Notes under the pieces: model-generated
The model's database searches: none
What the model was told of the DNA's origin: nothing
The model's input: the letters and a program-made list of their open reading frames with translations, nothing else
Shown here: positions 1-46,765 of the stretch, one piece after another
Layout: every line of letters starts with the position of its first letter
How positions within the stretch are numbered: position 1 is the first letter of the stretch
Made by a program: the position numbers and the translations under genes
Source: an uncultured Alphaproteobacteria bacterium
Lineage (GTDB): Bacteria > Pseudomonadota > Alphaproteobacteria > RF32 > CAG-239
Assembly: GCA_949297145.1 (NCBI GenBank)
Contig: CASFQO010000008.1
Location: 1-46,765 of the forward strand
DNA length: 46,765 bases
Direction: 5' to 3'

Positions 1-118
1 GTCTGCATAAGATTTATTATACGACAAAGGGAAAATATATAATAAAAACAAAATATTAATTCTACTAAAATAAAGCAAAATGATAAAAAAGAAATATAAT
101 ACAGCCAAAAATAAAAAA

Positions 119-164
119 ATAAAAAAAGTACAACTATTTAATTGTATAAATAGCTGCACTTTTG
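119..164 (-). terminator. Rho-independent terminator after the ADP-dependent kinase gene
   Basis: Read on the minus strand, a stem of about 15 bp (arms AAAGTGCAGCTATTT and AAATAGTTGTACTTT, two G-U pairs, 8-nt loop) is followed by a run of seven T. It lies just beyond the stop codon at 179 and fits an intrinsic terminator ending the mic60-hemY-kinase transcript. Confidence 0.75.
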
Positions 165-178
165 ACAAATATTTTAAA

Positions 179-1582
179 TCAACAACCTGCTAACAATGAA
201 ACAGAAGATATAGTGTCTCCCATACCTACCAAAGTTTTAGGCTTATCAACAAGGATTGTAGGAACTACAGATAAAATAAAGTCTCCCACTTTACATATCC
301 CAGTAGAGTTCAATTCAGGGTTATGTAGAATTTGAGACAGATTATTCAACTCATTAAGACTTTGAACAGAAACAGACATACCTAAAGTTTTAACAACATC
401 ATCATAGCGTGCAAGCTCGCCATTATAAGCTTTACTAGAAGAAACAACAGCAGCCGTCATCATTCCTTTTAGATTTTGCTCCGCAGAATGAACAAAATTA
501 GGATCTTGTAATGTCATATACAAACCAAACATATGCAATTGAATGCGTTTCATCTTGAGCTTTTTTTTCAAGAAAAGAAGTGCTTCAAATAAAAGAGGAC
601 TGCAAGTATTCTGCTCGATACGGTCAGCTAAAGATTGCTGATCTAAAATACGAAGTAAATCAATAGTTTCACGCTCATTCAAGCCAACCGAATCAGCAAG
701 TGGAACAATATATTTAACAATAGCCTTTCTCACAGCAATATCTTGGGTAGAAGCGATTTCAAGATGAATAATTAAATTAGGGTTATGCTTTTTCCATCTT
801 TGCAACACCGGAACAGCATCTTTAACTAAATTAACGCCACCATTACTTTTTAATAAAGGGTGGAAACCAGAAAGTAAAAGGTAGTTAACTTTATGAGTAT
901 TTAAATAATCAATAAATCCTTTGTTCATAACCAGTTTCATATTTAGTGGATCATAGGTGGCAATAAAACGATTCGATTTAGGGCAAGAAAAGATTTTGCC
1001 GTCAATTTCAAAACTATCACCTTTATCAAATTCAATAATCCAATGAATAAGAGGAATATCCGTTTCTCTAGTGATATTAATTGCTTTTTCAAGGTTTCCG
1101 GCATCGTTAAGTCCAAACAAATTTTCCAAATCAAGAAATTGTTGAGCCTGCAACTTAGGATGAGAATTTGTATGAGCAACAACTTTTTTGACACCCAATA
1201 AAGCCAAAGCATTAGCAATAATTCCAGCTTGTCCGCCCATTTGGAGATGATCATAGCCTAAGTTTGCATCCATCCAATTATATACATCAATATCATCAGT
1301 AACCCATTCTTCAGCAATTCCACGACAGAAGCATTTAACAATGCCGATAATAACATCAGTGGGCTTGGAAAAACCAGACATAGAGATATTTTGCAGTTCA
1401 TCTATAGGAATGCTGTTTTCAACAATTAACTTTTTTAATGTACTCCCTTTAATTTTTAAAATGGCATCAATATTCGTATTAAAAGCCGTTGCAACAGAAC
1501 GAATATGCTTCAATTTTTCCAGTTGAGACGGAACTGTTTCATATTTTTTAGCCCATACATTTTGTAACTCTTGATAGTTCAT
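179..1582 (-). CDS. ADP-dependent phosphofructokinase/glucokinase family kinase
   Basis: The 467-aa protein resembles the ADP-dependent glucokinase/phosphofructokinase family (ribokinase-like fold), which uses ADP rather than ATP to phosphorylate glucose or fructose 6-phosphate in the cytoplasm. Visible signatures are a substrate-side GGQAGIIAN segment near residue 115, an NERE motif at about 302-305 (the metal/phosphate NxxE), and GMGDTIS near the C-terminus with the probable catalytic base Asp456. The length matches the usual 450-470 aa. The start has a good GGGAGAT site. It is the last gene of the mic60-hemY run, 41 nt behind hemY, and is followed by a terminator. The family is best known from archaea and animals and is patchy in bacteria. 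Sugar specificity (glucose or fructose 6-phosphate) cannot be decided here. Confidence 0.85.
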   Translation of the reverse strand: MNYQELQNVWAKKYETVPSQLEKLKHIRSVATAFNTNIDAILKIKGSTLKKLIVENSIPIDELQNISMSGFSKPTDVIIGIVKCFCRGIAEEWVTDDIDVYNWMDANLGYDHLQMGGQAGIIANALALLGVKKVVAHTNSHPKLQAQQFLDLENLFGLNDAGNLEKAINITRETDIPLIHWIIEFDKGDSFEIDGKIFSCPKSNRFIATYDPLNMKLVMNKGFIDYLNTHKVNYLLLSGFHPLLKSNGGVNLVKDAVPVLQRWKKHNPNLIIHLEIASTQDIAVRKAIVKYIVPLADSVGLNERETIDLLRILDQQSLADRIEQNTCSPLLFEALLFLKKKLKMKRIQLHMFGLYMTLQDPNFVHSAEQNLKGMMTAAVVSSSKAYNGELARYDDVVKTLGMSVSVQSLNELNNLSQILHNPELNSTGICKVGDFILSVVPTILVDKPKTLVGMGDTISSVSLLAGC

Positions 1583-1623
1583 CTCAATATCTCCCTATAA
1601 AAAACATAACAAAATAAATATAT

Positions 1624-3060
1624 TTAATTTTCATCAGCATCATTTAAATCTTTATCAACATAAAGATGCCAATAACTGCGTCCAATCTCGCCACATTGTT
1701 TACAAATTGGCGTCCAATGGTCTTCTATACGTCCGCAATTTGCGCAAACCCATTGAAAATCCTTAGGGCAGTTATCGACTGAAAGGTTGTTTTTTCCTAA
1801 GTGCGTCAATTTTTGTGTAAGAGACTGCATAAAACTGGATTTGGAAGAATCTTTTTTATGTGTTTTTTCATCCAACTCTTCAATAATTTCAGCCATTTTT
1901 TGAGTAGCAGGATTTTTTAATAAAAAGATTTTGCACTCAGTCTTTGCTTTGGCATATTTTTTAGCCTTTAAATAAAGTTCAGCTAAAATCAAGTTATTCA
2001 AAGATGGCCGCTTATTATTGGCAAGTGCAAGTTTTTCCATGCGCTGAATACGCTCGTTTTTTGTATCTTTAAATAATTTCAAATAAGCCATAGCAACTTC
2101 GTAACAAGGATTCTCAATCCACATATCATATAATACTTTTTCAGCTTTTCGAGTTTGATTATCATTTTTAACGTAATAATCAGCTAAATCTAATGCCGCG
2201 GGTATAAGTTTGTTATTCTCTTGCAAGGCTTGAGTAACAAACTTAAAGAAGTTTGTCTTATCATTATCTTTTAGGGCTTGTTGCGCTAATTCAAACAAGG
2301 CAACGGCTTTAAGTCTTGCTGCTTTTTTATCTGGTGTAATATTTTTTTCAATACCTGATTCTAAAACTTCCAGCGCTCCCAGCCAATCATTGTTTTGGGC
2401 TCGCAATAAAAAGGCGCTGCTGACAACCCAATACAAATCTTGCCGAACTTCAAAGGCTTGATTTACGGTTTTTAATGCCTCAGTAAATTCTTTCTTTTGC
2501 ATCTGCGCCTCAAGAGCTGCTTTCATCCCAACAAGTTGAATATCTTCATTTTGCATCAATTTTTGAGAAAGTTGTTCCATTTTATCAAAATTTTTCTCAC
2601 CTTTATAAATTTTAAGCATCAAAATATCGATAATAGCATCGTTACCGACAATTTTACGGAGAGACACCAACAAACGCCTAGCCTCATTCATTAATTCGGC
2701 TGTAATGGCGCCGAGTGTCTTGACGATAAGAATAGCGGCTTCATCAAATTGATTGCGACTAAGCACAATTTTATCTTTATTACCGGATTGGATCATTTCA
2801 ATGGATTCTTTATCCCCATGGAAAGAATGATTTGATAGTAACACATCTTTTTTAATAAGGGTGACAACATACTTAAGAACAAGAACGCCAAGTTCAAACA
2901 AAAAAATACAGCCAAGTAAGGCAAGAAAAATGTAATCAATAGAAAAATAATTGGCCTTATTATTCAAAGTAAAACAAATAGTTCCGTTTCTATCTATAAC
3001 CATAAAAAAACACCAGAGGAGAAACGTAAAGATAATAGGCTTAGAGATAGAACGAAACAT
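1624..3060 (-). CDS. hemY: HemY-like TPR membrane protein
   Basis: The 478-aa protein has two N-terminal hydrophobic segments (about residues 7-24 and 40-67), a long helical TPR-like region (about 110-400), and a C-terminal zinc-ribbon-like pair CANC and CKQC in the last 45 residues. This is the layout of alphaproteobacterial HemY, an inner-membrane TPR protein encoded with heme-biosynthesis genes; its biochemical role is not settled and it is not protoporphyrinogen oxidase. A strong AAGGAG site precedes the ATG. It lies 18 nt after mic60, as in other alphaproteobacteria, but hemC and hemD are missing upstream. Confidence 0.85.
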   Translation of the reverse strand: MFRSISKPIIFTFLLWCFFMVIDRNGTICFTLNNKANYFSIDYIFLALLGCIFLFELGVLVLKYVVTLIKKDVLLSNHSFHGDKESIEMIQSGNKDKIVLSRNQFDEAAILIVKTLGAITAELMNEARRLLVSLRKIVGNDAIIDILMLKIYKGEKNFDKMEQLSQKLMQNEDIQLVGMKAALEAQMQKKEFTEALKTVNQAFEVRQDLYWVVSSAFLLRAQNNDWLGALEVLESGIEKNITPDKKAARLKAVALFELAQQALKDNDKTNFFKFVTQALQENNKLIPAALDLADYYVKNDNQTRKAEKVLYDMWIENPCYEVAMAYLKLFKDTKNERIQRMEKLALANNKRPSLNNLILAELYLKAKKYAKAKTECKIFLLKNPATQKMAEIIEELDEKTHKKDSSKSSFMQSLTQKLTHLGKNNLSVDNCPKDFQWVCANCGRIEDHWTPICKQCGEIGRSYWHLYVDKDLNDADEN

Positions 3061-3078
3061 AGATATTCTCCTTAAAAT

Positions 3079-4080
3079 TTATTGAATATTGGAGCTTTTC
3101 GCTTGAGATAGGTCTTGTCTTAAAGCGCTTAATTCGGATGAAATAATAACAGACATTGCTTCATCAAATGATATTTTCTTTTCAACCGCCTGAACCCATT
3201 GATTTAAATCCTCATTATTAAGTTTTTGAAAATCCGGAGACGATTTGATAATATTCAAAGCATTAGCAAAATCATGCCGTTCAACAAGCTTAGTAACTTT
3301 ATCAATAAGTGCAATTTGTTCATCATTTTGGATATTTTTCTTAACCACAACAACTTTATCAAAATTAAGTCCTGCTACAGTATCTTTAATCAAAGCAATA
3401 CTTTTAGCCATAGTGCCTTCTGGCTCATTTTTTTCATCAGAAACGACATCCTTTTTATTGTTTTCAAAATTTAAATTTTTTGCAATTTCACGAAATTGTT
3501 CAGCTAATTGTAGATCATCTGAAATATAAGATGTCTTAAGGTTAGAAATAGTTTGTATAGCGGTTGCAACAAGAGGCTGTTCCTTGGTCATTTGAGCAAG
3601 AATATCAGCTTCGTCAGCAAAGCTGCGATGATAAAGGGCATTTTCTTTAATAATCAAGGCAACACTCAGAGCTAAAACTTCTTGGTTTTTAGTTTCTTCC
3701 AATGTCTCCAGTTTATGGGTAAGCAGATTAAATTGTTGAGCTAAAAGGTCAACTTTATGATTTCCGACCTCATTTTTTAACTCATTAAAATTCTCTGTAA
3801 CTAATCTCAAATTTCCTTCGGTGTCAGAGATTCTTTGCGCATTAGAAGAAATAACGGAAGGCAAATTTTGCAATTCAGAAATATAAGTGTTTTGTTGAGA
3901 TATTTTTGCAACTAAATCAGAAAGAGCCGCTTGTTGAGATTCATTTTTCGATTCGACAATAAAATAGGCGCTTCCAATTGCAACAAACTCAATCAACACA
4001 ATAGAAAAACCAATAGAAAACCATTTAAGATAAGGCTTATTTACTTTTATTTTCTCAGATTTAATTGGTTTATCTGACAT
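3079..4080 (-). CDS. mic60: Mic60/mitofilin-like inner-membrane protein
   Basis: The 333-aa protein has one N-terminal membrane segment (about residues 21-42), a coiled-coil middle and a C-terminal helical domain of mitofilin type. It is the alphaproteobacterial relative of mitochondrial Mic60, which in bacteria helps shape the inner membrane and is encoded beside hemY. The ATG at 4080 is chosen because GGAGGG lies 8 nt upstream; a longer reading from 4113 has no such site. It is the first gene of the minus-strand run and is divergent from tsaD. Overall sequence conservation in this family is low, so the call rests on architecture and on the hemY and tsaD neighbours. Confidence 0.75.
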   Translation of the reverse strand: MSDKPIKSEKIKVNKPYLKWFSIGFSIVLIEFVAIGSAYFIVESKNESQQAALSDLVAKISQQNTYISELQNLPSVISSNAQRISDTEGNLRLVTENFNELKNEVGNHKVDLLAQQFNLLTHKLETLEETKNQEVLALSVALIIKENALYHRSFADEADILAQMTKEQPLVATAIQTISNLKTSYISDDLQLAEQFREIAKNLNFENNKKDVVSDEKNEPEGTMAKSIALIKDTVAGLNFDKVVVVKKNIQNDEQIALIDKVTKLVERHDFANALNIIKSSPDFQKLNNEDLNQWVQAVEKKISFDEAMSVIISSELSALRQDLSQAKSSNIQ

Positions 4081-4171
4081 TTTATAGACCCTCCGCGTAA
4101 TAGTTGATTGCATTATTTGAAATATAGTTTATAAAATAAAAAAATAAACTTCAATATTTTTGGATAAAGAG

Positions 4172-5248
4172 ATGATAGTTTTAGGAATAGAAAGTAGCTG
4201 TGATGAAACCGCAGCGGCATTGGTTAATGAAAAAAAGGAAATTTTAGGCGAAGCTCTGTTATCTCAAGAGGAGCATAAAGCTTTTGGAGGAGTCGTTCCG
4301 GAGATAGCGGCGCGTTCCCACTTAGACCATATTGATAATATTTTAGAGCAATGCTTTGCAAAAACAAACTTGACATTAGCAGATATAGACGCTGTTGCAG
4401 CTTCGTCAGGGCCTGGATTAATCGGAGGCGTTGTTGTGGGCGTGATGACGGCAAAAGCCTTGTCAATAGCGCTGAACAAACCTTTTATTGCCGTAAACCA
4501 TCTAGAAGGGCACGCATTAGCTGCCCGCATTAGCAATGATGTTACTTTTCCTTATTTATTACTACTCGTATCGGGTGGTCACTGCCAAATATTAATCGTT
4601 AAGGATGTTAACCAATATGAACGTTTGGGTACAACGATTGACGATGCTGTGGGCGAAGCTTTTGATAAAGTGGCCAAAATGCTGGGGTTAGGGTATCCGG
4701 GAGGACCGGCGGTAGAAAAATTAGCAGCATCAGGAGATGAACATCGTTTTACTTTGCCGCGTCCGCTGATTGGAAGTCAAGATTGTAATTTATCCTTTTC
4801 TGGCTTAAAAACAGCTGTAAGAAAAATTGTAGAAACCTATGCTCCTGATGGCGAGATAGCTCATGCCGATATTCCAAAGCATGATATAGCAGATATATGT
4901 GCGTGCTTCCAATATACAGCCACGGATTGTTTATGCAGAAAGCTAAAAAGAGCCATAGCATATTTCAAAGAAAAATACCCTAATGGAAAAAATCTAGTTG
5001 TTTCCGGAGGTGTGGCCTCAAATATGTATTTGCGCACAAAACTGCAACAATTGGCTGATGACAATGGCTTAATATTTGCAGCACCGCCGATTCGTTTTTG
5101 CACGGATAATGGGGTGATGATTGCTTGGGCAGGCCTGGAGCGCTTTCGTAAAGGATACACCAATGAGCTGGATTTTAAGCCCAGACCGCGGTGGCCGCTG
5201 GATGCCGATGCTCCTAAAGCAGCAGGAGCCGGTGGTGTCAAAGCATAA
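4172..5248 (+). CDS. tsaD: tRNA N6-adenosine threonylcarbamoyltransferase TsaD
   Basis: TsaD transfers the threonylcarbamoyl group to A37 of ANN-decoding tRNAs, acting with TsaB and TsaE. The protein starts with the family signature GIESSCDETAAAL, has the metal-binding HLEGH motif (His110 and His114), a GGHCQI segment, and a C-terminal RPRWPLD tail common in alphaproteobacteria. I place the start at the ATG at 4172 (358 aa), which has GGATAA upstream; an in-frame TTG at 4160 has no ribosome binding site. It is 14 nt upstream of nth and probably cotranscribed with it. It is divergent from mic60. Confidence 0.95.
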   Translation: MIVLGIESSCDETAAALVNEKKEILGEALLSQEEHKAFGGVVPEIAARSHLDHIDNILEQCFAKTNLTLADIDAVAASSGPGLIGGVVVGVMTAKALSIALNKPFIAVNHLEGHALAARISNDVTFPYLLLLVSGGHCQILIVKDVNQYERLGTTIDDAVGEAFDKVAKMLGLGYPGGPAVEKLAASGDEHRFTLPRPLIGSQDCNLSFSGLKTAVRKIVETYAPDGEIAHADIPKHDIADICACFQYTATDCLCRKLKRAIAYFKEKYPNGKNLVVSGGVASNMYLRTKLQQLADDNGLIFAAPPIRFCTDNGVMIAWAGLERFRKGYTNELDFKPRPRWPLDADAPKAAGAGGVKA

Positions 5249-5262
5249 AACAGAGGAACTGA

Positions 5263-5904
5263 ATGCGTAGTAAGCCGGAAATCTTAAAGATTATGGAGAT
5301 TTTTAATCAAGAAAATCCAAATCCCCAATGTGAATTAAATTACACAAATGCCTATACTCTATTGGTTGCAGTCATGTTATCGGCACAAACAACCGATAAA
5401 GGTGTAAACAGAGCAACAGAAGAGTTATTTAAAATAGCAGATACCCCTCAAAAGATGCTAAACTTAGGGGAAGAAAAACTTATCTCATATATCCGCACGA
5501 TAGGTTTATTTAATAATAAAGCCAAAAATATTATCTCTATGAGTAAAGATTTGATAGAGCGATTTAATGGAGAAGTTCCTTCCGATAGAGAAAGTTTAGT
5601 AACTCTTGCCGGAGTAGGGCGTAAAACAGCAAATGTCGTCTTAAATGTCTGGTATAAAAAGCCGGCTTTGGCCGTTGATACGCATGTTTTTAGAATTGCA
5701 CACAGATTAGGCTTCAGTAATGGTTCAACACCTCTTGCCGTGGAACAGGATTTGCTGAAAGTTTTGCCCGATAAATATATTATAAACGCAAACCATTGGT
5801 TAGTATTGTTCGGCCGATATATTTGCAAAGCGCAAAATCCAAAATGCAACGAATGTCCTATTTACGACTACTGCCACAGTAAAGACAAAAAGCATATAAA
5901 TTAG
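5263..5904 (+). CDS. nth: Endonuclease III
   Basis: A 213-aa DNA glycosylase/AP lyase of base-excision repair that removes oxidised pyrimidines. The helix-hairpin-helix LAGVGRKTANVV carries the catalytic Lys121, and VDTHVFR carries the catalytic Asp139. The C-terminal cysteines (CKAQNPKCNECPIYDYC) match the spacing of the 4Fe-4S cluster loop. Length is normal for the family. A GAGGA site lies just before the ATG, and the gene is closely linked to tsaD. Confidence 0.97.
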   Translation: MRSKPEILKIMEIFNQENPNPQCELNYTNAYTLLVAVMLSAQTTDKGVNRATEELFKIADTPQKMLNLGEEKLISYIRTIGLFNNKAKNIISMSKDLIERFNGEVPSDRESLVTLAGVGRKTANVVLNVWYKKPALAVDTHVFRIAHRLGFSNGSTPLAVEQDLLKVLPDKYIINANHWLVLFGRYICKAQNPKCNECPIYDYCHSKDKKHIN

Positions 5905-5964
5905 AGAGTTTTTAACTTATACGGCAGTATAGTCATACCATAAAATCACATAAAGCGAGGCAAA

Positions 5965-7473
5965 ATGGTATCAGAAACAGAAAAAGGATATTTGGCAAAA
6001 ATATTTGCAAAAACAATAATCTGGCTTTTGCTTGCATATGGGGCATATTTTGCTGTCTGGACAATTTTTTTTACCGAAACAGGAAATGGCGACAATGTGG
6101 AACATATCCATGCGACTTGGCTGGTAGCAAATGGTTTTGTGCCGTACCGAGATTTTTTTCAACACCATAATCCGCTGTTGTGGTATATTTTCGCCCCGTT
6201 GATGGCACTGATAGAAAAGCCTGTCGATATACTGATTATTTTAGACGCTGCACACGCCATAGCTATAATTTGCGGACTGGGAGCATTTTATGTTGTTTAC
6301 AAAACCAGTAAAAGTTTTTTTTCAACTCAATATGCGACATTACTAAGCATATTGCTACTATGCCCACCCTATTACGATATTTATTGTTTTAACTACAATC
6401 CGGATACATTTATGGCGTTATTTTTCGCTATGGGCCTATATTTCTTATTCACATATTGGCAGACGAAAAAAAGAAAAACGATAGTTTTATCCTTTGCATT
6501 CTTTTTTATAGCGATACTTTTTACGCAAAAAATTTTAACAATATTAGCTCCGTTGGGTGTAATCAGTTTATACGTTTTTTATAAAGAAAAAACACCGTTG
6601 AAAGATATTCTATGCGCACTGATATTCCCTGCATTAGGAACAATTGGCTTTTTAGGATATTTGTATCATGAAAATGCCTTAAATTTATATTGGCAATCAA
6701 ACTTCGTTTTTAATGTACGGATGCAAGACTACTATGGAAATAGAAAAATAGATGTGTTGGATCATAATGTCTTTTGGTTATCTGTATCCCTAGCACTCAT
6801 CAGTATATTAACACAGTGGAAAAAGGCAGATTTAAATTTTAAAGTAATCTCGGTTCTATTTGTGTTGGAATTGTTACAACGGTGTTTTTATTTTGCAATA
6901 GCGCCGTATTATATGCTGCCGCTGATGATTTTTACAGTGTATTTAAACAGTGTTCTAATAGAAAAATTGGCAAACAAAAGCATATATTTAGTGTATATTT
7001 TATTAGCCGTATCCGTTTATTATGCGCAAATTTCAGAAAAGCGCTATTTAACTTACCGCACGACCGATAGAAGTTTTGCAAGGTATCTATCAGCTAACGT
7101 AACACCCTGTGATTATGTGATAAGCGGCTTTTTGAGTAATCAATCAATATTGAGCAAAGATCCACACTATTATTGGTCACTCTTGGGACATGTAGATATA
7201 GCGGGAGATGAAATAGGAATTTTCCCCAAACCGGATTTAAACGCTTTGGTTTTACAATATAAACCGAAATTGGTGAATGGGGGGATATATTGGAATAATT
7301 ACTATCTGAACAGGGGAAAGAACGTTTATGTGCAACAAATTTCACCCCAGATTCTAGATAAGTACTACTTGCCAACCCCATTTAAGGACATGTATATATT
7401 AAAATACGAATATCACGGAAAGAATTGCCACTATGACAAAGAAAGAAGAGACTGGATATATGACAGAAGCTAA
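5965..7473 (+). CDS. GT-C type membrane glycosyltransferase, first of two paralogues
   Basis: The 502-aa polytopic membrane protein has roughly ten hydrophobic segments and a soluble C-terminal part. After the first membrane segment comes an acidic periplasmic-loop motif with the pattern GDNxEHxHxxWL, then PYRDFFQHHNPLLWY. This fits the GT-C fold of lipid-phosphate-sugar-dependent transferases (PMT/ArnT/GT39-like), in which the first-loop Asp is catalytic. Donor and acceptor are unknown. A GCGAGG site precedes the ATG. It is followed by a clear paralogue that overlaps it by 41 nt, so the two are translated from one message. No exact family is recognised beyond the fold class. Confidence 0.65.
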   Translation: MVSETEKGYLAKIFAKTIIWLLLAYGAYFAVWTIFFTETGNGDNVEHIHATWLVANGFVPYRDFFQHHNPLLWYIFAPLMALIEKPVDILIILDAAHAIAIICGLGAFYVVYKTSKSFFSTQYATLLSILLLCPPYYDIYCFNYNPDTFMALFFAMGLYFLFTYWQTKKRKTIVLSFAFFFIAILFTQKILTILAPLGVISLYVFYKEKTPLKDILCALIFPALGTIGFLGYLYHENALNLYWQSNFVFNVRMQDYYGNRKIDVLDHNVFWLSVSLALISILTQWKKADLNFKVISVLFVLELLQRCFYFAIAPYYMLPLMIFTVYLNSVLIEKLANKSIYLVYILLAVSVYYAQISEKRYLTYRTTDRSFARYLSANVTPCDYVISGFLSNQSILSKDPHYYWSLLGHVDIAGDEIGIFPKPDLNALVLQYKPKLVNGGIYWNNYYLNRGKNVYVQQISPQILDKYYLPTPFKDMYILKYEYHGKNCHYDKERRDWIYDRS

Positions 7474-8938
7474 AATACGAAAAATACTATGGCTTTATAT
7501 TTGTATTGCGGCCCTTTTTTGTGGCTATGTATATAGCTTTATCGTGAAGGCGAATGGTGATAATATTGAACATCTTCACTTTTCATGGTTAGTTTGGCAA
7601 GGTAATATTCCATATAAAGATTTTTTCCAGCACCATAATCCTTTAATATGGTATTTATCAGCACCGTTAGTGAATATCTTGATAAATAACAGCTATATTT
7701 TTTCGATATTCAATTTAATAAGCTACGTTGCTGTAGGTGTAATGGCTTATTATCAATATCGAATTGTAAGTATGATACAAAATAATCATACGGCAGGGTT
7801 ATTTCTAAGTGCAGCTATTATTTCATCATATTCAATTTTGTGGGCACTGAATTTTCGACCGGATACATTTGCATATATGCTGCTTTTTGCAGGACTGTAC
7901 TATCTGTTTAGCTACATAAAAGCAAAAAAATTATGGCAATTGGTGGTTGCTTTTTTATGCTTTTTTGTTGCCTTTATGTTTACACAAAAAATTCTAATAA
8001 ACTTGATTGTTCCGGGGATTGCCACATTATACTGGCTTTATAAAAAACAAATTAAGTTTGAAGATTTTATTCAAGCGAGCCTCCTGCCAATACTACTATT
8101 GGGAGTTTGGGCAGCCTATTTATATAGTGAAGATATTTTAGAAATGTATTGGGTTTCTAACTATCCTTTTAACACGCGCATACCGGATATTTTTGCACAA
8201 AACAGAATAATCTTCCCTCCCAGAGAATATTTTGAGTTTTATATATTTATTCCAATAGGATGCGTAGCCTCCATATATTTTCTCGTCAAAGGCCAAGCAA
8301 CAGAAAAAATTATAAGTTTGATGTTTATAGAAGAATGCATCTTAAGAATATTTTATTTTTCTGCATTTTTACATTACAGCACACTTTGGCTGATTTTAGG
8401 AATAATGCTCTCAGTGATGTTCTTAGATAAAATTCTTAAAAAGAAGTTAGTAAGAATAATTTTGGGTACGGTATATCTACTGTTCTCTCTATGGTATGTA
8501 TATGACAAAACCTACAAAATAGAAAAGCCGAAACTAACTTATCAAAATGGTCACGAATATGCTTTTGAAAATTTAACGCCTTGTGATTATGCTATCAATG
8601 GTTACTATGCTGTTTATAATCTCAAAGCCAAAGACGCGGGTTATTATGCGATTCTTTTGGGGCAAATAGATGTTTTGGGAGAAAAAATGGGAATTGCACC
8701 CAAGGCTAATTTAAATGATTTAATCATAACCAAAAAGCCCAAACTTATATCAGCAGGAATCTATTGGGATACATATTGGGAGCAGAGAGGAGTTCAGGTG
8801 CCGGTACATCAAATAGATAAATCTTTGATTGATACCTACTATAATTATACTGGGCTTGGAGATATCTTTATCCTAAAGCCTGAATATCAAAGGCACAATT
8901 GCCGCTATAATGGCAAAAAATGGGAGTATCAGAATTAA
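7433..8938 (+). CDS. GT-C type membrane glycosyltransferase, second paralogue
   Basis: The 501-aa protein shares the layout and motifs of the preceding gene: GDNIEHLHFSWL, PYKDFFQHHNPLIWY, an FTQKIL segment, and a similar C-terminal soluble domain with conserved TPCDYxIxG and KPKLxxxGIYW patterns. It therefore arose by tandem duplication. It probably transfers a sugar from a polyprenyl phosphate carrier across the membrane; the substrate is unknown. The ATG at 7433 overlaps the upstream gene; an internal ATG at 7460 with AAGAAGAGA ahead of it is an equally good start. uvrC begins at the very next base after the stop codon. Confidence 0.65.
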   Translation: MTKKEETGYMTEAKIRKILWLYICIAALFCGYVYSFIVKANGDNIEHLHFSWLVWQGNIPYKDFFQHHNPLIWYLSAPLVNILINNSYIFSIFNLISYVAVGVMAYYQYRIVSMIQNNHTAGLFLSAAIISSYSILWALNFRPDTFAYMLLFAGLYYLFSYIKAKKLWQLVVAFLCFFVAFMFTQKILINLIVPGIATLYWLYKKQIKFEDFIQASLLPILLLGVWAAYLYSEDILEMYWVSNYPFNTRIPDIFAQNRIIFPPREYFEFYIFIPIGCVASIYFLVKGQATEKIISLMFIEECILRIFYFSAFLHYSTLWLILGIMLSVMFLDKILKKKLVRIILGTVYLLFSLWYVYDKTYKIEKPKLTYQNGHEYAFENLTPCDYAINGYYAVYNLKAKDAGYYAILLGQIDVLGEKMGIAPKANLNDLIITKKPKLISAGIYWDTYWEQRGVQVPVHQIDKSLIDTYYNYTGLGDIFILKPEYQRHNCRYNGKKWEYQN

Positions 8939-10744
8939 ATGTTTGATATAAAAAGAGGTGTGGAGGTTCTTCGTCAAAATGTGAAAGTGGCACCGGAAGC
9001 TCCCGGTGTATATAGAATGCTCAATGAAAAAGACGAGGTCCTCTATGTGGGAAAAGCAAAAAACATCAAAAAAAGAATAGTAGCATACACAAGAATTGAG
9101 CAGCTGACAACAAGATTACAGCGCATGGTCGCCGAAGTTGTCCGCATGGAATTTATTATCGTTGAAAATGAAAATAGAGCTTTGGTTGTGGAAAATGAAT
9201 TGATAAAAAAACTGCATCCAAAGTATAATATTTTACTAAAGGATGATAAATCCTATCCTCACCTGATGTTGAATTTGCAAGAAGAATATCCGGCATTAAG
9301 GAAATTTAGAGGCCATCGTGCCGGAAATTGCCGCTATTTCGGACCATATGCAAGCGCGACAGCCGTGAATGAGGTGTTAGATACAATTCAAAAAGTGTTT
9401 ATGCTGAGAAGTTGCCGAGACAATATGTTTTATAACCGAGAACGCCCATGTTTATTGTATCAAATAAAAAGATGTAGCGCGCCGTGTGTCGGAAAAATCA
9501 GTAAAGCCGAATATGACAAACTGGTACAAGAAGTCATTGCTTTTTTGGAAGGAAAAAATACAAATATTCAAGAAGAATTATCCAAACAAATGCAAGCAGC
9601 AAGCGATGCAGAAAATTTTGAAGAAGCAATTATTTTGCGCGAACGCATCAGGGCTCTGACAGGCATTCAAACTCATGCCAACTTAGAATATTCCGGCTTA
9701 AAGTCGGTGGACATAATTGGTATTGCGTATAAAGATGAATGGTATTGCATCGAAATTTTCTTCATAAGAGGCGGGCAAAATTGCGGTAACGCTCCATACT
9801 TTATCAAACGAACGGAAGAAGCCTCGCCAGCAGAGGTTTTAGAAGCATTTTTGAGTAGCTTTTACACCAATCATATTCCCCCAAAAGAGATATATGTGTC
9901 TGAAAATTTAGAAAACACAGATTTTCTGGAAGATGCATTAGGTGCAAAAATTAGTACTTTTAGCAAAGGAAATAAGTATAAACTAATTGAAAATGCAAAG
10001 AAAAATGCCTTAGCGGCAATTGAGCGAAGACAAGCTGAAAATCAAAGTATACATAAAAATTTGGAAGAAATGCAGAAGTATTTTGACCTGCCTGAACTCC
10101 CCTCAAGAATAGAAATATATGATAACTCTCATAACCAAGGGAGCTACGCGGTGGGAGCAATGGTAGTAGCTACGCCGGAAGGGTTTGATAAAAAATCATA
10201 TCGAACATTTAACATCAAAGATCCCGCCATCACCAATGATGACTTTGCAATGATGAAAGAGGTATTAAAACGTCGCTTTGATAGAATGAGTGATGAAAAT
10301 CGCCCTGATGTGATTTTATTGGATGGTGGCCTTGGGCAGCTGCATGCTGTGCATGAAAGTTTAGCAGGGTATGATTTAAGCGGTATTTCTATAATAGCCA
10401 TATCCAAAGGAGTAGATAGAAATGCCGGTAAAGAATTTTATCATCAAAAGGGGAAAGAAAGCTTTGCCTTACCATATAGATCGCCGATAGCTTTTTATCT
10501 GCAAACTCTAAGAGACGAAGCCCATAGATTCGCGATTGGTACACACCGAAAAAGAAGAGCCAAATCCATGACGAAATCAAGCTTAGACGATATCGAGGGA
10601 GTAGGAGCAAAGCGTAAGAAAGATTTACTAAATCATTTTGGATCTGTAGACGCTATTAAAGATGCGTCAATAGAAGATATAGCCAAAGTATCTGGAATCA
10701 ATAAAAAAACGGCTGAAAACATTTATAATTACTTCCATAAATAA
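8939..10744 (+). CDS. uvrC: Excinuclease ABC subunit C
   Basis: The 601-aa protein makes the dual incisions of nucleotide excision repair with UvrA and UvrB. Domains in order are the N-terminal GIY-YIG nuclease (PGVYRML...LYVGKAKN, about residues 22-42), a four-cysteine region with CxLYQIxRCSAPC (about 175-190), a UVR UvrB-contact motif (about 203-238), the C-terminal RNase H-like nuclease (IEIYDNSHNQG, DVILLDGGLGQL), and tandem helix-hairpin-helix at the end. Length is normal. The ATG directly abuts the stop codon of the preceding glycosyltransferase. Confidence 0.97.
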   Translation: MFDIKRGVEVLRQNVKVAPEAPGVYRMLNEKDEVLYVGKAKNIKKRIVAYTRIEQLTTRLQRMVAEVVRMEFIIVENENRALVVENELIKKLHPKYNILLKDDKSYPHLMLNLQEEYPALRKFRGHRAGNCRYFGPYASATAVNEVLDTIQKVFMLRSCRDNMFYNRERPCLLYQIKRCSAPCVGKISKAEYDKLVQEVIAFLEGKNTNIQEELSKQMQAASDAENFEEAIILRERIRALTGIQTHANLEYSGLKSVDIIGIAYKDEWYCIEIFFIRGGQNCGNAPYFIKRTEEASPAEVLEAFLSSFYTNHIPPKEIYVSENLENTDFLEDALGAKISTFSKGNKYKLIENAKKNALAAIERRQAENQSIHKNLEEMQKYFDLPELPSRIEIYDNSHNQGSYAVGAMVVATPEGFDKKSYRTFNIKDPAITNDDFAMMKEVLKRRFDRMSDENRPDVILLDGGLGQLHAVHESLAGYDLSGISIIAISKGVDRNAGKEFYHQKGKESFALPYRSPIAFYLQTLRDEAHRFAIGTHRKRRAKSMTKSSLDDIEGVGAKRKKDLLNHFGSVDAIKDASIEDIAKVSGINKKTAENIYNYFHK

Positions 10745-10809
10745 AAAAAAAGATTATGATAAAACACAAATTAAACTTGAACGTAAATCAAACAAGAAAG
10801 GAATGTGTC

Positions 10810-11451
10810 GTGTATAGTCTACCGAATTTGCTGACAATTTCTAGAATTGTCGTTATACCGCTAATCTTTCTGTCGGTATATACAAAATGTATGTTTTATA
10901 ATTACTTGGCCGCTATCTTATTTATTGCAGCATCAATTACCGATTATTATGATGGTAAGTTAGCAAGAGATAGAGGAGAAGTTTCTGCATTTGGAAGATT
11001 ACTGGACCCTATAGCTGATAAATTATTGGTAGCAACAGCTTTAGTTGTCATTTTAGCAAAACCGGGTATGATACATGAAATAAGCTATATTCCAGTTTTT
11101 GTAATTTTGTGCCGTGAATTGTTGGTATCAGGTTTAAGAGAGTTTTTACGCGAAGTAAATGTTGGTCTTCCTGTAACCCGTCTTGCAAAATGGAAAACAG
11201 GTTTCCAAATGACTGCTCTTTCCATGATTTTATTCAAAGGTTGGTGGATATGGGCAAACATTGGCGAATGCTTGCTGTGGATTGCCGGAGTCTTAACTTT
11301 TGTCACAGGATATCAGTATTTTGAAAAGAGCTTAGAATATATCAAAAATGAGTCCAAAGCTAAAAAAACTGAAGTAACTGAAAACAAAAAAGAAGCGCCT
11401 CAACATAAAACGGCCAAAAGCAAAAAACAAACCTCAAAATCTAAAAAATAA
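10810..11451 (+). CDS. pgsA: CDP-diacylglycerol-glycerol-3-phosphate 3-phosphatidyltransferase
   Basis: PgsA makes phosphatidylglycerol phosphate in the inner membrane. The CDP-alcohol phosphatidyltransferase signature DGx2ARx8Gx3Dx3D is complete, beginning at DYYDGKLAR and ending at DPIADK. Several hydrophobic helices follow, then a Lys-rich tail of about 35 residues (KSKKQTSKSKK) that is longer than usual. I favour the GTG at 10810 (213 aa) because AAAGGA lies 7 nt upstream and the protein then begins YSLPNLLT, as PgsA proteins normally do; an ATG at 10756 gives 231 aa without a clear site. The two-component genes follow after 14 nt. Confidence 0.93.
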   Translation: MYSLPNLLTISRIVVIPLIFLSVYTKCMFYNYLAAILFIAASITDYYDGKLARDRGEVSAFGRLLDPIADKLLVATALVVILAKPGMIHEISYIPVFVILCRELLVSGLREFLREVNVGLPVTRLAKWKTGFQMTALSMILFKGWWIWANIGECLLWIAGVLTFVTGYQYFEKSLEYIKNESKAKKTEVTENKKEAPQHKTAKSKKQTSKSKK

Positions 11452-11465
11452 TTGTAGAGAAAAAG

Positions 11466-12155
11466 ATGCAGGAGACTAAAAAACACATATTAGTCGTTGA
11501 CGACGATACACGGTTACGTAGTCTCCTGCAAAGATATTTACGCGAACAAGGTTTTCTTGTTTCAGCCGCAAAAGATGCTTTCGAAGCAGAAGATTTTTTA
11601 CAAAATTACATCTTTGACTTGTTAATCGTAGATGTGATGATGCCCAAAATATCGGGGTTGGAATTTTTGCATAATTTAAGAGAAAAAAATAACCAAATTC
11701 CCGTCATCATGCTGACGGCTATGGGGGAGACCGCCGATAGAATTGTTGGGTTAGAAAAAGGTGCTGATGATTATATTCCCAAGCCGTTTGAACCCAAAGA
11801 ATTAGTTTTAAGAATCAATAATATTCTAAAAAGAACAATTAAGGCAAAAGAACTTTCATCGAAGTTAATTTTTCATGGTATATCATATGACACAGAAAAA
11901 GGTGAACTGAAAGATAGTGAAGGAAAGATAATTCATATTACACCGGTCGAGAGAACACTGCTTAACTTATTTGGCAAAAACATTGGCGAAGTATACACCA
12001 GAGAAGATTTAGCAGAAATTTTGGGTGTGGCCGAAAATCTAAGAACAGTAGATGTTCAAATTACCAGATTACGCAAAAAAATAGAAACAGATACAAAAAA
12101 TCCCAGATACTTGCAAACAGTGCGAGGAAAAGGGTATATGTTAATTTCAGACTAA
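11466..12155 (+). CDS. OmpR-family response regulator
   Basis: A 229-aa regulator with an N-terminal receiver domain (acidic pocket VVDDD, phosphoacceptor Asp56 in LLIVDVMMP, conserved Thr in MLTAMGE, Lys in KPFEP) and a C-terminal winged-helix DNA-binding domain (about residues 130-228, ending RKKIETDTKNPRYLQTVRGK). It is followed 11 nt later by an EnvZ-like sensor kinase, its probable partner. The target genes and stimulus cannot be read from the sequence; OmpR/EnvZ-like pairs of alphaproteobacteria often control envelope functions. Confidence 0.93.
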   Translation: MQETKKHILVVDDDTRLRSLLQRYLREQGFLVSAAKDAFEAEDFLQNYIFDLLIVDVMMPKISGLEFLHNLREKNNQIPVIMLTAMGETADRIVGLEKGADDYIPKPFEPKELVLRINNILKRTIKAKELSSKLIFHGISYDTEKGELKDSEGKIIHITPVERTLLNLFGKNIGEVYTREDLAEILGVAENLRTVDVQITRLRKKIETDTKNPRYLQTVRGKGYMLISD

Positions 12156-12166
12156 AGGAGAGAAAA

Positions 12167-13528
12167 ATGCATATAAAATTTCCTGACAAAGTAGAAAGAG
12201 TACTGCAATATCTAAAGCTGAAGATATTTCCAAACACATTGTTTTTTAGAACAATGTTGCTGATATTTATTCCGCTGATTTTGGTACAAGTAGTCTCTGT
12301 AATAGCCTTTTTTAATGGAAACTGGGAAAAAGTAGGTAGAAGACTGTCCGACAACTTATCCAATAATGTAGCATTTGCAGTGGAAACAATTTCCAAAAAC
12401 GAATACATCTTACCAGAAATCACAGATTTATATAAGCAAAATTATGGAATTAAGGTTGAGCTGATTACCGGCGATGAACAGCTAAAGGTAAAAGCAAACA
12501 CTCATTATGATAAAGAATATAAAATTGTGACAGGCTTTTTGGAAAAGTCATTGCATCAAAAATTCCCAAACTCGATAACAAGCGTATATTTAGCTAATGA
12601 TAAAGACGATGTCATTATTTTAATAGAAGCACCAGAAGGGTTATATAGATTTACAACATCAACAAAAAGCATCTTTAGTACATCTATCTTCGGATTCGTT
12701 GCATGGATGGTAGGCACTTCTATGCTCCTATTTTTAGTAGCAACTCTGTTTCTACGTATTCAAGTGAGATCTATTGCAACTCTAGCACAGGTTGCAGAAG
12801 ATTTTGGTAAAGGTATAAACACACCTTTCAAGCCATATGGTTCATCAGAGGTAAGAAAAGCAGGTATAGCCTTTATCAAGATGAAAGAAAGAATCCAAAA
12901 ACAAATATCGGAAAGAACGCAAATGTTAGCCGGTGTTTCTCATGATTTAAGAACACCATTAACCAGAATGAGGTTACAGTTGGCTATGCTGCCAGAAAGT
13001 CCAGACAATAAAGAATTTATTGATGATATTGGCGAAATGGAAAAAATGCTTGATGGATATTTGGCCTTTGTATCTGGAGAAGGTGGAGAGAAAAACACTT
13101 TCATCGATATGAATGAGTTGATATTGAGCATTATCAATAAATTCAGAAATACAAAAGCAATGATACGTTATTCAACAAACGACCAAGTCAGCGCAATACA
13201 AGGGCGTGAACAGGCCTTAAAGCGAGCTATAACAAACATCATATCAAATGCCTTTACTTATGGGAAAAATATAGCCGTAGCCTTAGAAAGCAATAATAAC
13301 AAATTGGAAATCACCGTTGATGATGATGGGCCGGGAATTCCTGCAGATAAAAGAGAAGATGTATTTAAGGCCTTTTATAGGTTGGATGAATCCCGTAATA
13401 AAGAAACAGGGGGTGTTGGTTTAGGCTTATCAATTGCAAGAGATATTATTACATCTCACGGTGGAAAAATTGAGTTGGGAGATAGTGAATTAGGAGGCTT
13501 GAGGGTACTCATTTCTATTCCCTTATAA
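12167..13528 (+). CDS. EnvZ-like sensor histidine kinase
   Basis: A 453-aa membrane sensor kinase with one N-terminal membrane segment, a periplasmic sensor region (about residues 50-170), a second membrane segment, a HAMP linker and a dimerisation/phosphoacceptor domain with SHDLRTPLTRMR (His259). The ATPase domain shows the N box NIISNAFTYG, the G1 box DDGPGIP and the G2 box GGVGLGLSIA. It pairs with the response regulator directly upstream (AGGAGAG site, 11-nt gap) and is EnvZ-like in architecture. It ends the plus-strand run; a bidirectional terminator follows. Confidence 0.93.
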   Translation: MHIKFPDKVERVLQYLKLKIFPNTLFFRTMLLIFIPLILVQVVSVIAFFNGNWEKVGRRLSDNLSNNVAFAVETISKNEYILPEITDLYKQNYGIKVELITGDEQLKVKANTHYDKEYKIVTGFLEKSLHQKFPNSITSVYLANDKDDVIILIEAPEGLYRFTTSTKSIFSTSIFGFVAWMVGTSMLLFLVATLFLRIQVRSIATLAQVAEDFGKGINTPFKPYGSSEVRKAGIAFIKMKERIQKQISERTQMLAGVSHDLRTPLTRMRLQLAMLPESPDNKEFIDDIGEMEKMLDGYLAFVSGEGGEKNTFIDMNELILSIINKFRNTKAMIRYSTNDQVSAIQGREQALKRAITNIISNAFTYGKNIAVALESNNNKLEITVDDDGPGIPADKREDVFKAFYRLDESRNKETGGVGLGLSIARDIITSHGGKIELGDSELGGLRVLISIPL

Positions 13529-13583
13529 CTCTCACATACGAAAATATGTGTTCCGCTGTGGTTACTAAAAAGCACGGAAAAGA

Positions 13584-13611
13584 AAAAGGAGGCTGCAAAG
13601 CCTCCTTTTTT
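13584..13611. terminator. Bidirectional intrinsic terminator between convergent genes
   Basis: An 8-bp stem (AAGGAGGC / GCCTCCTT, loop TGCAAA) is flanked by A-rich sequence on the left and T6 on the right, so it can end both the histidine kinase transcript and the opposing gene at 13626-14210. Confidence 0.85.
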
Positions 13612-13625
13612 GAAGCAAAACCACG

Positions 13626-14210
13626 CTAGACAAGCGGTGGAATAAAATTATATCCGACAGTTTGAAATGTGGGAGAAGACAGTTTAAGTTCATCAAAAAT
13701 ATTTAGGGCAATACTTTTCCACAAATCTAAATCAGGGATGGTTTTAGGATTTGCATCAGCCGATAATAACAATTGTCCTTGGCCTAAATCAACAATACCG
13801 GTAGAAACGTGAATGGCTGTAGAAAGAAAATATTTTTTAGCAATCTCTTGCCAAGCACAGCCCATATCATAGATATCACCAGAGGTAGAAGCCGTAAAGC
13901 CTAAAGAGGGGATACCATAATCAGGAATAGACACATTGACTGTTGCTTGAGCTAATTGAATACGTAAATAGTCTGCAGTATGAAGAATTTCAGCACCGTT
14001 GCCATGCAACTGAAAAGCCGCTACAGGTTCTCCGCCAATTGGACAACCTCTGTCGTAGGGATAAATAGCAACACCGCCATAAACAGGAATATTGATATCC
14101 TTTTTCAATAATAATTCAGAAACAATTGTGGCGGCACCTTTGGGAGAAAATTCAGATACATTATGATACCCAGGCTGTACGCCACAAAAAATAAATTTAG
14201 ATACAGACAT
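13626..14210 (-). CDS. Hypothetical protein, 194 aa
   Basis: I do not recognise this family. The protein is soluble-looking, with no signal peptide or membrane segment. It is rich in Gly and small residues, with segments such as GCPIGGEPVAAFQLHGNG and AIHVSTGIVDLGQGQ that suggest a compact alpha/beta fold. The ribosome binding site is weak (AAAAGATTTG). It lies downstream of trxA but behind the trxA terminator at 14237-14263, so it may be expressed by readthrough or from its own weak promoter. Normal codon use and a clean reading frame of this length make it likely a real gene. Confidence 0.7.
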   Translation of the reverse strand: MSVSKFIFCGVQPGYHNVSEFSPKGAATIVSELLLKKDINIPVYGGVAIYPYDRGCPIGGEPVAAFQLHGNGAEILHTADYLRIQLAQATVNVSIPDYGIPSLGFTASTSGDIYDMGCAWQEIAKKYFLSTAIHVSTGIVDLGQGQLLLSADANPKTIPDLDLWKSIALNIFDELKLSSPTFQTVGYNFIPPLV

Positions 14211-14236
14211 AATTCAAATCTTTTAAGCCAAAACAT

Positions 14237-14263
14237 AAAAAGCGAGAAAAAATCTCGCTTTTT
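14237..14263 (-). terminator. Terminator after trxA
   Basis: On the minus strand, an 11-bp perfect stem (AAAAAGCGAGA / TCTCGCTTTTT, 5-nt loop) ends in T residues 20 nt beyond the trxA stop codon. It separates trxA from the hypothetical gene at 13626-14210. Its symmetry would also allow weak termination on the plus strand. Confidence 0.8.
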
Positions 14264-14283
14264 ATCAGAAAATAACAATAAAA

Positions 14284-14598
14284 TTACATATGAGAACGTA
14301 GCCAATCCTCAAGTGTCGCTTGAGAATTAAAACCAACTTTGGAATCAATCTTTTCCCCATCTTTAAATAAGAACAAAGTCGGAATACTACGAATTTCATA
14401 GCTTGCTGCCGTAGCCGGAGCTTCATCAACATTCATTTTGCAAATTTTTACTTTATCACCCATTTCTTTAGAAACTTCTTCCAAAACTGGTCCTAATTGA
14501 CGACAAGGGCCACACCATTCAGCCCAAAAATCAACTAAAACCAATCCTTTAGATTGCAAGACTTCCTGCTCAAACTGACTATCATTAATAGATCTCAT
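14284..14598 (-). CDS. trxA: Thioredoxin
   Basis: A 104-aa cytoplasmic disulfide reductase with the active site WCGPC (Cys29 and Cys32), a buried Asp in VDFWAEW, and the cis-proline segment SIPTLFLF. The ATG at 14598 gives the standard thioredoxin length and has AAGGG upstream; a longer reading from 14631 adds 11 residues without support. It lies downstream of addA on the same strand, the conserved addB-addA-trxA order of alphaproteobacteria, and is followed by a terminator. Confidence 0.96.
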   Translation of the reverse strand: MRSINDSQFEQEVLQSKGLVLVDFWAEWCGPCRQLGPVLEEVSKEMGDKVKICKMNVDEAPATAASYEIRSIPTLFLFKDGEKIDSKVGFNSQATLEDWLRSHM

Positions 14599-14688
14599 TG
14601 TTATCCCTTTCGCAAAAATGTTCACTGACAATAATATAGTTTATATCACTCAATTATTAAAGATATACCTAATAATAATCATAAAGTT

Positions 14689-17600
14689 TTATACTTTCAT
14701 CAAATTACAAGTATTAGTCCACAGCAAGTAAGTCTCAACAAGTTTATGAGGATAGATGCGTTGCACTAACTCTTTGTAAGAACGAAGTTGTGTAAAATAA
14801 ATTTGAGGAACTTCATCTAATGTTTTAGCCGCCGGACGATTTGTCTTGTAATCAACAATCAAAACTTTATCTGGCAAAACAATAAGTCTGTCCATTTTTG
14901 CAGAGATAATAAGCCCATCAACTTCCCCAATAATTGGAACTTCCGCATGGGAGTGATCTGAGAATAACTCTGGAAAACGTTGACACAATGCCAAAACTTC
15001 ATGAACAATCTGTTGACGATCAGAGTCGAAAAAATCAGATAAATGCTTTCTTAAAAATTCTTGAGAGGCTTTTTCTCGATATTCTTCATCTAAAGCGCCG
15101 ATATACTGCAAGAGTTTATGTATAACCGTACCTCTTCTATAAAAATTGCCTTGTTCTACAAGTGGTGAGGCAACAATTTCCTCTTCATCTGTTTTGTCTT
15201 TTGATGGGGTATAAGGCTTAGCTAAAGGATTTTCAATCGGAGCAGGTGTTAAAATAGCAGAAAAATCCATTGTAATAGCGGATACAGGTGAAACTTTTTC
15301 CTGCTTTTTTACAACGTTTTGTTGTGGAATATCATAGACGATTCTTTTGTCCCCTTCTTCTAAGGGAACATTAGATTTTAGGTTATCAGCAAGTAACTTA
15401 TACCAAGACTGTTCAGAAACATTTGTTTTTGAAAAGCCCGCTATATAAAGTCTATCTTCGGCACGTGTCAGAGCAACATAGAGCAATCTGCGGTATTCAT
15501 CAAAATCAGCCTCTAGATTAGCATCTTTGATTTTATTGCACTTTGCATCATATGAACCGGCAGAAAGCGGAAAATAAAAAGTATTATCTTTATCCCATAA
15601 AAATTCACTTTTACGAGATTTATTTTTAATTTTTGTAGTATCGGCTAAAATGACAATAGGCGCCTGTAAACCTTTTGAGCCATGGACAGTCATAATTTTA
15701 ACGGTATCGCTTTCCCCTTGTTCCATCTCTTTTTGAATAATAACTTCATCTTGTAATATCCAAGAAATAAAAGCCTCCAGAGATGGAGTATGCGTTTGTT
15801 CAAAAATAATGGAAAGATTCAAAAATTCATCCAAGACATCTTCAACTTCATTCCCCATACGAGCAACAAAATTGGTGCGTCCTTTAAGATTTACCAGAAC
15901 CGTATTAAATAATTCATATGGGCGAACAAACCCTACCATATTGAGCAATGACTTCAATTGCTCGGCAATTAACGCATAATCCGGATGTTTTAGAAGGTGA
16001 TGGAACAATGTTCCTGTTCTATTATAGCAGAGTTTAAATAAATCATCATCATCAAGACCAAAAATAGGGGATTTGAGTACTTCCGCAAGAGATAAATCAT
16101 CTGTTGGGAGCAACAAAAATTTTCCAAGAGAGATTAAATCTTGCACGGCGATTTGTTCCAAAAGTTTGAGCTTATCAACACCGGCAACATTAACCCCGAT
16201 ATCTTTACACGCCCGAACAAACTCCTCAACAAAGCTTTTACGCTGTTGGACTAAAAACATGAAGTCACCATATCGTACGGGCCGATTCTTGGAGGCAAGA
16301 ATTTCTTTATTCTCAACCATTTTTTTGATATTAAAAGCAATTTGCCGTGCCAGCATATTAGAGACGGAAGAATTTTGTTCTCTGACAACGGGGATAATCC
16401 AATTATATTTATCTTTAGCTGTGTCGTTCGTAGGTTGCAGGAGAGGCAAAATCTCCACACGTCCCCCATCACCTAAGCGATAAGGTCTATGGTTAATATG
16501 TTCGCCTTCGGGAACAACGCCTTTTTTAGCTGTCTCAACTTCAAAGAGAGTATTCACACAGTCCATAACAGCTTTGGTGGAACGGAAAGAAACATCCAAA
16601 TGAACTTTTTTGAAATCTTGGATTCTCTCATCAAAATAATGATACATTTTATCAAATTCATTCGGGTCAGCCCCTTGAAAACTATAAATAGATTGTTTTC
16701 TGTCCCCAACAACAAAAACGCTACGAGGTAATTTGTCTTGATAAGAACCTAAACCGGCAAAAAATTCCTGCGTTAGTGCGCGAACAATCGCCCACTGTGC
16801 CGGAGAAGTATCTTGCGCTTCGTCAATTAAAATGTGATCAATACCACCGTCAAGTTTAAATAAGACCCAATCTGCAACAGATTTATTTTCTAAGAGATGG
16901 CGCGTAATAACAATTAAGTCTTCATAGTCAAGAGCAGCATAAAGCTCTTTGTATTCACGATACCGAGAAATAATGCATTGTGCAATATAGAGCACGGCAA
17001 TTGTCGACTTTAAGACACTCAAAGCCGCAATTTTCTGTTCAGCTTCAATGACCTTTTGTGCCTCATTATTCATAAAAGATAGGATTTCGGGAAATTTATT
17101 TGAAACCGATTTTGTCGCTAAAGAAGACCTAACCTCTCCTTTATCGGTTAAAAGAATTTTCTTATATTTTTCATATAAAATAGGAGAAAATGGAGAGGTA
17201 GCAATATCGCTAAATACTTGAGCTCGTTTTAAATCTTCTTTACTACCCTGGTTAAACGCCGTAACGGCAAATTTCAGATTCTCATCACCGATAGAATCAA
17301 TAATTTGCTTTTGAATATCTTCAACACAAAGGTCTTTGCTAACACCGAGTTTTCCCTCTAATAAATGCACGATTTGCTGGATGTCGTTATCAAATTTTTG
17401 CAAAAGGGCATCAATTTTACTTCGATTCTCCGTAATCAAATTCATCATTTCCGGAAATTTATATTCACTGGTATGTTGGGTTAAATAAGCAATAGCTTCC
17501 GCAAGAGGACTATCAACATCAATATCGGCTTGCTTTAATAATTCAACTTTCAAATTTTGGAGAATTTCTTTGGAACGCCTATCATCCATCACTTCAAAAT

Positions 17601-18063
17601 AAGGAGAAATACCGGCTTCCAGCGGAAAACGTTTCAGAATGTCCTGACAAAAGCTATGAATTGTCTGAATTTTCATTCCTCCCGGAGTATCTAAAAGGGT
17701 TGCAAATAAAGTCCTTGCAAAGGTCAGTAATTGCTCTTCGGGAATAGCGAAATAGTCACGCCCCAGAAGAGATTTAAGTTCCGAAGACAAGTCCTCATCA
17801 CTTTCAACCGCCCAAGTGCTTAGACGTTTTGCAATACGCTCATTCATCTCGACAGCTGCAGCTTTTGTATATGTTAAACAAAGAATTTTGGCCGGATTAA
17901 CCTTAGAAAGGAGCAGTCTTAAAACTCTATCCGATAAAACCTTTGTTTTTCCCGTACCGGCAGATGCTTCCACCCAAACAGAGTGAAGCGGATCCGAAGC
18001 AGAAGATTGCTGTTCCGTTGCAAGTTGAGATAAGCTGTCTTTTTCCGCTTGTATATTATTCAT
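14689..18063 (-). CDS. addA: Double-strand break repair helicase-nuclease AddA
   Basis: A 1124-aa UvrD-like superfamily 1A helicase with a C-terminal PD-(D/E)xK nuclease; with AddB it resects double-strand DNA ends for RecA-dependent repair. Walker A is ASAGTGKT at residues 33-40. Further helicase motifs include HILIDEAQDTSPAQW, VVGDRKQSIYSFQGA, VKIMTVHGSKGLQ and YVALTRAEDRLY. The nuclease motif is DKVLIVDYKTNRP near the C-terminus. I choose the ATG at 18063, with GGAGATA at good spacing; two in-frame GTG codons just upstream are too close to that site. The start overlaps the addB stop, so the pair is translationally coupled. Confidence 0.96.
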   Translation of the reverse strand: MNNIQAEKDSLSQLATEQQSSASDPLHSVWVEASAGTGKTKVLSDRVLRLLLSKVNPAKILCLTYTKAAAVEMNERIAKRLSTWAVESDEDLSSELKSLLGRDYFAIPEEQLLTFARTLFATLLDTPGGMKIQTIHSFCQDILKRFPLEAGISPYFEVMDDRRSKEILQNLKVELLKQADIDVDSPLAEAIAYLTQHTSEYKFPEMMNLITENRSKIDALLQKFDNDIQQIVHLLEGKLGVSKDLCVEDIQKQIIDSIGDENLKFAVTAFNQGSKEDLKRAQVFSDIATSPFSPILYEKYKKILLTDKGEVRSSLATKSVSNKFPEILSFMNNEAQKVIEAEQKIAALSVLKSTIAVLYIAQCIISRYREYKELYAALDYEDLIVITRHLLENKSVADWVLFKLDGGIDHILIDEAQDTSPAQWAIVRALTQEFFAGLGSYQDKLPRSVFVVGDRKQSIYSFQGADPNEFDKMYHYFDERIQDFKKVHLDVSFRSTKAVMDCVNTLFEVETAKKGVVPEGEHINHRPYRLGDGGRVEILPLLQPTNDTAKDKYNWIIPVVREQNSSVSNMLARQIAFNIKKMVENKEILASKNRPVRYGDFMFLVQQRKSFVEEFVRACKDIGVNVAGVDKLKLLEQIAVQDLISLGKFLLLPTDDLSLAEVLKSPIFGLDDDDLFKLCYNRTGTLFHHLLKHPDYALIAEQLKSLLNMVGFVRPYELFNTVLVNLKGRTNFVARMGNEVEDVLDEFLNLSIIFEQTHTPSLEAFISWILQDEVIIQKEMEQGESDTVKIMTVHGSKGLQAPIVILADTTKIKNKSRKSEFLWDKDNTFYFPLSAGSYDAKCNKIKDANLEADFDEYRRLLYVALTRAEDRLYIAGFSKTNVSEQSWYKLLADNLKSNVPLEEGDKRIVYDIPQQNVVKKQEKVSPVSAITMDFSAILTPAPIENPLAKPYTPSKDKTDEEEIVASPLVEQGNFYRRGTVIHKLLQYIGALDEEYREKASQEFLRKHLSDFFDSDRQQIVHEVLALCQRFPELFSDHSHAEVPIIGEVDGLIISAKMDRLIVLPDKVLIVDYKTNRPAAKTLDEVPQIYFTQLRSYKELVQRIYPHKLVETYLLWTNTCNLMKV

Positions 18064-20962
18064 CACCACTATCTCCTTCTTCTTGAACCGACCACTCTCT
18101 TATGCGCGCCAAATGTTCATAATCACTGTTTTTAGGAATAAATTTCGGAATAGGACGAGAATGATAAGGTGTTGTTTCAAAATCAAATGTTTCCACTAAT
18201 TTTAAGAGATATTCTTCAGCTTTCTTCAAAAGATTATCAGTTTGCGGCAAAATTTCTAGTTTAGAGTTTCCCAATTGCCAATAGATAAGTTTTTGCACTT
18301 GCGCATTTTGAAGTCCCTCAAATTTTCCTTTAGCAGCAATAAGCCCTTCAAGTGGCAGCTGCAAGGCGTGCCCGCTTTGAACTTCTTTGTTTGAGGGAAT
18401 TCTACCTGTTTTATAGTCAAGAATATTAAAGCCGCCATCTTTCATCTCATCAATGCGGTCTGCTTTTGCTGTAAAGGTATAAGGGCCATAGGGTAAATCA
18501 TAGCTGATTTCACCCTTAATTTCGTTATGAACACGTTTAACGCTACAACGATATTCTTTTTCTTGCGCAATAATCCACTCTGCGGTCTTTAAAAATTTGG
18601 GCCACCAAAAAGCTTCCAAATCTTTAGATAAATCGGAAGAACTAAAGTGCTGTTTGCCCAAATCCACAAGAACATCCAGAGGTTCAGATGGGAGTTGCTC
18701 CGGATAACGATTGTTAAAATCTTCAATAATGCTATGAATTAAGGTACCATAATCCCTTTGGTCTTTTTCTTTATCCAAATCATCAAGAGGGTATAGTTTT
18801 AAGATATATTTTGCAAATACGGAATAGGGATCTTGTATCAGCAAATCCACACCACTTGCAGATAAACGACGAGGTCTGGCAGAAAGCGGTGGACAAGGAG
18901 CCGGTGCTTTAATGCTAATGTACGAAGACGGTTTATCTAAGCAATTTGCAAAAGTAGAAAAAGAAGTATCCGTTATCGTCAAAATATCAGATTTAAGAGC
19001 TTTCAAAACTGTTTCAAATCTGAGTAACCAGCGAGATTTTTTCATAGGAACGCCGTCAACACGTTCCGCTCTTGTAATAACAACATTAGAAGAAGCCAGA
19101 AAGCCGCATAAATCTGCCCCTAAAATACCAATAGCTTTTTCAGGCAAACTAAAACCAAAATCTTTTTTCATCGGGCGAGACATCCACATATCGGCTTGAG
19201 CCGGTTTCGGCCATATGCCCTCATTAACTTCGCCAAGAATAACCGTATCAAAATGATGCAATCTTGCTTCAATCGGACCAAGGATATTTAATCTCGGGTG
19301 CGTGCCATACCTTGCTCGCACACTCTCAAGACTCATGAGCTCGCACAACAAAGGCAAATAATCTTTTCCTTGAATGGGACCCAATGTTTCGGATGAAGCT
19401 AAAAGCTGAGTAAAAAACTTTGCAGCCGCTTTACCGGCATCTCCTTTCCACAGAATCATATTTCCTAAAAGGACATCTGAATTGGCGCAAAACTCAGCAA
19501 GTTGAAGATGTTTTTCTAAAATTTCCCTAAAAGAAACCGAAGGATTATGCAAATATTCTGAAAAATCTTTCAAAGCATCTTTAATGCGCAATATTAAATC
19601 CGTAACTTGAGGATCAAGTGAATCAGTCTTAGCAAGACGCAAAGCCGTTTCGTATTTATAGACAGATGTTCTAAAATCGGAAGCGTTTTCTCCCATCAAC
19701 ATTAAAGGATGTTTTAATAAAGAAATAAGAGCAATATCCGATTCGCAATTATCAGCAGCCTCAGCCAATAATCTGAAAAAAATTCCGATAGAAGTCAAAG
19801 AAAGAGGTAATCCGGCGGAGTCGTCTATTTTTATTTCAAAACGCTCCAACTCAGATGCGACACGACGAGCTAAATTCCTGTCATAGGTAATAAGTGCAGC
19901 TGTTTTTTCAGGGGTATTAAGTACCTCCCGCATTTTCAGAGCAATAGCCAAAGCCTCATCTCTCTGGGTGTTACAGTTAATAACCGATATTCCCCGAAGA
20001 GCGTTATCTAAATTAAATCGCCCATTGATTTTACGCCAAACGTCAGAAACAACTGCCGGCCTCATAATTTCCAAGATAAGGTATTCTCTATCGGGTAAAC
20101 AAGGTGGAATGACATCAGAAATATCATCGCGTGAAATGTTTAATAAATCTAAAAGAGCTTTAAGCTCAAACATAGGGTGTGTCTCATCAACAGCTTCCCA
20201 ATAAGCCTGGTCAGCCATACGATCAATCCCCGCAAAATATATTTCACCATTAGGTAGTGCCATAATACTCTTCAAAAGAGTAACAATTGCCGGAAAACTG
20301 GCCGTGATACCTGCCGCAACAATATTTTGCGAAGTAGGAGAATGCGCCCAAATGTCAGCTTGTTTAAACAACAGGGTATTTTTCATCTGGCAAACATCAA
20401 CCGCATTTCTATCTTTTAAAATCATCGGCCAAAATTCGGTAATGATTTTAAGTAGTTTAAGTGTTTCTTGCCAATGTGTTGCATATTTTTCAGGCACTAA
20501 ATCCTGCAATTTATCAAAAGATAGGCCTTGATTAACGGCTGTATCAATCAATTTGGCCAAATCTATAGCCAGACTAAGAGCTTGCGCCAAAGAAATTTGT
20601 TTCAATCCAAAATCTGTCGGTTTAGACATAATTAAGCGTGTAAAGAGGAACAGTCTTTCGTCACGGCTTATAGTGTTTGTTTCAGTAGCAAACATTTCAT
20701 CAAGGTCAAAACCGCTAAAGAAAATCTCATCATCATCCATATCGGCAATAGGGATCATTTGCGGTAAAATAGCCGGAGCTCGTCCGTGAATTCGTACAAA
20801 CGCATTAGTCAAATCCATACAAGCTCGATGATTCGGAAGCAAAAATAACACATTAGCCAACTCTAAAGGCGTATCTTTATATTTATCAAGATATCGATTC
20901 GCTAATGTGTCCCAAAATGAACAACTGATAGGAATATTAAAGAGATAAGAAGAAACAGTCAT
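18056..20962 (-). CDS. addB: Double-strand break repair protein AddB
   Basis: The 968-aa partner of AddA, of the alphaproteobacterial type. It begins with a helicase-like fold (FLLPNHRACMDL near residue 44) that lacks a canonical Walker A, as in this subfamily. It carries HFDTVILGEVNEGIWP in the middle and a C-terminal PD-(D/E)xK nuclease (KADRIDEMKDGGFNILDYKTG). It overlaps the rdgB stop codon by one base at its start and overlaps addA at its end. An upstream CGGAGA lies somewhat far from the ATG. Confidence 0.95.
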   Translation of the reverse strand: MTVSSYLFNIPISCSFWDTLANRYLDKYKDTPLELANVLFLLPNHRACMDLTNAFVRIHGRAPAILPQMIPIADMDDDEIFFSGFDLDEMFATETNTISRDERLFLFTRLIMSKPTDFGLKQISLAQALSLAIDLAKLIDTAVNQGLSFDKLQDLVPEKYATHWQETLKLLKIITEFWPMILKDRNAVDVCQMKNTLLFKQADIWAHSPTSQNIVAAGITASFPAIVTLLKSIMALPNGEIYFAGIDRMADQAYWEAVDETHPMFELKALLDLLNISRDDISDVIPPCLPDREYLILEIMRPAVVSDVWRKINGRFNLDNALRGISVINCNTQRDEALAIALKMREVLNTPEKTAALITYDRNLARRVASELERFEIKIDDSAGLPLSLTSIGIFFRLLAEAADNCESDIALISLLKHPLMLMGENASDFRTSVYKYETALRLAKTDSLDPQVTDLILRIKDALKDFSEYLHNPSVSFREILEKHLQLAEFCANSDVLLGNMILWKGDAGKAAAKFFTQLLASSETLGPIQGKDYLPLLCELMSLESVRARYGTHPRLNILGPIEARLHHFDTVILGEVNEGIWPKPAQADMWMSRPMKKDFGFSLPEKAIGILGADLCGFLASSNVVITRAERVDGVPMKKSRWLLRFETVLKALKSDILTITDTSFSTFANCLDKPSSYISIKAPAPCPPLSARPRRLSASGVDLLIQDPYSVFAKYILKLYPLDDLDKEKDQRDYGTLIHSIIEDFNNRYPEQLPSEPLDVLVDLGKQHFSSSDLSKDLEAFWWPKFLKTAEWIIAQEKEYRCSVKRVHNEIKGEISYDLPYGPYTFTAKADRIDEMKDGGFNILDYKTGRIPSNKEVQSGHALQLPLEGLIAAKGKFEGLQNAQVQKLIYWQLGNSKLEILPQTDNLLKKAEEYLLKLVETFDFETTPYHSRPIPKFIPKNSDYEHLARIREWSVQEEGDSGDE

Positions 20963-21564
20963 TAGTGCTCATTTTCTCCGATTAAATAAGCGATAAATTT
21001 CTGAAGCGCACGTCCTCTGTGAGAAATCTTATTTTTTTCTTCACTGGAAATTTCTGCAAAAGAGCGAGAATACCCTGTAGGAATAAAAATAGGATCATAT
21101 CCAAAACCGGCAGAACCTGTTTTACTTGTTGCGATATTACCGTCAACTCGACCCTCGAAAGATTTATAAGAGCCATCTGGCTTAGCAAAAACAATAACAC
21201 ACGAAAAATGCGCCGCTCTGTTTTTAGAATTAGTGTCATCCAATTCTTTCAAAAGCTTATCCATTCCTAAGTTGAAATCACGATTCGGAGCATAACGTGC
21301 CGTATATACACCGGGTTTTCCACCAATAGCATCTACACACAATCCGGAATCATCCGCAAAGCAGGGAATATTTTTAGCCTTAGCCGCAGCTAATGCTTTA
21401 ATATAAGCATTTTCTTCAAAAGTTTTCCCTGTTTCTTCAACATCAGGCAAATCTAAATCTGTCGCAGAAAGCACTTTAACGCCATAAGGAGAAAGGAGTT
21501 CTCTGATTTCAGCAATTTTACCTTGGTTATGACTGGCAAAAATAATCTCTTTATACTTCAACAT
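20962..21564 (-). CDS. rdgB: XTP/dITP pyrophosphatase (RdgB/HAM1)
   Basis: A 200-aa house-cleaning enzyme that hydrolyses dITP, XTP and related non-canonical purine triphosphates. Family motifs are FASHNQGKIAEI at the N-terminus, FADDSGLCVDAIGGKPGVYTAR around residues 68-90, and GSAGFGYDPIFIP near residue 150. The start overlaps the end of rph by 14 nt; the usual rph-rdgB order of alphaproteobacteria is kept, but the hemW-like gene that often follows is replaced by addB. Confidence 0.96.
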   Translation of the reverse strand: MLKYKEIIFASHNQGKIAEIRELLSPYGVKVLSATDLDLPDVEETGKTFEENAYIKALAAAKAKNIPCFADDSGLCVDAIGGKPGVYTARYAPNRDFNLGMDKLLKELDDTNSKNRAAHFSCVIVFAKPDGSYKSFEGRVDGNIATSKTGSAGFGYDPIFIPTGYSRSFAEISSEEKNKISHRGRALQKFIAYLIGENEH

Positions 21565-22270
21565 TTTTCAAAACCTCTTTTTGCAATTGAATTAATTGTC
21601 TAATACCTTTCTGAGCCAGACTCATTAAACGCGAATAATCTTCTTGAGAAAAAGGTTCGCCTTCCGCTGTTCCTTGAATTTCAACAATTTTCCCGCTTTC
21701 TGTTAAAACAAAGTTTGCATCAACCTGAGCAGAAGAATCTTCAATATATTCCAAATCTAATAAAAATTCATTATGACAGATACCGACAGAAATGGCAGCG
21801 ACAAACTCCCGAATAGGGTTATAAGGAATTTTGCCATCTTTTACCATTTTGGAAAGTGCTATATAAAGCGCAATAAAACTTCCGGTAATAGAAGCCGTAC
21901 GTGTGCCGCCGTCAGCTTGAATGACGTCACAATCAATTAAAATAGAAAACCCTTTTAAGACTGTCAAATCAACAACAGACCTTAAAGACCGTCCAATAAG
22001 CCTCTGAATTTCATGCGTCCTTCCGCCAACACCATGTGTCTCGCGAGAAACACGAGTAGAGGTAGCTCTGGGTAATAAAGAATATTCAGCAGTAATCCAA
22101 CCTCTTTCTTCATTTTTTAGCCAAGCCGGTACTTTTTCATCCACAGTTGCAGTACATATTACATGGGTATTACCGCATTTGATAAGGCAAGAACCTTCTG
22201 CGTAGAGATTAAAATTAGGAATAATTTCAACCGGTCTAAGTTCATCTGGTTGACGATTCTTTGTTCTCAT
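21551..22270 (-). CDS. rph: Ribonuclease PH
   Basis: A 239-aa phosphorolytic 3'-5' exoribonuclease that trims tRNA 3' ends. It opens with RxxDELRPVEI and contains GWITAEYSLLPRAT, EIQRLIGRSLRSVVD and DCDVIQADGGTRTASITG, all family hallmarks including the phosphate-binding Arg region. The ATG overlaps the aroK stop by 4 nt and has AAGGAT upstream, so it is coupled to aroK. Confidence 0.97.
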   Translation of the reverse strand: MRTKNRQPDELRPVEIIPNFNLYAEGSCLIKCGNTHVICTATVDEKVPAWLKNEERGWITAEYSLLPRATSTRVSRETHGVGGRTHEIQRLIGRSLRSVVDLTVLKGFSILIDCDVIQADGGTRTASITGSFIALYIALSKMVKDGKIPYNPIREFVAAISVGICHNEFLLDLEYIEDSSAQVDANFVLTESGKIVEIQGTAEGEPFSQEDYSRLMSLAQKGIRQLIQLQKEVLKNVEV

Positions 22271-22851
22271 GATGCATCCTTTTCAACACTTTTATTCAAA
22301 TAATCTTCAATAGCCTTTAAGACACGTCCAACAGTACAGTCAACAGCTTCATTTCTGGTTTCAACCATGATATCTGCTTCGGAATAATAAGGATATTCCT
22401 CATCAATATAAGTTTGCAATTTACTTTTGATTTTAGAGTCGCTACACTGCAAAAAAGGCCGTCTTTTCCTTCCGGCAGTTCGGTTATACAAAACATCAAT
22501 ATCAGCTTTAAGCCAAATGGTTAAGGCATTTTTCTTAGCAAGCATACGCGTCTGATCTGCAACAAAAGCACCGCCACCGGAAGCCAAAACGCAAGGAGAT
22601 CCGGATAAAAGCCTTTTCATAATTCTTTCTTCACCGGCTCTGTATTCTTCAACGCCGAAACATTTAAAAACATCAATAACCGAAAGCCCAGCAGCTTTTT
22701 CAATTTCTTGATCTCCGTCAATAAACGGAAGCCCGAGCTTTTTAGCAAGCCTTTTCCCGACACTTGTCTTACCGCTGCCAATAAGTCCGACCAGTAAAAT
22801 TATTTTATTAATTTTTGTCATTCTAAACTTCACAAAAAAAATATTATTCAC
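22267..22851 (-). CDS. aroK: Shikimate kinase
   Basis: It phosphorylates shikimate in aromatic amino acid synthesis. Walker A is GLIGSGKTS (residues 22-30), followed by GKRLAKKLGLPFIDGDQEIE with the shikimate-binding Asp region and a GGGAF segment. The lid has RKRRP. Two starts are possible: ATG at 22851 (194 aa) or ATG at 22821 (184 aa, close to the usual N-terminus); neither has a strong site. It heads the overlapping aroK-rph-rdgB-addB-addA operon. It is divergent from a xerD-type gene, as in many alphaproteobacteria, but aroB does not follow. Confidence 0.94.
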   Translation of the reverse strand: MNNIFFVKFRMTKINKIILLVGLIGSGKTSVGKRLAKKLGLPFIDGDQEIEKAAGLSVIDVFKCFGVEEYRAGEERIMKRLLSGSPCVLASGGGAFVADQTRMLAKKNALTIWLKADIDVLYNRTAGRKRRPFLQCSDSKIKSKLQTYIDEEYPYYSEADIMVETRNEAVDCTVGRVLKAIEDYLNKSVEKDAS

Positions 22852-22853
22852 AC

Positions 22854-22881
22854 TTTACAATAAAGGATATATTGATAATAA
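22854..22881 (+). promoter_or_regulatory. Possible promoter for the small membrane protein and xerD
   Basis: TTTACA at 22854-22859 and TAATAA at 22876-22881 are separated by 16 bp in the divergent gap between aroK and the 46-aa gene. The sequence is AT-rich, so chance matches are likely. Confidence 0.35.
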
Positions 22882-22894
22882 TAATAATCAATAT
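22869..22894. repeat. Inverted repeat in the aroK/xerD divergent region
   Basis: ATATTGAT and ATCAATAT form perfect 8-nt arms around a 10-nt AATAATAATA spacer. It overlaps the possible -10 region of the plus-strand promoter. It could be an operator or simply an AT-rich coincidence. Confidence 0.4.
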
Positions 22895-22940
22895 CTATTT
22901 AATGAAATTTAAAAAGCAGACAAGCAAGGGAGAGATACAG

Positions 22941-23081
22941 ATGAAAAATAGAAATAATAAATATGTTTTATACTTGATTCTGTTCGTGATTATTTTGGGA
23001 ATAGTATATACGGCATGCAAGGATATAACACCTAAGCAAGAACGTGTAGAACAGAATATAGAATTAAAGCTTAGTAAATGA
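22941..23081 (+). CDS. Small single-pass membrane protein, 46 aa
   Basis: A short frame with one strong hydrophobic segment (about residues 8-24, YVLYLILFVIILGIVY) followed by a Cys and a short charged tail (KDITPKQERVEQNIELKLSK). The ATG has a very good GGGAGAG site and the stop overlaps the xerD ATG (ATGA), so the two are translationally coupled; this supports it being real. The function is unknown. The basic N-terminus predicts a cytoplasmic N-end and periplasmic C-end. Confidence 0.65.
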   Translation: MKNRNNKYVLYLILFVIILGIVYTACKDITPKQERVEQNIELKLSK

Positions 23082-24019
23082 AAAATTATATAAATGAATT
23101 TTTGGATGCAAAAGCTGTAGAGGAAGGGGCTGCTCTGAATACACTCAATGCGTATAGAAATGATATAAGCCAATTTATAGCATCAATGCCTCAACCAGAT
23201 ATAACTAATGCTAAAACCGAAGATATAGAAAAGTATTTAAAAAAATTAAAAGAAAAGGGTAGTACTCCCAAGACATTATCGCGGAAGATTTCGTGTATAC
23301 GTGAATTTTTTAAATTTTTACAAAGTGAAAAAATAATAAAGGAAAATCCTGCAAATAAACTAAGAACACCAAAAGTTGGAAAAAGTTTACCACTATTTTT
23401 AACAGCTAAAGAAATAAAAAAAATTTGTGCGGTAGCAAAATCTAAAAAAAATTTTTCGTTTATGCGCATGCATGTAATGATAAAATTAATGTATTCATCA
23501 GGTCTAAGAGTTTCAGAGTTGGTATCCTTGCCTGAAAATGCAATTAATTATGATATGCATCAAATATTAATATGCGGAAAAGGAAGTAAAGAGAGAATTG
23601 TACCTGTCACAAAAGAAGTCATAGAGGATGTGTTGGAATATATAAAAGTTAGAAATAAATTTATAGGAGAAAGAAAAAATAATTGGATGTTCCCATCTCA
23701 AAAATCACTTTCAGGTCATATTACAAGAGATGGATTTTTCAAAAATCTCAAAAGGTTGGCGATAAAAGCAGGAATATCACCGGAAAAAGTTCATCCTCAC
23801 ATTTTAAGGCACTCTTTTGCGACGCGTTTAGTTAATAATAGTGCTGATTTGAGGTCAATTCAAAAGATGCTTGGGCACGAAAATATCGTAACCACAGAAA
23901 TTTATACGCATATAACTACAGAAAAATTGATGAATGAAGTAAAAAAAAGACATCCGCTGACGCAACAGCATGAGGAAAATAAAAAGAATGAAGAAAATAC
24001 AGATACATATATCAGATGA
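23078..24019 (+). CDS. xerD: Tyrosine recombinase, XerD/XerC type
   Basis: A 313-aa site-specific recombinase with the SAM-like N-terminal domain (about residues 1-85) and the catalytic domain. The active-site residues are visible: Arg144 (SSGLRVSEL), HILRH with His241 and Arg244, His267 (LGHEN) and the nucleophile Tyr276. With a partner it resolves chromosome dimers at dif. The position divergent from aroK matches alphaproteobacterial xerD; XerC remains possible from sequence alone. Size and context favour a housekeeping recombinase rather than an element integrase. Confidence 0.88.
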   Translation: MKNYINEFLDAKAVEEGAALNTLNAYRNDISQFIASMPQPDITNAKTEDIEKYLKKLKEKGSTPKTLSRKISCIREFFKFLQSEKIIKENPANKLRTPKVGKSLPLFLTAKEIKKICAVAKSKKNFSFMRMHVMIKLMYSSGLRVSELVSLPENAINYDMHQILICGKGSKERIVPVTKEVIEDVLEYIKVRNKFIGERKNNWMFPSQKSLSGHITRDGFFKNLKRLAIKAGISPEKVHPHILRHSFATRLVNNSADLRSIQKMLGHENIVTTEIYTHITTEKLMNEVKKRHPLTQQHEENKKNEENTDTYIR

Positions 24020-24503
24020 GCCTCATTGTAAAGAATTAGAAAGCATAGGCAGCGTCTTTGTTCCTTTGATAAAAGATGTGATGTCGGCAGAAGATTTTGT
24101 GGAAGTGGATATTATGTTAAATTGGTCCGATATTGTCGGTCAAGAATTGGCGTCATTTGCATATCCCATAAAAGTAAAATATGACTATAAAGAAAACATC
24201 AGAACTCTATATATGGAAGTACCGGCCGGCGGATTTGCACTGGAAATGCAACACCGCGAAAATTATTTATTAGAAAAGATAAATGCCTACTTTGGTTATA
24301 AAGCAATTCATAAAATCAATATTAGCCAAAATATTCGATTAAAGCCTCGTGTAGCACAAACAAAGTTTGGTAATGAAGAAATAAAATTAAACGAAAAAGA
24401 AAAAAAGTATATAGAAGATGTAGTTGATGGAATAAAAGACGATAAATTAAAAGAAATTTTAACAAAATTAGGTAAAAGTGTTATATTATCAAATCGGGAG
24501 TAA
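23988..24503 (+). CDS. DUF721 (DciA-like) protein
   Basis: A 171-aa protein with a DUF721-type core (WSDIVGQELASFAYPIKV, then a beta-rich stretch and LLEKINAYFGYKAIHKI), about residues 40-110. Such proteins include DciA, which helps load the replicative helicase DnaB in bacteria without DnaC; that role is an inference here. The ATG at 23988 is chosen over 23970 because GAGGA lies 12 nt ahead. The start overlaps the end of xerD by 32 nt. A DUF721-DsbA pair is common in alphaproteobacteria. Confidence 0.8.
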   Translation: MKKIQIHISDEPHCKELESIGSVFVPLIKDVMSAEDFVEVDIMLNWSDIVGQELASFAYPIKVKYDYKENIRTLYMEVPAGGFALEMQHRENYLLEKINAYFGYKAIHKINISQNIRLKPRVAQTKFGNEEIKLNEKEKKYIEDVVDGIKDDKLKEILTKLGKSVILSNRE

Positions 24504-24508
24504 AGAGA

Positions 24509-25222
24509 ATGCTGAAAATCATAAAACGAATAAGTCGCATTTTGGCGTTGATAGTGGTATATATTATGTGCGCATATGGATATCTCAATGCTAAAGGTTT
24601 CGTTTTTAAAGATGGTACGCCTGTATTATCTAATATGGCACAAGCTAAAGAAGAATTCTCAGAAAAAGTAAAAGGTGAGATACAACTGAGTACGGCACAA
24701 ACGCGAATAGAAGGAAAAGGAAGTGCTCAGTTAACCATGTATGCTTTTTCATCTATGGCATGCTCTCATTGTAGTGATTTTCATAATTATATATTACCAA
24801 AAATTAGAAGAGATTTTATAGAAACCGGAAAAATGAAATTTGTATTTATTCATTTTCCGATAGACGCAGTGTCTATGCGTGCCGCAAAATTATCATATTG
24901 CCTACCTCCAGAAAAATATGATGCCTTTATTTCTGCCCTATATAAAAAGAAAGATTGGTTTTATTCTGGAAAGAAAGAAGTATTAAATAAATATGCAAAA
25001 GAATTTGGCATGAGTGATGATGATATCAAAAAATGTGATGATGATAAAAAGTTAACAAGTGATATTTTGTTGACATTCAACAGTGCTCTGAAAACATTTG
25101 ATATTGAGGGAACACCATCTTTTATCGTAAAAGGAATAGACGGAGAAGAGCTAATCCGTGGTTCACGTAGTTATGATGATTTTAAGGAATATCTAAATAA
25201 ACGCTTAGGTGGAGCAAAATAA
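24509..25222 (+). CDS. DsbA-family thiol-disulfide oxidoreductase
   Basis: A 237-aa protein with an N-terminal membrane/signal segment (about residues 8-28) and a thioredoxin fold with active site CSHC (Cys85 and Cys88) and cis-proline segment GTPSFIV near the C-terminus. The insertion of helices between the halves is of DsbA type. It probably introduces disulfides in periplasmic proteins, perhaps tethered to the inner membrane. CSHC differs slightly from the classical CPHC. A GGGAG site precedes the ATG. atpI starts 1 nt after its stop codon. Confidence 0.88.
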   Translation: MLKIIKRISRILALIVVYIMCAYGYLNAKGFVFKDGTPVLSNMAQAKEEFSEKVKGEIQLSTAQTRIEGKGSAQLTMYAFSSMACSHCSDFHNYILPKIRRDFIETGKMKFVFIHFPIDAVSMRAAKLSYCLPPEKYDAFISALYKKKDWFYSGKKEVLNKYAKEFGMSDDDIKKCDDDKKLTSDILLTFNSALKTFDIEGTPSFIVKGIDGEELIRGSRSYDDFKEYLNKRLGGAK

Positions 25223-25223
25223 G

Positions 25224-25532
25224 ATGGAAATTCCTGAAGACATAAAAGGGCTGAATGAAAAAATAGAAAAAATAAAAAAGACGCAACAACCAAAAGAGCC
25301 AACAGATAAACATTCTGATTTTTCCCATTTGTATGTTGGGCTCCGCTTAGGCGTAGAATTAGCTTCAGGAACAATAGTCGGTGCAGCAATAGGGTATTTA
25401 TTAGATGAAGTATTTGACTTTAAGTATATAATGTTGTTAATATTTACCATATTTGGAGGATGTGCGGGAATGTTAAACGCGTACCGCTATATAAAAAGTA
25501 TAAATATGGATGAAGAAAAAGGGAGAGAATAA
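25224..25532 (+). CDS. atpI: ATP synthase protein I
   Basis: A 102-aa protein with a charged N-terminal tail and two membrane helices (about residues 46-90) containing GVELASGTIVGAAIGYLLD and a Gly-rich second helix (FGGCAGMLNAYRY), typical of AtpI. It assists assembly of the c-ring or Mg2+ supply in the F0 operon. The ATG at 25224 follows GGTGGAG; a GTG at 25209 inside dsbA is less likely. It heads the F0 genes. Confidence 0.9.
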   Translation: MEIPEDIKGLNEKIEKIKKTQQPKEPTDKHSDFSHLYVGLRLGVELASGTIVGAAIGYLLDEVFDFKYIMLLIFTIFGGCAGMLNAYRYIKSINMDEEKGRE

Positions 25533-25534
25533 AC

Positions 25535-26257
25535 GTGTCCAGTCCAATGGAACAATTTGAAATCAAGAAAATAATCCCCATAGATGTAGGCGGATATGAT
25601 ATTGGTTTCACAAATTCATCTTTATGCATGGTCTTGGCGGCAACGCTGGTGGTGACAATTTTTGCCTTATGCCTGCGCAAAAGAACCCTTGTACCTGGAG
25701 TTTTTCAGAATATACCGGAAAGTATTTATGAGTTTATTTATAAAATAGTATTAGATAATGTAGGGAAAGAAGGTCTGAAATACTTCTCATTTATTTTCAC
25801 GTTATCACTGTTTATTGCTGCCGGAAATTTATTGGGATTATTTCCTTACAGCTTTACATTTACATCTCATTTGGCGGCAGTGGGGGCTTTATCTATTTTT
25901 GCCTTATTGTTCAATATTGCTGTCGGTATAAAGAAGAAGAAATGGGGATATTTAAGAACATTTATGCCGAAGGGAATACCTTGGCCGCTGGCTCCTTTAA
26001 TTATCCCGATAGAAACAATATCACTATTGTCAAAGCCATTTAGTCTAACCGTGAGATTAGTCGCAAATATGACCGTTGGACACATTATGCTAAAAATAAT
26101 TGCAGGCTTTGTCGCAACATTAGGAATTTTCGGGGTTGTACCGCTATTCTTTGATGGCTGTATCATAGCCTTTGAAATGTTTATCGCAGTATTGCAAGCT
26201 TATATATATACAATTTTGTCTTGTATCTATTTAGGCGATGCGCTTCATTATCATTAA
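25535..26257 (+). CDS. atpB: F0F1 ATP synthase subunit a
   Basis: A 240-aa polytopic membrane protein that forms the proton channel against the c-ring. It contains the conserved SLTVRLVANM segment with the essential Arg (Arg174) and the C-terminal helix with FEMFIAVLQAYIYTILSCIYL. It starts at GTG 25535 behind GGGAGAG, 2 nt after atpI; an ATG 12 nt later is an alternative. Confidence 0.97.
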   Translation: MSSPMEQFEIKKIIPIDVGGYDIGFTNSSLCMVLAATLVVTIFALCLRKRTLVPGVFQNIPESIYEFIYKIVLDNVGKEGLKYFSFIFTLSLFIAAGNLLGLFPYSFTFTSHLAAVGALSIFALLFNIAVGIKKKKWGYLRTFMPKGIPWPLAPLIIPIETISLLSKPFSLTVRLVANMTVGHIMLKIIAGFVATLGIFGVVPLFFDGCIIAFEMFIAVLQAYIYTILSCIYLGDALHYH

Positions 26258-26281
26258 TTAAATTTTAGGAAAGGAAAGAAC

Positions 26282-26518
26282 ATGGAAAATATTATCGCAT
26301 CAGATGCCGCAGTGTATTTTGGGGCAGCTTTATGTACCATCCCGATGGCTGCATCAGCTTGGGGTGTTGCAAAATTGTGGATTGCAATGATTGAAACAGT
26401 TGGTCGTAATCCTCAAGTTAAAAAAGATGTAGATACATACGGCTGGGCAGGCTTTGCAGCTATTGAAGCTATCGCATTGTACTGCTTAGTTGTAGCATTA
26501 ATTATGTTGAATAAATAA
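26282..26518 (+). CDS. atpE: F0F1 ATP synthase subunit c
   Basis: A 78-aa hairpin of two membrane helices joined by the polar loop GRNPQVKKD. The ion-binding carboxylate is Glu62 in AAIEAIALY. The first helix is odd: where alphaproteobacterial c subunits have a GxGxGxG packing motif, this one reads A-x-A-x-G-x-A (MAASAWGVAKLW), with Pro upstream and a Lys within the helix. Glu is followed by Ala, without the Ser/Thr typical of Na+-binding rings, so protons are the likely coupling ion. An AGGAAAGG site precedes the ATG. Confidence 0.95.
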   Translation: MENIIASDAAVYFGAALCTIPMAASAWGVAKLWIAMIETVGRNPQVKKDVDTYGWAGFAAIEAIALYCLVVALIMLNK

Positions 26519-26529
26519 AGGTAAGAAAA

Positions 26530-27006
26530 ATGCCGCAGTTAGAGATATCAACGTATCTGACACAGATTTTCTGGGTAATTACAACTTTTATCATTTTCTG
26601 GATGGTTATGGATCATGTCATAATTCCTAAAATATCAGATACAATTGAAGCAAGAAAGCGTAAATATGATGATTATATCATAAAAGCAGAGGAAATAAAT
26701 AAAAAAGCCTTAGCGACGCTTGAACGCTATGAAAGCACTCTAGCTGCGGCAAAGTCAAAAGCATCTGAGCAAATAAAAGCAAATGAGGATGATTTAAAAA
26801 AGATGATAGATGAGCGCGAAGAAGAAATTACGCAGCAGCTGAAGTTAAAGATGGCTGAGCATGAAAAGAAACTAGAGGCTGATAAAGCTTCTACCATGGC
26901 AAAAATAGAAGATTTATCAAAAATCGCTGCAATGGCAATTGTAAAAGAATTAGATCTGAAATCAATATCAGAAGCAGATGTCAATCAAGCTTTAAAGAAA
27001 GAGTAG
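26530..27006 (+). CDS. atpF': F0F1 ATP synthase subunit b'
   Basis: A 158-aa peripheral-stalk subunit with a single N-terminal membrane segment (about residues 10-30; QIFWVITTFIIFWMVM) and a long charged coiled coil. The opening MPQLEISTY is typical of b' proteins of photosynthetic and other alphaproteobacteria. It pairs as a heterodimer with the b subunit encoded 4 nt downstream. Confidence 0.93.
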   Translation: MPQLEISTYLTQIFWVITTFIIFWMVMDHVIIPKISDTIEARKRKYDDYIIKAEEINKKALATLERYESTLAAAKSKASEQIKANEDDLKKMIDEREEEITQQLKLKMAEHEKKLEADKASTMAKIEDLSKIAAMAIVKELDLKSISEADVNQALKKE

Positions 27007-27010
27007 TAAT

Positions 27011-27568
27011 ATGTCAGTAGAAGTTAATCAAGAAATTGCAGAGGCGCTAGCAACACAGGAAGTGCACGAGGAAGTTTTTTATCAAAGTGCAGAATTTTGG
27101 GTTGCGATGGCATTCTGTTTGGTAATGGCTGCTCTATTAAAGCCGCTTTTAAAAGTAGGGAAAAATCTTATTACGAAACGTATAATACGGATAAAAAGAG
27201 AATTCCAAGAGGCAGAAAATTTAAAGCTAGAAGCACAAAAATTATATGCAGAATATGAAAGAAAGTTTATTAATACAGACAAAGAGGTTGCAGATATAGT
27301 TAAAGAGCAAGAAAATGCGATAGAAGAAATAAAAGAAAAAAAAGAAAGAGAGATGAACTTATATTTGCAGCGTAAATCCAGTGAAGTGGATAGTAGAATA
27401 GAACAAGAGCTAGAGCAAGTTGAAGAAGAAATAAATCACCTCATAAGTGTGAGGACAGAAGCAATATTGTCATCCGTGATTAGTTCAAAATTAACTAAGT
27501 CAGATTATAATCATCTAATAGACAGATCAATAAACCAAATAAAAGAAGGTTTGGCAACACACAAATAA
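27011..27568 (+). CDS. atpF: F0F1 ATP synthase subunit b
   Basis: A 185-aa protein with an N-terminal membrane segment preceded by EEVFYQSAEFWVAMAF (about residues 20-45) and a long charged coiled coil. It partners b' in the peripheral stalk. It is the last F0 gene; F1 genes are not in this window, which fits the separate F0 and F1 operons of alphaproteobacteria. The PilT-like gene follows after 17 nt. Confidence 0.92.
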   Translation: MSVEVNQEIAEALATQEVHEEVFYQSAEFWVAMAFCLVMAALLKPLLKVGKNLITKRIIRIKREFQEAENLKLEAQKLYAEYERKFINTDKEVADIVKEQENAIEEIKEKKEREMNLYLQRKSSEVDSRIEQELEQVEEEINHLISVRTEAILSSVISSKLTKSDYNHLIDRSINQIKEGLATHK

Positions 27569-27585
27569 AATATTCGGAGACACCC

Positions 27586-28533
27586 ATGGAGCTCTTACAA
27601 TATAGTTTTTCAGACTTATATATAAATTCAAATAAAGATTTTTATATTTCGGATGAGAAATATGCCAATAGTTTAAAAAGAGTAGAGCCAAGTGATAAAG
27701 AAGAATTTTGTGAGCAACTTTTTTTAATAATGCATCAAAACAGCTCCTATTCAATGAATTATAAAGGTACTTTTTTCCGCGTAGAAAATGTACTAAGCGT
27801 CAATGGCGAGTTATACTGTTTAAGAAGAATGCCACTGACGATACCGAGCATACACAATTTAGGTTTTGATCATCGTTTTGTACAATATATGCTATCACTT
27901 TCATCTCAAAGCGGCTTAATAATTTGGGGCGGTGCAACAGGATCAGGAAAGACAACGTCGATATCAAGCTTATTAGCAGAATACTTAAACCTTGAAGGCG
28001 GATTTGCTTATACGATTGAAGATCCTGCAGAAATGCCTCTGGAAGGTGAATATCAATCATTTAATGGCTCTATTGGCTTTTGTAAACAAACGGAAGTCCA
28101 AAATGACAACTGGAGGGAGCCTTTGAAATCGGCTCTTCGCTCAAAACCACGATATATTTTAATCGGTGAAATAAGAACACCTGATGCAGCATGCGAATGC
28201 CTACGAGCTTCGATTTCTGGACATTTAGTATTAACGACAATTCATGCTAGCTCTATTACTGACGCATTAAGCTCCTTGGTAAAATATGCAAGTTTCAGTA
28301 TGAGTGAAAGCTCAGCTTATGACATCTTGTCTAGAGGTATTTTAGCTGTAGTTAAACAAGACTTGGTCGGAACAGAAAATCATAGAAAACCTAAAATTGA
28401 GACTCTATTTGCAAATCCGGATTTAAACAAAGGGTGTTCTGTACGTTCTATTATACGTAGTGGTAAACTAAATTTAGCAACGTCAATAGAAATGCAGGCA
28501 GCGAGATTAGCACAGTCCTTACCAATTTTTTAA
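27586..28533 (+). CDS. PilT/DotB-like secretion ATPase
   Basis: A 315-aa hexameric-type traffic ATPase. Walker A is GATGSGKT (residues 116-123), the Asp box is TIEDPAEMPLEG, Walker B contains YILIGEIR (Glu195), and the His box is SGHLVLTTIHA. Its size and lack of an N1 domain place it with PilT and DotB/TraJ rather than PilB/GspE, so it could retract a pilus or energise a type IVB-like transporter. It directly follows atpF with a good GGAGA site and converges on the pil cluster. Its function with that cluster is inferred from position. Confidence 0.85.
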   Translation: MELLQYSFSDLYINSNKDFYISDEKYANSLKRVEPSDKEEFCEQLFLIMHQNSSYSMNYKGTFFRVENVLSVNGELYCLRRMPLTIPSIHNLGFDHRFVQYMLSLSSQSGLIIWGGATGSGKTTSISSLLAEYLNLEGGFAYTIEDPAEMPLEGEYQSFNGSIGFCKQTEVQNDNWREPLKSALRSKPRYILIGEIRTPDAACECLRASISGHLVLTTIHASSITDALSSLVKYASFSMSESSAYDILSRGILAVVKQDLVGTENHRKPKIETLFANPDLNKGCSVRSIIRSGKLNLATSIEMQAARLAQSLPIF

Positions 28534-28551
28534 TGTTTCAAAAGAGTAGCA

Positions 28552-29145
28552 CTACTTTAGTGTCCATAGAACACTATTTTGCCCATTTTGGCATAAATCT
28601 TTGCTTGAATACTTTTGAACGGGAAGAGGATAATCCCCGCCCCATGTGTAAATATAATCGCCGGAAGAGTTATGGATTGTAATTTTTTCTAAGGCAAGTA
28701 AATTTTCTTCAGATAACTTTGCCTCAACGTATGAAATACATTGAGCCTTATTCAAATTAGGCAGGATAATATCAAATGTATCAGATCCAGGAGAAACTGG
28801 TTGTGCGTCAGCACCTTCTCCAAATAAAACTTTATAGTCACCAGGCAGAATAACATCGTTACCAATACGAAAATCAGAAGGAATAACATTATTCTCAGTT
28901 AGAACTTGAGTCGATAATTTCCAATAATCAGGTTTACTTTGATAATATGTTCTAATTTCATCTGCAATTGCAAAAATGGAAGTTATGTTTTGAGATAAAA
29001 TTCTCCGCGATGCCGAGCAAGAATAAAGAATAAACAAAACCAGCAAGCAAGGAAGAGCAAATTTAAGAACAATGATGTAATTATGACTTAAAAAATCTCT
29101 TCCTTGAGCAACATAAACGGACAGATTAGAAATATCAATGCTCAT
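28552..29145 (-). CDS. pilS: PilS-like type IVB pilin without a canonical prepilin motif
   Basis: The 197-aa protein has one hydrophobic segment (about residues 22-43) followed by a helix and a C-terminal domain resembling PilS: AIADEIRTYYQSKPDY, then IPSDF, a single Cys-x8-region (LNKAQCISYVEAKL), and a terminal second Cys with a Trp near the end (LCQNGQNSVLWTL). No Gly-[FWM]TLxE prepilin-peptidase site precedes the hydrophobic stretch, and the conserved Glu5 is absent. The ATG at 29145 has AAAGAGAA upstream; an ATG at 29214, 4 nt after pilR, is an alternative. It is last in the pil run, in the place of pilS in R64. Confidence 0.65.
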   Translation of the reverse strand: MSIDISNLSVYVAQGRDFLSHNYIIVLKFALPCLLVLFILYSCSASRRILSQNITSIFAIADEIRTYYQSKPDYWKLSTQVLTENNVIPSDFRIGNDVILPGDYKVLFGEGADAQPVSPGSDTFDIILPNLNKAQCISYVEAKLSEENLLALEKITIHNSSGDYIYTWGGDYPLPVQKYSSKDLCQNGQNSVLWTLK

Positions 29146-29218
29146 TAATTTCTCTTTATAAGAAGCAAAAATATTCATAATCTTTAAGCATAAGATTTTA
29201 CATTTATTTTGCATCGTA

Positions 29219-30340
29219 CTATCCCATAGCGCTGGTAATTTGGTCTTGCATTTCAAATACGCCAAATACGGCCCAAGCAATAATACCGGAAATTGCAAAC
29301 ATTGCAACCATGTTCAAAATAGAAGCTTTTTGTTCAACAGCCTCAGCAGATTCGTCAAGCCAATCATTAGCCAAACGATCAAGAGCCTCTTCAAAGTTGT
29401 CAAGTTCTGCATAAATTCTCAAATCGGCAACAATATCTTTATCTGGAAAATTTAATTTCGTTTTAGATAAGGCTTCACCAAGGTTGTCACCATTTTTAAT
29501 AAAGTCCATTGCTTTATCAATACGTTCCTGCAAGTAACGATTCGATTCTTTTCGTAACGAAGTGAGCGCTACAGAAATAGGCACCCCACCTTTAATTAAT
29601 GCTGATAAGGAAAGCAACCAAGTGATACCCATAAACATTTTATACAAAGACCAAGGCGGGCAATCATCAATAGCTTTTCTTGTCGGACCAGTCCAAACGC
29701 CAATTGTAGCATAAATAAGTAAGAATAATACGGGAAAAAAGGCAAAAGCAATTAACCAGTTTTTTTGAATCCACAATGAAACAGCAACCAAATCCTTAGC
29801 AGTGCCGGTCCAACGTGCATTAGGCGCCGCATCCATCATTGGTGGAACCATGTAAGCACCAATGGCGTAAATAACCAAAACGGACATAAGTAACAAGAAG
29901 GACGGATATGCAATAGCTCCGATAATAGGCTTTAACATTTTATCCGTACCTTCAGCAACACGAATCAAATTCATCAGAGCGCTTTCAAGGTCAGACATAT
30001 CACCAACCGAAAGCATCAATCGCTCACGACTAGGAGCCCATCCTTTCAAAGCATCTGAAAACGCATAACCATTCTGAAGAGCTTTACCCCAAGAAGCAAT
30101 AGCAATAGCCATTGGTTCGCTAGGATGCTTACCATTATCAGTAATACTGTCATACATAATATCCAGAGCATTCATTAATGAAAATCTGTTTCTGAGCAAA
30201 GATGCGAGTTTTTTATACACTTTAAGTCGAGCCTTACCGGCCATTCCGATTCTAAATTGTGCAAAAGATACTTCCAATGAGCCCAAAGACTTCATTGCTT
30301 TATTAAATGCACCTGCACTTGATTCATCTTTCTTTGCCAT
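29219..30340 (-). CDS. pilR: PilR-type inner-membrane platform protein
   Basis: A 373-aa GspF-domain protein with two cytoplasmic helical domains and three membrane segments (about residues 135-165, 188-215, 350-372). It forms the platform on which the PilQ ATPase works. The motifs GVPISVALTSLRKESNRYL and GDNLGEALSKT match the second GspF repeat. A strong AGGAGG site precedes the ATG, 9 nt behind pilQ. Confidence 0.9.
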   Translation of the reverse strand: MAKKDESSAGAFNKAMKSLGSLEVSFAQFRIGMAGKARLKVYKKLASLLRNRFSLMNALDIMYDSITDNGKHPSEPMAIAIASWGKALQNGYAFSDALKGWAPSRERLMLSVGDMSDLESALMNLIRVAEGTDKMLKPIIGAIAYPSFLLLMSVLVIYAIGAYMVPPMMDAAPNARWTGTAKDLVAVSLWIQKNWLIAFAFFPVLFLLIYATIGVWTGPTRKAIDDCPPWSLYKMFMGITWLLSLSALIKGGVPISVALTSLRKESNRYLQERIDKAMDFIKNGDNLGEALSKTKLNFPDKDIVADLRIYAELDNFEEALDRLANDWLDESAEAVEQKASILNMVAMFAISGIIAWAVFGVFEMQDQITSAMG

Positions 30341-30349
30341 AAAGACCTC

Positions 30350-32029
30350 CTAGTATACAGGACGTTGGTCAATCAAGCCGCACCAACGCTCAACTTCATC
30401 CATATCAATTTGCCCTTTAATCATTCTTTCGATAGCAGCATCCTTCAAGGGTCTTCCATTCAATTCACTAACCCAATAGTCAATAGCTTTAGCTGTTTCA
30501 TTATCTATCATTAAACGTAAGAACCGTGAATCCGGCAAGATAATCTCGTCAACAGCCATACGACCTTTAAAACCTTTATAACCACAAGCTTTACAACCAG
30601 GTCCGCTAACATAAACATTTTCAATGCCATAATCACCTAAAGCATTGCGTAATCTCTCAAACTCAGGAGAACCCTCTTTTGTTTTAATAGATTGTCTGCA
30701 ATTAGGACATAACTTTCTAAATAAACGTTGAGACACAAGACCCTTAACTAATTCTGGGTCATTAAGCAAATAAGGCTGAATACCCATATCACGTAAACGA
30801 GTAACAATAGCAGGAGCTGAGTTCGCGTGCAAAGTTGTCCAAACACCGTGACCTGACAAAGCTCCTTTAAAAGTCAATTCAGCAGTAGATAAAGAACGCG
30901 TTTCACCAACAAGAATAACGTCTGGGTCAGAACGAAGTGCCGCGGACAATGCTTTTGTAAATTGTTCATTTTTTTCTTCTTCTGTGTTAGCATTGGTAAC
31001 AGGCATTTGCCGCGCACCTGGAATAGGATACTCCGGAGGATCCTCCACAGTCAACAAGTTAATTTGATAATTCTTTTCTTGAAGCAACTTAATCATATTA
31101 CGTTGTAAAGTTGTTGACTTTCCAGAACCGGTAGGCCCTGCAACAACATTAAGCCCAACAGCCATACTTCTCATTTTATAGAAAAGATCTTCTTCATATT
31201 TACCAAGTCCTAAAGATCGTAAATCAGAACTACCTTCCGGGTTATCATCAGCGTACAAAAGACGCATAACCAGATATTGAGATCCGAACGCAATAGGATT
31301 AAACTGAAGACGAATAGCCAACACATTGTGTGGCAACATTAACTTACCTTTTGAACCTCGTAAAGGCGTTGAACCTAATTTTTGAGCGCCTTGGAATTCA
31401 TTTTGAGAATAGTTAGAGTCTGAAATATCTGCAGAGGCAAACACAGAACGAACAAAAGCTTCTCCCCACTCCCCACCATATTCATTCTGCTTAACCATAA
31501 TACCATTTTCACGGAAGAGAACAGTCGAAGATGAACCAACAATAATGTGAACGTCGGATACTTTTTTTTGAGATGCACGTTGAATAATATTAATAAAGTC
31601 AATCTGCATCTGCATATCTTCTGCTTCTTCTGCAGATACATCAACAGTACCAGCACCACGTTCAGCATACGCATAGATGGCGGCTATTTCGTTAAGTGTA
31701 ACATAGCGCGGTGCTTTAATTGGAATTTTTCTTCTCTTGACATTTGCTTCAAAGTTATAAACAGCACCATCAAATCTATTATCTTTTGAAACCAAATATG
31801 TACCATCAGAAAAAAGAGCCAACATACGCCGCGTTTCGTTGGTTATTGCAAAATCAGAACCATTTACAGTCAATAATTTGTTGTTGTTTGCAAACAATTG
31901 ATCAAACAGATTAACTTTTTTAGTCTGTCCAGCATTAGAATCATCTTCTTCAAAATTAGATTCCGGTTTTTTAGCCTCCGTCTGTGTTTGCTCTGCGACT
32001 TTATTTTCCTCTTGCTTTTCCTCAGCCAT
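30350..32029 (-). CDS. pilQ: PilQ-type pilus assembly ATPase
   Basis: A 559-aa GspE/PilB-superfamily ATPase that powers pilus extension. The N-terminal ~55 residues are acidic and low-complexity. Walker A is GPTGSGKS (residues 298-305), with an Asp box VEDPPEYPI, Walker B DVILVGETR, and a C-terminal zinc-binding pair of CxxC (LCPNC and GCKACGYKG). It is flanked by pilP and pilR as in the R64 pil operon. A second, shorter ATPase (27586-28533) lies across the convergent junction. Confidence 0.93.
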   Translation of the reverse strand: MAEEKQEENKVAEQTQTEAKKPESNFEEDDSNAGQTKKVNLFDQLFANNNKLLTVNGSDFAITNETRRMLALFSDGTYLVSKDNRFDGAVYNFEANVKRRKIPIKAPRYVTLNEIAAIYAYAERGAGTVDVSAEEAEDMQMQIDFINIIQRASQKKVSDVHIIVGSSSTVLFRENGIMVKQNEYGGEWGEAFVRSVFASADISDSNYSQNEFQGAQKLGSTPLRGSKGKLMLPHNVLAIRLQFNPIAFGSQYLVMRLLYADDNPEGSSDLRSLGLGKYEEDLFYKMRSMAVGLNVVAGPTGSGKSTTLQRNMIKLLQEKNYQINLLTVEDPPEYPIPGARQMPVTNANTEEEKNEQFTKALSAALRSDPDVILVGETRSLSTAELTFKGALSGHGVWTTLHANSAPAIVTRLRDMGIQPYLLNDPELVKGLVSQRLFRKLCPNCRQSIKTKEGSPEFERLRNALGDYGIENVYVSGPGCKACGYKGFKGRMAVDEIILPDSRFLRLMIDNETAKAIDYWVSELNGRPLKDAAIERMIKGQIDMDEVERWCGLIDQRPVY

Positions 32030-32066
32030 ATCGACACCTACAAATACTAATTAAAATAAATTAATA

Positions 32067-33596
32067 TTACTTTTTCTTTTCATCCGTAAGCCCGAGTGTT
32101 GGAACATAGCCATCTATACTTTTTCCGACATATAAATAGTCATCAGTCCCATCTCTACTAAATTTAGCATAATCAGAGCCTATTTCGCTGAGAACATGCC
32201 CAGTTGGAAGTGGCGAACCTACTTTAAGAGACATTGGTTGCCCATTAATATCTATAACATCAACAGACATATCTTTGGCACGACCGCTAATACCCAAAAT
32301 AGCATACTGCGAACTCAATTTTGCCGGAGCTTTTTCCTCCTCTTCAATATTTTCCACATCTTCAATTTGCGATGCCGCTGCAGCATTTGCGGCAGATATA
32401 GCTGCAGCAACAGAAGCATTCTTGCCTTTCAATTCCTCAATAGACTGAGATTGCAGATACAGATTGTTTTTAGCATTTTTTATAATTTGAGCGTCAGCTT
32501 CAACACGTTTGCGTAATTGCTCATTTCGTGCTTTTAGATTTTTAACAATTCTCTCAAAATTTGCACGTGCAGCCTCCGCTACCTGTATATTTTTAGCAGA
32601 TGCCTCTAACACTTTATTAATGCGTTCTTTAAATAAATCAATTAGTTCTTTTTTTTCACCTTCAAGAGCTGCAATCTGCGCATATAAACTTTCTTTTTCT
32701 TTGAGCCACTCTTGCTGATTAACAAGCATTTGATTCATATAGGCATTTAAAAGTTTTCTCTGTTTAAGAACTTCAAAAACCTGTTCTTTATCTAACAAGG
32801 CTTGTTTTTCTTGTAAAACTTGCGCTTCTATTTTTTTCTTTCTCTCTAAATCCTTTAATTTTTGTTCTTCTTTGAGGCGTTCTTGTTCATCAAGATTCTT
32901 CTGACGAATAGCCTTCTGAGCCTCAATTTCATTACGAATTTTCTCACGACGCAATTCTAGCGTCAATAAAGTTGTACTCTTTTCAATTTCAGACATCTGA
33001 GAAAACAAATCACTGTCCATTTGGGACAAAATACTATTGCCAAGCGATTCTACCGGATTCGCTTTGTATTGAATGTCTTTAGGTAAATCTGCATCACTCA
33101 TTGCTGATGAATTTGCAATAGAAGAGCCTGCAGCTGATTCATTTTGTTGTTGTGACGGCACGTTCAAAGATTTCATTTTCAGATCAAAATTAAAATCATC
33201 TTGAGGAGCTGCTGACGCTTGCTGCTCATGAGCCTGCGCAGAAACTTGAGCTGCCTGAGACTGTGTTGCTGCTAAATTATTCGGTGCATCCGCCGGCACT
33301 GCTGCCTTCTGAACTGAGGATACAACTTTCCCATTAGCACCTTTCTCCATACTGGGCTGCAGGGAAGCAGGAGCTGCTTTTTCATTTAAATTCGGAGCAA
33401 TCTTTGCCTGAGAGGGGGATACTAGTGCATTGGCATCTTTATTAACTGCTTGTGAAGTTGTACTCTGTGTAGGAACATTCAAAGCTAAGTTAGCTGCATT
33501 AGCAGATGCATCCGCCACGCTAACTGCATAAGCATTAGCAATGTTAATAACCATAGCAGATACAATTAATCCATAAATTCTACTTTTACTGAACAT
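32067..33596 (-). CDS. pilP: PilP-like pilus protein with long coiled coil
   Basis: The 509-aa protein begins with a signal peptide (SAMVINIANAYA, cleavage near residue 24), then an Ala/Gln/Ser-rich low-complexity region (to about 150), a long charged coiled coil (about 190-400), and a C-terminal domain of about 60 residues (AILGISGRAKDMSVDVID, GSPLPTGHVLSEIG) that resembles the PilP fold. Known PilP proteins are much shorter, so the coiled coil is an elaboration. The ATG at 33596 has GAGGGGAC upstream and overlaps the pilO stop by 11 nt; the longer frame from 33629 lacks a site. Confidence 0.75.
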   Translation of the reverse strand: MFSKSRIYGLIVSAMVINIANAYAVSVADASANAANLALNVPTQSTTSQAVNKDANALVSPSQAKIAPNLNEKAAPASLQPSMEKGANGKVVSSVQKAAVPADAPNNLAATQSQAAQVSAQAHEQQASAAPQDDFNFDLKMKSLNVPSQQQNESAAGSSIANSSAMSDADLPKDIQYKANPVESLGNSILSQMDSDLFSQMSEIEKSTTLLTLELRREKIRNEIEAQKAIRQKNLDEQERLKEEQKLKDLERKKKIEAQVLQEKQALLDKEQVFEVLKQRKLLNAYMNQMLVNQQEWLKEKESLYAQIAALEGEKKELIDLFKERINKVLEASAKNIQVAEAARANFERIVKNLKARNEQLRKRVEADAQIIKNAKNNLYLQSQSIEELKGKNASVAAAISAANAAAASQIEDVENIEEEEKAPAKLSSQYAILGISGRAKDMSVDVIDINGQPMSLKVGSPLPTGHVLSEIGSDYAKFSRDGTDDYLYVGKSIDGYVPTLGLTDEKKK

Positions 33597-34863
33597 AAAT
33601 TGTCCCCTCATAATTCCATACGCCACCATTATAACGTATATTATTAATCTTAAGTCCTGAAAATTTTGTTAACAAAGGCTTCCAAATTTCAGGATCATAT
33701 TTTGAATTAATTTTAAAATTCAAAGCATCATAAATCTTATTGCCTGCCTTTACCTTTCCATTGGTTAAAGAAATAGACATGTTAAGGGTCTGGAATAAAT
33801 CGTTTATCATATTTCGCAACTCTGACATTGTCTTATTAGGAATGGAATTAACCTTTTTGACAGATTGAAAAGGAATAGAAATTGTTACGGAAGTTCCGCG
33901 ATCGTCAACAGATTTATTTGTGAAAGACAAACCAGAATATGATAAAGCCATTTCAATCCATGATAATCTACCAAATTCTCTTCTCCAAGATGTAACTACA
34001 CCAGAAGCAGAACATGTTACGCCACCATTTTTCCATCCTGGAGTTGTGATTGCCACTAGAGACTGCATAGTAGTTCGACAATTATCTAATAGCCAACTAG
34101 TCTCAACCATAGATTCCCAAGGGGCCGGTACAATTTTTTCAACTTCTTTAACAACTTTCTTCTTAGCTCTTCTTGTAACAACTTTATTTTCTTGGGTCTT
34201 TGTTGCAAAAAAAGTATTTGCAATAAACATGACAAGCCAAGCCCCTGCTGCAATAGATAAAACAACAACAATGGCCAATTCTGCACCGCGTAATGCATTA
34301 ATTTTTTCTAATTGAACATCTAGACCCTGAGCAAAAACTTCTGAAATGTCTTTTTGCTCTGTGTCATCGATTCCCCATTCCTTGGGCGCAATTTTACGAG
34401 ACCAATCAGGCACGGAGAGCATAGACATAAATTGTTCGCGAGCATCTTCTTCTTTAACAAAAAGAACATCTCCGTCAGACAAAATAACATCATTTCTAAC
34501 GCACAAATACCAATATCCTGCATCAACCTTAAAGACTGCTAAAAGAGAAGATGCATCGCTCATTGCTGTTACTGCTGCAACAGCTGCAACATTCATTCCT
34601 TTTTTGAACCCCTGGGAAGAAACAGCTAAGCCCAGTTGAGGTGATTTACCATGTTTTACGCAAAATAAATCTGCTCCGACTAAAACATTTTCAGCAGCTT
34701 CTTTGGCATCCAAAAAAGGAGCATCAATATTTTGTAAACTTTCCCAAAAGATGCTGGCGGCATACTGCACCCCATCAACAGTAAAACTGGATGCCCACTC
34801 CTTACTGTTCTCTCGTGAAGAGTCATCTAAAAGCTCTAAATCTTTGTCATCTTCCTCAGCCAC
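33586..34863 (-). CDS. pilO: PilO-like pilus assembly protein
   Basis: A 425-aa protein with an N-terminal cytoplasmic domain of PilO (PilO2/PAP_PilO) type, containing WYLCVRNDVILSDGD, one membrane segment (about residues 194-218) and a C-terminal periplasmic domain. It probably links the platform to the secretin. I place the start at GTG 34863, six bases after AGGAG; the TTG at 34869 directly abuts that site. The Shine-Dalgarno overlaps the pilN stop codon, so translation is coupled. Confidence 0.85.
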   Translation of the reverse strand: MAEEDDKDLELLDDSSRENSKEWASSFTVDGVQYAASIFWESLQNIDAPFLDAKEAAENVLVGADLFCVKHGKSPQLGLAVSSQGFKKGMNVAAVAAVTAMSDASSLLAVFKVDAGYWYLCVRNDVILSDGDVLFVKEEDAREQFMSMLSVPDWSRKIAPKEWGIDDTEQKDISEVFAQGLDVQLEKINALRGAELAIVVVLSIAAGAWLVMFIANTFFATKTQENKVVTRRAKKKVVKEVEKIVPAPWESMVETSWLLDNCRTTMQSLVAITTPGWKNGGVTCSASGVVTSWRREFGRLSWIEMALSYSGLSFTNKSVDDRGTSVTISIPFQSVKKVNSIPNKTMSELRNMINDLFQTLNMSISLTNGKVKAGNKIYDALNFKINSKYDPEIWKPLLTKFSGLKINNIRYNGGVWNYEGTIYVQ

Positions 34864-34872
34864 TGTCAACTC

Positions 34873-36477
34873 CTAAAATTTCATGCGAGATTCCGGCATT
34901 AATGGGGATTCTAATACAACAGGGGTTAATAAAATAACAACAATACTACGTGTTTTTTCAACTTTTTGATGCCCACCCAATAAATTGTTATTAACAGCGC
35001 CTAAGCCCGCCTTATCGCTAGAAGTTTCAACACGTTCATAACCAGAAAGGACAAGCGTTTCTCCGGATTTCAAAGCAACTTCTTGTGAAAAACCTCTTTC
35101 CTCAATAATTGGGTTTTGAATATAACCGGATTCTTCTGAACTATCTAAGTTAACGTTTTCTAAGCTCAATAAATCAGACAAATTCAAACTAAACAACATC
35201 ATCAAACGACCATGGTCCATAATGCGTGGTAGAACATCCAATGTAAAACCTGTTTCAATCTCTTCGGTCTCAACAGTAACATCGTAACTAGCTTCACCGC
35301 CAACAGTACCGTTATTTGTCTTTGTGTATTCCGAAATGTAGTTTTGCGTCTTAACAACTTGGATAGGTGCTGGTTTATTGTTCATGGTCGTAACGGTACC
35401 ACTTGTTACAAGGGTTGTAACACCTTGAGTAGACAAAGCTTGAATAGCCGCATTAACCGTAACATCACCACTTAAAATCTTCATGGACATTCCGCTGTTA
35501 CCGTCGACAAGACCTGTCGGGCCGAAGTTATTATCTCCTAAAGTAATATTACCGCCAGAAGCAGTCCTATCCTTAAAGGCCGCATTTAAGTCAAAACCAA
35601 ACCCTCTTGACTCATCAACTTCAACTTGAAGAACTTTAACGCTAATAGCTACTTGACGAGACAATCTAATATTCTGCTCATTAACAAATTTTGATACTTT
35701 TTTAATTTCTGTAGGCGTTGCTGTAATTGTTAATGTACCATTCATCGGGTCTGTAACCAAGCTTGAACCAGCTCCTAGCATGGATTTTACTGCCGTAACA
35801 ATATTCGCCCACAAATCGATACTCGACACGCCGCTTGTAATACTTCCACCACCGGAAGAACTGCTAACGCTTGCCGTCATAGAAGGCTTTGTAGGGAGTG
35901 TATACAAGGTAAACGTTTTGGTCGTATATTTATAAATATAGATTTCCCCATTCTCATACTTCCACCAAACACCAAAATGGGAGCATACTTCATCTAACAA
36001 GCCACTCAGAGATCCTTTATAAGAAACGAGCATACGAGAAGTGTCTGACCACTTTGATCCGACTTTAGAAACTGTTGGGGCGTTTTTATCAGCAGCAGCC
36101 TTTGCCGCACCTTCCAATTGCGGTGCAAAACGAATTTTTATAGAAGTAATTTGGCTAATCATATTGCCGATTTCATACAAGGTAATCGGACGGTTGCTAA
36201 CCAATGTTACCCCATCAGCTGTCTCAAGATAATGAGGCAGTGGTTTGTCTCCTTCATATTCAATCTCACTGGTATCACCTAACCAAATGTCATCTTTAAT
36301 TCTGATAACATCGGTATCCGCTACTGTTTGAGGTGCTTTTGCATCTTCCTTCCGTTTAATGGTGGCATCAACATCTCTTTCTAACGCGGCATCATAATCT
36401 GTAGGCAGTGAACAAGAAGCTACGCCTAATAGTAAAAAAGTAGCAAACCCAAGTAAACAATTTTTATTAGTACGCAT
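34873..36477 (-). CDS. pilN: PilN-type outer-membrane secretin lipoprotein
   Basis: The 534-aa protein has a lipoprotein signal with Cys22 in GVASC, an N-terminal region, an N0/N1-like domain around residues 90-200, and a C-terminal secretin pore domain (LDVLPRIMDHGRLMMLFSLN, KSGETLVLSGYE, IVVILLTPVVL). It would form the outer-membrane channel for the pilus. The ATG at 36477 is used, with GGAG upstream, and overlaps the upstream stop by 11 nt. Its size and order match PilN of IncI plasmids and TcpC/BfpB relatives. Confidence 0.92.
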   Translation of the reverse strand: MRTNKNCLLGFATFLLLGVASCSLPTDYDAALERDVDATIKRKEDAKAPQTVADTDVIRIKDDIWLGDTSEIEYEGDKPLPHYLETADGVTLVSNRPITLYEIGNMISQITSIKIRFAPQLEGAAKAAADKNAPTVSKVGSKWSDTSRMLVSYKGSLSGLLDEVCSHFGVWWKYENGEIYIYKYTTKTFTLYTLPTKPSMTASVSSSSGGGSITSGVSSIDLWANIVTAVKSMLGAGSSLVTDPMNGTLTITATPTEIKKVSKFVNEQNIRLSRQVAISVKVLQVEVDESRGFGFDLNAAFKDRTASGGNITLGDNNFGPTGLVDGNSGMSMKILSGDVTVNAAIQALSTQGVTTLVTSGTVTTMNNKPAPIQVVKTQNYISEYTKTNNGTVGGEASYDVTVETEEIETGFTLDVLPRIMDHGRLMMLFSLNLSDLLSLENVNLDSSEESGYIQNPIIEERGFSQEVALKSGETLVLSGYERVETSSDKAGLGAVNNNLLGGHQKVEKTRSIVVILLTPVVLESPLMPESRMKF

Positions 36478-37561
36478 TCTCATTCTCCATTGTTTCAACA
36501 ACTATAACGCGGTTACCTTTATAATATGTCGCAATAGGCGCTGGTCTTGCACGAGCGAAAGCTCTAATCAGTGCAGAGCTTACATCTGCAAATTTACCCT
36601 TAAACATAACACCGGCACTTAAAATGTAATTTCTATTAGTATTCCATAGAAGTTTCCATCCAGACATGGCACTCCACTTTGTAAGAAGTTCACGAAGATT
36701 TTCACCTTCTTCTGCCTCCCAAGTCAAAACGGTATCATCACCGACCTGAATTTCGCTAATAGCAACATCTGTAAGAGCTTGTTTAGGTGTTCCGACTTCA
36801 GTAAATTCAATATTCTCATCATCAACATAATCGGCAATGTCAAATGAATCTTCTGTAAATTCAGATGTAATTACATCATCATTATCATCTATAATGTCAT
36901 CACAATTTTCTTCACAAACAATTTCGTATGTAGAGCCATCATCGGCAACACTTGTTCGTATTTGTTTAATTTCCTTTATCTCTGGCAATTTAATATTATC
37001 TGCGCGTCCGACATTGTTTTGCTTCTTCTTAATAGGTTGGTTCGAAACTGCCGAGGTCTTGGTGGTTTCTGGTAATTGTGGCTTTTGCTCTGCTAACTTA
37101 TAAGCATCCGGAGCCTCGTATGACTCAGGTCTTGTCTCTAACTCCAAAGTTTGTGTCTGGCTAAATACGCCATCATCAACAACGTATTTTGGTTTGCTGT
37201 TTTTTCTAATAGTATCACTAACTGTTACAGCTTGTATAACAACATCATTCTCAACATCTGGCTGAATGGTGGCTGTTAGATTATTGCCGGCAGCAGACTG
37301 TGTGTAAAGATGATCTCTTTGGGTTCGCTCTCCATAGGCCCTATAATCTGCTTCAGTTTTTGAATAATTAACAAGAGGTGTGTCGTTACAACTGATACCA
37401 TTTACACCGCAACGATTATTAGGATTTGTTGTGGCGTCAATAATAGGTGCATCACTCTCTGGAATAATAACATTATTCTGTTCTTGATGAGAAAAATTAC
37501 TGCAAGCAGAAAATCCACAAGCACATAATAAACAAAATGGTAATAAAAAACTTTTTTTCAT
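36467..37561 (-). CDS. TcpQ-domain lipoprotein (PilL-like)
   Basis: The 364-aa protein has a lipoprotein-like signal with Cys20, a long disordered middle rich in Asp, Glu, Thr and Pro (DDIIDDNDDVITSEF), and a C-terminal TcpQ-type domain (about residues 275-360; LTWEAEEGENLRELLTKW, SGWKLLWNTNRNYIL). TcpQ helps the secretin of the toxin-coregulated pilus to assemble, and R64 PilL ends in the same domain, just upstream of PilN as here. The ATG at 37561 follows AGGT. It is probably the secretin pilotin-like partner. Confidence 0.85.
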   Translation of the reverse strand: MKKSFLLPFCLLCACGFSACSNFSHQEQNNVIIPESDAPIIDATTNPNNRCGVNGISCNDTPLVNYSKTEADYRAYGERTQRDHLYTQSAAGNNLTATIQPDVENDVVIQAVTVSDTIRKNSKPKYVVDDGVFSQTQTLELETRPESYEAPDAYKLAEQKPQLPETTKTSAVSNQPIKKKQNNVGRADNIKLPEIKEIKQIRTSVADDGSTYEIVCEENCDDIIDDNDDVITSEFTEDSFDIADYVDDENIEFTEVGTPKQALTDVAISEIQVGDDTVLTWEAEEGENLRELLTKWSAMSGWKLLWNTNRNYILSAGVMFKGKFADVSSALIRAFARARPAPIATYYKGNRVIVVETMENENAY

Positions 37562-37665
37562 CTTTTGACCTATCTTTAAATCCAACCTAACACTACATTA
37601 AATATTAAAAAATAATAAATCAAGCGTAACGCTTTATTTATAAAACGTTTTGTTGATTAATCCTA

Positions 37666-39072
37666 CTAAAAGTCCTGTTTTTGCACCTTTATTGTCCTTA
37701 TAATAAAAGTATTGGGTTCTGTTAATGAAAAAACAGTATCAACTTTTTTGAAGTCCACACCATTATTCATAAAAATTGTATAGAGAAGATTCAGACGCTT
37801 GCGCTGCAAATCAATAGGAGCTGTGGCATCAAGGCGTATTTGCAAATAAGTGTGCCCCTCTTTAGTCTTCTCAGAAAAGGCTTTTAGCCAACGCAGCGTT
37901 TGACCTGAAATTTCAGCTCTTTCGGGCTGAAAGTAAAGCTTGAGCTCAGAAGGTATAATCTTGTTTTTTGCTTGCTCTTTCTGTGTCTCTTGTATTGTTT
38001 CATAAAAGCTAACTAGGGCATCATTAGATGAAAGAGAAGATTTTTTGTCTGTGTTGGCATGATCTCCTTGACTGCTATAAGATGGTGTAGCTTTTCTTTT
38101 GGGAACGGAATTTTCTGCTGTGGCGCTTTTGCTGTTTGTTGAAAACCAAGAAGATATATTACTTAGTAGTCCCTTATCCTCTTTGTTGATAGACTTTTGT
38201 GCTGCTTGATCTGGCTCAATTTTTGAAATAATTTTTGGTGCTTGAGTTAAAGGGAGTGTTTGCTCTGACGAAACGGTCTTCTTCGAAGATGTAGAAGAAG
38301 ATGCTGCTGTATCTTTAACCGGCTTTTGAGGGGTGATAAAAGTGGGTGTTAAATTTTCATCATTGAGAATTTCGTCTGGAATTGGAAAAATAATACTTTG
38401 TTTGATTCTTTCGGCAACTTTATAAGAAAGTTCTTCCTCACCAGATGCAAGCTGCTTCGGGCTGTCTGAAAGTATTTGCTGAGGATTTTGTATAGCGTAG
38501 TCTTCTAATAGTTTTTTATTTTTTATATGTTTGCTCCCTTTAGCAACAACCCAAGGTGAATCAAAAACATCATTGTCGGAATTAGGCGTAATTTGAGAGG
38601 GTAATAGTGCTATTTTATTATTATCGGTATCCCCTTGAGAAATAACAGCATTGGGAGTTTGTGTGTCTTTGCTAAAGTCAATAGGAATTTGATTGCCAAT
38701 ATTTATATTTAAAATCTCATCATCCTCTGAGCCTTCTATATTTTCAGGCGCGTAAACAATATCGGAATTAGGCGCTTCTGCCGATGTGAAGGTGTTGTCT
38801 TGGGAAAAGTTTGCAAGCTTTATCTCCGCGGGTCTTTTATTATCAAAAGATTCAACACCGCTATCGGCAGAAAGCAAAGAGTGTTTTTGCACATTAGCAA
38901 AAACAGTTTGAGAGTGTTGAATGGTATCTTTTTTAAATAAATCGATTTTAACATCAGATGCACGAGCATAAGTCGCATTGTGAAGAGCTGATGAAGACAG
39001 TAAATGCCCGGTTAATGATACACTAACCAGAGATAAACTAAATCCCAAAATGAAACCTCTAAAAGCTCTCAT
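37666..39072 (-). CDS. Envelope protein, possible OmpA-like C-terminus
   Basis: The 468-aa protein has an N-terminal hydrophobic segment (about residues 8-28), a long Ser/Lys/Thr-rich low-complexity middle, and a folded C-terminal stretch of about 90 residues (LKLYFQPERAEISGQTLRWL, YLQIRLDATAPIDLQRKRL) that recalls an OmpA-like peptidoglycan-binding or similar fold. Its family is not recognised. It is the first gene of the pil-side transcript, 104 nt upstream of the TcpQ-domain gene, and is divergent from the pilin genes. Its ribosome binding site (GGGATG) is distant. It may anchor the pilus machine to the cell wall. Confidence 0.65.
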   Translation of the reverse strand: MRAFRGFILGFSLSLVSVSLTGHLLSSSALHNATYARASDVKIDLFKKDTIQHSQTVFANVQKHSLLSADSGVESFDNKRPAEIKLANFSQDNTFTSAEAPNSDIVYAPENIEGSEDDEILNINIGNQIPIDFSKDTQTPNAVISQGDTDNNKIALLPSQITPNSDNDVFDSPWVVAKGSKHIKNKKLLEDYAIQNPQQILSDSPKQLASGEEELSYKVAERIKQSIIFPIPDEILNDENLTPTFITPQKPVKDTAASSSTSSKKTVSSEQTLPLTQAPKIISKIEPDQAAQKSINKEDKGLLSNISSWFSTNSKSATAENSVPKRKATPSYSSQGDHANTDKKSSLSSNDALVSFYETIQETQKEQAKNKIIPSELKLYFQPERAEISGQTLRWLKAFSEKTKEGHTYLQIRLDATAPIDLQRKRLNLLYTIFMNNGVDFKKVDTVFSLTEPNTFIIRTIKVQKQDF

Positions 39073-39201
39073 AAATAAAAATACATCCCAACTCTAAAAA
39101 CTTAGCTTAAATTTTAACCATATTTTAAACATTAAATAAACTCATAAGCAAGCATATTTACAAACTAATAACAACAAAATGACGAAGAATATCAGATAAA
39201 A

Positions 39202-39241
39202 TAACAAAAAGTAACAAGAGTCCTGTATGAAGTTTTTGTTA
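39202..39241. promoter_or_regulatory. Inverted repeat TAACAAAAA-N22-TTTTTGTTA upstream of first pilin
   Basis: Arms at 39202-39210 and 39233-39241 are perfectly complementary with a 22-bp spacer. The right arm is 83 bp before the -10 element of the pilin promoter. The same repeat, with an 11-bp spacer, lies upstream of the second pilin (39852-39880), and flanking bases (GTTACAGA) also match. A shared regulator site is plausible. The remainder of 39073-39362 is AT-rich without other recognisable features. Confidence 0.6.
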
Positions 39242-39301
39242 CAGAAATAAAAATTAAATAAAAACAATATGATAGTGTAAGGTTGATGTGAGTCAAAAGA
39301 C

Positions 39302-39330
39302 TTGAATTTTTTTTAAATTTGCTGTAAAGT
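39302..39330 (+). promoter_or_regulatory. Sigma70-like promoter of first VirB2-like pilin
   Basis: TTGAAT at 39302-39307 and TAAAGT at 39325-39330 are separated by 17 bp, 32 nt before the start codon. The pilin gene has a strong AGGAG site. Confidence 0.6.
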
Positions 39331-39362
39331 AATAAATGTATAATGAATTTAGGAGAACTGAT

Positions 39363-39713
39363 ATGAAAAATTTAAAGAAGATGTTCGTACTCTGCTCTCT
39401 GGCACTTGTATTTACAGTGTTGCTCGCAGATGCATCATTCGCTGAAGACAGTGTTATGCAGACAGGTATGAAGAAAGCCTTACAATTGTTTGTACATATT
39501 AAAACAATTATTTTCGTTGTAGGTGCTTTCGGTTTGATCGGTATTGCATTCCAAGCTATTTTTGGAAAAGTAAAATGGACATGGTTTGCTGGTTTGGCAG
39601 TAGGTTTGGCTATTTTGGCTGCAGCCGGTGCTATCGTAAACTATGCAACAGGTGGCAACATCGACTCAACACAGACTGGTGATACATTTAGTAACTCTGG
39701 TACTGGTGTATAA
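39363..39713 (+). CDS. virB2: VirB2/TrbC-like pilin 1
   Basis: A 116-aa protein with a signal peptide (cleavage likely after ASFA) and two membrane helices separated by a short polar turn (FGKVKWTWF), the layout of VirB2/TrbC pilin subunits. The C-terminus is Thr/Ser/Gly-rich. The ATG at 39363 has AGGAG upstream; a longer reading from 39336 does not. It has its own promoter and a terminator directly after it, so it is probably expressed as a single-gene, high-level transcript. Two related genes follow. Confidence 0.8.
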   Translation: MKNLKKMFVLCSLALVFTVLLADASFAEDSVMQTGMKKALQLFVHIKTIIFVVGAFGLIGIAFQAIFGKVKWTWFAGLAVGLAILAAAGAIVNYATGGNIDSTQTGDTFSNSGTGV

Positions 39714-39732
39714 TAGTAAACGAACAAAAAAG

Positions 39733-39757
39733 GGAGCGCATTTGCGCTCCTTTTTTT
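39733..39757 (+). terminator. Strong terminator after first pilin gene
   Basis: GGAGCGCA / TGCGCTCC (8-bp stem, tight loop) is followed by T7, 20 nt after the pilin 1 stop codon. It separates pilin 1 from pilin 2 and virB3-virB4 and would keep pilin 1 mRNA abundant and monocistronic. Confidence 0.88.
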
Positions 39758-39851
39758 ATGCTCTTTTCTTTTTATAAATAAACAAATTTCAAAAAGGTGC
39801 TGTGCAAAAAAATAAAAAAGGATATATTGGAAATATCTAAAATAAGACGAA

Positions 39852-39880
39852 TAACAAAAAAGAGTGTGAAATTTTTGTTA
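39852..39880. promoter_or_regulatory. Inverted repeat TAACAAAAA-N11-TTTTTGTTA upstream of second pilin
   Basis: Arms at 39852-39860 and 39872-39880, spacer 11 bp. The right arm lies 82 bp before the -10 of the second pilin promoter, nearly the same distance as at the first pilin. A direct repeat AAAACATATAGA(T/G)GG also occurs at 39900-39914 and 39970-39984. Confidence 0.6.
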
Positions 39881-39959
39881 CAGAGAAATAAATGTATTAA
39901 AAACATATAGATGGATAAAAAAATATAATTTTTTTTTTCTGGATATTTTTAACAAATTG

Positions 39960-39968
39960 TGATATACT
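39960..39968 (+). promoter_or_regulatory. Extended -10 promoter of second pilin operon
   Basis: TGA-TATACT at 39960-39968 fits an extended -10 (TGn plus TATAAT-like). No good -35 is seen, so an activator may be needed; it is 24 nt before the pilin 2 start codon. Confidence 0.5.
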
Positions 39969-39992
39969 TAAAACATATAGAGGGAGGTTTAG

Positions 39993-40319
39993 ATGATGCA
40001 AAGAGATAATAAAATTTTCTACGCATTGACGATTCTTATATTGCTGGCTCCTTCAGCAGCAAATGCAGCAGGAGCATTTGGCTCATTGATTGCATCTGGA
40101 CAAGAGATTTTTACAGGTTTACGCGAAATTATTTATCCAGCATCCGCTGTAGGAATTATCGCAGTATGTATTGGTGGTTTTTTTGGAAACATCAACTGGA
40201 AATGGTTGACCGCAATCATATTAGGGTTAGTCGTAATTAGTTTATGCGCAGGATTTGTTGCGATGTTCGCTCCAAATGGGGCGTCATCAATAGCCAGTGA
40301 TATTGCTTTAGGAACATAG
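39993..40319 (+). CDS. virB2: VirB2/TrbC-like pilin 2
   Basis: A 108-aa protein with a signal peptide (AANAAG region, residues to about 24) and two membrane helices around a FGNINWKWL turn, parallel to pilin 1 (FGKVKWTWF). It starts with ATGATG behind a strong GGGAGG. It is the first gene of an operon with pilin 3, 11 nt downstream, and probably virB3 and virB4. The three pilins are diverged paralogues; which one forms the pilus shaft is not known. Confidence 0.75.
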   Translation: MMQRDNKIFYALTILILLAPSAANAAGAFGSLIASGQEIFTGLREIIYPASAVGIIAVCIGGFFGNINWKWLTAIILGLVVISLCAGFVAMFAPNGASSIASDIALGT

Positions 40320-40330
40320 GAGAATTTAAG

Positions 40331-40690
40331 ATGAAAAAAAATAGTATTTTTTTCTGTGTCATATTTGCAGTGGTGATGTTGTTGATGTGTGAAGATGCAA
40401 TGGCGGCAGGAGGTGTTTTTGCATCGTTACGAGGAAAAACAATATCTTTTGCATCTCAATTACGAGTATTTGCATATGCAATTTCTTGCTTTGGAATAGT
40501 AATGTTCACATTTCTGGCAATTAGTGGTAAAATTAATTTTAAACACTTAGGTTACATATTTATTAGTTTATTTATGTTATCAGCAACAGGTGCTCTAATT
40601 GATTATTTTACGGGAAGCCACGCAAAATTAAAAACAGAATTTCATGATACATACATGAATACAGTGTCACATAGCAGTTTGGGAAGCTAG
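40331..40690 (+). CDS. virB2: VirB2/TrbC-like pilin 3
   Basis: A 119-aa protein with a signal peptide ending AMAAG and two membrane helices around SGKINFKHL, matching the turn of pilins 1 and 2. The C-terminal tail (HAKLKTEFHDTYMNTVSHSS) is longer and more charged than in the others. A GGAGAA site precedes the ATG. It may be a minor pilin or a variant subunit. Confidence 0.72.
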   Translation: MKKNSIFFCVIFAVVMLLMCEDAMAAGGVFASLRGKTISFASQLRVFAYAISCFGIVMFTFLAISGKINFKHLGYIFISLFMLSATGALIDYFTGSHAKLKTEFHDTYMNTVSHSSLGS

Positions 40691-40701
40691 AAAATCAAAA
40701 G

Positions 40702-40723
40702 ATAACTATAACAAAATAGTTAT
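40702..40723. repeat. Short inverted repeat between pilin 3 and virB3
   Basis: ATAACTAT and ATAGTTAT form an 8-bp stem with a 6-nt loop, 11 nt after the pilin 3 stop. The following sequence has only a short T run, so it may be an attenuator or mRNA-processing hairpin rather than a full terminator. Confidence 0.45.
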
Positions 40724-40786
40724 AATTTAACAAATTTTAAGATTTTCAGGCTTAATATGCTTTATATAGACAGAGGATTTTAAGCC

Positions 40787-41077
40787 ATGAAAGACATAAT
40801 TTTAAAAGCAGTAGCCAATCCGCCTAAATTATTTTGGGGGCCGGTTTTGCCGACAGCATTAAATGCAGGACTACAGATTCCTTTTATGTTTATGGCCATA
40901 GGAATGGGCGATGTGAATCCTTTAGTCTTTATAGTGAGTATTGTAACCGGGCATTTAATAGTTGTCGCACTTGGAGCAAAAGATCCGCATCTATCCGGAA
41001 TGATTCAAGCATTTGGGCAAACGAATATAGTGCCGCAGAATTTATACAAAGTGAAAGGGCATAAATTTGAACCTTGA
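40787..41077 (+). CDS. virB3: VirB3-like inner-membrane protein
   Basis: A 96-aa protein with a hydrophobic N-terminal half (two helices, about residues 20-65) and a C-terminal polar tail, of VirB3/TrbD size. The segment VANPPKLFWGPVLPTALN near the N-terminus and the ALGAKDPHL stretch are typical of the family. It overlaps virB4 by 11 nt. VirB3 associates with VirB4 to help pilus formation. Confidence 0.85.
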   Translation: MKDIILKAVANPPKLFWGPVLPTALNAGLQIPFMFMAIGMGDVNPLVFIVSIVTGHLIVVALGAKDPHLSGMIQAFGQTNIVPQNLYKVKGHKFEP

Positions 41078-43520
41078 TTTTGATTTCTACACGTTATTTA
41101 TGGCAGGGCTGCAGAGTGCAGATGCTTTTGTGGCAACTTTTGGTATTATATCGGCAGCGGCAATAGCGGTATCATTAGTTTCTAAAATAGGAACGTGGGT
41201 TTTGCCTCAACCAAGTGAATCACGTGTAGCAGACTTTTTGCCTTTTGACAGCTTATTATCGGATGGATCAACTTTAAGATGCAGTAATGGCACTTATGTA
41301 AGAGTATTTAAAGTTGAGGGTGTCGATTTAACATCAGCCAGAGAAGAAACGATTTTATCTATGTTTGAAGCAAGAAAATCGTGGTTAGATAATATGGCAG
41401 ATTTACAAGTAACCTGCCGCGTCATAACTATTCGAGAACGTGTGCCAATGGAACAAAATAAAGCAGATTTTGGAAATAAGTGGCTCAAAATTGTTGATGA
41501 CACGTGGCGTGAAAACTTAAGCCGGGTATATAAAAACGATCACTACATAATTCTATCAATAGAAGACCGTAAAGATGCTGTAAAAGACTTAAACTATGCC
41601 TCACAATCAGTAATGGCAAACTTGAATGACTACGGAATAAAAGTTATGTACGAAGATGATGACAGTTCCGCAGACATGAGTCCGGTGTATCCCTTTGTCA
41701 GAATATTAAACCCAATAAGTAAACCTTTGCCAAAAGTAAGAGGGGCCCAGGGGTTTCAACTCAAAGAAATGTTGAGCTCTGATGGCATTCACTTTACGGG
41801 AGAAGAGGGGATAATAAAATTCTTTTCGGGCGGTAAAGAAAAGTTTGCATTAACAATGGGCATAAGAAACTCCGGAGACTATATGGATGAAAGTATGATA
41901 TCATCCTTATTGGCTATAGACTGTGAGTTAACAGTTTTACACCACATCCATCCATTATTTAAGCCAAAAGCAAGAATGATTCTGGTTCAACAACAAAAAA
42001 TGGCAGAAGTAACAAGTTTTTCGTCAGATGTTGTTGCTCAATATAGTGAAGCACTTGCAGCAATTGAAGATAGTGATGCTGACCATCAATCTCTTGTAGA
42101 GTACTCTATGAGCTTTATACTAAAAGGGGATTCTATAAAAGAGATAGAGTTTGGGGAAAGCGAAGTGCAAAGAATATGTCGTTTATTCAGTGTAACACCT
42201 GTTAGGGAAAATTGGATTGCACAAGCAACATTTTTTAACCAATTTCCGGGATATGATACATGTGGCAGAACGTATTTTTACCTGTCAAGAATTGTGTCAC
42301 TAGCTGTGTCATTTGAACAATTGTCAACAGGTTTGCCGCGCAGTGACTGGGGTGAAGGCGCAATTACAGTATTCAGAACAATGAGCGGTTCTCCATATAG
42401 ATTCCAATTTCATATATCGGCAGCAGAATCAGCCGTTGCGCACTGCTGTATAGTTGGACCGACCGGACAAGGTAAAACAACATTACTGACCTTCTTGGCA
42501 GGACAAGCCATGCGTCATGGAGATTTAAAAGTATACTTCTTTGATAGACACCGTGGTGCAGAAATTTTCACCCACATGGTTAAAGGGGCATATGTTGGTT
42601 TTAGTGGTGATAGAAAGAATGTATCGTTAAATCCGTTTGATTCAAGAGATACAATGAGCAACCGTGCATTTTTACGTAATTGGCTAAAAGCGATTACCAT
42701 GGCAAATGATGCTTTATCAGAAAGAGAAGCTGCGCGAGCTGTCACCACAGCATTTGATTATTTGCGTCCGGAAGAAAGAGTGCTAAAAAATCTATATAAA
42801 AGCTGTTTTTCACCAACAGGAACGATGCGTCGTGAACTCTACAGATGGGTAAATCCGGATCAATACGGAAATATATTTAATGCAGAGCATGATAGTTTGG
42901 ATTTAAGCTCTAATAGATTTGTAGCTTTTGATTTTACAGAAATATTCGACGATGATATTTTAGCAGCAGCATCAATTAGCTATATTATGCACAGGATTCA
43001 ATCAGAAAGTACCGAAACAGGTGCCCCAGCATTAATTATGATTGATGAAACAGCGCCGATGTTAAAACATGAAATGTTTAGAGACAACTTCATCAAAGGT
43101 CTACAAGAAGGACGTAAAAAACGTCAGGCTTACCTTTGTGCATTTCAACAGCCAAATATTGTAGATACATTAGGAGTAGGAGATGCAGTCAGAGGCCAGT
43201 GTAAAACAATGATATTCTTCAGAAATACCCAAGCAACACCGGAATCATATGCAAAATGGAATTTGACAGACAGTGAATACGATTTTATCAGCGGTAAATC
43301 ATATAGAGATTGCCCATATGCAATACTCTTGAAGCGTCCGGACGCGGGAGAAAACGGAGAAGGTGAGTCAGTGATACTGGATGTAAATTTAAGCGGATTA
43401 GGCCCATATCTGAAACTATACAATTCTGGTATTAAGAATGTCTTGCTAGTAGACAGCCTTGTAAAAGAGTTTGGAGAAGATGGATTCGTAACCAAGTATC
43501 TCAATGGAGTAGGGGCATAA
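41067..43520 (+). CDS. virB4: VirB4-type secretion ATPase
   Basis: An 817-aa protein of the VirB4/TraC family, the core ATPase of type IV secretion. Walker A is GPTGQGKT (residues 464-471), Walker B ends in IDE (Asp660 and Glu661), and DRHRGAEIF and QEGRKKR segments follow the family. The start is TTG at 41067 with AAAGGG 6 nt upstream, inside the virB3 end. An N-terminal membrane segment is seen (about residues 8-50). Its presence with VirB2-like pilins and VirB3 identifies the plus-strand cluster as VirB-type. Confidence 0.93.
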   Translation: MNLDFDFYTLFMAGLQSADAFVATFGIISAAAIAVSLVSKIGTWVLPQPSESRVADFLPFDSLLSDGSTLRCSNGTYVRVFKVEGVDLTSAREETILSMFEARKSWLDNMADLQVTCRVITIRERVPMEQNKADFGNKWLKIVDDTWRENLSRVYKNDHYIILSIEDRKDAVKDLNYASQSVMANLNDYGIKVMYEDDDSSADMSPVYPFVRILNPISKPLPKVRGAQGFQLKEMLSSDGIHFTGEEGIIKFFSGGKEKFALTMGIRNSGDYMDESMISSLLAIDCELTVLHHIHPLFKPKARMILVQQQKMAEVTSFSSDVVAQYSEALAAIEDSDADHQSLVEYSMSFILKGDSIKEIEFGESEVQRICRLFSVTPVRENWIAQATFFNQFPGYDTCGRTYFYLSRIVSLAVSFEQLSTGLPRSDWGEGAITVFRTMSGSPYRFQFHISAAESAVAHCCIVGPTGQGKTTLLTFLAGQAMRHGDLKVYFFDRHRGAEIFTHMVKGAYVGFSGDRKNVSLNPFDSRDTMSNRAFLRNWLKAITMANDALSEREAARAVTTAFDYLRPEERVLKNLYKSCFSPTGTMRRELYRWVNPDQYGNIFNAEHDSLDLSSNRFVAFDFTEIFDDDILAAASISYIMHRIQSESTETGAPALIMIDETAPMLKHEMFRDNFIKGLQEGRKKRQAYLCAFQQPNIVDTLGVGDAVRGQCKTMIFFRNTQATPESYAKWNLTDSEYDFISGKSYRDCPYAILLKRPDAGENGEGESVILDVNLSGLGPYLKLYNSGIKNVLLVDSLVKEFGEDGFVTKYLNGVGA

Positions 43521-43525
43521 TTTTA

Positions 43526-43554
43526 TTGACAAAAATAAGAAAAAGTGCTAAAAT
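43526..43554 (+). promoter_or_regulatory. Sigma70 promoter before first coiled-coil secreted gene
   Basis: A perfect TTGACA at 43526-43531 and TAAAAT at 43549-43554 are separated by 17 bp, between virB4 and the next gene. This is the best promoter match in the window and would allow the downstream genes to be expressed independently of virB4. Confidence 0.8.
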
Positions 43555-43587
43555 CACATCATTAAATATTATTTAAGAGGGGGAATT

Positions 43588-44748
43588 ATGGTCAAAAATA
43601 AGCTGTTTAAATTTGTTATTTTAACCTGTGCCATAATATCGAATAAGCCGGCGCAAGCATTTTGGCCTGTGATGGACTTTGGTGAAGTACCGCAAATCGT
43701 TTCAAGTTTCACAACTGCTAGCTCTTCTTTAAAGGAAAATATTGGGCAATTGACAGAACTAAAAGATGCTGTCAAAGCTATGGGGGATAAGATTGATAAT
43801 CTAGCTCAATTTGGCCAAGATTTAAGAAGTACTGTTACAGATATAAAAGATGTGGCAACAGATACAGTGGATGGTGTAAATGAAAATCTAGGCACAGATA
43901 TCGAAATACCTGAAAGTGTCAATAAAGGCTTTGAAATGACCAATGACGTTTTGGGTGATGGATTAAATGACGTAATAAATGACACACAAAACACCTTAAA
44001 TACCGGAGAAAATCTGATAGATAAAGGAAATTCCGGAATAACATCTTTTCAGAGTGCAACGAAAAAAGCAGATGAAGGTATGAAGAAATTAGAAGAAAAA
44101 AATGAAGCAGAAAAGGCTAAACGAGAACAGAAAAAACAAGAACAGCAAAAGACAGAACCTGTAGAAGAGGAAGAAGAAGAGGAGGAAATTCCAGATGCTT
44201 CAGTTTCTGATTCGCAAGAAGATATAATAGCAAATCTGGAAGCTTTTGAAGAAGATAGCAAACAAATAATAGCTCGAATGAATGATGTATTGGATACATC
44301 AATAAGCACCTTAAATAAGTCAGCCAAGAGTACAGATAAAATATTAGAAAATTTGGAACGCGCAGTTAAAGAAACGGAGCAGTTAGAACAAAGTGATAAG
44401 GACATATTAACTAAAAAAATAGCAGATTTAAGAATAAAACAGCAAAATTTATCTGATAGAAACATCGCATTGATAGAAAATGCAAAAGAAAGCTACAATA
44501 TAGAATGTCAAAATAAGTTATTGGATGGAATGAGTAATTACAAAAAGGCCATAGAAGGCTACTTTAGAGGCGATGTGGCTAAAAAAGATGTAATAAAACA
44601 AGGTGAAGATTTAAAAATAGCTGTAGCTCAAATAAATGCATCTATTGATAAACAAGCAATAGCCGCGCAGCGCAAAGAGATAGATAATATCAAAACAGAA
44701 ATACAGGCTATTGCTGTAGAAATAAATGCAAAGAAAAAGCTGGAATAA
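43588..44748 (+). CDS. Secreted coiled-coil protein in VirB5/TrbJ position, 1
   Basis: A 386-aa protein with a signal peptide (cleavage after PAQA, residue about 24), then FWPVMDFGE and a mainly helical mature part with a charged region holding eight consecutive Glu (residues 193-200). It sits right after virB4, where virB5/trbJ often lies, but primary-sequence similarity to VirB5 is not clear. The N-terminal module and the C-terminal region (SYNIECQNKLLDGMSNYKKA) match the next gene, so the two are paralogues. The start has GAGGGGG upstream and its own promoter. Confidence 0.7.
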   Translation: MVKNKLFKFVILTCAIISNKPAQAFWPVMDFGEVPQIVSSFTTASSSLKENIGQLTELKDAVKAMGDKIDNLAQFGQDLRSTVTDIKDVATDTVDGVNENLGTDIEIPESVNKGFEMTNDVLGDGLNDVINDTQNTLNTGENLIDKGNSGITSFQSATKKADEGMKKLEEKNEAEKAKREQKKQEQQKTEPVEEEEEEEEIPDASVSDSQEDIIANLEAFEEDSKQIIARMNDVLDTSISTLNKSAKSTDKILENLERAVKETEQLEQSDKDILTKKIADLRIKQQNLSDRNIALIENAKESYNIECQNKLLDGMSNYKKAIEGYFRGDVAKKDVIKQGEDLKIAVAQINASIDKQAIAAQRKEIDNIKTEIQAIAVEINAKKKLE

Positions 44749-44813
44749 TTAACGTATTATCAAGAAGTTTAAGATAATTAGTAAGTAATTAAGATTATTA
44801 GGGAGGACGCGAT

Positions 44814-46765
44814 ATGATAAAAAGGATAATATCCATCACAGCAAAAGGAGCAATGATAGGTTGTCTTTGCTTAACTCTCAGCGTTCGCCCTGCGCAAGCC
44901 TTTATCTGGCCTGTTATAGATTTAACAGAAATTGTTTCCTTTGTGAATAGCATCACAACTGGTTTAAATCAAATAACCAATGCGAAAAGCCAATTAGACA
45001 ACATAAACAACACAATCAAAGTAATAGGTGATCAAGTCTCGTCGATTAGAAAGTACGCAGCGGATTTAAAAGGTACAATAACCAACATAAAAGATAATGT
45101 AACAAAAATTACCCAAAATGTAACGGAAACAGCCCAAAACTTAGATGATATAGCAGCAGATGTTGATGAAACAATAAATCAAGGTTTAAATACAGAAAAA
45201 GAAAATGCAGCAAGTACAACAGAAATCATAGAAAGTCAGGTCGATTCGGGGGCGACAGAAGAAGAAGTACAAAACACATTAGATGTGGCCAAGCAAGAAT
45301 CAGAAGCTAACAAAGAAGAAGTTAATAAAGTTTTTGATGAGGCTGAAGCAACAATTAACGATTCTATAGATAAAGCACAAACAGCCTTAGATATGCTTAT
45401 GAACAGCATAAATGAAAATGGCGACTTGGCGGCAGAAGATAGAAATAAATTAAACGAAGAAGCAGCCGCAATAAAAGAAGATTTTGATGAGATAAATGAA
45501 ACGGCAGCCAGTATCATAAGCTCAGCAAGAGAAGAGTTTAACACAATGTACAGTGAGCAAATAGCATCTGCCTTTGATACATATAGCCAAGCAATAAGTG
45601 ACTACTACGCAGGTAATATAGACAGAGCAGGCTTAACAGAAGCAGGAGAAGCTTTTAAAAATAGCATATCCGAACTAGATGCAGGAATAGATGCAAATGC
45701 AATAAACGACCTAGTATCGTCAGCTCAAGACATTGCAGAAAAAGTAGATACATTTAAAGAAAATGTAATGAACAGTATAAGTAACTCAAAAGGTTATTCA
45801 GATGGCAGTGAAGAAGCTGCTAATACAAATGCATTAAAAAAGACATATGCATTTAATTACGTTGCCATAAACGAAAATATCCTATTAAAAGGAATATATG
45901 CAACCGATGCGGATAAAAGTTTTTTATTGCCTAAAGAATTAGCTTGTGATGGGCTGGAGGTTGCGGATGTAGAAGACGATCCGAGTCATTTACGAGAATG
46001 CGTTATAAAAGCCAAGGCAGAAGTAGAGTTGTATCCAGATATCTATAAAGAAAGTTTATATAAAGATTTTCAAAAAGACGGTATATACAAACATCTAAGA
46101 GAAGATTATAGCATTGCTAATATTGTCAGTGTGAGTAAATCTAAGCAATTTTCATCGACATGGGGAGCATTGGAACCTAATAATGATAGCAATAAAGGAA
46201 CGCTATATGTCCTACGAAAAACATTAAAAGATGTAGATAACACGCGGGCAGGATATCAACTGATGGGGATGACAGACATGGAATCTCCTAAACTTTGGAG
46301 TGAAATTCGTCGTGTTGATGCCTTAAAGAGAGCCAAAGGAGTTATTCAAGATTTTGAAAGCGGTATAAACCTATATTTAGACGGAAGAGATTCTGATTTT
46401 GTAGAAGCAACTAACAGAAATTGGGGAACAATACAATCAGATGACAGAGATGGAAACGAAAGTGAGGCTGTCATCGGTAAGGCCATTTTTTCAAATGTTA
46501 TTATGTATAAATGTGGACTAAGAGCAAAAGATATTTCTGTATCAGAAAAGAAAAAGACAGACATGACTGCAATTGAAGAAAAGGAAAAAAATATAGCAGA
46601 TTGCTTATATAAATACGCTCTAGATGCAAGTAGGGGCTCTGAGCAAGAAAAGCAAGCCGGAAAAGAAAGGCAAAGAAAGGCCTATAATGATTCTGCTTTT
46701 AATAATTTGACTTTAGCTGTAGTAAACAATTATAAATCCAGCTTAGATTACATAGATCCAGATAA
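44814..46765 (+). CDS. Secreted coiled-coil protein in VirB5/TrbJ position, 2 (partial, runs off window)
   Basis: An open frame of 650 codons without a stop that continues past the end of the window. It begins with a signal peptide (cleavage after RPAQA, residue about 29) followed by FIWPVIDLTE and GDQVSSIRKYAADLKGTITN, closely parallel to the preceding gene, then a helical region (residues about 80-330) also like its paralogue. Beyond that lies an extra domain of at least 300 residues (about 345-650) with four or more Cys, not present in the first protein. I do not recognise it. A strong GGGAGGA site precedes the ATG at 44814. Confidence 0.75.
   Translation, partial: MIKRIISITAKGAMIGCLCLTLSVRPAQAFIWPVIDLTEIVSFVNSITTGLNQITNAKSQLDNINNTIKVIGDQVSSIRKYAADLKGTITNIKDNVTKITQNVTETAQNLDDIAADVDETINQGLNTEKENAASTTEIIESQVDSGATEEEVQNTLDVAKQESEANKEEVNKVFDEAEATINDSIDKAQTALDMLMNSINENGDLAAEDRNKLNEEAAAIKEDFDEINETAASIISSAREEFNTMYSEQIASAFDTYSQAISDYYAGNIDRAGLTEAGEAFKNSISELDAGIDANAINDLVSSAQDIAEKVDTFKENVMNSISNSKGYSDGSEEAANTNALKKTYAFNYVAINENILLKGIYATDADKSFLLPKELACDGLEVADVEDDPSHLRECVIKAKAEVELYPDIYKESLYKDFQKDGIYKHLREDYSIANIVSVSKSKQFSSTWGALEPNNDSNKGTLYVLRKTLKDVDNTRAGYQLMGMTDMESPKLWSEIRRVDALKRAKGVIQDFESGINLYLDGRDSDFVEATNRNWGTIQSDDRDGNESEAVIGKAIFSNVIMYKCGLRAKDISVSEKKKTDMTAIEEKEKNIADCLYKYALDASRGSEQEKQAGKERQRKAYNDSAFNNLTLAVVNNYKSSLDYIDPD

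Follow-up and report, generated by a model that had tools for sequence, protein, structure and literature searches.

Divergent type IVb pilus and VirB-type secretion genes, with a divided β-flower VirB10, at a probable shared chromosomal head in a small-genome alphaproteobacterium

The R64 thin pilus, TCP and BFP are type IVb pili with a TcpQ lipoprotein, a PilN-type secretin, PilO, PilQ and PilR. In type IV secretion systems (T4SSs), VirB10 is seen as a single subunit that spans from the cytoplasm to the outer membrane and relays an ATPase signal to the gate. The rvh T4SS of Rickettsiales is P-type, chromosomal and vertically kept, with genes in islets, a multiplied VirB6 (five in Rickettsia), a pair of VirB8 genes with one small ORF lying between them, two VirB4, a duplicated VirB9 and no VirB5, the VirB8 pair lying on opposite strands in Rickettsia (PMC2653234, PMC9352585). 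CagY of the Helicobacter cag T4SS is described as an orthologue of VirB10 that a long stretch of α-helical repeats has made larger (PMC2581425, PMC5954226). The β-flower fold has been described from predicted models, with no known function (PMC10584680).

We analysed a stretch of 46,765 nucleotides (the window) from the small, 87% complete genome of an uncultured alphaproteobacterium; for 6 of the 16 named loci of relatives, the title mentions a ruminant gut or rumen sample. The window ends (46765) within a secretion cluster that continues on the same 116-kb contig (C8). A sequence-only reading had placed pilus and VirB genes head to head, and Pfam and NCBIfam profiles bear out this layout, with the pilus genes on the minus strand at 28552-39072 and the VirB genes on the plus strand (Table 1). 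That reading began the feature at 27586, where we find a plus-strand gene (27586-28533) for a PilT/PilU/DotB-like ATPase. We consider it probable (roughly 0.75) that two separate machines inherited with the chromosome, a type IVb pilus and an rvh-like, protein-translocating P-type T4SS, have their common head in this region. The basis is what was observed: which genes are present and in what order, that the two halves occur together with broadly matching descent, and that their divergent linkage is conserved; the function and substrates we infer.

Table 1. Features of the pilus and secretion region (positions without a contig name lie in the window; C8 is the contig of the window and C5 another contig of the same genome)
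Feature	Position	Strand	Evidence or remark
PilT/PilU/DotB-like ATPase, candidate retraction motor, beside pilus genes	27586..28533	+	T2SSE 104.8 bits
PilS/Bundlin-like membrane protein, start codon uncertain	28552..29307	-	Bundlin 25.8 bits (cut-off 22.3)
PilR, inner-membrane platform	29219..30340	-	T2SSF 95.6 bits (cut-off 25.2)
PilQ, assembly ATPase	30350..32029	-	T2SSE 209.9 bits (cut-off 24.9)
PilP-position protein	32067..33629	-	between PilO and PilQ; homologues in the same place in family genomes
PilO	33586..34869	-	PF06864 52.4 bits (cut-off 26.7)
PilN family secretin lipoprotein	34873..36501	-	Secretin 62.9 bits (cut-off 27.5)
TcpQ-domain lipoprotein	36467..37585	-	PF10671 62.3 bits (cut-off 27)
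Head gene of pilus run, C-terminal OmpA/MotB-like (peptidoglycan-binding type) domain	37666..39072	-	alignment and model
Shared divergent control region	39073..39335	none	13 close-relative regions aligned, 14th scanned
CtrA-like box TTAA-N7-TTAA, 42 bases 5' of pilus head gene	39114..39128	none	motif scan
VirB2-like pilin a	39336..39713	+	TrbC 40.4 bits (cut-off 27.9)
VirB2-like pilin b	39993..40319	+	TrbC 30.9 bits (cut-off 27.9)
VirB2-like pilin c	40331..40690	+	TrbC 19.5 bits (below cut-off 27.9)
VirB3	40787..41077	+	position before VirB4; homologues at that place in relatives
VirB4 ATPase	41067..43520	+	PF03135 40.7 bits (cut-off 21)
Secreted helical protein 1, VirB5 position, 386 aa, variable	43588..44748	+	similar to next protein
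Secreted helical protein 2, 727 aa	44814..46765	+	ORF continues past window, to C8:46997
VirB8a	C8 54470-55228		beyond window
VirB7, 63-aa lipoprotein	C8 55372-55563		beyond window, between the two VirB8
VirB8b	C8 55575-56333		beyond window
VirB9	C8 56353-58311		CagX over cut-off
VirB10 part 1, 2306 aa	C8 58308-65228		β-flower repeats
VirB10 part 2, 1451 aa	C8 65230-69585		TrbI over cut-off
VirB11	C8 69655-70635		beyond window
VirB6 array, six ORFs in tandem (two of them perhaps a single split gene)	C5 1798-10439		multi-TM, weak TrbL

In the pilus half, Pfam domains support PilN, PilO, PilQ, PilR and TcpQ in the R64 order originally read, a gene order that would assign the run to the R64/TCP type IVb pili; PilP is recognised by position and relatives only, with no informative match in Pfam or NCBIfam profiles. 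Since PilN scores 260 bits against the NCBIfam PilN model TIGR02520 (cut-off 287.65), it falls slightly short of the strict definition. The gene earlier called PilS-like does exceed the Bundlin cut-off; a prepilin cleavage motif was not seen by eye in its product, either in this genome or in six other family genomes. Nor did a scan of about a tenth of the genome (C8 1-114000, C5 1-16000 and C12 48000-67000, then the rest of C8 and C5) find a major pilin with a prepilin motif, and it did recover proper pilins in L076 (genome G028), L065 (G055), L112 (G071) and L074 (G197). The product of the head gene has a C-terminal block conserved across 23 sequences, and its AlphaFold2 model (pLDDT 85) gave the OprF C-terminal domain and MotB as best Foldseek matches (E 4e-6). 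Compared with R64, TCP and BFP, the run shares the TcpQ lipoprotein, secretin, PilO, PilQ and PilR in R64 order and a Bundlin-like gene, but it has an OmpA-like head gene, a PilT-like ATPase alongside and a pilin-like gene lacking the prepilin motif; PilT transglycosylase, PilU and PilV were not recognised within it, and its partner is VirB-type rather than the IncI transfer system. The adjoining ATPase, at 109.6 bits far below the TIGR01420 pilT_fam cut-off of 319, matches PilU (3e-19), DotB (5e-19) and PilT (1e-18) in a PDB search. We rejected it as proof of a Dot/Icm system because these scores are alike; the DotC, DotD, DotG and DotH families were absent among the cluster proteins scanned, and the system is not assigned to the Dot/Icm (IVB) T4SSs.

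On the VirB side, two of the three VirB2-like pilins initially proposed (39336 and 39993) pass the TrbC cut-off and the one at 40331 falls under it, while VirB4 is recognised by PF03135 and VirB3, which has no family match in Pfam or NCBIfam profiles, by position and relatives only. VirB4 also matches TIGR00929 with E=2e-111 but 373.5 bits (cut-off 643), and TrwK in the PDB (E=2e-46). Extending the contig past 46765, the check that had been suggested, revealed VirB8, VirB7, VirB9, VirB10 and VirB11 on C8, and a VirB6 array and VirD4, the coupling protein not seen in the window, were found on other contigs. Judged by these homologues (VirB3/4, VirB6-11 and VirD4), the system is a P-type (VirB/VirD4) T4SS with its own outer-membrane core set, VirB7/9/10. 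Among the 35 same-order genomes, 33 have a VirD4 match at E<=1e-20, in one case of only 29%. The VirB6 proteins of this genome stay below the TrbL cut-off (best E 0.0017, none at E<=1e-3); the homologues in relatives exceed it, and TrbL matches at E<=1 occur in 22 of 24 same-order genomes. VirB7, found in all four genomes examined, has a motif, LK.[ST]PCAC[IL], in common with 58- and 68-aa proteins encoded immediately upstream of VirB8 in the plasmid T4SSs of Microvirga and Erythrobacter.

Five secreted helical proteins (386, 727, 232, 452 and 1801 aa, the last three encoded past the window on C8) occupy the VirB5 position, and no relevant family match identified them as VirB5. The two in the window had been noticed before, and both are present and helical; the first is 59% identical to its counterpart in L049, while VirB4 there is 98% identical. 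For the 232-aa protein, the model had a pLDDT of 54 with no PDB fold match at E<=0.001, and an HMM of its family gave E values of 0.025 and 0.35 against plasmid VirB5-position proteins, not usable with a 13-sequence set.

The system resembles rvh in being P-type, chromosomal and vertically kept, with genes in islets, several VirB2, five or six tandem VirB6 ORFs and two VirB8 with a small ORF (here VirB7) between. It differs in that a single VirB4 was found in this genome (87% complete) against two in rvh, one VirB9 was seen, in the cluster, the VirB8 pair lies on one strand rather than on opposite strands as in Rickettsia, secreted proteins occupy the VirB5 position where rvh has no VirB5, and VirB10 is giant and divided. 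Plasmids of Microvirga sp. VF16 and Erythrobacter aureus share the order VirB2-3-4, secreted protein, VirB8-9-10-11-D4 and the VirB7 motif, whereas their VirB10 is of ordinary length (about 590 and 530 aa), one VirB8 is annotated, a MobA/MobL gene is present and no pilus operon is annotated in the 30-kb stretches.

In the family of the window, the giant VirB10 consists of two chains, an inner-membrane chain with 24 β-flower stretches (2075 of 2306 residues scanned) and a separately exported chain with nine such stretches and TrbI; in G055, VirB10 is one continuous 2831-aa chain with 20 stretches and TrbI. Bflower_2 scores of 534.9, 174.8 and, for G055, 405.4 bits (cut-off 38; families PF21784/PF21785) would make these chains β-flower proteins by predicted domain content. 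Like CagY, this is a VirB10 orthologue expanded by long repeats, but the repeats of CagY are α-helical and CagY is treated as one protein. A weaker β-flower match lies at the end of one VirB6. No paper linking VirB10 and β-flower was found in our literature search.

The shared intergenic control region that had been read between the halves is real, spans 263 bases and contains a CtrA-like box kept in 14 of 14 close-relative control regions. The window holds two sites of this form, the box included; mononucleotide shuffling gives an expectation of 0.09 in the control region. The box is absent from seven of eight further regions, which were delimited by neighbouring ORFs and in some cases contain small ORFs. 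Three of the 16 named loci (L048, L058 and L063) have one region border missing and were excluded from the count, the 895-base region of L056 was scanned for the box and left out of the alignment, and G010 is not a new region among the further ones since L060 is identical to part of it.

Whether the two halves co-occur in other genomes, a question raised with the original proposal, can be answered: their pairing is real and old. Both are present in 31 of 35 same-order genomes, and among 44 genomes seen with both, the two are divergent neighbours in 30, spread over five families, and lie apart in five (G021, G031, G228, G318 and G307), so that linkage is not needed. Across 338 genomes of the class, 17 of the 19 that have a close VirB4 gave a PilN match (E<=1e-20), as did 2 of 13 with a more distant one (32-41% identity; absent from the other 11) and 15 of 306 others, counts that kinship confounds. 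The PilN and VirB4 trees are broadly alike, differing in where G055 and G184 join, and the linked genomes all fall within one VirB4 clade and cluster on that tree (4 changes, where shuffling gives 8.1 on average, with G071 counted as linked although its junction sits at two contig ends). L009 and L114-L118 were used solely as scan or BLAST targets, L113 excepted. The single clade, the congruent trees and the five genomes that separate the halves without losing either would also fit a linkage without functional meaning, in which two ancestral operons with no relation to each other remained side by side in a part of the chromosome that rearranges slowly, and we regard this as plausible, at somewhat under even odds. 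G105 and its relatives likewise have, close to the cluster, ATP-synthase genes and homologues of the genes at 22267 and 23078; since some neighbour genes are common to families, slow rearrangement may account for part of the linkage. The outer neighbours differ, however, with atp genes at the pilus side and yihA/yidC at the VirB11 side in G000 and G010, other atp genes directly after the VirB5-position genes in G105, and neither matched in G055. Moreover, G105, G310 and G218 keep the pilus beside VirB4 with no VirB8-11 in the stretch read beyond it, and the commoner occurrence of PilN with a close VirB4 points the same way, subject to that kinship.

The earlier idea that PilN takes the place of the outer-membrane complex of VirB, as a secretin through which VirB substrates leave, fares much worse, and we think it very improbable. 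The conserved adjacency of the halves speaks for it, as do a pilus-like run in G053 that is led by a secretin-like protein and directly follows VirB8-VirB9, and a 438-aa ORF downstream of the VirB6 array of this genome that looks secretin-like by eye and has no Pfam match. But PilN sits in one run with TcpQ, PilO, PilP, PilQ and PilR, the halves are kept apart in the five genomes named above, and of the two findings set in advance as counting against the idea, a VirB7/9/10 set belonging to the T4SS itself is present, whereas a failure of the halves to co-occur elsewhere was not seen. This set, and G121 (98% complete), which has the VirB4 (53% identity) but gave no match in searches for PilN (E<=1e-20) and T2SSF (E<=0.01), make it unlikely that PilN serves VirB. 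G100, G216 and G307, which seemed to have PilN and TcpQ but no other pilus genes, were rejected as orphan-secretin support since each has a T2SSF protein elsewhere; among 27 genomes searched, T2SSF was unmatched in three, G121, G164 and G184 (the pilus run of G184 is cut by a contig end). That the T4SS serves the conjugation of an integrated element or of a plasmid in decay is improbable. In the two closest plasmid systems that were compared (VirB4 36% and 33%), a MobA/MobL gene does lie 5' of VirB2, but here no mobilization gene lies between the VirB2 genes and the pilus, and neither plasmid MobA/MobL protein had a match among the proteins compared from stretches of this genome. VirB4 is present in 32 of 35 same-order genomes, with a single match each except in G007 (gene in two contig pieces), and the components lie in separate islets. 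The previously noted lack of a relaxase stands for PF03432, the one relaxase family searched, which is absent from 24 of 24 same-order genomes. With this result, the co-occurrence and the housekeeping flanks (an ATP-synthase operon on one side and yihA/yidC/.../dnaA on the other, named from reading the sequences), the suggestion of a chromosomal dual-appendage region holds up, without sign of a conjugative role. As for the divided VirB10, long repeats and draft assemblies in many contigs might suggest an assembly or sequencing artefact, which we judge highly unlikely: the break falls at the same place in all four family genomes read (G000, G010, G022 and G028), where the inner chain ends VA[QK]NRRN and the outer chain starts afresh with a signal-peptide-like stretch and then F.GDLIGKVIPDG, and the continuous chain of G055 shows that such repeats can assemble intact.

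If the region is the head of two separate inherited machines, as we prefer to read it, the pilus (secretin, TcpQ, PilO/P/Q/R, OmpA-like anchor and PilT-like ATPase) would catch and pull in a target cell, the T4SS would then transfer proteins, not DNA, into that cell, and CtrA may time the pilus side. The giant β-flower-repeat VirB10 would span the envelope, here as an inner-membrane repeat chain and an exported repeat-plus-TrbI chain, and with two chains the bridge would have to close by non-covalent contacts. We tentatively suggest, as a doubtful extension, that the arrays on the inner-membrane chain and the exported TrbI chain dock as a long, perhaps adjustable strut without a continuous VirB10, and that the machine works with the co-inherited type IVb pilus, which would draw the target cell in before protein delivery. 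Such docking would perhaps give the β-flower fold its first role. The β-flower fold here fills a T4SS backbone, and a naturally divided VirB10 makes the single-subunit model testable: should the machine work, VirB10 need not be covalently continuous. Our literature search found no paper on a type IVb pilus with VirB4 in Alphaproteobacteria or on type IV secretion in RF32, and the association of a VirB system with a pilus of the grappling type, conserved in small-genome alphaproteobacteria, suggests an unstudied contact-dependent interaction.

The genes named in the sequence-only reading, which had a type IVb pilus cluster and a VirB secretion cluster arranged head to head, were all found where it had placed them, with the majority scoring above family-model cut-offs, and that observation is confirmed as a whole. 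PilP and VirB3 were assigned from position and relatives, the third VirB2 scores below its family-model cut-off, PilN falls slightly below the NCBIfam PilN cut-off, and VirB4 is above the Pfam but below the NCBIfam VirB4 cut-off. The window makes up bases 1-46765 of a contig (C8) of 116222 bases, in a genome of 1.41 Mb on 16 contigs that is 87% complete. Of the further VirB components to be sought past the end of the window, VirB8, VirB9, VirB10 and VirB11 do follow on the same contig, whereas VirD4 and the VirB6 set lie on other contigs. By our own reading, the genes after VirB11 are presumably yihA, yidC and other housekeeping genes, including dnaN and dnaA.

Features of the two systems and their surroundings, with C8, C5 and C12 contigs of the window's own genome and L-numbers stretches of DNA read
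Feature	Contig	Coordinates	Description
Pilus head gene	C8	37666-39072 (-)	first of pilus run
Secreted proteins	C8		past window: end of 727-aa protein, then 232, 452, 1801 aa
VirB8 to VirB9	C8		next: VirB8, 63-aa lipoprotein, second VirB8, VirB9 (CagX plus SPOR)
β-flower protein	C8		after VirB9: 2306 aa, N-terminal membrane helix
TrbI protein, VirB11	C8		next: 1451 aa with β-flower stretches plus TrbI, then VirB11
Lipoprotein-like pair	C8	88257-89895 (L004)	tandem, almost identical, 260 aa
Peptidoglycan hydrolase/endolysin-like protein (by eye)	C8	90507-91340 (L004)	about 20 kb from VirB11
VirD4	C12		
Genes adjoining VirD4		L008:12818-16284	two similar-looking membrane proteins (433, 170 aa), 536-aa protein
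VirB6 set	C5		tandem array, six ORFs (430, 466, 452, 179, 320, 1035 aa), several hydrophobic segments each
C-terminal stretch of last VirB6		L093:10299-10433	β-flower match
Lipoprotein-like ORF	C5	15373-16689 (L113:1374-2690)	438 aa, fourth large ORF downstream of VirB6 array
Pilus/type II-like run	C240 of G053	L095:656-12162	secretin-like 589 aa, GspE-like 596 aa, GspF-like 407 aa

TrbL scores of the VirB6 set are weak in our genome (best E 0.0017) and above the cut-off in several relatives, and homologues stand in nearly the same order in G022, from the same family. The β-flower match of the last VirB6 reaches 22.7 bits against a cut-off of 38, and this end resembles the VirB10 repeats. The 438-aa ORF downstream is secretin-like by eye and had no match in a Pfam scan. 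The three proteins beside VirD4 are perhaps a candidate coupling-protein partner set.

The chromosomal dual system proposed earlier is real, and its halves co-occur in related genomes. In a first set of 58 relatives, 35 are from the same order; VirB4 was found in 32 of these and PilN in 31, all 31 carrying both, and the divergent pair lies on a single contig in 23 of the 31, as well as in G055 of another family. The second set was 338 genomes drawn from the class, with PilN counted at E<=1e-20. PilN was present in 17 of the 19 whose VirB4 has at least 49% identity, in 2 of the 13 whose VirB4 stands at 32-41%, and in 15 of the other 306, which lack a VirB4 match at E<=1e-100; the genomes are kin, and co-occurrence counts in both sets are not independent. 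Close VirB4 without a PilN or T2SSF match was seen in G121, and VirB4 without a PilN match in G277 (83% complete). Combining both sets, 44 genomes have PilN and a close VirB4, and 30 of them, spanning five families (f1, f2, f23, f73 and f39), hold the divergent pair on one contig. Among the other 14, the halves are apart in five (G021, G031, G228, G318 and G307), three look like a contig break at the junction (G029 and G071 from stretches read, G006 from coordinates), and six (G007, G019, G026, G033, G036 and G082) were put in neither class. An apparent 4580-aa ORF from 6259 in the G071 stretch L081 is an artefact; by eye its sequence resembles ribosomal protein S1, and it continues into masked N.

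Two gene sets, pilus and T4SS, are what is kept together. Slow rearrangement could also leave them adjacent, and it is a live rival because some genes near the cluster are common to different families, although the immediate neighbours differ from family to family. The PilN tree broadly resembles that of VirB4, and linkage of the halves clusters on the VirB4 tree. A closer partnership, in which the PilN secretin would supply an outer-membrane channel for VirB components, is unlikely: a lipoprotein encoded between the pair of VirB8 genes was found in 4 of 4 genomes examined, and its motif LK.[ST]PCAC[IL] recurs in small proteins encoded immediately 5' of VirB8 in two T4SSs of plasmids, so that the VirB half has its own VirB7, VirB9 and VirB10. 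In G053, of another family, a pilus/type II-like run directly after VirB8-VirB9 faces VirD4-VirB11-VirB10; here pilus and T4SS genes are neighbours for a second time, in a differently built arrangement.

Within the pilus half, the C-terminus of the head protein is an OmpA/MotB-like domain (23 sequences; pLDDT 85; Foldseek 4e-6 to OprF and MotB), probably a peptidoglycan anchor. No prepilin motif was seen in the PilS-like protein of 7 of 7 family genomes examined; a proper pilin adjoins the PilS-like gene in G028 of this family, and proper pilins are present in G055, G071 and G197 of other families. Because a motif scan that recovers the pilins of these four genomes finds none in our own stretches, the true pilin is probably encoded elsewhere, or the PilS-like protein has turned into an assembly part. 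Compared with the stretch L049, VirB4 (98% identity), PilN (96%) and PilO (95%) are conserved, and the head protein (59%), first secreted protein (59%), PilP (76%), TcpQ (79%) and the next three secreted proteins (78-89%) are more divergent. This pattern fits exposed or partner-facing parts, the identities being no test of selection.

The 263-base region between the operons contains TTAACCATATTTTAA, which stands 42 bases 5' of the head gene of the pilus run. Its pattern, TTAA-N7-TTAA, is that of the CtrA site. Among close relatives, whose VirB4 is 82-99% identical, all 14 of 14 regions have it at 36-48 bases from the head gene, 12 of them in identical form; it also occurs in 1 of 8 further regions (G022, at 122 bases). 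There is just one other such site in the whole window, and shuffling gives an expectation of 0.09 for the control region. The Caulobacter pilin gene is activated by CtrA (PMC11264516). The CtrA-like box stands on the pilus side and is a candidate site for the pilus operon; a T4SS role is unsupported.

Judging from the protein families, the pilus would extend and attach, and may retract by a PilT-like ATPase, after which the T4SS would deliver protein substrates selected by VirD4. PF03432, the one relaxase family searched, was found in 0 of 24 same-order genomes, which together with chromosomal conservation is evidence against DNA transfer. For rvh, PMC9352585 proposes an ancestral bacteria-killing or anti-protist role, with host use later.

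VirB10 of G055 is a single 2831-aa chain that has a helix at its N-terminus and carries 20 β-flower stretches as well as TrbI. In four genomes of the window's family (G000, G010, G022 and G028) it is two genes with the ends conserved, the second bearing a new predicted export signal. The β-flower fold has been described on the basis of predicted models and has no known role (PMC10584680), and a literature search for VirB10 together with beta-flower found no paper. A VirB10 filled with repeats has a known precedent in CagY, where, however, the repeats are α-helical (PMC2581425). This divided β-flower VirB10, which lies outside the region covered by the sequence-only reading, is the most surprising part of the system.
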